This document shows positions 1 to 64,000 of a stretch of DNA of 64,000 nt, one piece after another. Within the stretch, counting starts at the first letter, position 1. Every line of letters begins with the position of its first letter. The DNA is taken from positions 41,435,220-41,499,219 of the forward strand of contig OX387186.1 in assembly GCA_947561395.2 (NCBI GenBank), in the 5' to 3' direction. The notes beneath the pieces were generated by a model. The model searched no databases. It was not told the origin of the DNA and saw only the letters and a list, made by a program, of their open reading frames with translations. The translations under genes and the position numbers were made by a program. Source of the DNA: Buxus sempervirens. Taxonomy: Eukaryota; Streptophyta; Magnoliopsida; Buxales; Buxaceae.

Positions 1-128
1 GCTTTCCCAAGCTGAGCTACATGTGTGTAGACACCCCAAATTGCACAGTAAAAATGAAGAATAATTGGCAAAAATCACTATTTCCTTTAAAACCATCACA
101 AAATTTGAGAAAAAGAGCTTTTTTCCTT

Positions 129-270
129 GTATCCGACAACTCAGGTCGGATACAAGCGTATTTCTTCGTATCTGATGGAAAATGCCGGATACAAGTAGCC
201 CTTAATGTATCCGGCAACATATGCCGGATAAATATAGGCGCTCGTGTATCCGACCTGATGTGTCGGATAC
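129..270 (+). promoter_or_regulatory. cluster of four short inverted repeats in the LTR
   Basis: Four hairpin-capable palindromes lie in a row: 129-153 (9-bp arms GTATCCGAC / GTCGGATAC, loop AACTCAG), about 168-192, 208-230 (arms TATCCGGCA / TGCCGGATA) and 246-270 (arms GTATCCGAC / GTCGGATAC). They sit 170-310 bp upstream of the LTR TATA box. Related clusters occur at 3895-4024, 15404-15545, 19926-19989 and in the 3' LTR (about 20597-20738). The core CCGAC is the same pentamer as the plant DRE/LTRE core bound by DREB/CBF factors, but the flanking base is T, not the preferred A or G. The regulatory role is inference from position and recurrence. Confidence 0.8.
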
Positions 271-436
271 ATAAGTTTTGCTCAAAATTAGGGTTTTCCG
301 AGAGTTTTCACCTTTTACCATCATATCCTTCATTAAAGGAGTAGAAATCTCGGAAATAGCCTTAGGGTTAAAGTTGGTGGGCTCTAGACATTAGTTTGTG
401 TCTACCATCTCACCAACCCTAACCCTAGCCTTTGCC

Positions 437-444
437 TATAAATA
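437..444 (+). promoter_or_regulatory. LTR TATA box
   Basis: TATAAATA lies in the context GCCTATAAATAGGAGG, just after a run of AACCCTA units that resembles a telo-box. The same box is kept in the 3' LTR at 20905-20912. Transcription of the element should start about 30 bp downstream. A GTAAGC donor-like site at 552 and a CAG acceptor after a pyrimidine-rich stretch at 5266, just before gag, would allow a spliced gag message. Confidence 0.8.
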
Positions 445-2274
445 GGAGGCTCCTCCTTAAGCAAATGGCCATTAACTCTTGTCAAGAACTTTTGCCAAGA
501 AGAGCTCCGAGTGAAGAGGGGAACCGCTGCGGAACTGCTTCCAGAACATAGGTAAGCCTCAAACCTCTATTTAATTTTCTGTTTTTACATTCTAGATCTA
601 GATCTCTTCTTCTACCTTTCTGTAGAATAAGGCCTATGATGTGTGTGAAAACCCTTCCCCTACTCAAAGTATCTCAAGACTCCCCCTAGCCGTAAAACGT
701 GAAGGCGGGATCTAGGAGAAACGAGACTGGGGATTGATCCTAGTGCTAGAACCTATTTGAATAAGCCTTTTGAATCTGTGAAGACCGTTCCATATTCAAA
801 GTACCCCAAGATTATCTTGAAGAACCGTGTTTAACGGGGAGAGAGAACTAAGGGAAACGATAATGGAATGGAACCCTAGGTTGTTTTTAGAACCCTATTT
901 TGATTGATATGAATGCATGCTATCGTTGCTATATTGTTGGAATGATTTTTACACTTACACATACATAGCACGTGATTTTGGTGGGATAGGCTCATATTTC
1001 GGATTTATTGTATTTATTATGATAAATCTGAAATAAATAGCCCCAAGCAATTCTGGGATGTTTGTAAATGATTTTCAAAGGATTTTGATTCTTCTTGCAC
1101 GGATTACACACACTTTATCACTGTTTTGAATTGGTTTTATTCAAAAATGGCTTAACTTGACAGCAACTGTACCCCTACTTCGGATACTCATAATTTCATC
1201 GTCCGGATGAATTTTGGAGTGATTCTAGAACCATAGGAAAGGTGAGGCTGTCTAGTTTATGCCTACTAAATTTCATTAATTTCTATCAGGCGGATTTTTG
1301 ACACCTCTCTGTCGAAGTTGATAGGTCAGTTCAGGTCTGAATACGGAACTTGTCACTTCGACTGAGCGCCATGTGTTCGTTTTAAGTCTGATTCGAGTGA
1401 TTATTGTTTCTGAGTTCTCCTTTATGAGTCTATTTTCAAATCCAGTTGGTTTCATAATTTTTTGACTCCATTTGTGTCGTGGGTAACAGATTTACTCAGA
1501 ACTATTCAACAGCACTTTTCTGGGTAAATCTGTGATCTTCGGGGCCTGTTCGGGAGATCACCCAAGGCACATCCGAATGAATTTTTGTATGAGGCTAGTT
1601 TCATTTAAAAGATGGCCATACAGACTTCACTCACACCAAATTTCGTGGATTTATATGAAGTCGATTTTTCTAAATGATTTTCCAAAGTTGCCTACTTATC
1701 ACTTTTAATTATCTCCAGCAGCAATTTTAAAAGAGGCATAACTCCTAGGATTTCAACCGGATTTAATTGAAATTTTGCTTGAGTCTTCTATCTATCATAA
1801 TCTTTCAAATGAATTTGGTTTGATTCAATTAAAATTGGATTTGAATGATTTCAAGACAAATGGTTCTTGCTTTTACCGAATTTTCCGGATTTGACTCAAC
1901 TTGGCTTTGTGCAATATTTGCTTTGATTTCCATTTATTGTTGATATTCCAGAAGTGATATTGACATAAAAGAGGATCTGGAATCCATTTGGATTTCTCAT
2001 GTGAAGATATCACACATTGGTTTAATTCTTTTCCAATGTTTTTAATGATTTTAGCAAGCTTTCTTACTTTTTTAGCATGAACAACACTTGGCAACCACTT
2101 TGTGTGGGTGAATGGGGGTGCCTAACACCTTCTCCCGTTCATATTCTAATCCCCTTACCCATCTCTGGATTTGATTTTCAAGTAGGGTTATTTTTACTCT
2201 AGAATTTGCCTTTTAGCTATTTTTGATTATTTTTGAATCTTTTGGTGTCCATTCACACCCAAAATACTGAATGG

Positions 2275-2292
2275 TGGCGACTCTCCCACATT
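2275..2292 (+). other. primer binding site (tRNA-Arg type), Tat group
   Basis: TGGCGACTC follows the LTR end almost directly. This primer site type is known from Ogre and other Tat elements and is usually ascribed to tRNA-Arg. Four other copies are in the window: 22743-22751 (+), 30640-30631 (-), 62487-62496 (+) and 63379-63370 (-). Each marks the inner edge of a Tat-type LTR. Confidence 0.75.
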
Positions 2293-4349
2293 TTGCGTTG
2301 AGCCCATGTGTTGACGGAGGGGAAATCATCCCGGTGATTTTTCCCATGTCTCACAATGTGGCTGCCGTCCTTGTCGGCGTGCCTACTTGTCTTCTAGAAG
2401 TTAAGTAGAGTGGCCTCTTGCCTCCCTGAGTATGATGTGTATCTTCAGTAGATAATTTTAGGCTTTTTCAAGCATGTTTCCTTGAATAAAACATTTCTTG
2501 TACCATACATTTAGGTGCTGTATTTTTAGGCTTTGATTTTGGGTATAAAACAATGTCACTTGAGCACAAAAATGAAGAATCCAAAACCTAGAAATTTAGT
2601 GTAGTTCTGGGGAATTGTTAAGCATGTTTTACCTAATTAAAACACTTTTTGGACCATATTGTTAGTTGCTGAAGTTTAGGCATCAATTTGGAGTATAAAC
2701 AAGACACTTTAAGCATGAAAATGAGACCATAAAACCTAGAATTTGGTAGAGGTTTTGAGGGGTTTTTCAAGCATGTTCCCCGGTTAAAAGCTTCTTGTAC
2801 AATGCATATAGTTGCTGAATTTTAAGGCTCCAATTTGGGTAAAAATAATGCACTTTTGAGCATGAAAAAAGAGCATGAAATCTGGAAATTTAGGGGATGT
2901 TTTGAATTTTATAAGCATGCTTTCATGAGCTAATGGTGATTTGTGCAATATAATGCCATGCTTGTATACTACTTTTTGGGCATGTAATACTTGTGTGCAT
3001 ATTTAGTTGCTTTGGCTGTCTTGCTTGCTTATGTTTTGCTTCTAATATGATTGTCATATGCCTTGGCTTGGAATTGTATGCATGGCTACGAAAAAGAGTG
3101 GCAAGGGGCTGGGACGTTGTGAATGTACCTCAAAATTTTAAATGCACTTGAGTACTTTAAACTATTTGCACAACCTACCCATCACCTATAGGAAGTTGAA
3201 CCCGAATGTGTGTAGCTTGGCGCACCGAGGTCGTTACTTCGGAAAGCGAAAGTGAAAACATTCATCTTAGAATTTGAGTCAATGATGTGATGACAATGGG
3301 ATCTGTGATTCGATTCCGGGCATCACTAGACGTGAGTGCTAAGTTGCCAATTAAGCCAAAACCCAAAAATCATACGCTTGAAGGTGGAGAAACATGTTTT
3401 CAGCTAAAAGTACACAATTGCGTTTGGGGAATTGGGTGTAAATGTTGGAAGGCCGTTTGCATGTTTCACAGGCCAAGGTATAATACCATATTGAAGGTAA
3501 TACAAGGTGGCAAGGTAAAGCCATGTTCTTTTTTATTATTTTCATGTAAATTAAAAGCCATGGTGTCCATATGCTTGGGATGAAATTTTTCCCAAAAATG
3601 TATATAGCCTAAGGTTGGTGTAACCTATAGGATGAGTTTCCAACTCAATTTAATAGTCATCCTACCCAAAGTCCATGTAGGAGGCAACCAAGTGTACAAA
3701 AATACAAGAATTGGTGCATAACTTTGGAGGGACAAGTACCCTCATGAATTTGTGAATTTTGCAAGAATGATGTCAAAGCCCAATTTGGGGCAAGTTTTAA
3801 AGGCCAAGTCAAGGTAAACATTAAGTGGGAATGAAAATAACATAATTTGGTGAAAAAATGAGTCAAAAAGGGCAATTTCGGCATTAACCGACAACTCAGG
3901 TCGGTAAAACAATGTCTTCTTCTTATCTGACATATTTCGTCGGTTACAAAAGGTTATGCTTGTATCCGATCTTTTGTATCGGATACAATAAGACATAGCC
4001 TTAGCCGACATTTCATATCGGATAAATGCAGAAAATGTGCAAATTGGTTTTTCAGCCCAAATTTTTGGAATAAAATGCCTAAAACACTATGGACAATCTT
4101 TAGGCACCCCAAAAAGAATATAAAAATGTTTCAAAAAAATAAAAAATAAAAATAAAAAATAAATACAACAAAAAATAATAAAAAAAAAACAAAAACCAAA
4201 AAAAATTCTTTCAAGGTTTAACCTAATTTTGAAACTCAAAGAGGGAACCAAGGTGTCATATTTTTTGATACCAATTCAATTTAACATGATTCTATCAAGC
4301 TTTTGAACTGGAAAACTGAGAAAATTCAGCAAAAAAAAAAAAAAAAAAA
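2293..4349 (+). other. untranslated leader of the large Tat element, first part
   Basis: No convincing coding sequence is visible. Between about 2450 and 2950 a loosely repeated block of 110-130 bp recurs about four times; each block has AAGCATG, a C/T-rich AAAACNTTTCTTG part, GTTGCTGNATTTTAGG and a GAGCATGAAA end. A degraded inverted-repeat cluster lies at 3895-4024. The part 4120-4200 is A-rich. The 98-aa and shorter open frames here look like chance frames. Confidence 0.6.
3895..4024. promoter_or_regulatory. inverted-repeat cluster in the leader
   Basis: Four palindromes are visible: CCGACAACTCAGGTCGG at the left (identical core and loop to the first hairpin of the LTR), a worn one near 3924-3946, GTATCCGATCTTTTGTATCGGATAC-type arms near 3962-3985, and CCGACATTTCATATCGG near 4005-4021. 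Order and spacing match the LTR cluster, so the two are related by descent. There is no clear TATA box close by on either strand, unlike the other clusters. Confidence 0.7.
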
Positions 4350-5109
4350 GAAACCTTTGGTTGGTTATTTTTATCAATCAAATCAAAACATTTGTGGGAC
4401 ACTTGGAGGCCCTAGAATACTCCAAGAAACCTTTGGTTGGTTATTTTTATCAATCAAATGAAAACATTTGTGGGACACTTGAAAGCCATAGAATATTCCA
4501 AGAAACCTTTGATTGGTTATTTTTATCAATCAAATCAAAACATTTGTGGGACACTTGGAAGCCCTAGAATATTCCAAGAAACCTTTGGTTGGTTATTTTT
4601 ATCAATCAAATCAAAACATTTGTGGGACACTTGGAAGCCCTAGAATACTCCAAGAAACCTTTGGTTGGTTATTTTTATCAATCAAATCAAAACATTTCTG
4701 CGACACTTGGAGGCTCTAGAATACTCCAAGAAACCTTTGGTTGGTTATTTTTATCAATCAAATCAAAACATTTGTGGGACACTTGGAAGCCCTAGAATAT
4801 TCCAAGAAACCTTTGGTTGGTTATTTTTATCAATCAAATCAAAACATTTGTCGGATACTTGGAAGCCCTAGAATATTCCAAGAAACCTTTGGTTGGATAT
4901 TTTTTTTAATCAAATCAAAACATTTGTGGGACACTTGGAAGCCCTAGAATATTCCAAGAAACCTTTGGTTGGTTACTTTTATCAATCAAATCAAAACATT
5001 TGTGGGACACTTGGAAGCCCTAGAATATTCCAAAAAACCTTCAGTTTGTTATTTTTATCAATCAAATCAAAACATTTGTGGGACACTTGGAAGCCCTAAA
5101 ATATTCCAA
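4350..5109 (+). repeat. 76-bp minisatellite, ten copies, in the element leader
   Basis: Ten head-to-tail copies of 76 bp, each starting near GAAACCTTTGGTTGG and ending at TTCCAA, begin at about 4350, 4426, 4502 and so on. Copies differ by only a few bases each, so the array expanded recently. Because 76 is not a multiple of three and the unit has few stops, every copy yields a 68-codon open frame. These are shadows, not genes. A-rich stretches flank the array. Such leader repeats are common in long Tat elements. Confidence 0.93.
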
Positions 5110-5266
5110 CAAAAAAAAAAAGCAAAAACAAAAAAATAAATAAAAAAAACAAGGAAAAAAAAAATAAATCTGGACTTGTGTTCACCTAACCTACTTGTCT
5201 ACATTTATAGGGGTGTGACCCAAGTTAAATGGAAGCTGACATGTTTCTTTGATTTTCCTTCTCCAG

Positions 5267-6511
5267 GTACACTTATTTGCAATCATTGCTCCCGTGACCA
5301 GATCCAAAGCCCGAGCAATGAATACTGAAGAGAACCAAGCTCAAGCCACCGTACCCGCTCAAGACTTTGCTCAGCTACAAGAGCAAGTGGCCGGTCTGGC
5401 CAAAATGCTGGGGGACTTACTGGCGGCTCAGGCCCAACAGGCCCAGGCCCAAAATCAAGCATCGACTTCCCACCAAGCACCGCCACCTCAAGCCTACATT
5501 CCGCCTCCCACTCAACCCATGCCTGAGCCAATTTTTGAACCGGTTCCTGAACCTATCTTGATCATAGAAAACACTGTGGAATCTGAGAGAGAAATGGAGA
5601 AGGAAAAAGCCAGAGAGGAGATGGAAAGAAAACTCCTGCACAAGATAGAGAGGATCCAGGAAGAACTTAAGGAGGTGAAGGGGGGAAACTGCTATGGAGG
5701 TACCATCTTCGATGATCTCTACATGTACCCGGATGTATGCCTGCCGGCCAAGTTCAGGTGCCCAGACTTTGACAAATATGATGGCACAGGCTGCCCTATA
5801 AGCCACTTGAAACTATACTGCGGGGCCCTATGCCAGTTTGGCCGGGATGACAGCATACTGATCCAACTCTTTCAGAGGAGCTTGACAGGGTCAGCCTTAA
5901 GGTGGTTTGCCACGCTGGACCACGGAAGGATCAGAAGGTGGAAGGACCTAGCCGACACCTTCTTAGACCAGTACAAATTCAACTCTGAGATCGTGCCAAA
6001 CCGGTACGACATGATGAGGATGAGCAAGGGGAAAGAGGAGTCTGTAAGGCAGTATGCCAAGAGATGGAGAGACGCTGCCTCCTAGGTTAGGCTGCTTATG
6101 CTGGAACCCAAGATGATATCAACGTTTGTGGGCACACCGGGGTAGCCCTTCTACAACCACCTGGTGGGTCAGATCACCACCAATTTTGCAGCCCTGGTAC
6201 AGGTGGCAGACCGGATCGAGGAAGGGGTCAGGTCAGGAAGGCTCATTGACTACTCTACTTTGATTGGGCAGTCTGATTCCTCCGCTTCCCTGGCACAGAA
6301 GAAAGGGGCTGGATTCAAAAAGACCGGGGCCAGAAAAGAAGGAGAAGTGAACCTGGTCCAGGCTCCTCTCGCCAAGAAACCGCTCCATGTGAACATCTCT
6401 GCACCCCAGCAGACCCAACACTCATATCAGACCCCACTCAATGTCAACTTCTCCCCCTTCGTGCCTACAAACCCGAGGAGGACTTTTACTAAGGAAGAGA
6501 GGGAGGCCTGA
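5267..6511 (+). pseudogene. gag region of the large Tat element (fossil)
   Basis: The first start codon in good context is at 5318, just after a candidate splice acceptor (5265-5266). The N-terminal part is Gln/Ala/Pro-rich with a charged helical stretch. It is followed by a retrotransposon gag (capsid) domain with the usual FxCPDFDKYDGTGxP entry, a WF motif and a QYAxRWRD-type end. Gag forms the particle that packs the element's RNA. The region is broken in this copy. Downstream is a C-x2-H-x5-GH-x4-C zinc-knuckle-like motif near 6657-6705, as is usual for Tat gag. Confidence 0.85.
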
Positions 6512-7689
6512 TTAGCAGCAAGAAGGAACAGAGTTTTCACGCCTCTCCCGGTATCTCTTTCCCAACTGCTACCAACCCTGCTGAAAGGGGAATATGTAAC
6601 TTTGAAGGAACCAAGCCCGAATGCCACAAATGGGAGGAATTTCAATTCGGCAGTCACTTGTGACTTCCACATGGGTGCACCGGGGCACTCTACAGATGCT
6701 TGCTGGGTTCTGAAGCACGCGGTCCAGGATCTGTTGGATCAGAAGGCCTTGGTTTTCAACACTGCTGCACCTGCCCCGTCGGGGAATGATATTGGGCAAA
6801 ACCCTCTGCCTTACCATAATGGGGCAGGCCCGTCCAACTCTATCACTGCAATATCCACCATGAGAAGGGCCTTTGACCCATCTCAACTTATAGCTCCCGT
6901 GGGGACCTCGGTCAAGGTCTACTTCTTCCAAGAGAAAGAAGAAGAGGAGGTCAATATGGTCTCCCAGAAAAATGATAATACCGCTGAGGACATTAGCTCC
7001 TCTCCGAACTGGGTCTCTTCTCTTATGGCCCAAATAAATATTGCAAGGCCTCCATTGGTCTTTAATTGTGGGTCACCCACCTGCTCTTCAGCCAAACCAC
7101 CAAAAGCTCCCTTGGTCATCAACCTGGACCCTACCACTGCATCTATCACCTCTTCAATTCCATCAGCCACATCTGGGTCCAAACTCCAACCCATGGTGGT
7201 AAACATTCCAGCTTCCTACAGTATCCCTAGACCGGCCCGTACATCCTGGTCCAAACTCCAGCAGTTGGTGGTCAACGTCCCTATACTAGCCTATTCTGAG
7301 GCAGCTGTACCATGGAATTACAGCGAGGGGGTCACGGTTACGGTTCCAGTGGTCCGAAACCAAAACCAGGAGGAGGTGAACCTCATGATGAGGTCGGGAA
7401 AATGCGTAGGAGTGGAGAAAGGAAAAGAAACAGAGGTGGAGAGAGAGAGAAAAGAAACTGAAGAAAAGAGAAAATCAAAAGGAAAAACAAAAGTGGGAGA
7501 AGACACCCCCCAGGGTGCAGAAAATGAGGCATCAGACCTTATAAAGATAATAAAAAAGAGTGAATTCAATCTTGTGGATCAGCTGAACAAAGTCCCGGCC
7601 CAGATTTCAATACTGGGTCTTTTGCTAAATTCTGAAAAGCACAGGGACGCATTGTTTAGGGTGCTACAGAGTGCACATGTATCCCAGAC

Positions 7690-8390
7690 AATTGATCCAG
7701 ACCAGCTAGGCAAAATGGTTGGTCAAATCTTGTCACATAATGTGATAAGTTTCTCCGAAGGTGAGATAAGCCCAGGTGGGTGTTATCATGTTGACCCTTT
7801 GCACATCACAGTGCTTTGTAAGGGCAGCATGATCGCACGGGTTTTAATTGACAACGGGTCGGTGTTAAACGTCTGCCCGTTAATCACTTTTGTCAAGCTT
7901 GGTCTAGATCAGTCGAAGATTAAGCAAAATGGGAGGATAGTGAGGGCTTTTAACAGCTCTAAGACACACTCCCTAGGGGAGATTGAACTGCCGGTCACAA
8001 TCGGACCGAATATCTTCAACATCACATTTGAGGTGATGGATATACCCGCAGCCTTCAATCTGCTCCTAGGAAGGCTGTGGATACACTCGGCTAGGGCAAT
8101 ACCATCCACGCTCCACCAAAGGGTGAAATACATAAGAGGGCAAAGGGTGATAACAGTCCTAGCTGAGAACTTGGTGCCTCCCATTGTGTCACCTGATGTA
8201 CCCTTAATAAATGTGGATTTGATTGTTGACAAGATTGCATTCCACTCGTTTCAGTTTGAGATGGTCAATTTCATACCTGGGGGGTGTGAAAAAAGAGAAA
8301 ATAAGGGGACAACCGCAGAGAAAATGGTAAGGAAAGTGATGGAGAAATACCACTTTCACCCAGGAAAAGGCCTGGGAATAAATTTGTAGG
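7690..8390 (+). pseudogene. aspartic protease region with G-patch-like end (fossil)
   Basis: The retropepsin active-site loop reads DNGS (about 7850-7861) in the context VLIDNGSVLNVCP, typical of plant Ty3/gypsy proteases, and is followed by an LLLGRLWIH motif. Next comes a glycine-rich HPGKGLG stretch that resembles the G-patch found after the protease of several Tat and other elements. The protease would cut the Gag-Pol polyprotein. A Pro/Gly-rich linker follows to about 9390. In Ogre relatives the step from protease to RT is bridged by splicing; the sequence here cannot prove that. Confidence 0.85.
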
Positions 8391-9399
8391 GAATAGTGGA
8401 ACCCATCAAGGCCAAGAAGCTGGTCCCTAAAGTAGGACTGGGGTTTAAACCCCGAGGATGGAGGAGAATGAAGCATGAAGAAGGAGATAAAAGAAGTAAA
8501 GGAAAAATCCCTCATCTAAGGGAGAATTTTCCAAGACCCTCTTGCATAATCCAACTATCTCCTCCTATGGACCAATCCAAGCCTCCCTACCGTAATATCA
8601 ACCCATACCAAAAGCCTTCTGTTCCGACCCTGCAACCCTATAACCCATCTCCTATGCTTGGAACACTGGGCGGGCCTGGGCCACAGCCTGAGCAGCAGGT
8701 GGATTTCTTCGAAGATGTCGGTGCATTCTTCGCCATGACTGAAGGCGAAAAGACAGTTGGTGATAAGGAGCTGCCGTTCATTGACTGGGCAGCAGTGAAA
8801 ATCCCAGAGGAGGTCATATCTGGACTGGGCCCCATAGCAGAAAAGGGTAGTACCCACCCAGTGATGATGGCATCGGATTCTGGGTTTGAGGGGCAGGCTT
8901 GCACAATTTCCCCTGCTCCCAAAAATCTTGTATTAAACATTTGGGAGGAAACTCCCCTTACCTTTGAAGCAGTGTTTGTTTGGCAAATTGACGCGGCTTC
9001 CAAAAAAAAAAACTCCAATAGTGGAATGCCATTTCCTTGAAGGTTCTAATGAGCCTTCGTCATCAGGGGAATTATATTAAGAAGGCTCACAAAAAACCCA
9101 AAAAGATTTTTCTATTTTTTCTAGAAAATTTAATTTTTTCAAAAAGGTCCAAACCGCTTATGAACCATATAATCAGACCGAATTAGACCAGGTTGAATAT
9201 GACTTTGACTTCGAGCTCGACTTTGACCTCATAGGGATCGAAGAAGAAGATGTTCCAAAAGAAATTGAATATCAATTGGAACATCATGAAAAGGGGGTCC
9301 AACCTAATATCGAGGAGACCATTGCAATAAATCTTGGGACCGAAGATGACCCAAAAATAGTGAAAATTGGGGCATGCCTATCTGATGTGTAGCAAAATA

Positions 9400-10450
9400 A
9401 AATGTCATGGTTTTTGGCAGACTACAAAGATGTATTCGCTTGGTCGTATCGAGACATGCCGGGGTTGGACACTGACATGGTGGTGCACAAGTTGCCAATT
9501 TTGCCAAGGGTTAAGCCAATCAAGCAGAAGCTAAGAAGATTGAAACCTGAATGGACTTTGAAGGTCAAGGACGAAGTGGTCAAGCAATTCCAAGCAGGAT
9601 TTCTAGCAGTCTCTACGTACCCCGAGTGGCTCGCAAACATAGTGCCGATACCAAAGAAGGACGGGAAAGTTAGAATGTGTGTGGACTACAGAGATCTGAT
9701 TAAGGCAAGCCTAAAGGATGATTTTCCACTTCCACACATTGACATTCTGGTCGATAATACTGCGGTACATAGCCTATTCTCTTTCATGGATGGTTTCTCT
9801 GGATACAATCAGATCAAAATGGCTAAGGAAAATCAAGAGAAAACAGCTTTCATCACGCCCTGGGGCACATTCCACTATATAGTCATGCCATTTGGGCTTA
9901 AAAACGCTGGGGCAACATACCAGCGGGCCATGACCGCACTATTCCATGACATGATCCATAAGGAGATGGAGGTTTACGTGGACGATATGATTGCCAAATC
10001 ATGCAAAGAAGATGACCACTTGATTAATTTGAAAAAGGTGTTTGATCGTCTTAGGAAGTACAGTCTACGGCTTAACCCGACTAAATGTGTCTTTGGGGCT
10101 ACATCAGGGAAGTTGCTGGGATTTATTGTAAGCCGAAGAGGAATTGAAATTGACCCGGCTAAAGCCAAGGCCATAATTGAAATGCCATCACCCAGAACAG
10201 AGAAGGAGGTTAGGGGCTTTCTTGGAAGAATTCAATATATAAGCCGGTTTATAGCACAACTCACTGCTATCTGTGAACCAATTTTCAAACTTCTGAGGAA
10301 GGATAACCCGACGGTCTGGAATGAGGATTGCCAGCAGGCATTTGACACAATAAAGAAGTATTTGCTGAACCCACCTGTGCTAGTGCCACCAACTCCAGGA
10401 AGACCACTGATCCTGTACTTGTCAGTGTTGGAAACATCAATGGGATGTGT
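9400..10450 (+). pseudogene. reverse transcriptase domain (fossil)
   Basis: The ordered RT motifs of Ty3/gypsy are all readable: VRMCVDYRDL, the FSFMDGFSGYNQI block, TAFITPWGTFHY, MPFGLKNAGATYQRAM, the catalytic YVDD box (near 9976-9987), and the LGFIVSRRGIEIDP and GFLGRIQYISRFI motifs. This domain copies the element RNA into DNA, primed by the tRNA at the primer site. The best-kept parts match the Tat clade pattern. Confidence 0.95.
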
Positions 10451-10539
10451 CTTGGGGTAGCATGATGAGACTGGTAGAAAAGAAAGGGCAATTTACTATC
10501 TGAGTAAAAAATTCACAGAATATGAGGCAAAGTACTCAT

Positions 10540-11240
10540 CGTTGGAAAAGACTTGTTGTGCTCTAGTGTGGGCAACTCAGAGGCTAAGGCATTACTTCCT
10601 TAGTCACTCCACATTATTGATATCCCGGATGGACCCTCTGAAATATTTATTTGAGAAACCGGCACTGACTGGCAGAACGGCAAAATGGCAACTACTACTA
10701 TCCAAGTTTGACCTCACGTACAACACTCAAAAGGCGATCAAGGGGCAAGCCATTGCTGACCACCTGGCTGCACATCCTTTACCAGAATACCAACCTTTGA
10801 AGACCAACTTTCCTGATGAGGCAATTCTGTTTACTGAAGAAGAGGAAAGTGAAAGTTCTTGGAAAATGTTTTTCGATGGGGCCGCCAACATGAATGGAAA
10901 TGGAATAGGGGCAGTTTTGGTCAAGCCAGATGGGTCCTACATCCCAATCGCAGTGAAGCTAAGATTCCAGTGCACCAATAATATTACAGAGTATGAAGCA
11001 TATATAATTGGGTTGCAAGCCGCCATAGATCATGAAGTGGAGGAACTTGACATATACGGAGATTCGAGTCTTATCATCTTCCAAACAACTGGTGAATGGA
11101 AAACCAAGGATCACAAATTGATCCCATATCACCAGTATTTGGAAGAAATAAGCACAAATTTTACTCGAATTTCCTTTAACTATATGCCGAGGGCCAAGAA
11201 TCAGTTCGCGGATGCTCTAGCAACATTGGCTTCAATGGTC
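10540..11240 (+). pseudogene. RT-linked RNase H remnant plus archaeal-type RNase H (fossil)
   Basis: The first part (about 10540-10770) is the RT-linked RNase H, which in Tat elements is worn and partly inactive. The second (about 10860-11240) has the archaeal-type RNase H pattern, with a FDGAANMNGNG-like first acidic motif, NNITEYEAYIIGL, YGDSSLII and a final RAKNQFADALATLAS motif. The extra domain is a defining trait of the Tat lineage and is thought to be a later gain of RNase H from a host-like source. Confidence 0.9.
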
Positions 11241-11399
11241 AGCATGCCAAAAGGGGTAGACATCAAACCGCTGGAAATTGAGGTCAGAGATGAGCCGGCT
11301 TATTGTTTCGTTCTAGAGGGAGCACCCGAAGAAGAAGCACCATGGTTTCAAGATATCAAAAATTTCTTGAACAATCGGAAGTTGCCAGAAAATGCCACT

Positions 11400-12590
11400 T
11401 CTATAGAGAAAAGGACAATACAGAGACTAGCCGGTCAATTCCTACTAAGTGGTGGACACTTGTACAAGAGATCACATAATGACATCCTGCTCAGGTGTGT
11501 TGCTAAGGCTGAGTCAGAAAGGTTGATTGAGACCGTACATGGAGGAGTTTGTGGACCCCATATGAACGGACACATGCTGGCAAAGAAGATCCTGCGGTTG
11601 GGATACTACTGTTCGACCATGGAGCATGATTGCTATATAAATGTCAGGAGGTGTCACCAATGTCTGATATATGCAGATAATAAGCACGCACCCACAAGTG
11701 AGTTGCACAACATGACATCACCATGGCCCTTCTCCATGTGGGGCATAGATGTCATTGGCATGATTTCACCTAAGGCTTCGAACGGGCACAGATTCATCCT
11801 AGTGGCAATCGATTATTTCACTAAGTGGGTTGAAGTGGCTTCGTATGCAAATAGCACAAGCAATCATGTTATTAAATTTTTGAAGCACAATATCATTTGT
11901 CGCTATGGACTGCCAAGTGCCATAGTATCAGACAACGCTTCAAATATCAAAAACAAGGACATGAAGAAGATGTGTGTGCAGTTTCAGATCACCCACCACA
12001 AGTCAGCTCCATATAGGTCAAAGATGAATGGGGCAGTAGAAGCAGCAAACAAGAAAATAAAGAAAATCATTTAAAAAATTGTAGTCAGTTACAAGGATTG
12101 GCATGAAATGCTACCACTTGCTCTACATGCCTACAGAACCTCAATCCGAACTTCAACAGGGGTAACCCCATATTCCCTAGTCTATGGAATGGAAGCAGTC
12201 TTGCCAGTGGAAGTAGAAATCCCATCACTCAGAGTGCTCATGGAGGCTGAATTAGAAGAAGCTGAATGGATACGGTTAAGAAATGATCAACTCAACCTAA
12301 TAGAAGAGAAGCGTTTGAAGGCACTTTGTCATGGCCAGTTGTACCAGAGGAGAATGGCCCGGGCCTACAATAAGAAAGTGAAGCCTAGAACTTTCCAAGA
12401 AGGAAACCTAGTTCTAAAGAAAATTCTACCATTTTTGGAAGATCCTCGTGGTAAGTTTAAGCCAAATTGGGAAGGGCCGTATGTCATCAAGAAGGTCCTG
12501 TCAGGGGGTACACTCATCTTGACAGAAATGGATGGATCAGATTTTCCTGAGCCAATTAACTCTGATGCAGTAAAAAGGTATTTTCCTTGA
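11400..12590 (+). pseudogene. integrase region (fossil)
   Basis: An HHCC zinc-binding part is followed by the catalytic core with the DVIG, VSDNA and GAVEAANK motifs, that is, the D, D and E positions of the DDE triad. The C-terminal part has the GVTPYSLVYGMEAVLPVE stretch and the GPYVIKKVL motif seen in most plant Ty3/gypsy integrases. There is no chromodomain, as expected for Tat. Integrase inserts the DNA copy into the host genome. Confidence 0.92.
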
Positions 12591-13720
12591 TTGAACATTT
12601 TTTTATTCCCTTCAAAATTTTAATCCCTAGTCTAGCCAAGTTGAGCCGGTTCGTTTCTTTGATAAACCTAAACTGGACTTGCAATAGGGCAAAACAAATT
12701 GGGGCAAGGCCAATTGAGGCAAAAATAAAGAGATAAGAAAAAAAAGCAAAGAAAAATGGTAAATGAAAGCCAAGTGTGAAAAAAGATGAAAAGAATGCAA
12801 ATTGGGAAAAAAAAGGGTTAAATTCATCATGACTGTAAGTCCGGTTGACCTATTTCCCCATTTGAAAAATTTTGAGCCTTAAAACCTTTTCTTTCATAAA
12901 CCGAGCCTAACCTTTGTTTCGTCCTAGTTCTAAGCCCTCAGTGATCTTAGAATGTTCATTCAAATTTCAGAGTGAGATTAGTGATGACGGAATACAGAAG
13001 TCGGCCCTAGTGAAAACCGTAACTGGCGCTAGGGGCAATATTGGCAAGAAGAAAAAAAAGAATAAAAAGGAAAAATCAGTGGTTGAGTTGATCATAGAGA
13101 TCCAAGCTTGAAGAGAAATCAGCACAAGTACTGAGACTGAGCAGATTGGGTAATACGGTCACTTCTGGAAGAAAAAGGCATTTGGGGATGACTCTAAAGG
13201 TCCTAAGATAGACAGATCTGATCACTCCTTATTACTTGGATTACCCTTTTCATTATTTTAACTTGGTTTTAATTCCTTTAATTATGGGTGATTAAGTGCA
13301 TGGACCAAATTTCAAAAAAAAAAAATAATAATAAAATAAAAAATTATAAAAAAGAAAAACTATACTTTGGCCAGTGATGATAAATCAAATACTTTTCATA
13401 AAACCTTTGTTTTTACAAGCATTTGAGCATTCTGAGGCCAATAATATTAAAAATTTATTTTTGAATTAAATCCTTTGTCTTTCCACTATTGGAGTTTGCT
13501 TTCGTACAAAGGTATGAAAAAAAAAGAAAATAAAAAATAAGCAGGAAATAAGGCTAGTCTCTGTCTCCTAGCAGCTCCTCAAGCTCCCGAATCCGAGCTG
13601 CCTGAGCTGCAATAACTCCAGAAGCCCCCTCTGCAGCGGGATCACTCAAGAAGGAAATGACCTCATCTGAAAGGGTCTGTCTAATCCGCATGCTCCTAAG
13701 GCTGACTAAAGCATCCTGGT
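12591..13720. other. spacer between integrase and the antisense genes
   Basis: No supported gene. The stretch is A-rich, with runs at 12720-12820, 13308-13360 and 13515-13545. A short plus-strand open frame around 12914-13111 ends in a lysine-rich tail and is probably chance. The region may hold the shared 3' ends of the sense gag-pol transcript and the antisense gene at 13725-15274. Confidence 0.5.
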
Positions 13721-13724
13721 ACTT

Positions 13725-15274
13725 CTACCGTATCATCTGAACCTCAAAACGGTAGGCCTGCATCTGCTCCTCAAGTTGCTTTTCCATAGCAAGACGGCGG
13801 GATACCTGCTCTGCAAGTTGCCTCTCCATATCAAGGCCCCGTATCCTAAGCTCCTGGGCCTCTCGTACCCATATCTGCTGAAGTCGCTTGTGAGAAGCTC
13901 TCTCAGACTCCAGGATGTCTTCATAAGTAGGAGCCAAAACCGCAGGAGGATCTTCAGGTACTGGGGCCTGACTCTGTATCTGCTCCTTGATCCAGAAAAG
14001 ATAGTCCTTCACATGGGACTCTGAGAAGACAGGGCCCCGCATAAAGCGAACATAGGACCACTCTCTCATCAACCAAGCATTCAGCTTCATGGTAGCTGGT
14101 GAAAGTGGCCCAAGATGGTCCTCGTACCCACTTGGGATTATGATGCCCTGGGTTGCTTTGAACTGACGAAGAACCCGCAAAGGGAGGTAAAGCACAGCAT
14201 GTCTCAAGCTAGCCAGAACCAAAAAGTTGCGGTCTCGGAAGCTAATCACAGTCTCTGCATTGAGCTGATAAGTACCAGGCCACCTCACTTGATCATCCTG
14301 GAGTGTAGCCAAGAAAGTAACCAGCCCTGCTTACCCCCTGGAATGTCAGGACACCTCCGGTTGCTCATCAAGATGGGAACTTTCAAGCTTGGGAAGAAGT
14401 GTCGATTGATCTGCTCAATTTGACTCAGATGGTCAAGTAGCCAAAGCTACAAAGAAGGAAGGGTGTTTCAATATATTTTAAAGCGAAAAGAAAAAAAACA
14501 AGCAAGGAAAAAAGAAAGAAAAAATAGCAAAAAAAGAAAAAAAGAAAGAGAAAATTTTTACCTGCAGGATAGGGGCACATGACAGGAAGCGCTTTGTCTT
14601 GTCTTCCTATAGTAACAGTCAGTCAAAGCCTGATACATTTCCACCAAAATCATAGGAGCCAATCTCTCCAGCTCCCTAACCTGGCATACAACGGAGATAA
14701 GGGCCAAGTCTACCTCATCGTCATCCCGGGGGAAAAGCAGTTGGTTAACCACTATCAGGGTCAAGGCATTGAACCTGGCTTCCTTGTTCTCCCCCCTCAA
14801 GAGATTCTCAGTCAAAAAAGACTTGGACAAAGTCAAAAGGGTGTCAGAATCCCCTAAATCCTTCTTCCCTATACCCAGGAAAGTAGAAGCCTCCTTCTTG
14901 TAGCTGGGCCTAAGGGGTGGGTTCACTACCTTCTCATCAAATCTCAAGCCTAGGATAGTTTCCACCTCTTCAATGGTCGGGGTCATCTAATGGTTTCCAA
15001 AACGGAAACGGTTGAGGTCGGGTACCCAATGACCAATAATGGCTTCAATAATCTCCCACTTGAAGGGAATCTTTGGGATAAGCAGAATGTAGCCTAGATG
15101 GGTGGAATCCCATATCCTCTCTTAATCAAGGGTCATAGAATTAACCCATCTAGTATAAAATGAATCCACAGGATTGTACCTAGTAAGGTTAGGGGGTTTT
15201 GATCTAAAAGGCTGTTTTGCAGGGGAGGCTGCGTGGACAGACAATGGCAAGGCAGAAGATGATCCGGAATCCAT
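13725..15274 (-). pseudogene. antisense passenger gene 1 of the Tat element (fossil)
   Basis: This reads opposite to gag-pol. The likely start is the ATG at 15274, about 110 bp after a minus-strand TATA box (15391-15385). It begins with a Ser/Ala-rich tail, then a block with a PTIEEVETILGLRFD motif and a block with DRNFLVLASLRHAVLYLPLRV. It ends in a charged coiled coil rich in Arg, Glu and Gln. The layout resembles proteins with the DUF7745 or PMD-like fold that ride in Tat elements as extra ORFs; I infer this from motif style only. A few breaks are present, and part of the reading is likely divided by introns. Function in the element is unknown. Confidence 0.6.
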
Positions 15275-15384
15275 TGGAGGCGATGGGAGCGAGCTAAGAA
15301 TCAATGGGAGGAGGAAAAAGGCGAAAAGGGGTTTTCTAAACTCAAAAACTCGTAAAAAAATACGCAAATCCCGAGGTTGGTTGC

Positions 15385-15391
15385 ATTTATA
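15385..15391 (-). promoter_or_regulatory. TATA box of antisense gene 1
   Basis: On the minus strand GCTATAAATGC lies 13 bp downstream of the inverted-repeat cluster (15545-15404) and about 110 bp upstream of the first likely start codon (15274). Position and sequence fit a core promoter for antisense gene 1. Confidence 0.65.
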
Positions 15392-15403
15392 GCATTTTTT
15401 AAT

Positions 15404-15545
15404 GTATCCGACAACTCAGGTCGGATACAAAAGATTCTATTCATATCCGATGAAGTATGCTGGATACAAAAGGGACCATGTGTATCTGGCATGTTATGCC
15501 GGATACAAAGAAATATCAATGTATCCGGTCTGATATGTCGGATAC
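15404..15545. promoter_or_regulatory. inverted-repeat cluster upstream of antisense gene 1
   Basis: Four palindromes match those of the LTR in order and spacing. The first (15404-15428) is identical in arms and loop to the LTR hairpin at 129-153. The others are near 15441-15467, 15480-15508 and 15521-15545. The cluster has the same plus-strand direction as in the LTR, yet here it serves a minus-strand TATA box. The palindromic arms would work either way round, like an enhancer. Confidence 0.75.
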
Positions 15546-15746
15546 AAAGAAAAAATGCAAAAAAAAAAAAAAGGGAAAATGGAGATAAATCCGAATTTTT
15601 TACCTGTTTCACCTGTGTACAAGTTATAATTGCATAAAAATGAGAAGGAAAAGAGAGCTAGACAAGAGAGAATAAATCAAAAGTTTTTTTATATATAAAC
15701 AAGCATTTTTGTACAATGATAAGGAAAAAATGAAAATCCTAATCTA

Positions 15747-18571
15747 CTACTGCTGTGCAGGATCACCCCTGCGTCCTCTACCACGCGCTCTGCGGCCTCT
15801 AACTTGAGGTGATCGGCGCCTAAAGTATGCCAGAATACGCTTGGCAACATGGCGAGGTAACCGACCCACAACAGACTGGATCTGATACTCCAAGCAATAC
15901 TCTGAGAGGTCTGGAGGCGGGTCAGGAGCAGAATCTGGGGAGGAAGCCTCAGGCTCAGCAGCAACTGGCTCAGCTGGACCCTCAGCCACAGTAGTCTCGA
16001 CTGCCGCAGCTCCAGAAGGCCCAGCAGTAGCAGAGGAGGGACCAGGAACAGAAGTATTTGGGTCAACAGAAAGGGTCAGAAGCAGAAGTATCAAGATAAA
16101 CCAAAGAGGGAAAATTAAAGAAAACTTACCAGGAATTTCTACAGCGGGAACTGGGGGATCTGGTTCAACCGGATCAGCAACAGGGATGTTCTCCGGCTCA
16201 TGAGCCACCACTGGAGATGAGGGGCCCACAGGGTCCACAGGAGTAGTAGCCTGAACCGAAGATGGATCAGGAACATTAGCCGAGGAATCATCAGGATCAG
16301 CAGCCCGAGCCGGAGATGGATCAGGTACAGGGAAATCAGGCTCAAAAGCAGCATCCTGATCTGGGACTGGGCCCTGCAAAAGTCAAACAAGCATATCAGA
16401 ATAGCAGAAACATGGAAATGAAAGAGATGAAATTATAAAGAAACCAGATACCTGTCTAGCCTAGAGCTCAGCAACCAGAGCCTCTAGCTCTCTGATCCGA
16501 GCATCCCTCTGGGCCACGACCGCGTCATGCTCTGCGATCATATCCTTGATCGCGACCCGCTGACTCTGGAACCGGCTCCGCACGGCATTCAACTCATGTA
16601 CCTACCAATAAGAACAGAATCAGAGTCAGAAATACAGGATCAAAGGAAATGGGATGAAAAATGAAAATCATGAAACTCACAGTGTCATCATGGACCTGGA
16701 TGTAGATCTCGCTGATCTCTGTCACTCAAGCACGAGTGGGTCGATCGAGCAAGCACCCAATGGATACTCTCTGGATCCACTCGTCGTAATCCCCAGCTAC
16801 TGTGAGCCCCTCCGCATCCTGAAAGTGATCAAACTAATCAACATCAAAACCCGGCAGGAGCGTGTTAGGACCCACAGGAGGAGGGGGAACGGGGATACGA
16901 AGTGTGCTTGTGTGCTGATAGTACAGGCGCTCTCCCAAATACATCACCCTACCAAGCCTCCCAAGGAAGCACTGGTAGGGCTAACGTCACCGATCTTTAT
17001 CAAAGGCGTCCTGTACTACCATCTCACGAGCCACCCCAATATCCACGTTGTCGAAGGGTGCCAGGATGAGCTGCAAAGAAGAAAAAATGGTCAGATACAG
17101 TCAAGGTACAGGAAAAGAAATAAAAGGAAAAAGGGCAAAGAATTTACATCGGATCATCGGGCATGGTCCAAGTGAACCCGAGCAGTGCGAGGCTGACTCC
17201 TATCAGCATCTCGGACCTGGGCCGACCACCGCAAAGCAACAGGGAACTCCGTGACACCAGGTACTGGGGATGGGCGGAAGAAAGTCATGTAGGTGTACAT
17301 AAACACCTGGCAAAAGAAAAATCAGTCAGAGATAAAGAAGATAAAGCCTAAGGAATAAGACAAGACATATGAATTTAATACCTGCAGAATCTGCCAGAAG
17401 AACCGGAAGCTAACTCCATCACCTCTCGGAGTAGCTAGGCCCCGAACTACTCGGCACAGCCCGGCCAAGATGGTCCCATATATGAGCCGACCCCATGCTA
17501 GCTGGCAGGTCTGATTGAGGTCTCTCAAAGCATCCAGAAAAAGAGGACTAACACTGGTCGTGTCCTCCTGGAAGAAGCAGCTCTCGAGCATCAGCAGAAA
17601 CATGTGCCGGAAGATAGGGAAGAAGGCTGCATCCTCCACGGTGATGGTCTCATGTCTCCCCTCATAATGTCGAGCGAGGCTCTCCCGCAGCCAACTAATG
17701 GAAATACGACTACTCCGCCCATCCCAAGTAGCAGGAGGCAGGTCCGGATATCCCAAGAGAAGACCGATATCCATCACTGAAGGCCGATCCAAAATGATAG
17801 TCCGCCCCATCAAAGGAATGCCGGTGATCCTCACAAAATCAGAGGGGCGGATCCCCAGCTCCACGTTCTGCAGATGGAATGATTGCGTCTCTGGAAAATA
17901 TCGCTCCATCATAGCGAAGATAAGGGGACGGTCGGCTCGGAATGAAGGGATGCTGAGGAAATAATCCAAGTGGCACCTCCCAAACTCACGCCAAAGTGCC
18001 GGGGAAAGCGACTGCGCCAACTCACTAAATCTCCCCCAACTGCCTCGCAGATGAGAAGGGGGATGTGGAAGAGGCACATCGGCCCTGATGCACATGGAGG
18101 GGTGGCTATCCAAACCACTGAGGAGCTCTGTATCATGAACAGACGCTCTCAGCTCCGCAGAGACCCCTAAGCGCAAGGCTACAGCAGCACCCTCCTGGCC
18201 TGAAGCTCCGGCTCGGCCTCGACCTCTCTCTCCAGCCCGGCCTCGGCCTCTCTCTCCAACTCGGCCTCGGCCCCTCTCACCAACTCTGCCTTCGCCTCTC
18301 TCTCGGCCTCTACCACGGCCTCGAACAGGATCAACCACAGGCTAAAAGCAAAAAAAATGAATAAATGAAGTCGGTTTCAAGGGAAGCAGGGAAACAAAGA
18401 AGAAAAAATTGGGAAGCCTACCTCAGCAGAGCCCTCGGCGGAGCTCTCTCTGGAAACATCTAATGGCTCCGACAGGGTGGCGCTAGAACTCGCCTTTGTC
18501 TGAGCCCGAGAAGTGGAGGGCTGATCAGCAGGGTCAGCCTCCTCTCGAACACGGGAACGACTCCTAGCCAT
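15747..18571 (-). pseudogene. antisense passenger gene 2, plant mobile domain (PMD) type (fossil)
   Basis: The gene reads minus from an ATG at 18571. After a short acidic/Ser-rich start there is a long Arg-Gly repeat (RGRG type, about 18330-18195). Next is a block that looks like the plant mobile domain (formerly aminotransferase-like domain): LWREFGRCHLDYF, ETQSFHLQNVELGIRPSDF and GIPLMGRTI motifs, about 18100-17390. Further blocks to the left carry a W-rich stretch, a coiled coil (about 16600-16460), a Pro/Asp/Val-rich repeat (about 16380-16130) and a basic RGRRARGRGRR end. Several splice-like junctions are visible and a handful of breaks exist. PMD proteins are known both as host genes (MAIN/MAIL1) and as cargo of Ty3/gypsy elements. 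Confidence 0.7.
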
Positions 18572-18589
18572 CTACAAGCCACAGGGAAG

Positions 18590-19900
18590 TATTTTATGAA
18601 TTTCAGTTCACATTTATCAGGAATCTTACCTTGCTCTTAATCTAGGTTTCAGTTCAAATTTATATTACCTTGCTTTTAGCCTAGGTTTCGGTTCATCGGG
18701 AATCTCACAGGACTTTTTCAAGTTATTATGAATTGTGTTCTAAGGGAATTTGCATTTATTTTTGTTCTCTGTTTTTGTTCAAGATTTTTATTTCTATTTT
18801 GGTTTTACAGCTTCTTGTCCTAAGAATATGTACAAAGCTTAAAATCTGCTAATTGATTTCAGGACTGCTACATGAAGACGGGACAATAACACCAAAGCAA
18901 AGGGCCTTAGCTGATCAAAAATCAAAACAAACGATGGAGTCCAATAGCCGATCAGGGAAGGGTTTGGACAATTGGAGCACTACAGTGATCAGAAGTATAC
19001 TACCATCAAGGCGAATTGAGAAAACAAGGAATAAGTCACAACCTTTGAAGATGAGCATTTGAAATTGTGTTTCCTCAAAACATTAGAAATACATTTCCAG
19101 TCAAAGGGAAAATTGCAGCGTGGTATAAGAATCAGAATTCCAGTCAAGGAAAATTGTAGCGTGGTATAAGAGCCAGAATTCCAGTCAAGGGAAAATTGCA
19201 TGGTATGAGAATCAGAATTCAAGAAAAATTACAGCATGGTATTAGTAGCATATCATTCGAAAAAACATGCAATTTGGCCTCCACTGACAGACAGCTCAAG
19301 AATTGGCAGGTTCAATGTGGAAGACAAAGCAAATGGCAAGACAAAAGAAGGGAACAACATGGTATTCAATACAAACAGAAATTCCCCACCGGCAGAAATT
19401 CCAATCAATACAAGCAGAGCATTGCAATTCAAAAAAAATGTGCTTTCAATTTCAGCAAGAATAGGCAAGTGTTTACAAAGACCCAATCCAACCAACAATC
19501 ATGGCATGATATACATTTAGAACATGGCCATTTGATGGGAAGCTATAAAAAATTTTTTTCTGTTTGATTGGGTCGAGTAAGCACTCACTTGTTGAATGGG
19601 GAAACAAGCACCTGATTGCAAGCGGGTAAGTCGAATTGGTGAAGAGCAAGTCGCCGAGGAAATCACCGAAGCAAAGGTGACGGTGTTGAACTGAGAAATC
19701 GCCAAAAATCGGAGAAGATGAGCTAGGGCTTGATCGCTGCCGTGAATGGGCGATCAGGAGAATGACGCCGGAGTTAGCACTACTCGCCGAAGTCAATAGA
19801 GGTTCGCTGGAGCTCAAGGAGTCGTCGGGGACGAAGGAGAACAAGGTGTGTATCTGGCGTGAGCAAGCGGAGAAGAAGAAAAGAAGAGGAGAAGTCGCGG
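18590..19900. other. leader region of antisense gene 2, with short repeats
   Basis: No supported coding sequence. It lies between the minus-strand promoter at 19911-19922 and the first PMD start codon (18571), so it would be a long untranslated leader or first intron. A degenerate 38-43 bp repeat fills 19095-19250. The plus-strand open frames at 18853-19567 look like chance frames through that repeat. Confidence 0.5.
19095..19250. repeat. degenerate tandem repeat, about 42 bp, four copies
   Basis: Four units share TTCCAGTCAAGG, AAAATTGCAG, GTGGTATAAGA and ATCAGAA parts, starting near 19095, 19138, 19180 and 19218. The unit length drifts from 43 to 38 bp, which suggests an older array than the 76-bp one in the leader. 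Confidence 0.8.
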
Positions 19901-19910
19901 TCGCGCGTGA

Positions 19911-19922
19911 CTTATATAAATA
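19911..19922 (-). promoter_or_regulatory. TATA box of antisense gene 2
   Basis: On the minus strand TATTTATATAAG lies 4 bp downstream of the inverted-repeat pair at 19989-19926. It would drive the antisense PMD gene that begins at 18571 after a long leader. Confidence 0.6.
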
Positions 19923-19925
19923 AGA

Positions 19926-19989
19926 GTATCCAACAAAGCATGTCGGATACAAAGAGAGCCCTCCTTATCCGACGTGTCACGTCGGATAA
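19926..19989. promoter_or_regulatory. inverted-repeat pair upstream of antisense gene 2
   Basis: There are two palindromes: 19926-19950 (GTATCC...GTCGGATAC, slightly worn) and 19965-19989 (TTATCCGAC / GTCGGATAA, nearly perfect, with a GTGTCAC loop). They belong to the same family as the LTR cluster but number two instead of four. They lie directly upstream of the minus-strand TATA box. Confidence 0.75.
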
Positions 19990-20115
19990 AAAAGGAAAAA
20001 CAGAAAAAAAAGAAAAAAAAAAGGGGGAAAAAAGAGAAAAAAAAAAAGAAAAAAAAAGAAAAAAAGAAAAAGAAAAAAGAAATAGCAAGAAATATGCTCC
20101 AAAGTCTGCTGTTTT

Positions 20116-20331
20116 CTCAAAAAACCCTATTTTTGCCTTAAAATCCACCTCACAGCCACGAGAGCTCAGTGGAATTTGAGACAACTTTGGAAAATGTGTT
20201 GGTCAAAAAGGAAGATATCCACTCAATTTTTAACTTGGTTTGATAAAAAATCAGTTTCAAAAAATCTTATTTTTGGGCTTAAAATCCACTTCATAGCCAC
20301 GAGAGCTCAGTGGAATTTAAGACCTCTTGGA
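20116..20331. repeat. two-copy direct repeat near the 3' LTR
   Basis: A 75-bp block (20116-20190) containing AGCCACGAGAGCTCAGTGGAATTT is repeated at 20256-20330 with about 10 percent differences and a 65-bp spacer. It sits in the untranslated 3' part of the element, between antisense gene 2 and the polypurine tract. The stretch 19990-20100 before it is A-rich simple sequence. Confidence 0.85.
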
Positions 20332-20480
20332 GAAATGCCCCCTTAAAGTTAGGGCTTTTTGGCAAATCTTCACCCAAAAATTAGTTTTTATAAAATTGAA
20401 TTGAACCAAGCAAATCATGGTTAAAGGAGTGCAATTTGGGCTTGTCTAATCTTTGCAGCTCATTGCTTCGCAACCCCCGC

Positions 20481-20493
20481 AAAGAGGGGCAGT
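20481..20493 (+). other. polypurine tract of the large Tat element
   Basis: AAAGAGGGGCAGT directly precedes the 3' LTR start (TGTAGACACCCC at 20494). This is where plus-strand DNA synthesis would begin in reverse transcription. Confidence 0.85.
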
Positions 20494-22739
20494 TGTAGAC
20501 ACCCCAAATTGCACAGTAAAAATGAAGAATAATTGGCAAAAATCACTATTTCCTTTGAAACCATCACAAAATTTGAGAAAAAGAACTTTTTTCCTTGTAT
20601 CCGACAACTCAGGTCGGATACAAGCATATTTCTTCGTATCCGATGGAAAATGCCGGATACAAGTAGCCCTTAATGTATCCGGCAACATATGCCGGATACA
20701 TATAGGCGCTCGTGTATCCGACCTGATGTGTCAGATACATAAGTTTTGCTCAAAATTAGGGTTTTCCGAGAGTTTTCACCTTTTACCATCACATCCTTCA
20801 TCAAAGGAGTGGAAATCTCGGAAATAGCCTTAGGGTTAAAGTTGGTGGGCTTTAGACATTAGTTTGTATCTACCATCTCACCAACCCTAACCCTAGCCTT
20901 TGCCTATAAATAGGAGGTTCCTCCTTAAGCAAATGGCCATTAACTCTTGCCAAGAACTTTTGCCAAGAAGAGCTCCGAGTGAAGAGGGGAACCGCTGCGG
21001 AACTGCTTCTAGAACCCAGGTAAGCCTCAAACCTCTCTTTAATTTTCTGTTTTTACATTCTAGATCTAGATCTCTTCTTCTACCTTTCTGTAGAATAAGG
21101 CCTATGATGTGTGTGAAAACCCTTCCCCTACTCAAAGTATCTCAAGACTCCCCCTAGCCGTAAAACGTGAAGGCGGGATCTAGGAGAAATGAGACTGGGG
21201 ATTGATCCTAGTGCTAGAACCTATTTGAATAAGCCTTTTGAATCTATGAAGACCGTTCCATATTCAAAGTACCCCAAGATTATCTTGAAGAACCGTGTTT
21301 AATGGGGAGAGAGAACTAAGGGAAACGATAATGGAACGGAACCCTAGGTTGTTTTTAGAACCCTATTTTGATTGATATGAATGCATGCTATCTTTGCTAT
21401 GTTGTTGGAATGATTTTTACACTTACACATACATAGCACGTGATTTTGGCGGGATAGGCTCATATTTCGGATTTATTGCATTTATTGTGATAAATCTGAA
21501 ATAAATAGCCCCAAGCAATTTTGGGTTGTTTTAAAATGATTTTCAAAGGATTTTGATTCATCTTGCACGGATTACACACACTTTATCACTGTTTTGAATT
21601 GGTTTTATTCAAAAATGGCTTAACTTGACAGCAACTGTACTCCTACTTCGGACACTCATAACTTCATCGTCCGGATGAATTTTGGAGTGATTCTAGAACC
21701 ATGGGAAAGGTGAGGCTGTCTAGTTTATGCCTACTAAATTTCATTAATTTCTATCAAGCGGATTTTTGACACCTCTCTGTCGAAGTTGATAGGTCAGTTC
21801 AGGTCTGAATACGGAACTCGTTACTTCGACTGAGCGCCATGTGTTCGTTTTAAGTCTGATTCGAGTGATTCTTATTTCTGAGTTCTCCTTTATGAGTCTA
21901 TTTTCAAATCCAGTTGGTTTCATAATTTTTTGACTCCATTTGTGTCGTGGGTAACAGATTTACTCAGAACTGCTCAACAGCACTTTTCTGGGTAAATCTG
22001 TGATCTTCGGGGCCTGTTCGGGAGATCACCCAAGGCACATCCGAATGAATTTTTGTATGAGGCTAGTTTAATTTGAAAGATGGCCATACAGACTTTACTC
22101 ACACCAAATTTCGTGGATTTATATGGAGTCGATGTTTCTAAATGATTTTCCAAAGTTGCCTACTTATCACTTTTAATTATCTCTAGCAGCAATTTTAAAA
22201 GAGGCATAACTCCTAGGATTTCAACCGGATTTAATTGAAATTTTGCATGAGTCTTTTATCTATCATAATCTTTCAAATGAATTTGGTTTGATTCAATTAA
22301 AATTGGATTTGAATGATTTCAAGACAAATGGTTCTTGCTTTTACCGAATTTTCCGGATTAGACTCAACTTGGCTTTGTGCAATCTTTGCTTTGATTTCCA
22401 TTTATTGTTGATATTCCAGAAGTGATATTGACATAAAAGAGAATCTGGAATCCATTTGGATTTCTCATGTGAATATATCACACATTGGTTTAATTCTTTT
22501 CCAATGTTTTTAATGATTTTAGCAAGCTTTCTTACTTTTTTAGCATGAACAACACTTGGCAACCACTTTGTGTGGGTGAATGGGGGTGCATAACACCTTC
22601 CCCCATTCATAATCTAATCCCCTTACCCATATCTGGATTTGATTTTCAAGTAGGGTTATTTTTACTCTAGAATTTGCCTTTTAGCTCTTTTTTATTATTT
22701 TTGAATCTTTTAGTGTCCATTCACACCCAAAAATCTGAA
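20494..22739 (+). repeat. 3' LTR of the large Tat element
   Basis: It matches 26-2271 over its whole length at about 97 percent by hand count. The inverted-repeat cluster (about 20597-20738), TATA box (20905-20912) and donor-like GTAAGC are all kept. Similarity does not stop at the LTR end but runs on through the primer site into the next feature. Confidence 0.9.
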
Positions 22740-22916
22740 TGGTGGCGACTCTCCCACATTTTGCGTTGAGCCCGTGTGTTGACGGAGGGGAAATCATCGC
22801 GGTGATTTTTCCCATGTATCACAATGTGGCTGCCGTCCTTGTCGGTGAGCTTACTTGTCTTCTAGAAGTTAAGTAGAGTGGCCTCTTGCCCCCCTGAGTA
22901 TGATGTGTATCTTCAT
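22740..22916 (+). mobile_element. cut-off second leader copy after the 3' LTR
   Basis: The bases after the 3' LTR repeat the element's own primer site (22743-22751) and the first 165 bp of its leader (compare 2275-2447) with a few percent differences. The match ends abruptly at 22916, where a reverse-strand gag element begins. This is the start of a second internal region, as in tandem LTR-internal-LTR-internal arrays made by unequal recombination. The rest has been lost. Confidence 0.75.
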
Positions 22917-24977
22917 ACTTTAGGGACTTTCCTTTGTTATACTGAGTACGTTGGTATCCCGTTATCACTTTTTGCTTGCACTCCTGACAAAGGTGATCTG
23001 GTGATACTTCTATTTTCTCTGGAATCTTGCATGATGCATCCTTATTAAAGGAAGAATCCTCTGAGGATTTAGCAACCATTTCCGATCGCTTTCTGGTTGC
23101 AACTTGATTGGAAGATAATTCAGAAGAAGCCGAAGTCAATTTCTTTGTTATCATCTCGTTAGGATCTCGTTTTCTGCTTTCCTCCATCCTGGGTTCGCGC
23201 CTGGACTTATGCCACCATTCACCTCAGATTTCACCTCTCCTTTCTTGACGCCATGATCGGCCTTGTTTGGGTGGATACCTCCAATAGTTTCTTGGTCACA
23301 AGTTCACCTGGTTTTGAACCGGTTGTGTTCTTTTTCCCCATTTTCCTATGAGGATCCATCTAAGTCGACTTTAACGGCCGGAGTGCGTTTCGGCAAGCCA
23401 ATGGTGACCATATTCGCCGATACCTCTTTAGGGAATGGTTGTGTGTCAACCTGCATCTTCCCTTTGTTCGCCTCCGCAAACTTCAGGAGTCCTTTATCAA
23501 TATTTTCCTGTATCACATTGCAAAGTATAGTACATTCATTAGTTTTGTGAGTCTTCACTCCATGCCATTTACAAGCTTTATCCTTAGCCGCTACATTGGC
23601 CGGGATAAAAAGGGTGGTCTTTGGTTAGTCTGAAGAATCCCTTTTTCAGAAGGTATTCAAATATTTCGGCCGTCTTATTTATATCAAAGGAATAATTTTG
23701 GCTAAAAGTATTTGTCTCTTTTGTCACTTCTGTATCTTTGGTTTTTCGGATAAGAATCGGACAAGTAATTGCTTGCTTTCCCACGACTTCCACAACTTCC
23801 ACGACTCCATACTCAAAGTTCGGATCCCTGTAATAAGACCCGTAAGATGAGGCTTTCTTTTCGTTGTCTTCCTGTAATAGCTATTCATATTTGGCTGCTC
23901 TGGCCAACAACTCGAATAAGTCTTCGAATTGTTCACCTTCGAACTTCTTTCGAAGTTCCAAGTGTAGTCCGTTTAAGGCTAAATTTGCAAATTCTGATTC
24001 TGGTAAAAGAATTCGGCATTTGTTTTTCATATGTTTAAATCGAGTGATGTACTTATCGGCCGATTCCCCTGGTTGTTGTCTTAACTGAGCAAGATCAACC
24101 ATGGTTACTTCGGGTTCCGTTTGATAAAATTGGGAGTGGAATTTCTCCTCCGTCATTGCCCAATTTGTAACGGAATTAGCTGGTAATGTAATGTACCACG
24201 TAAAGGCTTGTCCAGTCAATGAATTTCCTAATAATTTGAGTCTGAGGAAGTCATTACCGGATGCCTCTCCACATTGAACCGTAAATCGGCCAATATGTTC
24301 GATGGTAAATTGTTGATCTTCTCCTGAAAATAAAGTGAATTTAGGAATCTTGTATCCCCTAGGAAATTCAAATTGCTGGTCAATCCAGCCCGGGTAAGGT
24401 TTCCGATATACTGGCCTAGTCATACGTCGGTGATATTGATCTCCGATCATTTCTTGAATCACATTCTGAATGTAATTACGGTTTATGGCCATATTTCTTA
24501 CACCGATGTCTTCTCTATGGTTTTCCTGTGCCTCCCTTTGCCCCCTAGGCGTACCTCGACCGGAAGCACATTAGGAGGAATTGGGATACCAAGAGGTATT
24601 TCTCCTCTAATAGCAGCAACGTTGGCCGGTTCGTTTCGGCCATTGCCGCCTGAGTTTATGGGTGGTGGTTGCTCCGGGATATTTATCCGCTCATAGGCAT
24701 TTGAACCAGCAGCCGATGTCTCGGCTCGTTCAGCCATCATGGCCGGTTTTGCCATTGTGGAGAATCCTTCCTATAAAACTGCTAGGATTCTACCATTATC
24801 AGAAGAAATTTTGTTAAGACCTTCTATGGCCTGGATAAGTTGTTCATTAAGATCCGACTGAGAACTTGAAGGTCCTTCTTCTGGAACTTCTGAAGCATAA
24901 AGAGGATTTACCTAAGATTCAGCAGGTTCTTCTGGCATTACGTTTTCAGCATGCCGAGTACTTCTTCTTGCCGCCAT
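22917..24977 (-). pseudogene. gag region of the reverse-strand element (fossil)
   Basis: The likely start is the ATG at 24977, soon after the leader. A capsid-type gag domain is clear at about 24490-23880 (GYKIPKFTLFSG, LLGNSLTGQAFTWY, ESADKYITRFKHM and LARAAKYE motifs). Downstream, a CKWHGVKTH-like zinc motif and INKG-type text near 23600-23480 fit the C-terminal part of gag-like proteins of plant Ty3/gypsy elements. Several breaks are present. The element may be non-autonomous, or its pol may lie elsewhere. Confidence 0.8.
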
Positions 24978-25026
24978 TAGTGCTCTTTCAAAGACTAAGG
25001 GTCCCACCGGGCGTGCCAAAAAGGGA

Positions 25027-26151
25027 TGTTGCTCCGAAATTGGGCCGGTGTGGACACGTGTCGATGTTGATGATGTGTCTTTACGCAGGCGTGCTAGTAT
25101 CGTTTGATACAATGATTTTGGGTCGGGTCCTGACCCCGGGCACCTGTTCCAAATCTAAACCAGGATCGGTTCAGTCATACTGCAAGTCACCTGTAATAAA
25201 ACCGATCAGGCGATAATATGAAGACTAGGGGTTCGGTCTTCGTTTGGGTTCGGTCTTCGTTTGGGTTCTTATAAGTGTTTGAAAGTGAAAGCAACTAATG
25301 GCACAAAACTCTTTTATTGTAAAATCGGCCGACAGCCGAAAGCGACAACAGATAATCCCCAAAGAGGAAACAAAAAGTAAAAAGAAAACTGACAGGGCTT
25401 GCAGGCTTGGCCTATCCTGGTCTTATAGCCGTAATCGAGTATAAGGGCAGGAGGAAGGGGCGGCTGCTAGTAAAGCCAATTCAGGGAGTTCACCTTGGAT
25501 TGCTGTTTAACCGAAAATACACAAGTCACCTGACTTGATCAGAATGAGTCTCGGGACCGGCTGTTCGGGATTCTGTGGACACAGAACTGTGAGTCAGGGG
25601 CGGCCTCAACTTACCCTCCTGTGGCAGGATTCTGGTGTTGATCGTTGTAAAGAGGGGTCTAAGGTGTCACTGCGACTAGAAGCAATGAGAGGAGTCCTAG
25701 TTTATCCTGCTGACTACAGTGTAGGAGAGGGGATAAAGATCACGGATGATCAAAATAATATTATAACCAGTTGCGGTTGGATGGATTGTGTTCTCGAGCT
25801 CTTCGAAGTTGTGCCTTTTATAGCCGATCCTTGACGGTTGCTCAACGTCCTACTCTTGCACGATCTTCATGGCGGTTGTCCATCTTCAGTCTTCTACTCC
25901 TGAAAGATAACCACTTGGCCACGATCCTAAATAGGTTACTTTCAAACGACCGATGGCACGATCTTCTGATAGTTGTGAATGTGGTTTGTCACATTGGCTT
26001 GCGTGGCCTTAACTGCGCTCCTGGTTTATACGTATGCTGACGTGGCCTGTCTAGCTGTACAAATCCTATGTGTGCTTATGCCGTGGCCTAAGTAAGCCAT
26101 GTAAGTACCACGTGGCCTTGTCTTATTCGTGGTCTGTATAGGGTGTAAACA
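25027..26151 (-). repeat. LTR of the reverse-strand gag element
   Basis: On the minus strand it begins TGTTTACACCC (26151) and ends GAGCAACA (25027), followed by the leader. A minus-strand TATA-like CTATAAAAGGC lies near 25815-25826. The LTR ends about 410 bp upstream of the TATA box of the host ankyrin gene and points away from it. No second copy is in the window, so age cannot be estimated. Confidence 0.75.
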
Positions 26152-26562
26152 AATATATACTATGATTAATTGTGATATATATATATACCTGCTCATCGTC
26201 CTATTTGTATTCCCCTATGCTGCACTCTTAAAATTTAATCAAAGCTTTGGGTTCCAGCTGCACTTTAGTATCACTATCTTTCTCTGTTCAGGTATATCTT
26301 CCTCATAATCACAATCATCTTCAATATTATCAATTCAAAATCTATGTTCATTTCAAACAAAATACGGCTTTCAAACTTTGTATCCCAATTTTTTTTTCCT
26401 TTCTTTTACACTCAATCTAATTATTTTGTAACCTCCTATTTTTTCCTGTTTTATTTTGTCATCTTTGTGGAAAGAAAATAATATTAAAAAAAAAAGAAAT
26501 AAAGAAAAGAAGGGAAAAGAAACAATTGCATGAAGGCTGCAAATCATCCTAATTTTACCCTC

Positions 26563-26570
26563 TATAAATA
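26563..26570 (+). promoter_or_regulatory. TATA box of the ankyrin-PGG locus
   Basis: TATAAATA in the context CCCTCTATAAATAAAC lies 53 bp before the ATG at 26616. That gives a 5' untranslated leader of about 20-25 bases. Confidence 0.6.
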
Positions 26571-26615
26571 AACTTGATTCCATTGTTTTCAATTTTTGAA
26601 CCAAAAATCACAGGC

Positions 26616-26853
26616 ATGGAGTCTCGGTTGGTGATTCCTTCCATCCCATCGTGCTACCCTGCCACACACACTGTTCAGCAACGCTCTCCAGTTCGTTCAT
26701 TCTTTAAACTATCACCACAAAAAGACTTGCAAGTACCAGAACAGAGTGGAACTGTGATGACGACTAGCAAAGGAATTGGGACTTCCCTCGGTGAAGAACA
26801 ACTCGGTGCAGTTCCAGTGAGCTCGAAAATCACCATTCAAGTACCGCGTTTAG
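26616..26853 (+). pseudogene. ankyrin-PGG pseudogene, exon 1
   Basis: This is an open frame of 79 codons from ATG 26616, with the donor GTAATA at 26854. It starts MESRLVIPSIPSCYPATHT and ends KITIQVPRLG. The N-terminus is Ser/Pro/Gln-rich and low in known motifs, as usual in this family. I assign it to the locus because its end phase (one base, G) joins exon 2 (AGGAAATG...) in frame to give PRL-EEMKG, and because a TATA box stands 53 bp upstream. It could be a separate small gene if that join is false. Confidence 0.6.
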
Positions 26854-26961
26854 GTAATACCAAACCCTAAGCCGCCTCTATCGGGTTGGTAACAGTGTAG
26901 GTCGGCCTTGAGCCAATTACATAATAAAATTCATAATAGAATATTATATTGGTAATATATC

Positions 26962-26994
<33 letters not shown>

Positions 26995-28600
26995 ATAGTA
27001 TACGTATTATTTTACCAAAAAAATAGTATAAGTGTTAATAAGATATGTAATTTTTATATAATATACTAGTACGGTGCAAGTGCAGTACTACACGTGTATA
27101 AGAAGGGAAGGGATAGAGGAGACAATGTAGAAGGAACAGTTGCAAAACTAATTGTCAAGTTTTCAAAAAATTATGGAAGTTTTGACAATTGTACCATTTT
27201 ATTAATAAATCTTCCAATAGTGTGTATAGACTGTTTTGGAAATCTGCCAATTTCGTTCCGCATGATTCGCAAGAGGACTATTCTTGTTAAATCAATTGCA
27301 GTACCAAACTCATCCCATTAGGGGCGGGGGCAGGACAGGTTAACCATTTAACCACCCCATTTTCATCCCTATCTGCTAGTAGGCCCTAAAACCCTTTTGT
27401 GAACTTGACTTGGGCTTGCAGTTTTAAGTGGCAAGGCAGTTGAATAGGAACCATCCCACGTCAAAAAGTCTCAGACCTCTCTTAAGAACCTGAAAAACAC
27501 ACTTAGCAAGAGGCGTGCAATAAACCTAAGCGTACACCTTAAAACAAAGTGCAATATGGCACACCTTAGACCCGTTTTACAAACCACTCCCCAAATTGCT
27601 TGTCCATTCAACAGATCTAATACAGAAAGAGTACTTCAAGATAAATTCACAAATGGAGAAATTATACCCAAGTCACATAAGGTTTGCGCAGATAATTCCT
27701 ACGAGTTAATGCCAAAATGAAAGCACCAAATTATTAGTTTTCTAAACACTGGAAATCCACATTCCAATGTTAGTAAGTACTTAAGAAACCCAATGATAGC
27801 ATATAAAGAGCGAAAACTATTATACAAAATATCCACGACAAAAATTAAAAATCTGTGTGTGTGTGAGAGAAATTTTGCACCCTTATTACATACTTGTGTT
27901 GTAGCATCAAAACCAATAAGCTTTTGGAATGTCTTTGAAGTTTCTTACTTGATTTTGAACTGAGGCATTCCCTTAAATTTTTTTTTCAACTCCCTTTCTT
28001 TTTCACCTAAATCAAATATAATTTTTAATATGTGCCCAAGTTGAAAACAGTGGATATAAAAATAAAAATCTGCAAAAAGGGTGAGATTGAAAGGAAAGTT
28101 TCAACTGAGTATGAGGATATTTTCACGAGGCTAAGATGCAAGTATAAAACATTCATTTCAATTTTTTTGAAACCATATATCGAGGTTTTGATTCTGTTGG
28201 CTAATATATGCTCTCCCTGCAATTTTGTTCCATACCGTATTTCAAAAACAGAGCAGCATTCCTCAAAGGGGAAAGTCCCAGCCAGTTTATAACCAGTAGT
28301 TACAATGTTTAATTTATTAGAGGGGAGGAACTAATTAATAAAATTGTAAGCAGGTGACCTTAAAGTCTGCTCTATGTTTAGTGTTCCCTTACTAACAATA
28401 ATATTAATTTAATATTTATATTAATCAGGACTTATCTCATCACAATTAGAATTCCGAATATGTCTATCCCTCCACAGGTAAGTTTAGACAACAATTATGA
28501 TAAGCCAATTAAACCACTTCTAGGATATTCCACCGTAATCCACATCCCAGTTTATTTAGGAAACCAAAAAACAGTGGAAAGAGACCTCTTCTCTTTTATC
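26854..28600. other. intron 1, left part: AT repeats and a dispersed repeat
   Basis: Holds an (AT)n tract (about 26960-26989), a weak hairpin near 27151-27191 (AATTGTCAAG with its complement CTTGACAATT-like arm), and dispersed repeat copy A (27440-27850). No supported gene; short open frames here look like chance. Confidence 0.5.
27440..27850 (+). repeat. dispersed repeat copy A
   Basis: This stretch is related, at perhaps 70 percent with gaps, to 47500-47845. Shared landmarks are TTACAAACCACTCCCCAAATT, TCAAGATAAA, AATGGA, CATTAGTTTTNTAAAC, ACTGGAAA and TTAAGAAACCCAATG, in the same order and strand. Copy A lies in intron 1 of the ankyrin gene; copy B lies 230 bp after its stop. No terminal repeats or coding potential were found, so the family is unknown. 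Confidence 0.7.
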
Positions 28601-30271
28601 AAGCTCTCTTGAAGATTCAAGTGGGGACAACTAGGATGCTGATCACCTTCAAATGAATTCAGAAGTAAGGAACATGATTTATTCGGAATTCCTTGTGAAA
28701 CATGCTATCCAGAGCAGAAATTAGTATCCACATTAAAATTTAGATCTAAATGGAGACTTGACCATAGGCCATCTCCATAATATTAATCCAAATTCACAAA
28801 TATTCCAAAGGATTTAATTGAAGATCATATTCTCAAATCTAAACATATTGAGCATGGTAGATCTGAAAATTGGCCAAAAATAAAAATTAAGTATGCTTGT
28901 GAATATGGGCTTTGTCTAAAATTAATATGCATGAAGAAACATAAAAAATGGAAAAAAAAAATGTAGATATGAAGTTATTGAATTGGCCCAGAGCAGCCAT
29001 TGCCTTCCCAATTCAATAAAAACAAAACACAATTGCACAGTTCAAACAATAAAAGCAATTGCAGCTAATTAGGATCTAGATCTAGCTGGCATCCCTTGAT
29101 CTTTTCCCCCAGATCTCTGCTTCACATTTTAAAGCTAGAGAGATGCTTCAGATACAGGGATTGAGGTAGGTTTGCAACAAAAAAAAAAAAGCTGTTTTTA
29201 TTTGAAGAAGGTAGAAAAAGCGAGTGCTTTGCCTCCTTGAAAGTGAGTGAGCAAAATGAGTGAGAGAGTTCTCAAGGCAGCAGTGCTTTGCCTCTTAAAA
29301 AATTTCAGCCCTTTTCAACGAGGTCTAGGCCTCTATTTATAGGCAAAGTGAGGGAAAGAAATGTCCCAAAGATAGGCTAAAAATCAGTATAGATGCTTCC
29401 TAAATTGACAAATCATGGGTTGGGGGTCAATTGGAAGAGATCCGGGGGTAATTTGGGTGGATCTAGTCTTGTAAGGATAGGTAATCAAGTAATAACCAGG
29501 CAGATCTCGACCAATTTGCAAAATGGTCACTTTTTGCTTTATACCATTCACTCAGGATGGTTCAAAAGACAAACCAATCAAACCAATAAAACTCCACAAT
29601 ACAACAAAAATTTTAGTCTGTACCATGATTAAATAATGTTACAATGGAAAATAAATTTGTACCATTTTCCAAAAAGGATAAAGTGAAAAAAATTACAATT
29701 TGGCATAATTCTGCACAACTTCAGCACTTATTACCAATCAGAAGTACTTATTTATATCAATATCATTTAATTAAATGTCCCACTTAGATATTACATGTAA
29801 ACAAAGAAATAACCCCAATTTGAATCCATTAAAAATAGTTCTAGATTGAAATTCCAAAAAAAAAAACAAAAAAGTCAACTTTCCAAATCATGAAAAAAAT
29901 TCAGTTTTTTCGGGGTTTGGCAAAAATTTTCATAATGTGAATGGTAATGTATTTGTCAATTTGTCAATTTTTCAAGGCCCAATTATTCATTTATACTAAA
30001 GCATTGCCAAAACACTGATCTCCAGGAAAATTATCTTACAGTTCTGTCTTAATAAAATTTTCATTTTTTGGGTCGAAATTCAACAAATTTCAACAGGAAA
30101 AGTTCACTTTGTGCAAAGATCAAAGCTGGGTCTTTCCACTTGTAATTTCGAGTTCAAATCTTCAAATGGATTATGGTTCCTAAGGTCAAATTCACATGTT
30201 AAGAGCTGAAAATTTTTAATAAAAAATTTTCTCACCTGTATGATTTATTGTGTAATTTTGGGGCGTCTATA
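28600..30271 (-). mobile_element. old reverse-strand Tat-type LTR piece B
   Basis: On the minus strand it starts near 30271 with a worn TATAGACGCCCCAAAATT, close to the TGTAGACACCCCAAATT start of the big LTR. A TATA box CCTATAAATAGAGGCC lies near 29345-29331. The left end is not resolved. It is more worn than the big element's LTRs. It sits in intron 1 of the ankyrin pseudogene. Confidence 0.55.
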
Positions 30272-30630
30272 CTATGGACAATAAAAAAAAATAAATGGAA
30301 CATACCACTCTTCAATTCTCTTCTTATTTTTTCCATCCACTAGGCCACTGATATTGGAACTCTAAATGAAAGAGGTAATATAGAGGATGTTTTTAGGATG
30401 AGCTATGAATAAATTCTACCTTAACACCCTTCAAAAATGAAATTTGCTTCCGAAAAGCCAGTTTTTGTTTGATTCACTTTGCCATAGCACCCAAGAGGGG
30501 GGAGAGAGAAAAAGAGAGAGAGCAAGCCGACGACCTCTATTGAAAAAGAGATAAAGAAAGAGATGGAGCGTGTAAGTCCATGGCAATCATCGAATCCCCA
30601 TGGGGTCCTACACAGGATTAATATGAATTA

Positions 30631-31250
30631 GGAGTCGCCACCATCCATGGAGTTAAGGTATGGATAGTCACTAAAATATATCAAAGCACTCTCTTCTTCA
30701 TGTTTATGGCTAGAAAGTAGATATAATATTTAAGGTTCTTGGATCAATGTAGGTTTGCAATCACAAACAAACTCTAGCCTAGGAGAATTGGTAGAAGAGG
30801 AGGTTGCTGAAATTGAATAGAGTTACAAGAATTTAAACCAGATGTATACCTATAGAAGAGCTTTCTCCAAGCCAAGCAAGCAAACGATGAGATCACAAGC
30901 ATAAGAGATTAAGTCCCCCAAGTGGAAGAGTTTTCCTTCTCAAAATTCCAACCCTTTGCAATGATGTCTAAGTCTCTATTTATAGGAAATTGGAGGGATA
31001 AAAATGTCTCAAGGGCAAGTCAAAATTGAGATCCAGAATGTATAATATTGAATATATTTGTACATTTTGCTGTGTCATGCAATTACACATTTTTCCAGAC
31101 ATTTGTTTAGTTATTTTTGTTCCTTTCCCCTGAATTTTGAGCAATTTGAATGTATTGGAAGAGAGAGAAAGAGAGGGATATGTTTCCAGTTTGTACTCAA
31201 AAGGGATGACAGGTGATGTTCCCTGCGTAGTGACAACCAAAACAGAGTTA
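30631..31250 (-). mobile_element. old reverse-strand Tat-type LTR piece A with primer site
   Basis: On the minus strand a TGGCGACTCC primer site at 30640-30631 follows an LTR end in the style CCATGGATGG. A CCTATAAATAGAGAC TATA box lies near 30985-30972. The text around the TATA box resembles piece B (AACCCTTTGCAATGATGTCTAAG versus CCCTTTTCAACGAGGTCTAGG), so the two are from related families. The LTR start (near 31250-31320) is not clear. An (AT)n tract follows at 31371-31391. Confidence 0.55.
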
Positions 31251-31787
31251 ACTCTCCATTTGAAGTGTAAAATGACCGGGCTGGCATGTATCTGCCATGG
31301 AGCTTAGTTGTCATTATGGGGTTGGCTACGGATCGTAGAGGATGCGAATCTCTCTTCTTTGTATATAAAGCTATATATATATATATATATATTCTAAGTT
31401 GTCAGGAACGAACAACTATTTTTCTTCCTTTTATCACTCCTTAACAAAACACCACTCGTATCCTAAACCCATATAATGCTAAAAGCACATCCTATGTTTG
31501 TGCAAATCTGAATGCATGCAAATGGCCAATAGATTGGTATCTTGAACAAATATGGATGCATATATGGTGCAAATTAGCAAATTGCTAGAGGTGACATGTA
31601 TTTGTGAATTGCCAATACATATAAAAAATTCACAAACACATTGTGCACTATTAGTTTTGTTAACATGCGCTCCATGACAATAAAAGGGTTGCAATTGCAC
31701 TAACACTAAATTTTCAGTTAAGAGCACCTTATTGACACTGTAATTTTAGCAGTCGTATTACATGTCCTAATGCTTGATGCCTATCAG

Positions 31788-32266
31788 AGGAAATGAAAGG
31801 ACTATTCATCAACTTGTGTACGCCCTTGTATCATGCTGCCATCAAAGGTGACTGGAAAACCGCAGAACAATCATTGGAAAGCGTCCTACCATAGTTCGGG
31901 AGAGAATTGCAAGAGGACAAGAGACTGCTCTTCACATCACTTCTACTGCAAGATAGACTAAGTTTGTGGAGGAGTTAGTCAAGTGCATGGATTCAGATGA
32001 CTTGGAATTGCAAAATGATGATGGGAACACAGCCTTTTGTTTTGCTGTGGCATCAGAAAGTACGAAGATTTCTGAGGCGATGGTAAAGAAGAATAACACT
32101 TTGCCAAATATACGAGGTAGTAAAGGAGTAACACCACTCTATTTGGCCGCCTTGTTTGGACACAGGAAGATGGTGCAGTATGTCTATAATATGACAAGAA
32201 GTGAAGATCTTACACTGGAGGATCGCATTGCAATACTCATTGCTACCATCAACAGCAATTTATTTG
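31788..32266 (+). pseudogene. ankyrin-PGG pseudogene, exon 2 (ankyrin repeats)
   Basis: The acceptor CAG is at 31785-31787 and the donor GTAAGA at 32267. The frame reads ...PLYHAAIKGDWKTAEQ, then TALHIT, VEELVKCMDSDDLELQND, GNTAFCFAVASES, NTLPNIRGSKGVTPLYLAALFGHRKMV and SEDLTLEDRIAILIATI, which is the standard set of repeats in the family. One base is missing near 31890 (frameshift after LESVLP), and TAG at 31954-31956 stands where most relatives have His in ARHTKF. The second half is still open (32 aa to the donor and more). Confidence 0.85.
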
Positions 32267-32496
32267 GTAAGAGAACATTTAACCATTGACACTTCTATTG
32301 CCGAAAATAAGGGCCTACCAGAAGCAGCTTTCAATGTGATAAACAACCATTGCACCTAAAAGCTTAAGCTAACAAGTGAAGGTGTAACTATGTATATCAA
32401 AGAGCCCAAATACAATATATCAACACTCCCCCACATGTGAGACTCTGCACGTAGGAACACATGCGGAGGACAAACACAGGGCACATACACCCTAGA

Positions 32497-33000
32497 CACT
32501 ACAAAAAAGACAACTTTTACCGGCGGTAAAGAACCGCCAGTAATAGCAAGGTTACCGCCGCTAAAACAATTACCGGCCGGAAGACAAAGCGTCGCTGGCA
32601 ATGCTGTCGGTGATTGAATTAGCGGCAGCAATATATACCCACCGGCCTTGAATGCAAATCCACGACCGGAAGAACTTTCCGCCGCAAAATGTTGACACTT
32701 TACCGGCCCTAAGATTTCCGGCGGTAGAGTTACCGCCGCTGATTCGCCCCCATTTATGGCAGGAAATATTACCGCGGCTTATTGCTTATATATTCCGGCG
32801 GGAATCTTCACCGCCGCTTTTGCTCTTAGATTTACCGACGGGTAATATTACCGCTGGTAAATATTCCAAACAGATACTGGCGGCAGGTTTACCGCCACTA
32901 TATATACTTTAGCGTCCGAAATTTAACCGCCGGTAAAAGTCTATGCCTGCTAAAACCTTTTAGCAGTGGTAATAATTACCGCCGCTAAAAGTAACACCTG
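32497..33000. repeat. CACTA 1 left terminal and subterminal repeats
   Basis: After the CACTA end, more than a dozen short GC-rich units in both directions, of the forms TTTACCGGCGGTAAA, TTACCGCCGCTAAAA and ACCGGCGGG, are spaced 20-40 bp apart. In En/Spm such subterminal units bind TNPA. The same unit family fills the right end, 44505-44880. Confidence 0.9.
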
Positions 33001-33419
33001 CACTTGCAAAACAATGGTTAGTTAGTCTATTCCATTCATTCGAAATACACCTGATATAACCTGTTAGCAGTAAAAAAAAACTATATACAGCATTCCACCA
33101 AATAATGAAAAGCAATCGAACTATATACAGCATTCCACCACTAACTATTCATTCATATTAGAACATTTGGGAATTAATAAGAAATTATATAGAAGAGTTA
33201 TACTTGTTTCTAAGGATGTAGAGAAGGTTGATTATGATGAATTCAAAAAAAATACTCCAATAGATCATATGCATCCATAATGATTTGGTCCTTGAGGAGC
33301 TGCTCAACCTGAAAAATAAAACAAAAATCAGTAATACAAGAAGGCCAAGGAAAGCTCAATAATGGCATGCAATCCCATTTAAGCTAACTAGAAAATTGTC
33401 TGCAAATGAAAAAACTTAG

Positions 33420-34981
33420 TAATATTTTGACTGAAGATAAAGTTTTCAAACAAATTGTGATGAAAATACAGGATTCTTATTGCCGACAAAATTAGTTGCA
33501 ATAAGGCAATTTTTTCTTGTTCTATTATTAACCAATGAAAATATAAATATCTGCTATGCTGCAAAACCAGTTAAAGAAACAGATGATGAGCAGTAACACA
33601 CCTGTGAACAATTTTAAAATACCAAATTTATTCAAATCCCAACTTTAGAACTAACTAGACACAAAAATAACATCCTAAAATTTTTCAGAAAAACGGCTAT
33701 ATAACGCCTGTACATACGAGAATGGGCTAAGCCCCCAATCACAAATAATCACCTAATAAACACAGTTTATCATACAGAACATAATAAGATATGAGTATTC
33801 TAATAAATTTCTCATGCATATACTTCAAAATTCCAATGACAGTTCTAGAATATTGAAAGGACTGTAATTAATCTGACAATCAAATCCCCACACAAGAGAT
33901 GTCACATGAAAAAAAAAATGGCCTTCAAATAATCAAATCCCCACACAGGAGATGTCAGATGAAAAAAAACTTGAAAATAGACCAAATTTAGAAAAGTACG
34001 GAAAAAAACCAATAGGTAAAATAACTAAAATTACATCCAATAGCTGAAAAAATGAGATTAAATTTGAGGATATATACACACGAGATCACATACCTTGACA
34101 GGCGATTTCAAATGTCTGAAAGGAGCAATTCACATAATAAACACTGAATCTAAGAATCAAAATGAAAATATAATATAAAATGCCCCTATAATGGACACTA
34201 TTAGTGAGCTACTAAAAATTTAGGGATTGTTTAGGAACCTAAATAAGCATTTAAATGGGCACAGAACCAAGACTATAATACAATAAGTTCCCTAAACAAT
34301 AAATCTACAAAAGAGTACCAAATTCAGCAAAGAAAACAAAAATAACTCTAACACGTGCAGAAATCAATAAGAACTCAGATCTACCATTAGGAACCCATAA
34401 ATGGAGTTAGACAGAAAAGTTTGGATACTAATATTTTGACTGAAGATAAAGTTTTCAAACAAATTGTGATGAAAATACAGGATTCTTATTGCCGACACAA
34501 TTAGTTGCAATAAGGCAATTTTTTCTTGTTCTATTGTTAACCAATGAAAATATAAATATCTGCTATGCTGCAAAACCAGATAAAGAAACAGATGATGAGC
34601 AGTAACACACCTGTGAACAATTTTAAAATACCAAATTTATTCAAATCCCAACTTTAGAACTAACTAGACACAAAAATAACATCCTAAAATTTTTCAGAAA
34701 AACGGCTATATAACGCCTGTACATACGAGAATGGGCTAAGCCCCCAATCACAAATAATCACCTAATAAACACAGTTTATCATACAGAACATAATAAGATA
34801 TGAGTATTCTAATAAATTTCTCATGCATATACTTCAAAATTCCAATGACAGTTCTAGAATATTGAAAGGACTGTAATTAATCTGACAATCAAATCCCCAC
34901 ACAGGAGATGTCACATGAAAAAAAAATGGCCTTCAAATAATCAAATCCCCACACAGGAGATGTCACATGAAAAAAAACTTG
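33420..34981. repeat. 550-bp direct duplication inside CACTA 1
   Basis: The block 33420-33973 (TAATATTTTGACTGAAGATAAAG...) is repeated nearly unchanged at 34429-34981, separated by 455 bp. Differences are few (such as GACAAAATTAG versus GACACAATTAG), so the duplication is recent. Both copies contain the CGGCTATATAACGCCTGTA box shared with an LTR at 53.9 kb. The rest of 33000-35860 is noncoding 3' region of the element. Confidence 0.9.
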
Positions 34982-35867
34982 GCCTTCAAATATACTAACA
35001 GGTAAATTCTAATTCCTTTAGTAACTAAATTTTGCACTAGTCAAAATGATGGTCATAAATTTTGAAACGTTACATTAAGTCTTAAATTAAACCCAAAGAG
35101 CAGTTGAAAGGCTAGGTATACAACATGACTTAATATTTAATCTCTTCATAAAGAAGCTAAGCTGGAGAGGATTCAAGTTGAGAAAATGGAATTCCATCAA
35201 CTACAATGATAATGCTCAATGAAGTACTCTACTAGTTCTATCAAAACATAAAAATTGATTCTATGTGGACAAGAAAAATGTAAAAGTAGTAATCTCACAT
35301 TTGGTCGCATGGATATTCTAAACATGCCATACCCACGTTCGAAACATGTCGAATTTTGACAAGAAACTTGAAATCTAATTATTTCTACTACATTATTAAA
35401 TGCCATGTCATGTCCACATTAACAAACGTCAACAAAGTGCCACTGTCCAACTACTTAAAAACCAACTTCTGCTATCTAATTTTTCTTTCAAAAGCCGAAC
35501 AGATCATGCATGTTGAACACAGCATGGATCACTATTGTTCTTCCCCTCGTTCTCAAAGTTCGTCTAAAATATATCCTCTCACAGGAACCTAGGTCTCTAT
35601 TCATGTTGGTTTATGAACAAACCATCATTAAAGTCTTCAAGAAATGGATCCAATTTTGGTTTATGAAAATGAAATTAGAAATAAAAACACCCACATACAC
35701 AAACGAGAAAACAAGTGTCTGAAGTAAAACCTCCTCAACATTTCATAACAAAATGATGAGCTTAAATACACAGATGCACTCACACACATAAATGTAGATA
35801 TAAGCACTCATACAAAACTATATTGAATAAACTAAACTGAAAAAATACTCACTTTCTAGGAAATGTT

Positions 35868-37420
35868 CTAGCAATGATCAGGAGGGCTGTCTAGCATTTG
35901 GTGTGGAGTATCATCCCCACCTGATGATTGTCCAGCCTATAATATAAGTAATTACTTTTCATTAAATGTACATATTAAGATAATGTAAAAAAGTGAAAAC
36001 TATTTTAATTATTGTATGCATACTACCTGTCCCGCAAATGAATAAAATAAATGTTGAAGCTCTGCTATCTGTCTATTAGCCCGCTCCATATCTCTATTAG
36101 ACCGCTCAGCTTGTTCCGCTCGTAGTCGCCTCTCCTCTGCCAATTGTTCCTCTCGTAGTCGCCTCTCCTCTTCCAATTGTTCCTTCAGTTTATTTAGTTC
36201 TTGCGCATCAACGCCTTGACGGCTTGAGGAGGAGCCCCACATTTTAGTGGGAGTAACGCCCATCCCACAACATCTTACCCGACCATGGGCGTCAGGTCCC
36301 ATGACCTGTGTGTAGATATCATCACAAGAGGTACCATCTGGTGTGCCAGCAGCCATAAGATTTCTCATTTGCTCCTGCAAAAAATATGTGAATAACTTTA
36401 AAAATATGCTGTTCATGAAATTATTGCATCTAATTAACTGATAATTTTAATTCAACTTACTATCTTATTTCCAGCATCCTCGCTAACCGGGAAACCGTCC
36501 TTCCGTAGATGCGTATGGATGAAGGTCTCTGCTCGCCCCGACAATTCCTGCATGAAAATGATGCAAAGGTATAAGTCATCCGTAGTTAACTTGAAGTCCT
36601 TAACAAGTGTGTATACCTTCTCCTTTCGAACTCGAGCAAAACTTCGAGTGCCAGCTGTATGTGCTATCGTCTGCTGAGCACGATTGTTACGATTTCGATC
36701 TGACAAGGCCTGATACATAAAAAAAATTAATTAATTAAGGCTTTACAAATCTACTATATGCTAAAAACCTACAATAGCAAAATTTTTTTTTTTTTTTGGT
36801 ATAAACCTACAATAGCATTTAGAAGAAAAATATTTACCTGAGCTTCTTGTTCACCCCAGTGGTACACAAGTACACTCCATTGTGCTTCAACCACCGATGG
36901 AGGACTAGTTCTAAATCTTTCCTTATTTGTTGCATACGGATCATAATACTTCCGCTTCAACTCTGATTTGTAGTCTTTCCATTTTTTATTTATAGAACGA
37001 AAAACGAAGTTCTTCAAGCTATCATCAACGTCAAATTTACTCTGTACAAAAAATGCATGACATAACAATGATTATAAACAACAAACAACAGTTGATACAA
37101 GTAGTGAACAAATTCAACACATTTACAATAGGTTGCGAATGCTTTACCTGTACACGATGCCATGCGCTCATTTTGGCATCATCAGATACCTCTCTCCATG
37201 TCTTGTGGATCAATGGTATTAACGAACCATCTCGGGCTAATATCCCCAAATAATTCGATAATTTGGAGACATGCTCTCCAACCGGCTGTCCCATATCATC
37301 AACCTCAACATGGAATTTCTGACCAGGTGGTAGACGATGTACATCTACACACCTCGTGGGACCTCTAGTCCTCCTCGTAGAAGATGAGGAGGCCTCAGCT
37401 GCATCGGTCGATCCATCCAT
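35868..37420 (-). CDS. TNPA-like CACTA protein (transposase_24 type)
   Basis: Five exons on the minus strand join in frame: 37420-37148, 37041-36838, 36709-36461, 36374-36027 and 35936-35868. This gives 381 codons including the stop, with GT-AG junctions at each step and no internal stop. Order: a Ser/Arg-rich start, RLPPGQKFHVEVDDMGQPVG, the transposase_24 block with RDGSLIPLIHKTW and KKWKDYKSELKRKYYDPY, LVYHWG, then ALSDRNRNNRAQQTIAHTAG-type text, and a coiled coil of charged LEEERRLREEQ repeats (about residues 295-345). In En/Spm the second product binds the subterminal units and helps the TNP2 transposase. The gene lies just after TNP2, which fits a shared transcript or promoter at the right end. 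Confidence 0.85.
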
Positions 37421-37558
37421 CACACCTGTATAATCACAAGCCTTATAATAAATACAATGGAAGTTGCAAAAAATCAAAGGGAATTATAATGCTGGAGCTA
37501 AAAGGAATTTCCATCCTTATACAAAGCATTGTTAGTTGACCTTTATACAATCCATATA

Positions 37559-40500
37559 TCAATAATCATCTTCAACATTATCTGAATCGTCTTTGTTTGA
37601 AGCATCGTGAGTGGGAGGAATTTGTTTCTCTAACATTTGAGGAGCATCAACTGTTATTGCAGGTACATTTGCTCTTGCCCAGCTCACACCATCTAAATCA
37701 TCTCCACGACCCGCTAGATCTTGTGGACTATATGATTCACATTCCATATATTGATCATTGATGACTTCTCTAACATCAAACAAGTCCCTAGGCTTGGTCT
37801 TTACAACAACGTTCCATTCTTCATCGACTGGATCAGGTACATAAAAAACTTGCTCAGCTTGGGTTGCAAACACGAATGGGTTGTCCGACACTTGCTGCCC
37901 CGTATTCAATAAGCGCTTGAAATTCACAAGTGTGAACCCCAGCTCATCAGTCTTAATTCCCCTTCCTTGTGCCGTAACATCTACCCAATCACACTTAAAT
38001 AATACGTATGTGAGGCACTCCGAATACACCAACTCAATTATATCAGTTAGACGTCCGTAGTAAGAGATGTTGCTTGTTATTGGCCGTTTGTCCTTAGCAC
38101 TTGCATAACTAATAGTGCTTGCGTTCACAACAACACCACTGTTTTGACTTTTTGCTAATCTATCTTTCTCATATATGCAAAACCGAAATCCATTACTTAT
38201 ATAACCCTTAAGCCTTTTTGCATAAGAGTATGGGCCCTGCGAGAGCAACACAACTTCCTCGGGTACACTAGTTTTTGAATTTTTTAATGTTGCAACCTAT
38301 TCACAGGGACCGAAGATGTTAAAACATTCGAAGGGAAAAAAATTAATAATAACAACTATATAAACACCAACCGGACGTGGAAATTTTTACTCACATGATC
38401 CCTAAACCACTGTGGAAATTCTTCATTTTGCTTCTTTTGTAGTTCATGAAGACTTGCTTTAGGCTTAGACATCCTAAGAAGAGCAAGATGAGTCCTGCAA
38501 GTTAATAAAAATAAGACAATCAATCCATCCAATCGAAGCATCGCACTAGGCTATGCAATGAAGGACATAAGCATCAATATCTTACTGTTGATATGATGCA
38601 ACCCTGTCATCATTGAAAAGCACATAACGATTTATTTGTGCCCATTCAATATTTGATAGTTTAAAGGACTGGGCACCGCCAATCGCACTATCATCAACAT
38701 TTCTCACTGGTCGGTTTGTTTTAGATTCCACATTTGAGAGGTATCGAGAACAAAATATCAGACACTCTTCTGCAATGTATCCTTCAGCAATTGATCCTTC
38801 CGGGTGAGCTTTGTTTCGTACATACGACTTCAAAGTAGATAAGTACCTATAATTTAGAAGAGTTCCATTTTCAAATTTAACGGATAACAATCAATTAATG
38901 GTACAATCTGGTGTAACTTGAAATTGTGCATAACAAACCTCTCAATTGGATACATCCAGCGGTAATGAACAGGTCCACCTAGCATCACCTCATCCGCTAA
39001 ATGAACTGGCAAGTGCACCATAATATCAAAGAACGCTGGAGGAAAAATCCATTCCATCTTGCACAGCACGTGCGCTATACGTTCCTGAAGTCGCCTAAAG
39101 TCATCAGCATCGCAAACTTTAGAGCACAACTCTCGGAAGAAGTTGCTCAACTCTATTAGAACAGCTGCTACATTCTTCGGCAATGCCTTTCGAATAGCAA
39201 GAGGCAAGAGTTGTTGCATTAGCACATGACAATCATGGCGTTTAAGTCCGAAAATCTTAGACTCTTTAATACTTACACGCCTTGAAATGTTGGAGGCATA
39301 TCATTCAGGGACTTTCAAACTTTTCAATACTTTGCAGAAAACATCTTTTTCACGCTTATCCATCGAATAACATGCGGCTGGCAAACATGCTTTCTTTCTA
39401 TCAGGCAATATAACTGGATGAAGTTCATGTCTAACACCAAAATCTATCAAATCCAAGCGTGCTTTGAGATTATCCTTAGATTTCCCCTCGATATTCAACA
39501 ATGTACCAATTATATTATCACAGACATTTTTCTCAATATGCATTACATCCAAATTGTGCTTTAAGGGGTTATCTGCCCAATACGACAATTCAAAAAAGAT
39601 ACTTTTTTTCTTCCAATTATATGGCATGCCACTTTCTGCACTGTTTCTTCCACGCTTACGCTTTCCAAATATATTTGAACTGTCCCTCAGTTGATCCAAT
39701 ATCTGGAAGCCTGCTAATGAACTAGGAGCTTCCCTTGTCTCAATAGTACCGTCGAAAGATTGTTTTTGCTTTCGAAATCTGTGATTAGGAGGCAGAAACC
39801 GACGATGACCCATATAACAGTGCTTTCTTCCGTTACGTAAATAATAGCTGCATGTATCCTTGTGACAGGAAGGACATGCATATCGTCCTTTTGTGCTCCA
39901 TCCGGAAAGCATAGCATACCCAGGAAAATCACTGATCGTCCACAACAATGCCGCACGTAAAGTAAATTTCTCCTTCCTCAATGCATCATAGGTCTCAACC
40001 CTAGAAGTCCACAAGTCTTTCAACTCATCTACTAAAGGTCTCAAGTAAATGTCAAGGTCGTTTCCTGGACCAAGAGGCCCTGGTATCAATAGAGAGAGAA
40101 TCATATTAGGTTGCTTCATGCATAACCACGGTGGCAAGTTGTACGGGATCAAAATAATAGGCCAAGTGCTATGCGATATACTCATCGTTCGGAATGGGTT
40201 AAACCCATCAGTTGCTAAACCAAGCCGAATATTACGAGGATCCGAACTGAACGTAGGGTTCATCAAATCAAGAGATTCCCAAGCAAAAGAATCTGCTGGA
40301 TGCCTCATCATTCCATCGACAGTGCGGCCCTCTGCATACCATCTCATATCATTAGCAATTTTGGACGACATATACAACCTCTGGAGACGTGGTTTTAACG
40401 GAAAGTGCCTGAGAATTTTCGCTGGCTTCTTCTTACCCTTCTTATTCGAGTACGCGTCCTCGGATTTCCATCTAGATCTACCGCAGATATCACAAGATTG

Positions 40501-41304
40501 TTTCTCAGATGAATCTTTCCAAAACAACATACAATCGTTCGGGCATGCATCTATTTTGTTGTAAGTTAAACCTAAATCTGATATCATTTTCTCTGTCTGA
40601 GAAAAATTCTCTGGCAATGTTGACCCCTCAGGAAATACCTCTCTCAAAGCATCAAGCAATTCATTGAATGAATTATTGCTCCACCCACCTCGACACTTTA
40701 TTTCATAAATTTTGAGGACGAATGACAATTTCGTGTGTCTTTTACAACCAGGGATTACCTCTTTATCAGCATCCGATAAAAGTTTTTCATATTTACTATA
40801 ATCCTAGTTTGCAGTGTCTGTTGATGGACACTGCGGTGAACTTGCAGACATTCTTTCACCACCTTCGCCATGGACCCCAAGAATATCTTTTAACATAGTC
40901 TTCATTTCATCACCACCTTCAAAATGTGCATCATGACCACCGTCTCCAGTATCATCCCGAGATGAACTTGCTATATGGAATTCCTCTCCATGATGATACC
41001 AGTTTGTGTAATATTTGTCAAACCCGTTGCATATCAAATGATCATATACAGCCCCCTCACTTTGAAGCAATACATTATTGCATTTCGGACAGGGACACTT
41101 GCTCATCCCATTAATGGTTGCTCTACGATCATAAGCAAACTTGATGAAATCCCGAACTCCAGTTCGATATTCTTGACTAATCCTATTTCACCAACATTAC
41201 ATCATTATTTATTTAATTTATATATGACGCTTTGGGATTGAATTTAAAACCTTTAAATAATAACATAATGAATACCTAGACAGCTGAATCCAACTTCTAT
41301 CCAT
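37559..41304 (-). pseudogene. TNP2-like CACTA transposase, two in-frame stops
   Basis: Five exons join in phase: 41304-41276, 41182-38939, 38846-38586, 38494-38395 and 38296-37559, for 1124 codons. The start MDRSWIQLSR continues ISQEYRTGVRDFIKFAYD. Domains: transposase-associated N-terminal domain with CPCPKCNN (1-75); zinc-like CDICGRSRW and the transposase_21 core with GLATDGFNPF and LDVMHIEKNVCDNI (about 200-600); DUF4218-type domain (about 655-800); DUF4216-type domain with YYGRLTDIIELVY (about 955-1035); acidic C-terminus. TAG at 40806-40804 and TGA at 39303-39301 interrupt it. Everything else is open, so it died recently. Confidence 0.9.
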
Positions 41305-43420
41305 TTGTTCGTACACTTGTAGAAATATGTTGAATTTCCTTCTGCAAAATTTCAAACCATTGTACAAGCCTTACACCAAACTTTGCATATATATTCAACT
41401 TCAAAACTTTGTACACAATTTGTCAGTTAAGTCTTATTGTTATCATGCTAAAAAAATATGATAATTAAAATTAAAATGCTAAATTAAGTTGATTATGTCT
41501 GGTAAAATTATCTCCTAAATGGGACCATTGGATGGTAGCTCACAATTATTAATGCGGAAGAGACATATCTCACAATTTGGTGTGCTTATTTGGGGATCCC
41601 TACTTCATGTGTATGATTTAGGGGCAGATGTACTATGGCATATTCCTTTGGTATCTACAGGGTGGTTGATGAGTACACTAATCCATCATCGCAATTTTTT
41701 AATGTGTAGAGTACGAACCCTTTTGAGGACCAGCGATGTCAATGTCCGACTCCGCTCTCACTCCTTCAATCAGGGTTCCAATAAACATTTTTCATATAAT
41801 AATAAATGTTGTTATTATTACTAGATAACTTCTTACCAGTAACAAACCTACGCAAATCATTATTGAATTCAAATTAAATTACAATATAACATATTTGTTA
41901 ATAGTGTATGGTAACGTGAATATTCATCAATTTAAAACATTCTTTCGAAATAGAGTAAATAGGATATGCCGAGGTATCTCATTTTGATGCCCATTCAAAT
42001 TCCAATTGAGATCCTTTTGGAGCTTCTATCAAAAATTTTGTTTGGAGCACCCAATCATGCCATGTTTATAAAAAAAAACCAAAAATAAGAACCTTTAATG
42101 GTTTAAGCATAAGTTTTCAAGTACACGTGATACAATCCTATGTGTAAACAGGAGCTCCACTGAACCCACATAAGGTTTATATCAGCTTGAGTCGTTTGGG
42201 TTGGGTTCGGGTGGATTGGCGGGTTGATTTAGAAATGGCCAGCTCTATGAGAAAGCAAAAAGAAGGATGAAAAAACTGAAAAAAAAAACTATAAGGTTTC
42301 ACATAAATCAAGAAGTAATAACAAATTATAATAAATGGGTCAGCTGGTGTTGTTGGAGTTATGATCTTATAATGTACGTCTTAAACATAAAAATTAAAAC
42401 AAAGACCCGTCAGAAGTCATTTTTTATATCAGCTTAGTCGTTTTAATGTAAATTAGGTCCATGCAACAATATATACTTCATAAGAATCTTTTAAATGTTG
42501 ATAACAAATATGACAAAATAGAAAATAGATAAGAAAGGGAACAATAATGACTTAGAAGTGTTATTTATCTATTTGCCTTAATTTCATGTGATGCGTATCT
42601 TGAAATTTTTTTTAAATTAACTAAAAGCAAACTTAATTTCAATAAATGAATTTGAGTTATCTAAAAAGAAAAAAAGGGAAAAAATAACTAAAAGCAAAAA
42701 TTAAGGCATTAGATTTATGATCAAATCTTGAGAAAGTTTTCTTTTGAAAATTCATATGATCGGATTGATTGTTTTTCAAAAGCTAGAATTAAAAGACAAA
42801 AATATAAGATCCAATACCAAATATCTACAGGGTGGTTGATGATGGATTAGTGTACTCATCAACAATAATGAAATATATGGAGTATAATATAAAAATAAGT
42901 AACAAAAAAATTGTTCATAATTTGTTGAGGAATTATAATTGAACATAAGACTGTTAGGTAGTAAGGATAAAAAGTTCATAAAATAAAATGATTAATTTAA
43001 TTACATCTTAGTATTTAGATTTGGATGTAAATACATGTAATTAACGAAGAACTTTTCAAAATTATAATTGAACATAGGATTTTTAGGTAGTAAGGATAAA
43101 ATTTTCATACAATAAAATTGTTACTTTAATTACGTCTTAGTAATTAATAGAAAATTTTTTGTAACTGTAATACAGTTGAAATTTGTCAGCCTTGGGCATT
43201 TTTAGACAAAATGATTGGAATGAGCCGTGCCCTAACTGGCATCTTAATTAGGTAACAAAAATATCGACTACCTTTTTAATCAATTAATTAAAAATACAAA
43301 AGTATACTATTAATAGAATCAAAATTACCTAGAGTTTTTTCTTTTCTAATTTCATACATCAATGGAATTTTTACCAACTACCTTAACTGGAAACCCAATT
43401 TCATATATACAAAGACCAAA
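41305..43420. other. CACTA 1 noncoding part upstream of TNP2
   Basis: No gene is supported. An inverted piece of about 35 bp (41657-41693, CTACAGGGTGGTTGATGAGTAC-type) reappears partly reversed at 42825-42862. A direct repeat of about 80 bp (42938-43018 and 43066-43146, starting AATTGAACATA) has a 128-bp period. The sequence is AT-rich. Confidence 0.55.
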
Positions 43421-43437
43421 ACAGTTATATTCTAATC

Positions 43438-43510
43438 CTAAATTTTCAAAAAAAACGGCTATATAACGCCTGTATTTATAAGAATGGGCTAAGCCCTCAA
43501 ACTCAAGGCC
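43438..43510 (-). promoter_or_regulatory. LTR-derived box with TATA motif inside CACTA 1
   Basis: On the minus strand it reads GGGCTTAGCCCATTCTTATAAATACAGGCG then TTATATAGCCG. It is almost identical to 53911-53975 in an antisense long-LTR fragment. Two more copies, with the TATA changed, lie at 33690-33750 and 34700-34760. All four have the same direction. Here the TATA motif is kept and points to TNP2, 2.1 kb away. That it acts as a promoter is inference. Confidence 0.55.
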
Positions 43511-43709
43511 CAAGAAGAAAGAATTGTACAAAGCCTCACATTCATCATCTACTCGACCTCTAACTTCTCCAGAACGAACATTCACAAACTAAAAATGCAG
43601 GGGGGTAGCCTATCTATATACTGGAATCCAGCATAGCCTCTTGTTATCACAAATTGACAATATTCAGAATCATGGCAGTCATAGAGAATCAAAACAGGTT
43701 ATTGCCAAT

Positions 43710-44500
43710 GGAAATCAGATGTCATCTCTAAACAGGTTATTGCCAATGGAAATCAGGTTATTAGGAACATAGAGCACATCACCAACGACATGGTTTACCT
43801 GAGTTGATGAAGGACGTGAACGCAAAACCCTTAATCGGTGATGAGCAAGGCAGCGATACCGGAGGCGACGAGCAACGGTGTTGTCAAAAATTGCGACAGC
43901 GATGAGCAACGGCGATGGCGTCGGAAAGTACGACGGTGCAGCAAAACCCTTATAGATCGAGTAGAAACGAAAGCACAATAAGAAGACAGGACTGCGACAA
44001 AAAAAGGAATCACCGAGGCCGGACATGGCTTACCTGAGTTGACGAAGAACGTGAAGGCAAAACCCTTAATCGCTGATGAGCAAGGCAGTGATACTGGCCG
44101 GAGGCAACGAGCAATGGCGATGGCGACGAGAGCAACGGTGGCGACGACAATGGGCTCTGGTGACGGCGATGAGCGACGGCAGGAGGCAACGAGCAATGGC
44201 GACGAGCAACGACATTAACGGTGGCGATGGCGACGGCAATGGGCACCGGGCTCCGGCAACGGCAATGGCAATGAGCGACGGTGACGGAACGCGCGACGGT
44301 AGGAGGCAACGAGCAACGACAGCAACAGTGGCAACGGCAATGGGTGACGGTGATGAGCGACGGCGACGAGCGATGGTGACGGCCACGGTGATGGCGACGA
44401 GTAACGGGAATGCGACAGCGATAGCGCGGCAAAAAAAATTTTCGCGCAAGAAGAAATGAAACAGAGAAATAGAGTCTAAATTAGGGATTTTACTCGAATG
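43710..44500. repeat. CACTA 1 right arm: duplicated blocks and GCGACG-rich sequence
   Basis: A 27-bp unit AAACAGGTTATTGCCAATGGAA is doubled at about 43695-43755. A 68-bp block (43796-43863, TTTACCTGAGTTGATGAAGG...) returns at 44029-44096. Then 44100-44430 is a GC-rich run of imperfect GCGACGGCAATG and GAGCAACG triplet-like units that gives long open frames in many directions. Those frames are not genes. Confidence 0.7.
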
Positions 44501-44504
44501 GACA

Positions 44505-44894
44505 TTTAGCGGTGGTAAAATATTACCGCCGCTAAAAATATAATTACCGTCAGCTACACGAATAACTTTTAGCGGCGGTAATATTTTACCGCCGCTAAAA
44601 GTATAATTACCGTCAGCCACTTACCGCCGGAAAAGGGTTTTCTTTTGGCGGTAGGTCCCGCCAACTTATTACCGGCGGTAGCTATTTTACCGCCCCTGAA
44701 ACTTGATATAGCGGCGGGAACTACCGTCGCTAAAGGATATTCGCGCTCAAAAAAACTCGCGCCATATGGTTCTCGCACCGATATTAATTTTCAGTGGCGG
44801 AAACCATAATTACCGCCGGTAATTATCCTTTTCGCGGCGGAATATTCTTACCGCCGCTAAAAGTGTGTCGCTAATTCTTCAATTTTTTGTAGTG
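44505..44894. repeat. CACTA 1 right terminal and subterminal repeats
   Basis: Units of TTAGCGGCGGTAA / TTACCGCCGCTAAA repeat from 44508 to about 44860, then TTTTTTGTAGTG ends the element. They mirror the left arm. Confidence 0.9.
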
Positions 44895-45076
44895 AGATAT
44901 AAATAAATGCCAAGTCAACTCGCCTCTAGGAGTCGAACACAAGACCTCCTGATATGGTACCATTTTAAGCAACCGTTGAACCTAAAAGCTTAAGCTAATA
45001 GGTGAAGGTGCAGCTATGTATATCGAAGGTTCTGTATACAATATCTCAACACAATTCAACTTTTTGTGCTGTGTAG

Positions 45077-45250
45077 ATGTAGCCATTAAAATGTTAGAAA
45101 AGCACCTAGAATTGGCAATTGCTCGAAAACAGCAAAAGGGTAGACAGCCTTACATGTGTTGGATCGAATGCCAGCAGCATTTGCTAGCCCAAGTGAGCTG
45201 AGGATCTGGAGAAGAAGCTTCAACTTGGGTCTTCGTTTCTCCAACCTTTT
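45077..45250 (+). pseudogene. ankyrin-PGG pseudogene, exon 3
   Basis: The acceptor TAG is at 45074-45076. The exon reads DVAIKMLEKHLELAIAR in phase with exon 2. A one-base frameshift near 45125-45140 then shifts it to ...TALHVLDRMPAAFASPSEL and IWRRSFNLGLRF, with a TAG just before TALHVL. The donor is probably GTAACT at 45251. The piece lies only 26 bp right of the TRIM that carries CACTA 1. Its phase to the next exon is unclear, which fits decay. Confidence 0.75.
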
Positions 45251-46005
45251 GTAACTTTATTATATATGCCTTTAATTAGTATATCCATGCAACACTTCTA
45301 CTTATTGTGTCTTGTAAAGGGGAATATTTTCTGCCTATTCATAGATTTAAATTGGAAAACTTTCTTTTCGATCTCTCAGCCACTCCCTTGAGAGAGTACT
45401 ATCAAAAAATTTTATTACTCTATTGTTTAAATAATTCTTATGATTTAGTACTTTATCTGGATTTATTGGTCACACTTGAGTGAGAGCAACAAAACTGCCG
45501 TTCTTCAAGGTTAGGCATTTTATTTAAATTCAAAACATTGAATTTTAATGATTCAGCTTTATGAATCTTACCATATATGTGTACTTTTCTACCAAAAAAA
45601 AATATGTGTACTTTTCTATTTTTTCAATTTCTCTTCCTAAAGATTTCAACATTTCACCTTATTCCTAGTTAGATTCGTTTGTCAACCTCAAAAAGTAACT
45701 ATTGTAAAAGGGAGGCAAACTGAAATTTTTATGTCATCCAAGCATGTGACATTCTAGTTAATATTTCCGGTTAGAATACAAAAATTACGGTTTTTCTTGT
45801 AGTTTTATTCTTACAGTACTAAATGCCATAAGCCTTAGGTTTTCGGGGGTAAATTAAAATTCATTAAATTTAATCTTAATATTGATTATCAATAGCTAAG
45901 TACGCAATTGAAAATTTCTTAATTTCTTAAATTGAATAATTCTAGATATACTTCCAAAATGCTTTTACAAAATAAAGTTTGACTCAGGTTTGTTACAAGT
46001 TGCAG
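45251..46005. other. intron 3 of the ankyrin-PGG pseudogene
   Basis: AT-rich sequence without a gene or a clear transposon. A pyrimidine-rich stretch leads to the acceptor at 46004-46005. A short doubled piece (TATGTGTACTTTTCTA, near 45577-45620) is the only repeat seen. Confidence 0.6.
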
Positions 46006-46439
46006 GTGTCAAGTTCACCCATCAAAAAATATGGATGAAAATGAAAGCCCATGAACTTGTTGAAAATTTTTGGAAAGAAGTTTTTAAATTGGATGATAAG
46101 GATGTTTCGGGCTTAATCAGAGAACCTTCAAGACTATTATTTGTGGCCGCAGAATTGGGGAATATTGGGTTTATTGCTGCACTTATCCAGCACTATCCTG
46201 ATCTCATTTGGAGAGTTGATAATAATAAGCGAAGTATATTCCATGTTGCAGTTGCACATCGTCAAGAAAATGCATTTAGTCTCATATACAAGATAAGTGA
46301 AATTAAGGATTTGATAGCTTCTTACAAAGATGAAAGTCACAACAACATGTTACATTTAGCTGCAGCAGTACCACCAAGACAACTGAAAACCGTATTAGGA
46401 GCAGCTTTACAAATGCAACAAGAATTACTATGGTTCAAG
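46006..46439 (+). pseudogene. ankyrin-PGG pseudogene, exon 4 (ankyrin repeats)
   Basis: The acceptor CAG ends at 46005 and the donor GTGAGA starts at 46440. The exon is open throughout and reads VKFTHQKIWMKMKAHELVE, REPSRLLFVAAELGNIGFI, NNKRSIFHVAVAHRQENAF and NNMLHLAAAVPPRQL, ending QQELLWFK. Ankyrin repeats of the C-terminal block before PGG show the usual LxxAAxxGN and FHxAVxxRQ patterns. This is the best preserved exon. Confidence 0.9.
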
Positions 46440-46654
46440 GTGAGAATACTTCAACTCTCTTAAACCACATTTTTGATTTTTTTCTCTCTTTTATTAGTAA
46501 TACTTAATATCAGTAAGATAAATCTTCAAACTATGAGTACATAGATAAAAAATAAATGGATTAATTATTTTGTATGATGACTTTTTTTTTCCAAAGGGGA
46601 TCAATCTAAAGGTTAAGCTTAAATTTTTCTAATTTTACCTTCCCCAAATTGCAG

Positions 46655-47269
46655 AAAGTGGAAAAGGTTGTGCCACCTTCATATATAAAAATGGAAAATT
46701 CAAATGGTAAAACACCTCAAGATTTATTCAGCGAGCAGCACAGGGACCTATTGAAATAAGGTGAGAAGTGGATGAATAAAACTTCGACATCATGCATGCT
46801 TGTGGCAACTCTTATTGCAACAGTGGGGTTTGGAGCAGCTTCCATTATCCCAGGTGGCAGCAAAGATGATACAGGCATTCCAATTTTCTTAAAGACTAAA
46901 CCCTTTAAGGTTTTCGGAATATCAAATGCAATAGCATTATTCTCATCCACTACTTTAGTACTGATGTTTTTGTCCATTCTCACTTCACGATATGCAGAAG
47001 AAGATTTTCTCAAGGTATTACCCATAAAATTGATACTGGGGCTCACAACCCTTTTCGTCTCCATAGCAAGCATGATAACAACCTTTGCTACATCAATATT
47101 TATTATTCTCAACAATGGATTCAAAGGGGTTGTTATTCCAATCGCTTTATTTGCTTCTGTTCCAGTCATCTTATTTGCTGTGTTACAATTTTCTCTCTTC
47201 ATCGATATGATTGTCTCAACATACAAAGCTAGCATTCCTCATCAAAGGAAGACACATTTGGTATACTAG
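46655..47269 (+). pseudogene. ankyrin-PGG pseudogene, exon 5 (PGG domain)
   Basis: The acceptor CAG is at 46652-46654. The exon starts KVEKVVPPSYIKMENSNGK with TPQDLFSEQHRDLLK, then TAA at 46757-46759 where relatives have GAA (LLKEGEKWM). The PGG domain follows: MLVATLIATVGFGAASIIPGG and four hydrophobic spans to a natural stop TAG at 47267-47269. The stop upstream would remove the membrane part, so the locus cannot make a full protein. The first membrane span and the PGG motif itself are intact. Confidence 0.9.
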
Positions 47270-47499
47270 CTAGCTAATGTTACAAACCTATTGATTGTGT
47301 TAAATTCAATATTAAGCATTATACTCAAGAACTTTTGTTGGATACTTGCTATGGAACTCTATGTATTAAGAACATTATAGTATTTGAATGCTTTTATATA
47401 TGTTACTTCTTTTCATTTTGATCTTTATTTTATGTTACTACTTACCTCAAACATGTATTAATAACAATTTCATTCTCAGTTCCAAAGTTTTTGAATGAA

Positions 47500-47845
47500 A
47501 TTGGAAGTATCCCATCCTTCAGGAACTGTCTTACAAACCTTAAAAATATTCTTTGCAAGAGTCATATTATAGACCTAAAGAGTGCACCTTAAGCAAAGTA
47601 CTAGATGTAGACTTTAGACCTGTCTTACAAGTTACAAACCACTCCCCAAATTAATCTAGTCCTCATAACAAAAAGAGAACGTCAAGATAAAACTCAAAAT
47701 GGAAAAAACATTCTTCAAAATAGAAGATCCAAATCATTAGTTTTATAAACTAACTGGAAAGACACAATCCTACGTCAATCTCAAAAAATTTAAGAAACCC
47801 AATGCTAAACATTTGAGAAAGACATACTAAAAGATTTGTAATAGG
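47500..47845 (+). repeat. dispersed repeat copy B
   Basis: Partner of 27440-27850, same strand and order of landmarks (CTTACAAGTTACAAACCACTC, TCAAGATAAAACTC, CATTAGTTTTATAAAC, TTAAGAAACCCAATG). It starts about 230 bp after the ankyrin-PGG stop. The family was not recognised. Confidence 0.7.
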
Positions 47846-48429
47846 AATGAAAAATATTACACATGTTAAACAACCGTAGCACCTAAAAGCTTAACACTAC
47901 AAAAAATTAGGTTTTTTGCGGGGTTCATAAGAATGCCGCAAAATCTAAAATGAATGTCACCATAGCTATTCGCGACGAACATTGCGGCGAACTTACTTTT
48001 GTTGCCAAAGGCCGTGTCGCAAATAATTTGCCGACATTCTTTGAGTTCGTCGCCAAAGCTGAACATTTGCGGCATTCTATGAGTGTTGCTATGTTTACCA
48101 CTGTAAATGTAGTACAGCGACACCCATATGAATGCCGCTATTTATTTTTTTTAGCGACACATATATGAACGCCGCAATTTGCTTAATTTAGTGACACAGA
48201 TATGAATGCCATGATAAGTTTTATTTAACGACGAACAAATATACGATTTATAGATTTAAATTCTCTTTTTTTTTAAAAAAAAAAATCATTTTGTAGCTTC
48301 CTTTGAACCTGTAATAATTAATTAACCAATAAATCCAATAGAACTCCAACCACCACCACAAAATAATACATTCAACAAATTAAAACAAGCTTCTCAATTC
48401 TTCCAAATTAATGTCAATACAAATAACAT

Positions 48430-48994
48430 CTTTGAGAGCAAGAACATAGGTAGTACGAGGAACAAAGATTCCCATGGCAGCTGCAACTTGATCTCTACCA
48501 GTTACACCGATCAGCTTATCCCCATGCTACACTCTAAAGATGGTACCAATTGTAAAATTTGCATCCACAATACTTGACCCATTGAGTGGATCAAAGGCGA
48601 CACTAAATCCACCTGTTGATAATTTAACCATATGAGGAAGAATTTGAATTTTGATTTTAATAAAGATATGGTGTATAGAGTGCAGACCTTCAACTGGACC
48701 TCCCATGTCTTGTAGCTCTAGGACTTCCTCAGAGCTAGCATATTTGCAGAAGTGCGAGTATGTCAGAGCTGGCCTACCCATTCAAACCAGAGATAACTTA
48801 GGTTCTAAGATTTTAAAACATTATTTGAAAAGAAAGAAATTAAAAAAAAAAAAAAGTGAAATTAGCAGCAGCTTATAACCTCAAAAATAAAATTAAAAAA
48901 AAAACTTGTTTGCAATCATGTTGACAGCTAGCTGTTCATCACCAAAAGAATTCACACAGGCTGTCCTCCACAAGAGGCAGTCCTGACTTTGAAG
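48430..48994 (-). pseudogene. SBPASE: captured SBPase gene fragment, three exons
   Basis: Sedoheptulose-1,7-bisphosphatase is a chloroplast Calvin-cycle enzyme. Exons on the minus strand: about 48994-48905 (FKVRTASC, VNSFGDEQLAVNMIANK), 48773-48688 ([27 protein letters not shown]) and 48612-48430 ([26 protein letters not shown], then [26 protein letters not shown]). The metal-binding DPLDGSS motif has D to N. A base is missing in the first exon, and TAG follows TIGTIFRV where relatives have TGG or a similar codon (VWPGDK). About a third of the mature enzyme is covered, with introns, so it was captured as genomic DNA. Confidence 0.9.
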
Positions 48995-49057
48995 GTAATG
49001 GTCCTTAGAAACTCTGAACAAGCTAAGCAATTATTCATAAAATTTGGATCACATTAC

Positions 49058-51620
49058 CCGCTGCCTTCGCAGCTACAGCTTCTTGAAATATGCCTGTTAC
49101 AAATAAAATTTCCGCGGGCTTATCTAAACCCAGTGTCTGAGAGATCTCAAGGTAACTGCGGGTCTCTCTTTTGTTTCTGGACACCAAAATAGAATAGATG
49201 AATAGGGTTGTTTTACTGAACAGACGTATAAGAATACAAGAACTACATATTAAAGCAGAAGGACTCGTCACTGACTTACCCCACCGTGGTATAAAAAAAA
49301 CCATACAGATATTTTCTCAAGTCCCCATGATTTGATTTACCAAATAGAAGCCGTTGTGCCTCCCTACTACCACTAGAATATATATATATATACCTAAAGG
49401 AAGAAATATAAAAAAAGGTATTAGGCCCATAAATTGAACTTTATTCATACATACACGATTTAAGAAATTAGAAAAACAAACAGCAAACATAATCATGCTT
49501 TGAAAGCATAAAACACGAAATGTATTAATCCAAATGATATTTAGTATCCAATAATTTTCTAATAAACTTCAATGGATATAAGGAAACCCAGTTTATACCC
49601 AGGTCCGTTTTGATCTTCCTCTCAAATGGTTTTGAAAATTAATGGATACTGTTTTCTGCCAACAATTGCATCAGTCAGAGCTAGGATCGATACCAACTAT
49701 TACTTAAACTTGAAAATCATAGTCTTAGAATAATTTAGCAACAATATGTTTTAATTGATCCATATAGATATCGGCTAATACTAAATAATTCCACAGAAGC
49801 TTTTAATCTGTGTTGGACAAAACCTTCTCACAAAAACATTCCTACGGACCTACAAACAAAACAGCCTCAAACAACCTTGTTGAAGTCTATGATTGGAACC
49901 TCAAATTGAAGCCTGGTCAAGATTTTCCAATTTGGGTTCAAATTTATAGATTCCTTTTTCCCTTATCCATTACATCTCAGTCTCAATGTTTCATGAGGGA
50001 ATGCTGACATGGGGCATTTCTGGGAGGATATTTGGTGTGTTAGAGGCACTGCCAAGCAATGTTTATATGAAGAAGTTCCATATCTACTGTACTAAACCCA
50101 AGGACTCATGGTCCCTTTATTGGCGTGGATGAGGAGGTAAGGAATAAAATGATGATCACGGTTGTGGAAATTGTGCTCTTTGGCTATTCATTGGTCCATT
50201 TGAGGGAAGGAGCTTTGCTGAAGGGTTGCACATAGCCTCAATGGTGACACAGCCTAAAGGCTAAAGGTGACACAACTTGAAGGGTGACACGTATAGATTG
50301 AAACCTAAATGGTGGCACATAAAGGTGGCATATAATATTGATAGACAGAACCTCCAGCCCATAGTGGTAGTGGACCTAATGATGCATATGGCCACTGAAA
50401 GTCTGAAACACATGCTCTATGTAAAAATATTAAGAGAATAGATGCTAGAAACTAAATTTATAGGCACTTCATACAAAAACAAGGTTAGTTCCCTAACCAT
50501 ATCATGGAGGACACCTGTGACCTGTAGCCCACCTTAAAATATAGTTACAAGGCTCCCTAGTCAAGTAGCAGCACTGGGTACCATGTATCACAAAATCATG
50601 GTTATACAAACCCATAACAGGCGAATTTCTTTTAATCAGAGGAGAATGACCCAATTCATTATACAGAACATAAGAGGTTAAAGGGGAAGGAAGGATATTA
50701 GTAGGTGGAGTTCATTTTTATGCCTCCTTATGTTCACTAATATGAAGATATATTCATTTTTGTGAGGAATTAATGGTGTTTTTTTTGTACCAATCTAGCA
50801 GCAAAAGACCTATTATTCAGCTCTAACTAAAACCAGATAAACCAGGCAAGCTTGCTAAATCTGTAACCACTAATCTGGCCTCAAAACCCATCTTTGCCAG
50901 TTTACCTTCTAAAGAGTATTAACCTTGACATTGTACAATCACTTTGACCCATTAGTCATATAGGCTCTTGAAAAGTGGGACAGATGTCACTATCCTGCAG
51001 AGGCTCTATTCCAGAGACTGCAGATAGAGCCTCTACAGGAACCGGTCTGGCTCAGTCATACGTTAAGAAAAATACTAAAAGGGAAATTTGAAGTGGATTT
51101 TGACAGAGGAAAAGTTACCGGCCTGGCTCAGTCATACGTTAAGAAAAATACTAAAAGGGAAATTTGAAGTGGATTTTGACAGAGGAAAAGTTACCGGCCT
51201 GGCTCAGTCATACGTTAAGAAAAATACTAAAAGGGAAATTTGAAGTGGATTTTGACAGAGGAAAAGTTAAATGAGTAATAACCTTGACACCTGAAGCATG
51301 CCACTTCTCAAGAGCTTTTGGTACATCTTCATATACTATTCCCTCTAACTCATTGTTTTGAAATCCAACTCTCCATATATGACCCTGCATACATGTGGTG
51401 TAAAAATATAAGCTAGGTTCTAAATAAAAGCCTTTTGGATTAGGATTCATCTTAAATCTACTCTGCTTACCTGCAACTGTTTCAAAGCAGTGATTTTCCT
51501 GTCTGTCCTTATCCTTGCCTCGACATTAGCAACCACAGCTGCAATTACCTCCTCTTCCCCTGCATCATCAGAGGGGATCACCACAGCACCAGAAATACCC
51601 TGTTCCAGATCATCTTGAAC
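49058..51620 (-). pseudogene. DEP1: captured DEP1 gene fragment (methionine salvage), three exons
   Basis: DEP1 is the plant dehydratase-enolase-phosphatase of the methionine (Yang) cycle. Exons on the minus strand: 51620-51471 ([47 protein letters not shown]), 51384-51283 ([35 protein letters not shown]) and 49176-49058 ([40 protein letters not shown]). These belong to the enolase-phosphatase half. An expected exon between the second and third ([11 protein letters not shown] region) was not found. All junctions keep GT-AG. The gap 49177-51040 is intron-like with no gene seen. SBPase pieces follow 64 bp downstream on the same strand. Confidence 0.88.
51041..51268. repeat. 76-bp tandem triplication in the captured DEP1 intron
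   Basis: Three near-perfect copies start at 51041, 51117 and 51193 (ACCGGNCTGGCTCAGTC...GGAAAAGTT). Only one base differs at the start of the first copy, so the expansion is recent and probably happened inside the transposon. It sits just downstream (on the minus strand) of the DEP1 exon at 51384-51283. Confidence 0.92.
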
Positions 51621-51624
51621 CTGG

Positions 51625-53150
51625 GAAAAATATTGCTTTTTCCATGGTAAAAATAATTGAAAATAAAAGAACTGTGTTAGAAGCTTTATTTAGCCAGATC
51701 AACATGGAGTTCACATCCAGGGCCATGTTTAACCTACTAGACCCTATAAGGTACTCATACCAAAAGTTCGACCAAAAAGAATAATGTGGTACAATGATCA
51801 TGTAACTATGCTTCTTGTCTAAAGGAGAAGATTAAGAGGACTTACTCGGATGGTTCAAGTGCCTAATTTGTAGAACCACCCTTAACAATCCTGTTTACAT
51901 TGGAACCATGGTTGACATTGTGAAGAGGACCATGACTTGGAGAAGACTAGTCCAAACCCATCCGGTAAAGTTTAATGGCAGCATCAAATAGATAGTGATA
52001 GCATTCAGCCTGACAGAACAATACGGGCAAAGCAATAAGAACGAAAAATCCCAAAAACAAATATCAAATTCTCATCGAGGCATTTTTACAAACAGGTTGA
52101 CCGAAGTAAAATTAGAAGAAACACAAAAACAATAAGAAATGTACTTAATAGGCACCATAGAGAAAAGACATACTTTATTCTCCTTCGAAATATCTTAGCC
52201 TCACTCACTCACTCACTCTACATTCGTTGAACCAGATGGTTAATGACCAGAAAATTAAACTATAAATGTCTGGCAACACCACTTACAGCTGGGACAAATT
52301 CCGGGCGGATCGCAAGTTTCTTGCTGTCACTGTTGCACAGACGCACTGCTGAGTCGAGTCAGAGATCGTTTCCACTGGTGCTTTAATCAGTTTTTTTTTT
52401 TAATCAGCATTCGGAACCTGGATCGCCTCCATAGTAGCTGATTTTGAATCTGAATGAAAATCTGAGAACAGGATCTTGGATCCAATATGCGAATCGCAAT
52501 AAAAGCTATTAACTATGCGTGAGATGCTATATACCAGAGAAATTTGATCATTCAGCTCAGAAAAGCCTAAAATGTCCGTTAAATTATTTTAAGCTCTTCA
52601 TGTAAGGTTTCAGGATCAGGAACGCTTAAAACAGGATATTAGATTTCAATCTGAGCTCGACTCCCGAAAAACACAGAGATAGCAATTTCGAAGAAATCAA
52701 AACAAAAAGAGAAACAAATACAAAGATCTGAAGCAAAAGGAGCACTATAACACCATTTACAAGTGCGAAAATCCTAAAAAAATCTCCATTTATATCCTGC
52801 GTCTTGAATTTCTTACCGAGAGATTCTGATGATGAACCTGAAACTCTCAGTTCCGAAATTCAGCACCGTTGCTGAAGAACTCTAAGTTTTCCTGCTTGGC
52901 ACATCAAAATTAATCAGATAATCGAATTGAGCACTGTTGCCGACATTTCTTCGCACTGAGCAGAGCTACTAGACTAAAAGCAAAAATCCGCTTCGAGATC
53001 ATCGGAAACGGATTCAGGAGAGGAAAAGCAGATGAGAAGTTATCCAAGTTTCTGAGATAATTTTTCTTTTCTGGTTTTAAGTTTCCAAACGAGCGCGGGG
53101 AAATAAGGGCGCGCGTGGTGTGTTACAGCTGCGAAACTGACGACGATTTT
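51625..53150. other. CACTA 2 right-hand noncoding part
   Basis: I recognise no gene in it. It may be further genomic sequence of DEP1 or of a third captured locus (52300-52900 has the look of a plant 5' untranslated region and promoter), but no protein match is visible. Pyrimidine-rich CTCACTCACTCACTC sits at 52200-52217. Confidence 0.45.
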
Positions 53151-53785
53151 TAGTGAACGCCACAAATACTGTTTAAGAATTTTTTTTATTAATCAAATGT
53201 TAATTTCTTTAATGACGAACGTTTAAGTACGTCGCCATATAATATTTGTCACGACATATATTCATGTTTGCCGCAAAATTTGTGCCGCTAAAACCTTAAT
53301 TTTTTGTAGTGTAAGCTAATAGGTGAAGGCAAAACTGTGTATGTCAGAACCCCAATTTTGAGGGTTTTAATTGCAAAACAGAAAAAGGAAGTTTTTGAAA
53401 TAAAAGTTGAGAAACAAGGGAAAAGTGATATTTTTAAAATTAATTTTTACCCTAAACTTTGCAAAATATCATAAGAGGAAAAAAGTTTTTAAATTTACAA
53501 AATCTGCCCCAGATTTTCAACAAACCTATGTTTCCTTTGTTTGATTCATGGGTTGATATTTTACAACCCAAATCAGGGGGAATCATCTAAAAATGAATCC
53601 CATGACTAAAGAATGGGAATAAGACAGAAATTAGAGAGTTTCCTTGCTTGTTTTGTCAATTTTTTCTCTTTGGAAACTCTCGATCAAACCAGAAGCTATT
53701 CCCCTCTGACAATAGCTCCCTCTCTTAGAGATCCTTCCCTCTCAGCTCTTACCCCAATGATTTGATGATCTCTCTTGACTCAGAA

Positions 53786-54633
53786 TGTGACGCCCCGGAC
53801 CCGGACATGTTCACTAAAGGTATATGCCGGTTCCTTGACATCAGGTGAGGTCCCAGAAATGCATTTCTAAGTTTTAACAACTAACCAAACAATTATATTT
53901 TAATCCCAAAATTTTCAAAAAAACGGCTATATAACGTCTGTATTTATAAGAATGGGCTAAGCCCTCAAACCAATACCTGATAAACACAATATATATAGAT
54001 AATATACATCATTCAAAAAAAAACTAAGCCATCCAACACCTACAGCTTTAAAGTAAAGTTTACTAAGGTTTTCACTTCTCTTCTCTCTTTCTCATTTACA
54101 ATTTATACACAATCCAAAAAATAGACGACTACATAAACACACTGCCAATCCTATCCAGGATAATAAAAATCCTCCAGGTTGTAGTCGTCATCCAGCCCGT
54201 TAGTTCTGCCTACCTCAGTTTGTGGTTGCTCTACAGATTTATCTGAAAACAAAACCGATAAAAACAAAACACGCTTGAGACTAACGTCTCAGTAAGCAGC
54301 ATAATGCATGATAAGAACATTTTATGCAGTTTCAAACAGTAAAATAGCATGATAAGGTACTATACAATTAAACGTTGACAACTCATGCTAAATCTATATC
54401 AATATCATGTAATGACATTACTTTGAATTCTGTGGAATCATAAAACAGATAAAATCAGATTAATCCAAATCACGATTTCAGTAAAGTCTCATGTAATAAC
54501 AATGATGTAATTCACTTGTCCAATTCACCAGCTCACGACTTACAATGGAAAGATCTAGCTAGGATCGCTATTCCAAAGTGGAGCACTCAAGCATGAAACA
54601 TGCATGAGCTGGCAGGTACAACCCAGTCCAACC
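53786..54633 (-). mobile_element. antisense long-LTR fragment (Tekay/Del-like style)
   Basis: On the minus strand it ends CCGGGTCCGGGGCGTCACA at 53786. Inside are a TTATAAATACAG TATA motif (about 53950) with GGGCTTAGCCCATTC, and a CTGCTTACTGAGACG stretch (about 54280-54300) also present as CTGCTTACTGGGA in the solo LTR. It is cut at 54633 by the solo LTR, and continues for an unknown distance after 58378 (TSD). The family is suggested by the GGGGCGT-A-CA end shared with long-LTR chromoviruses. Confidence 0.55.
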
Positions 54634-57600
54634 TGTAAAATCCCGAATTTTAATAAAATTAAAATTTGGATTTTAGGCTTGATTAATTTATTTAATTGAT
54701 TAAAAATTTCAGAGAAGGGGATCAGTGTGTCGAGTTTGGACTGTTGGTCGAACCAGATGGGCTATTTATATTTAAATAGGTATGAGAAAATTTTTGGGAA
54801 TGTACTTGGTTAAATTGTTTAGTTGGTGATGTGGCAAGCAGGGTTTAATTAAGTAAACAAGCTGCTGGTGTAGGGAGTCTTTGTAGTGTGGCACTCATGT
54901 GATCAACAAGGGAGTTGTTGCTTGGGCGGAAACTATATAAACTTAAGTGAATTTCGATTACTGGTTTTGGCATTGGTCGAACTGAACTTTTAGAGATCTC
55001 AGAGAGAGAGAGGGAGGTCAGAGCTAGGGGTTTCTGAATTAGAATTGGAGAATTCAAGAGATCAAAGAGAGATGTTGGTGGTCGTTTGGTTCTGATCAAA
55101 GGAGATTGGAATTTCTGCAACAGCAACTTCCACGTGTTTGGAAACAAGAGATTTCTGCAATTGAGTGATTGTGATTCGAAATTCAGGTAATATCAGGTAC
55201 ATTTAGTTATAATTCGTGGCATTTCAATCAAAATTGGAGAGGAAGTTCAGATCTGGAAATATAGGATCTGAGTTTTACAAATTCTGCAAAGCAGTGAGTT
55301 CGTCCCTGTTTGGAAGGAAATCTCAGAATTTTCTTGTGCAATTGAAGGTTCAGCAGCTGGAATTCGTTGAGTAGAGGTGAGTAGCACGAATCTGGTTTGT
55401 TTTGAATGGTTTTAAATCCTTAGAATTTCACATGAGTAGAAGCATGCGACAGCCCCTGTTTTGCTGTACTTTTGTTGCTAGTTTTACTCATCGATGAGAA
55501 ATGCTTCTAATTATAATTCCAGGTTGGATCTGTAATTTAGAATGTCGATTACTATTATGCTGAAGAGAAATTATAGGCAAAATTCATTATGCTTCATGCT
55601 TAGAACTAAAAGTAAGGTTGCTGTAGCTGAGTTTCAGAATTCAGATTTGGCATGAACCACTGTTGTAAGTGGCATTGATGAGTGAGCAAATAGGTTTGTA
55701 TTGATGAGTTCAGGTCTGCATGTAGTGTTAAAATGATCCTTGAATTAAGTTGAATGCAAAGCATCAGAATCCATTTGATGTTGTGATCATTAGTTATATC
55801 AAATCTGAGCATATAGAGAGGGCGCCCAGCATTGCTGGAGATCGCCTACCTCCATTAGAGGTCAGCGCCCGCAGGTTTTGATCTCTAAAGCCTTAACTTC
55901 TAACCTATGTTAGAGGTTCTTCTAGGATTTGGTTCGAATGCAAGACAGGAAGTTAGTCTAAGTGATAAATCTATATAACCACTCGACCATGAAGATTTTC
56001 TGCTGGTGTTGAGTATATAAGCTTGGTGTCAACCTTTTCCAAGGTCAGCACCAAGAGCTGCCAAATAGATATGGAATAAGGATTGTGTGCATGGGTGGAA
56101 TATTTACAATGAATCTAAAATTTGATAATGGAAGAGTTAAGAGGTGAACTGAAATCTGGTGGATTGCTAGGGACTCCAAAGGCTTAGATGCCTGGCGCCT
56201 ACCTCCTTTAGAGGTCAGCGCCCAGCAGATTTTGATTATTAAAGAAAGGTTACTTTATGATTTGGAGTATGGAGTTTAATCATAGGTAAATCAAGGTCTT
56301 TAAGGTAAAACCATAGGTAGAGTGAATCAGGTTTGGTTATGGAAATCTATGCTTAAAGAATGATAGAAGTGGCTAAGGTAGATGGCTTTACAATAGGTTT
56401 TTAATTAAATGCAAGTGATTTATAACGGTATGTTTAGGGAGTTAAAATATCACCAGAAATAGTTGGATTACAACAAAATAGATCAGTCCTAATCAAATTT
56501 CCACAGCTGTACTTGAATCTGGAAAAAAATAGAGAGAGCGCCTAGGATTGCTGACCATTGCTGACCTGGCGCCCAGCTCTAGCTTAGGGTGTTTCGCACC
56601 CAAATTCTTAATTCCAGCAATGGGAGAAACCTTTGGAAATCTAACCAAGAGTAATTAAAAGACTACTGGAAAATAAGAAAGGTTGGTCGGAGAAATTCTG
56701 CAGGTACTAAAATAAAATCAGCAACCTATCTAGGTGAATAAGAGGTGTCTTTAATAAGTTCTGAGATTTTTCCAGCAAACATAAATTGGGGTTTTCAACA
56801 CTTATAAAGAGGTATGATCTACGAGATAAATGGGAGATGAAGAAAGGGAACTGGAGTGAGACATAGGTGCTGAACCTGGGTTTATACTTAAGTATAAAGT
56901 AAGGAAATCAGAAAAATGTAGTGAGAAATGAGTTGGAGATTATAAAGAAATCTGAACCTATGTATAGTCTCTAGATGGTTCCTTTTGTAAAACATATTAG
57001 GTAAGATCCTCTAAGGACTTTATAAATGATAAAAAGGATTGGAGTACAATAATAAATGCTGAAATGAAAATATTAAAGAGGGTTATATGAAGTAAAAGAG
57101 TTAAAGAAAGAGTTGAGAAGATTAGATTAAATAAAAGTAAGTTAGTGTAAATTCTATGGGGAAAAGTTTAAAAAAGGAAAGAGTATAAAATAAAGGCGAC
57201 AAGTCTGAATTTAATATTATTACTAAACTTTGATATCTATATGCAGATTTGCCGGTTTAACCGTGTTTTGACAGTTTTACCAAATTTTGACTATAAAAGA
57301 GGATTTTCAGCTCTATGTTGGAAAGGACTTTCTAAACTAATTTGTTATGGACAAATCTGATTTTTGGGAACTTTCATATGCTTGGAGGATGTTCTTGTGA
57401 ATCTAGATGGCTGGATGGTTACCTTACCTCCGTGTACTCGGGGATGCCCCATGTACTTGGGATGTTGATACCTCTGTGTACTCAGAGATGCCCCGTGTAC
57501 TCGGGATGATATGATTGAGATTGTGATGAGTTGTGCTTGCTGGATTTCACGGTTGGTTTTGGTTTTAGAGTCTAGTGGGCATAGCTCGATATGGATCCAT

Positions 57601-58373
57601 GTTAGGAGCTAGTTAGTGGAAAGGATTGTTCTTTGCTAGTTGTAATACTGTGTTCACGCACGCGTTTCCACTGTGTACTCAGTGAGGCCTGATCGTGTAC
57701 TCGGCTGGCTGCGGCTATCCCTCATTTTATCGTGTACTCGGACTGTGACTGGATTAGTACATGCCAACCCATCACTGTACTGGGTGGGTTCTCCCGCAAT
57801 AAGACGATGATCGTGTACTCGGCATATCGCACCTAAGCCGGGAGGTGGCATAGTGAACACTGGCATTACCTAGTTAAAGACAGTCTTATTTTCATGAGTC
57901 CTGCAGCGACTTATCAACTGTTGATTTGATGTTACCTATATATTTGTTGAACTGGATTATTTCTGTATTTTATACTGATTGATTGGATTACTGTTGAATT
58001 ACTCGGATTATTCGGAACTGAGGTGTTATCGCTACTGTTGTATGATTTACAACTGTATCATATTTTAGAACTGATGAACTGTATTTGAGCATGCATGTGC
58101 TGCTTACTGGGATATCCATATCTCATTACGTTTTGTTTTGTTTTGTTTTCAGTTTCTAGTAAGGACGGCAATCAACGGGTATATACTTGGTTCATGTGAG
58201 TCAGCCTCGATTATGGTATTTAATATTTGAGCTTGGGTTATAGTGCACTCTGATTTTATAGTTATTGTTTAATTCATGTTTTTCCTTTACTCTGATTTGC
58301 TATCCTGGGTTATATATTAACCTTCAGTGATAAGTTACGGTTTCTCTACGTAACTTGGATCCGGGGCGTTACA
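54634..58373 (+). mobile_element. solo LTR, 3740 bp, with 5-bp TSD CAACC
   Basis: It starts TGTAAAATCCCGAATTTTAA and ends GGATCCGGGGCGTTACA. CAACC flanks it on both sides (54629-54633 and 58374-58378). There is no internal region, so it is the product of LTR-LTR recombination. It holds repeated GTGTACTCGG units (57430-57830), three copies of a GGCGCC...AGGTCAGCGCC block (about 55815-55880, 56190-56240, 56533-56580), and a TTTTGTTTTCAG stretch at the 3' end. Length and ends suit Tekay/Del-type chromoviruses. The intact TSD suggests moderate age. Confidence 0.9.
57425..57840 (+). repeat. interspersed GTGTACTCGG units in the solo LTR
   Basis: About nine copies of the decamer GTGTACTCGG or close forms (GTGTACTCAG, TGTACTTGG, TGTACTGGG) occur at irregular 15-60 bp spacing. 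The flanking bases vary, so this is not a simple tandem array. It may be a structured RNA region or a protein-binding array in the LTR. Confidence 0.75.
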
Positions 58374-58400
58374 CAACCATAGCAAGTTAGTGATCTCTTC

Positions 58401-58545
58401 AGACCATCGAGTTAGTGATCTTTATTAGACCATCGAGTTAGTGATCTTTATTAGACCATCGAGTTAGTGATCTCAATTAGACCATCGAGTTAGTGATCTT
58501 TATTAGACCATCGAGTTAGTGATCTCAATGAGACCATCTAGTTGA
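58401..58545. repeat. 26-bp tandem repeat, five copies
   Basis: The unit AGACCATCGAGTTAGTGATC plus TTTATT or TCAATT/G repeats five times from 58401, with a partial sixth. Two unit subtypes alternate. It lies just right of the solo LTR's target duplication, in the element that the solo LTR entered. Confidence 0.92.
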
Positions 58546-58992
58546 CTTTACGGGTTGCTGTGACACATTCTGAGGAGGATGCAAGTTCACAACCCCCGGC
58601 CCCTCATGAGCTAAGGTGAACTGCCGTCCTCAACCCCCCAGTTACAAGAATCCAAGCTCCCAATGAAAACTAATAACAATAAATCATAGCACCGAAAAAG
58701 GGAAAAGTGAGAGGTGGTGGATGGGCTATTCATTGTTCTTCTACCGAATAAAAGGAAGGAAAAGATGCCAAGTTGGCTTTAATGACCAGTATTCCCAAAA
58801 CATTCATGCCGATTATTTTACAATTAGATATATATATCTTATTCTATGGAATAATAGTTTAGGAACTAGGATTATACTTGGTTAGCATGTGCTGGTGTGA
58901 AGCATTTTTCCTTAAATCAAGGCCTTAGCTCACTTGACTGCAAAATCTAAATATTAGGTTCAAGATTAAAAGGCTCACTTTTCTGGTTGTAG

Positions 58993-59295
58993 GGACTTGT
59001 TTCTGCATACATGCCAATTGCTGCAGTTCTGATAAGCCTTGAAATTTTAGATGTGATATTCTCCTATGCTGCTAAACTTGGTATGTTTAAAGTACTTCTC
59101 CATTAACTCAAGATCCTTACACATTATTTGTTTCTTTACTTAAAAATTATTGTTTTTGAGTATTTTTACTAATCTTGTATTATCAGGTGTGTTTTCCTAA
59201 TCTTGTATTATCAGGTGTGTTTTCCCATGGATTTACCCTTTTTTGCTCATCCGGTGGCTTGTGCAGTTGCACTAGAAGCAGTGAAGATTTACAAG
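58993..59295 (+). pseudogene. POP2: GABA transaminase (POP2) gene fragment, two exons
   Basis: GABA transaminase is a mitochondrial class-III aminotransferase that degrades 4-aminobutyrate. Exon 58993-59080 (acceptor TAG, donor GTATGT) reads GLVSAYMPIAAVLISLEILD then VIFSYAAKLG, close to the family's SSAYMPIGAVLVSPEVSDVI. Exon 59215-59295 reads VFSHGFT, then after a one-base shift FAHPVACAVALEAVKIYK, matching GHPVACAVALEALKIYK. The acceptor region is duplicated (25 bp, 59170-59214). Only two exons are left, downstream of the PLP lysine region. Whether a transposon carried it here is not shown. Confidence 0.8.
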
Positions 59296-59529
59296 TATTC
59301 TACTAAGCTGTTTTTCTCTTAAACATGAAATGAGTGGTCAGTAATTGCTATTGAGGAATTAAACTATACTTCTTGGCTCTTTAGCTCATAAACATGCTCA
59401 TGAATCATGAGACAAACCCAATATCTTACATTTCTGATTTTGTGCTTTTTAAAATTAGAATAACCGAAAAACCTCAGGCTGCCAAGTATGGAAGCAAGGG
59501 TTCCAGTCTAACAACCATTTTAATCTAAT

Positions 59530-59720
59530 ACATGCTTAGATCAACAGAATTCCAACGAAACAGAAACCCAACAAAAGTCAACAGAAACATAATCCCAACA
59601 GACATCGACAGAAACAGCACCCAACAGACATTGACAGAAACAGAAATCGACAGAACAGAAATCCAACAGAAATCAACAGAAACAGAAATAACCAGAACCA
59701 AACAGTAATCAAATGGAAAT
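59530..59720. repeat. degenerate CAACAGAAA-type repeat
   Basis: About eight imperfect units of 20-24 bp (CAACAGAAATCGACAGAAACAG and variants) fill the stretch. It is a worn minisatellite. The minus-strand open frame through it is a shadow. Confidence 0.7.
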
Positions 59721-59785
59721 TTATCAAAACAGGATTCCATCGCAAACTCAACAGTAGTCAAATGAGCAAACAGAAATCAGAAAAA

Positions 59786-60960
59786 CCCTACGAAAATTGA
59801 TGAAATCGAATAAACTATGCTACTTACTGATTTTCGCTCAATCCACGCATACTCTCTCTCTTTTCCTCTTCCTCTTCTCTTTCCCTTCTTCTCCCTCTCG
59901 TTTTCTCTCCTTCTCTCCACGATTTTCTTTCCTCTCTTCTCTTCCTCCACTCGTTTTCTTCCTCTCTTCCAACGAACGACCAAGAGAACAATTGCTTCCT
60001 CTCTTTTCTTCCCCTCCTCCACTCGTCTCCTTCCTTCCTTTGCTCGATTTCTTCCCCCACAATTTCGTCTTCTCTTGTCTTTCTTCTTCTAACCCTAACG
60101 AACCAAGAAACCCAAAAACCCCAATGCCCAATTCGTCAATTGCTTAGGTTTGTTTTTTTTTTTTTCAACCCATGGAACCCATGAGCCGGTTCATTAATTT
60201 GAACCAACCCCCCCTTGAACCACTAAACTAAACAACCCTTTTTAACCCACTACTAATGAACTAATTTAACCAAATGATTTCTCTTTTTTTTTTTTTTTTC
60301 TTTCTATTTGTTCTTATTTAATAATTTTAAATCTCAATTCCAATTTCTAAAAATTTCTGGGGTTTTACACAGAATCTTCCAGAGATTTGGGAGAGACTTT
60401 CCTTTCCATCGCAGTAGCCCTCCCTTTCTCTCTTCAGGAAACGGCAACCAGACTTTAAAAGGTGAGTTTCTTCCACTCTCAGGGGAGTCTTCTTTTGCTG
60501 GGAATTTTTGGAATCTCTCAGACACCCAGACTTCTTCTTTTGCTGGGAATTTTTGGAATCTCTCAGACACCCAGACTTCTTCTCTTGCTCGTAGCTTCTC
60601 TCTCACCTCTGTCACACTCTCTATCAATCGCTCTTCTTTCTTTTCATCCTGTTGCAGCAACTCTCTCTTTTCTTCCACACTCTCTTTCGTTCTCTAACAC
60701 GTTGCTTCTCTCTCTCTTTGTGTCACAACACACTCTCTCTGGCATACCATCTCTGTTGCAGGCCCCTTTTGCTTTTCTGCTACTGTCGCACGACAACTAT
60801 CTTACTGCAGTCACTACCCCTCCTGTCGCATCTCTCTGTTGGAGTCTCATTGCCCGTTCAAAAGCTGCAAGATAGATCTGGCCTAAAGCAATCGGCAGTT
60901 CGTCTCTTCTCCAAAGCAAGTCTCTTTCTGCCCTCATTCTCTCAAACTCAGGTAAGCTAA
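59786..60960. other. CT-rich sequence of the long Tat-type LTR, with donor-like site
   Basis: 59840-60090 is a strong pyrimidine tract (CTCTCTTTTCCTCTTCC) that gives open frames in several directions; none looks like a gene. A 45-bp unit (GGGAATTTTTGGAATCTCTCAGACACCCAGAC region) is doubled at about 60500-60590. At 60371 a TGTGTAAAACCCC start-like motif appears on the minus strand. At 60951-60958 CTCAGGTAAGC resembles the donor in the big element's LTR (552). A transcribed leader part of an LTR is the best guess. Confidence 0.4.
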
Positions 60961-62330
60961 TATCCATTTCCCAACCCATGCCTGTTATTCTGATCCTAGT
61001 AATCTGATAGTTTATTTTGTGTACAGTAGTTTTCTTTTTAAATTTAGATGAGAATGTATGAACGATTGATGCAATAATATAAAGTTTACAGAAGTGTGTT
61101 TGATCCATTGAGTGCCACTAGTACCATTCATAGAGTTATTAATGCTTATTGGTTATCATGGTTGAATCTGTTAACTCCTTTTGATGAGATAAATAGCAAT
61201 AGTTGATTCATGTGTATGCATGGAGTATGCTGAGATTTTTATTAGGTGTGAGACACTTAAACTCTGGTCCTCTAAATATGTGCATATTTCTAGAAGAGTT
61301 TAATATATTAATTTCATGGGTGTTCATTATCGCTTTTATGTGTATATAAACTAATGCATTTTTTTTCTCTTTTCTTTTTCAACTTTTTAATTTCATTTGC
61401 TGTAAAAAACAAACTTCTATCATTTGTTTTGGGAAAAGTTTAATACCATTTATTTAATTGCTATTTAATTGTTGTAGCAACTAGTGGTTTAAACAAAAAA
61501 TAAAAATTGTGTTTAAAGTATTTTAACAAAATGAAATAAAAAAGAAATAGTCATTTGTTGATTTTAAACACTTTCTCTTGGCCTTTAGAAGAGAGCTTGC
61601 ATGAATAATTATTTTCAGATTTCTCTATTTTATAAATAAAAAAAAAGAAATTTTTTTTTATCTTACTTCATTTTCATTCAAGGGATTGGGTCTAGATCAT
61701 ATTGAAGCATCATTTTATGAGATAAACCCTATAATCCCATATTTTTATTTTTATTTCTTTTTCCTTTCTTGTGTGTAAATATTGAGGTTTAAATTATTAT
61801 TATTATTATTAATTTATTTTTTTTGTGGAAGCTTCGATGTTTAGAAATTTAGGATTTAAATTTAAGAATTTTTTTTGTACATATGAAATTCTTGATTTTT
61901 TTCTTGCCATTTGAGAAATATTCTCTTTGTACAAATTGTAACAAAATTAGAAGCTTTCATTTTTTTTAGTAAATTTAGAAACCTTCTTTTTAATATTTGG
62001 AAATTTGTAAATATTAGGATTTTAGAAATAATTCTCTTGTATAAAAACCAACAAATTAAGAAATGTTTCCTCTTTTTAGGATTTGTATATATTAGTAGAT
62101 TTAGAAACATTTACAAAATTAGAAACTTTCCTTTTTTTAGTAAATTTAGAAGCCTTCCCTTTTTATGTAAACTTACGAACTTTTTTTTAATTTTAGAAAT
62201 TTGTTAAGATTATAAATTTTAGAAATATTCCATTTGTCTAAAATTTAGCAAACTTAGAACTTCCTTTTCTTTAGGATTTGTAAAATTTTATGAAATTATA
62301 AATAAATAAATTTTTTTAGGGTGAAATTCA
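60961..62330. other. T-rich stretch without genes
   Basis: I see no gene here. From 61850 to 62290 a loose unit (TTTAGAAA, TTAGTAAATTTAGAA, CCTTTTTTAG) recurs, giving a worn repeat. The open frames on both strands follow that repeat. Confidence 0.5.
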
Positions 62331-62486
62331 GATAAGGGAACCAAGGGTGGTTGGGAGCCTAACACATTCCCAACCACTTAATTAAACCCCCTAACCCAAA
62401 ACCTAGTTGAACCAAATTTTAAATTCTCATGTGATTACTTAATTTTCTCTGTGTCCATCCACACCCAAAATTGAACCATGGATGGT

Positions 62487-62496
62487 GGCGACTCCA
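62487..62496 (+). other. Tat-type primer binding site
   Basis: TGGCGACTCC follows the LTR tail CCATCCACACCCAAAATTG. A second GCGACTCTGC lies at 62536. The stretch to 63360 is leader sequence with no coding part; 62710-63120 has GCCCA/TGGGC-rich text. Confidence 0.7.
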
Positions 62497-63369
62497 TTGA
62501 CCTGAACCAACCCCACGGGCCATATTCCCACAGCTAGCGACTCTGCTATGAAAATGTGGGTTCAACCCTAGACTAGGTTTCACCCCAATTTTGTAATATT
62601 ATTAATTGCTTAATTTTTTAGAATAATTTGTACAATAATTGGTACACATGTACATACACACACACATACCATGGATGTAATTATTTTATTTATTGTCTTA
62701 ATTATATTTGCATGGGGCCCCACAACACCCCGACCAATTGCCTTTTGAGTTAGACCTAGTAAATGAGCCCAACAAGCCCATGGATAGGAGGCCTACCCAA
62801 ATAAGCCAGGGGAGCCACCCCAGGCCCATTTATTTGAGTCCTGAGAGACGTGGGCTAGGCCCATTGAGTCAGCTTGAAGTGTCCATGAGCCCAAGTCTTA
62901 CATTGGAGATGAGATGAAGTAGATCAGAGCAAGCCTCCAAGCCTAGATTAGGGTCTGATAGCCTACCCAACCCAAGAAGGCAATATTGTATCATTTTTCT
63001 TTTAAGCCCAAGAAGGCAATTTGTATTTTTATTTCGGCTCAGGAAAGCCAAGTTGTATTTTATCTTTCTTTTGTTAAAAGTGTCTGTACTATTTGGCCCA
63101 TGATGGCAAGTTGTAACCACAGCCAAGTTGACCTGTGACGTGTAATAATACAAGGATAGGCAGATCAAGCTAGAACAAGCAGCAGAGACAGTTGAGACAA
63201 GGACTCATGAACACTTCTCTTACACAAGTCAGTATAGGTGTCATGTCATAATTGGCATATCCCTTTAGGATCCACACATTTATTTTTCTTTTTCTTTTGA
63301 TATTGGTTTGGATAATTCCTACTGTGCGCACCTCAGACGCGCTGAAATGGCGGGTTACATGTCTTTTAT

Positions 63370-64000
63370 GGAGTCGCCACTACCTGAAATGGTGCAGGTA
63401 GACACCTTGTTGACTTTTGGTCTGAACTAGTGATTCCGGATAAGTGACCCGATTGCAACCCAGGGAAGTCCTTGAACACCCTGGGTTGCCCCACCGAAAT
63501 GAGTTCCTTTAAATCAGTTGGATCATATTTGGGTTTATTTATTATTATTTAAATTTTTCTTTAATCTTTAATCTTTTATATATATTATTTATTTATTTAT
63601 TTTTTTTATGATTACATGTGTACAAATATTGGAGGAATGAAGGTTGCTATTCTACATCCTATACAAAATATAATACATATATAAAAAATAAAAAAATAAA
63701 GAAATCTAAATCAAACATTTTTATCATGGAGCAATGTACTTGGTTACTTCAAAATATTTATTTATTTATCTTTTCTTTTTCTTTTTATTTTTTTATTTTT
63801 TATTTTTTTATCTTATCTTTCTCATATATACAAGAGATTAGAGGAATTAACATGCTTCATTATCCCAATCATTTTTTTTATTGTTTTCTTAATTTTTTTA
63901 TACGATAATTTATTTGCAAAAAGCATGTTTAAAAAAAAAATTCAATCATATTTAATCATTGAAATTTACACTTTATTTTCCACATTTTTTTTATTCTCAT
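63370..64000 (-). mobile_element. edge of a reverse-strand Tat-type LTR (partial)
   Basis: On the minus strand a TGGCGACTCC primer site (63379-63370) follows LTR-like text with GGTGGGGCAACCCAGGGTG and CGGGTCACTTATCCGGAATC. The LTR would run from there beyond the right end of the window. The part 63540-64000 is AT-rich with long T runs and no gene. The opposite direction to the site at 62487, less than 0.9 kb away, means one element was inserted into the other or both meet here. Confidence 0.5.

Follow-up and report, generated by a model that had tools for sequence, protein, structure and literature searches.

The element and its antisense genes

The window, viz. the whole 64-kb stretch of Buxus sempervirens DNA that was analysed, contains an LTR retrotransposon whose features are listed in Table 1, and whose length, as the span of its two LTRs indicates, is 22.9 kb. 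In the product of the open stretch 10461-12074, matches to PF17917, PF13456 and PF00665 lie at 5-83, 138-256 and 423-520, so ordered that the second RNase H (aRH) falls between RNase H and integrase, which is the Ogre/Retand position; the same order is seen in a second Ogre-like family described below. Additional ORFs with a plant mobile domain (PMD), an Ogre trait, were found in the window's family only. By eye, no primer binding site was recognised after position 2447. A target site duplication is absent from this copy (flanks ATGTG vs TACTT), which tells little of the family, because recombined copies lack it.

Two genes, AS1 and AS2, are found on the minus strand. The AS1 frame is broken in the window copy; it is open in four others (L002, L007, L008 and L027), and the open copy of L002 matches both PF24924 (7.3e-18) and PF10536 (6.3e-12) above the cut-off. 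With median dN/dS values of 0.11 for AS1 and 0.13 for AS2, both proteins are under purifying selection. Comparisons with solved structures gave a single weak match for AS1 (E 0.058) and no match at E 1 or better for AS2, for which the AlphaFold2 prediction with nine sequences was uninformative (pLDDT 33.6). Scanning of 10 stretches gave no Pfam match to TRP28 (PF04195) up to E 1, and DUF1985 had no match among the scanned proteins.

Table 1. Coordinates of the element's features within the 64-kb window
Feature	Position	Strand	Remarks
5' LTR	26..2447	+	97.07% identity to 20494-22915 over 2,422 bp; TG...CA ends
5' LTR U3 array, four palindromes	129..270	.	starts 129/168/207/246; arm conservation exceeds that of loops and spacers (17 aligned U3)
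LTR TATA box TATAAATA	437..444	+	166 bp past array
Leader array, four palindromes	3884..4025	.	starts 3884/3923/3962/4001
gag region, two open stretches	5240..6511	+	Retrotrans_gag PF03732, 3.4e-08 in 5240-6085
pol: RT, RNase H, second RNase H (aRH), integrase	9393..12590	+	PF00078, PF17917, PF13456, PF00665, in that order
AS1 downstream exon (putative), C-terminal part	13725..14330	-	open frame; median dN/dS 0.17, 10 copies
AS1 first exon, DUF7745 / plant mobile domain	14558..15274	-	PF24924, 9.8e-11 for 14561-14986
AS1 TATAAA	15386..15391	-	12 bp past array
AS1 promoter array, four palindromes	15404..15545	.	starts 15404/15443/15482/15521
AS2 main exon, plant mobile domain, Arg/Gly-rich N-terminus	17322..18341	-	PF10536, 2.2e-11; median dN/dS 0.13
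AS2 TATATA	19913..19918	-	7 bp past array
AS2 promoter array, two palindromes	19926..19989	.	starts 19926/19965
3' LTR	20494..22915	+	pairs with 26-2447, 97.07% identity
3' LTR array, four palindromes	20597..20738	.	starts 20597/20636/20675/20714

Geometry and abundance of the palindrome arrays

An earlier note on this DNA had described five clusters of short palindromes in the element. All five are present, the leader cluster being a little wider than claimed, and AACTCAG is, as the note had it, the loop of the opening palindrome in the LTR, leader and 15404 clusters. Every palindrome in all five clusters is 25 bp long with a 7-bp loop, neighbouring palindromes start exactly 39 bp apart throughout, and the shared core is TATCCGRC-N7-GYCGGATA, the arms of which contain CCG and CG sites. 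When the window was scanned with an arm-position score, 17 of the 18 palindromes scored 14-18 of 18 and one scored 13; three extra matches scoring 13-14 were found at 14612, 19850 and 36275, and five 64-kb sequences simulated under a first-order Markov model yielded no score above 13.

In the Buxus sempervirens genome there are 15,271 exact cores (reversed control, 0), and when gaps of 0-30 were allowed, the gap was 7 bp in 15,271 of 15,433 arm pairs (reversed control, 15). Neighbouring palindromes kept the 39-bp period at 49 of 50 distinct places among the matches listed, of 8,192; the individual places listed for the core, gap and period patterns are the first ones of each. Type-1 or type-2 Ogre-like sequence was found in 20/20 sampled 9.9-kb regions (18 separate places), which were picked around the first listed palindromes on one contig, L021 adjoining one of them, and which have little bearing on the remaining genome.

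The arrays are also present in the second Ogre-like family, where they stand 11-12 bp before the LTR TATA box. The one element of this family that was examined has LTRs that are 99.4-99.6% identical, an open pol frame of 2,136 aa and its arrays kept, and AS1 and AS2 found no match at E 0.01 in the two stretches representing it (L029 and L030). Gag identity between the two families is 43%; nonetheless, the core arms are identical at the promoters of both, and only the downstream array of the second family varies in its outer arms. The proposal that one regulatory block was copied within a single element was thus too narrow, given that two Ogre-like families have the array and that the second-family element examined yielded no antisense gene.

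Placement of the arrays at TATA boxes

The arrays of both antisense genes lie ahead of a TATA box (Table 1), as had been claimed. The distance from the end of the array to the TATA box is 11-12 bp at AS1 and in the LTR of the second family, and 7-9 bp at AS2 where a TATAWA was found; for the window's LTR type, the distance from array to TATAAA is 155-168 bp in 16/17 copies. In the 32 nucleotides past the array, AS1 resembles the second-family LTR (0 and 1 of 2,000 shuffles, among 21 comparisons uncorrected for their number) and resembles neither AS2 nor the window's LTR. A TATA box was counted at 28/67 arrays, a count in which related copies are mixed and palindromes were picked by score. The earlier idea of an orientation-free enhancer finds no support in that form: the constant spacing of 11-12 bp between array and TATA at AS1 and in the second-family LTR fits a promoter-proximal cassette, whereas in the window's LTR type the spacing is 155-168 bp.

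The leader cluster is without a TATA box in the window, where TGCAAA stands in its place. Among 18 aligned leader copies (15 of which were retrieved by their resemblance to the window's leader stretch, and the window counted), all 18 have four palindromes at 39-bp steps, and TATAAA lies 11-12 bp past the last palindrome in 8 and is absent in 10. With TATAAA at the right distance in 8/18 copies, the leader may also hold a promoter.

If the clusters belong to the antisense genes, then they should stay at these genes in related elements, a check that had been proposed and whose outcome supports their persistence. Array and TATA box are present at 6 of 7 AS1 loci, all selected on protein similarity alone; in the seventh (L033), LTR sequence lies where the promoter would stand. 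At nine AS2 loci, likewise selected by protein similarity, at least two palindromes scoring at least 13 are present in 9/9, followed by a TATA-like stretch recognised by eye, and a strict TATAWA is found at 5/9. The loci L002-L008, which had been found via promoter similarity, were left out of this independent evidence of persistence. The possibility that an array accompanies every PMD locus was rejected, as 3/3 PMD loci outside these elements lack it.

Constraint on the arms and age of the duplication

The transversion divergence of arms, loops, spacers and remaining sequence is 0.021, 0.209, 0.183 and 0.102, respectively, in 17 U3 sequences and 0.012, 0.131, 0.115 and 0.043 in 16 AS1 promoters, of which L002-L008 make up 7. 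In overall divergence, the difference between arms and loops plus spacers was reached in 0 of 5,000 column permutations for U3 and for AS1 each. Arms of the LTR and AS1 modules thus carry about 9-11 times fewer transversions than loops and spacers, and those of the leader 2-3 times fewer; leader arms are no slower than the surrounding leader (transversions 0.020 vs 0.017), and in overall divergence the arms of AS1 promoters and their surroundings are alike (0.117 vs 0.108). At the variable position the left and right arms agree in 169 cases of 216 as against 111 expected, related copies being mixed and palindromes picked by score in this count, and a mutational process that corrects palindromes could also yield such agreement.

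The modules are of common ancestry, as proposed in the earlier note. Loop and spacer identity is 0.69-1.00 for the same module across copies and 0.40-0.56 between modules within one element; since modules are closer to their counterparts in other copies than to each other, their duplication is old. These same values do not support an ongoing homogenisation of the modules.

Interpretation of the arrays

We favour, with a probability of about 0.6, the explanation that the arrays form a promoter cassette for a DNA-binding factor that acts as a dimer, is either encoded by the host or supplied in trans, and couples sense and antisense transcription. The modules would then be copies of one cassette in which dyad-symmetric candidate binding sites of 25 bp, repeated every 39 bp, stand beside a TATA box; a dimeric sequence-specific factor would sit on the array and would promote transcription, in that it either recruits the machinery or holds silent chromatin off. 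Its targets would be the LTR and the two antisense genes for plant-mobile-domain proteins, and the same conditions would then yield both the genomic RNA and the accessory proteins. Protein binding, activation and co-expression are here inferred from sequence; the thousands of these sites in the genome further suggest that all are under the control of one DNA-binding factor. A host protein or a factor supplied in trans is likelier than one that each family evolves on its own, because the preference is unchanged across two families, and the examined element of one of these yielded no antisense gene.

A regulator encoded by the element is an unlikely, though not negligible, alternative: AS1 or AS2 would bind the palindromes as an activator or anti-silencing factor, much as VANC does in VANDAL elements or Tas in foamy viruses, and families without these genes would borrow it. 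Both proteins are under purifying selection and both genes lie behind arrays; the C-terminus of AS1 looks coiled-coil-like by eye, which would suit a dimer, and genic PMD proteins have roles in silencing and expression (PMC7156037). However, the second-family element examined keeps its arrays without an AS1 or AS2 match at the E value given above, the three PMD loci outside the elements have no array, and the fold prediction for AS2 was uninformative. Further, VANC targets differ among related elements (PMC5735166), whereas here the arms are the same despite the low gag identity. The fuller form of this idea is a little more doubtful still, viz. a self-regulating circuit in which the antisense PMD proteins would bind the palindromes in the LTR, the leader and their own promoters and open the chromatin, gene-less families such as the second using the proteins that the first supplies; if true, a plant LTR retrotransposon would have a regulator that acts in trans, and the occurrence of PMD genes in retroelements would be accounted for.

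The remaining explanations assign a different role, or none, to the palindromes. Were they to act as hairpins in genomic RNA, in packaging, dimerisation or stability, with their promoter position incidental, then it would be understandable that each of them is able to fold in RNA, that the leader array and the downstream array of the second family are located where transcription is expected, and that some palindromes of the latter show symmetric changes in both arms. However, on the element's plus strand G-U occurs in 68 and A-C in 86 of 1,449 cells over 161 palindromes (scoring at least 14, and including three from the downstream array of the second family and an LTR array in L042), and as G-U is not above A-C, there is no wobble tolerance of the RNA-stem kind; the corresponding values for the downstream arrays are 12 vs 18 (leader) and 4 vs 9 (second family). 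As the fixed 39-bp pitch and fixed TATA distance would also be unexpected, RNA hairpins are very improbable. Only slightly less so is a host platform, on which a silencing or boundary factor would read the palindromes without gain to the element; the CCG and CG sites of the arms and the leader arrays without a TATA box in 10/18 copies would be in keeping with it, but harmful sites should get lost, yet two families have retained the arms, and the arrays abut TATA at AS1, AS2 and the second-family LTR. Just as improbable is a satellite-like palindromic repeat of no function that spreads in elements through recombination and gene conversion. The loops and spacers of U3 do evolve faster overall (0.31 and 0.39, respectively) than the surrounding U3 (0.19), as in unstable repeats; however, conversion predicts modules that are alike within each element, contrary to the identities noted above, and the unit length is nearly constant and the arms resist transversions.

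The significance of the proposed promoter cassette lies in a rigid operator-like array that an Ogre-like family has both at its main promoter and at those of its two antisense proteins, which are under selection. The function of antisense genes in plant LTR retrotransposons is an open question (PMC7264820). The 25-bp palindrome provides a defined DNA bait, and its binder, the host's or the element's own, would be a candidate common regulator; what plant mobile domain proteins do in retroelements thereby becomes testable. By titles and the beginnings of abstracts, literature on palindromes with LTR or Ogre, on Ogre PMD with promoter and on DUF7745 describes no such arrays, most subscription papers lying outside this scope, and, judged in the same way, none was relevant among the 30 papers listed of the 357 that contain at least one of four arm 9-mers. 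The palindromes were also compared by eye with the 'DOWN' motif known from targets of MAIN/MAIL1, which reads CATGCAGTTT in the MORC1 promoter (PMC9899485), and they do not match it.

Comparison with known systems

The element resembles Ogre-type Tat elements in its Ty3/gypsy polyprotein with aRH and in its PMD extra ORFs, which are reported in 57% of Ogre elements (PMC6317226); the excerpts of that source make no mention of palindrome arrays, and here there are two antisense genes of the PMD superfamily, each behind the same array. With gene23 of Grande and the antisense ORFs of Retand and RIRE2 it shares an antisense accessory gene between pol and the 3' LTR (PMC7264820, PMC11963269). Grande gene23 is transcribed from its own promoter (PMC7264820, PMC11963269), and an array with a TATA box marks a putative promoter of this kind here. 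However, the Retand antisense ORFs are mostly TRP28, and the excerpts of these accounts describe neither a PMD nor a module shared between LTR and antisense gene (PMC7264820, PMC11963269). The foamy virus Tas offers a likeness in that one regulator serves the LTR and an internal promoter (PMC8670036, PMC4929722), which for the present element is putative, the same sites being present in its LTR and internal promoters; but Tas is a viral protein reported to bind both promoters (PMC8670036, PMC4929722), and here the internal promoters are antisense. In the VANDAL/VANC system, too, short motifs recur in the noncoding regions of a plant transposon (PMC5735166, PMC10398659). However, that system concerns a DNA transposon with a DUF1985 protein, and its targets vary between related elements (PMC5735166, PMC10398659), whereas the present arrays belong to LTR elements, their core promoter arms are the same in both families, and they consist of dyad-symmetric sites at a fixed pitch.

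Structure and distribution of the palindrome arrays

The palindrome array, together with its TATA box, is best read as a promoter cassette, which a putative dimeric DNA-binding factor would read. According to the earlier note, five clusters of palindromes appear to represent one regulatory block copied to all transcription units of the element, and all five are present in the window. Every palindrome of the window modules is 25 bp long (viz. a 9-bp arm, a 7-bp loop and a 9-bp arm), with the consensus GTATCCGRC-N7-GYCGGATAC and a start-to-start step of 39 bp within modules. There are four palindromes in the LTR, leader and AS1 modules and two in that of AS2; 17 of the 18 module palindromes score 14-18 (of 18 arm positions) and one scores 13. 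Three extra window matches outside the modules score 13-14, and no 25-mer scoring >13 of 18 occurred in five simulated sequences of 64 kb.

In the 676 Mb of genome searched, the exact core TATCCGRC-N7-GYCGGATA is found at 15,271 places (reversed-pattern control, 0). With the gap relaxed to 0-30, there are 15,433 arm pairs (reversed control, 15), 98.95% of them separated by 7 bp. For outward-facing arm pairs at gaps of 0-30 the count is 8,192 (reversed control, 8), and among the 50 distinct places listed out of these, 49 show the 39-bp period (i.e. a 16-bp gap between neighbours) and the remaining one a gap of 18. Recognisable sequence of the window's family (type 1) or of a second Ogre-like family (type 2) was present in all 20 sampled regions of 9.9 kb, which represent 18 separate places, all within the first 7.7 Mb of contig 1; 19 of the regions surround listed palindromes and the other is a neighbouring stretch. 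The window element lacks a target site duplication at its flanks (21-25 vs 22916-22920) despite LTRs that are 97% identical, and it is possibly a recombined copy.

Coordinates of the features described
Feature	Location	Strand	Remark
Window element	window 26-22915		LTR pair 97.07% identical across 2,422 bp
gag, RT, RNase H, second RNase H, integrase	window element	+	
Two antisense genes (AS1, AS2)	between pol and 3' LTR of window element	minus	
Tandem repeat, 76 bp, ~10 copies	window 4348-5113		leader, ahead of gag
Purine-rich low-complexity tract	window 19988-20082	+	directly upstream of AS2 array in gene sense
GTCGCGCGCGACCGCGACT-like block	window 19894-19911		after AS2 TATA box
Degenerate extra palindrome (score 13-14)	window 19850-19874		past AS2 TATA box
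Second-family element	contig 1, ~5.92-5.94 Mb		LTRs 99.4-99.6% identical (two alignment pieces)
Second array with altered first palindrome, region L014	L014 6035-6176		symmetry kept
Paired PMD ORFs, region L056	C3:45636000-45645900		

Position of the arrays relative to TATA boxes

When AS1 (n=7) and AS2 (n=9) loci were picked by protein similarity alone, six of the seven AS1 loci showed three or four palindromes with TATAAA 12 bp past the last one, and the seventh (region L033) has LTR sequence where the promoter would be. At all nine AS2 loci there are at least two palindromes scoring at least 13, followed by a TATA-like stretch (judged by eye), which is degenerate in four; a strict TATAWA lies 7-9 bp from the array in five. 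The GTCGCGCGCGACCGCGACT-like block past this box contains a short palindrome and is conserved in the AS2 regions L038-L046 (shortened in L042). The degenerate extra palindrome, seen in the window and in five of nine copies (L038, L039, L040, L045 and L046), lies 76 bp beyond the last good one (77 in L046), as if the TATA box arose within a longer array.

Of the 67 arrays at the loci read (related copies included), 28 are flanked on one side by a TATAWA no more than 45 bp away, at a distance of 12 bp in 17 and 11 bp in 3; in random 45-bp stretches it was found in 717 of 20,000. In the window LTR type the array-to-TATA distance is 155-168 bp (16 of 17 copies), and 8 of 18 leader copies have TATAAA 11-12 bp past the array, the window copy not being among them.

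Constraint on the arms and the nature of the site

Transversion divergence in U3 (17 aligned sequences) is 0.021 for arms, 0.209 for loops, 0.183 for spacers and 0.102 elsewhere, and the corresponding values for AS1 promoters (16 sequences) are 0.012, 0.131, 0.115 and 0.043; in neither set did any of 5,000 column permutations match the overall difference between arms and loops plus spacers. In the leader (18 copies) the values are 0.020, 0.056, 0.044 and 0.017, so its arms show no stronger constraint than the leader around them. Total divergence (arms 0.117 vs surroundings 0.108 in AS1 promoters; 0.135 vs 0.188 in U3) is less clear-cut, because the arm changes are mostly transitions.

An RNA stem is expected to tolerate G-U more than A-C pairs. 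However, in 161 palindromes from the LTR, AS1, AS2 and second-family LTR (element + strand), 1,260 cells are complementary, 68 G-U, 86 A-C and 35 other, and the distinct palindromes of downstream arrays likewise lack a G-U excess (G-U vs A-C, 12 vs 18 in the leader; 4 vs 9 in the second family). RNA hairpins are a very improbable reading of the palindromes. At the variable R/Y position, left and right arms agree in 169 of 216 cases vs 111 expected (strands mixed), an agreement that symmetric recognition by a dimer would favour.

The second Ogre-like family and the history of the modules

The second-family element, the sole one of its family followed through to the 3' LTR, is 77% identical to the window element in RT and 43% in gag; it has a naturally open frame of 2,136 aa covering RT to integrase, and its gag region consists of two adjoining open stretches. 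Matches to AS1 or AS2 were absent from it (regions L029 and L030) at E 0.01. The first array in its LTR ends 11 bp ahead of TATATAAA, and an array is present 11-12 bp before TATA in four more regions with this LTR type (L015, L019, L020 and L025). A second, more variable array lies ~0.9 kb beyond the first. Its first palindrome often has the outer arms altered on both sides together (TGATCCG/CGGATCA), keeping symmetry while the half-site differs (L014 and also L010, L015, L017, L019, L020 and L025).

Likeness of the 32 nt past the last palindrome was assessed by 2,000 shuffles in each of 21 comparisons, with counts given per comparison and uncorrected for the number of comparisons. AS1 is alike to the second-family LTR (0 and 1 shuffles reaching the score) and to the leader (5, for a leader copy with TATAAA). 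The second-family LTR and the leader gave 7 or 361 depending on the copy; the window LTR is weakly alike to the leader (21) and to one second-family copy (16; other copy, 627). AS1 is unlike AS2 (497 and 571) and the window LTR (444). Based on this likeness, the AS1 and second-family LTR promoters seem to be copies of a single cassette; AS2 has the array in common with them, but does not clearly share the core promoter. Identity of loops plus spacers is 0.69-1.00 for the same module across copies and 0.40-0.56 among modules within one element. The module duplication predates the divergence of the sampled window-family copies and was inherited in place afterwards.

Proteins of the antisense genes

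The AS2 product contains a plant mobile domain (PMD; PF10536, 2.2e-11), and that of AS1, as scanned in an open copy from region L002, matches both DUF7745 and PMD at scores exceeding the curated cut-off; the AS1 frame of the window copy is interrupted. Median pairwise dN/dS is 0.11 for AS1 (range 0.03-0.44; 10 copies, 45 pairs), 0.17 for its C-terminal exon (0.04-0.70; 10 copies, 45 pairs) and 0.13 for AS2 (0.09-0.24; 10 copies, 40 pairs). These values indicate that both are working proteins now or were so until recently. The array was absent at three of three PMD loci outside these elements. A recurring unit of two PMD ORFs (575 and 590 aa) ~3.4 kb apart, e.g. in L056, where no palindrome array was found, accounts for 12 pairs among 117 listed PMD matches, several with equal score, and has the appearance of a further high-copy PMD element or pair of genes.

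Comparison with known systems

The same arms are kept in families whose gag is 43% identical and in one of which the antisense genes were not found, which speaks for the putative binding factor being a host protein or one supplied in trans. AS1 and AS2 are themselves candidates for this factor. In titles and abstract openings of the literature on Ogre/LTR palindromes, PMD and DUF7745, no description was found of a fixed-pitch array common to LTR and antisense promoters. Ogre elements are already known to have extra ORFs that encode PMD (PMC6317226), and Gypsy elements to carry PMD clades (PMC5418596). Also known are antisense genes that possess a promoter of their own (PMC7264820) and, in foamy viruses, an LTR and internal promoter under shared control (PMC8670036, PMC4929722). 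For VANC, the portion consulted reports targets that vary between related elements (PMC5735166), whereas here the arms are the same in two Ogre-like families.
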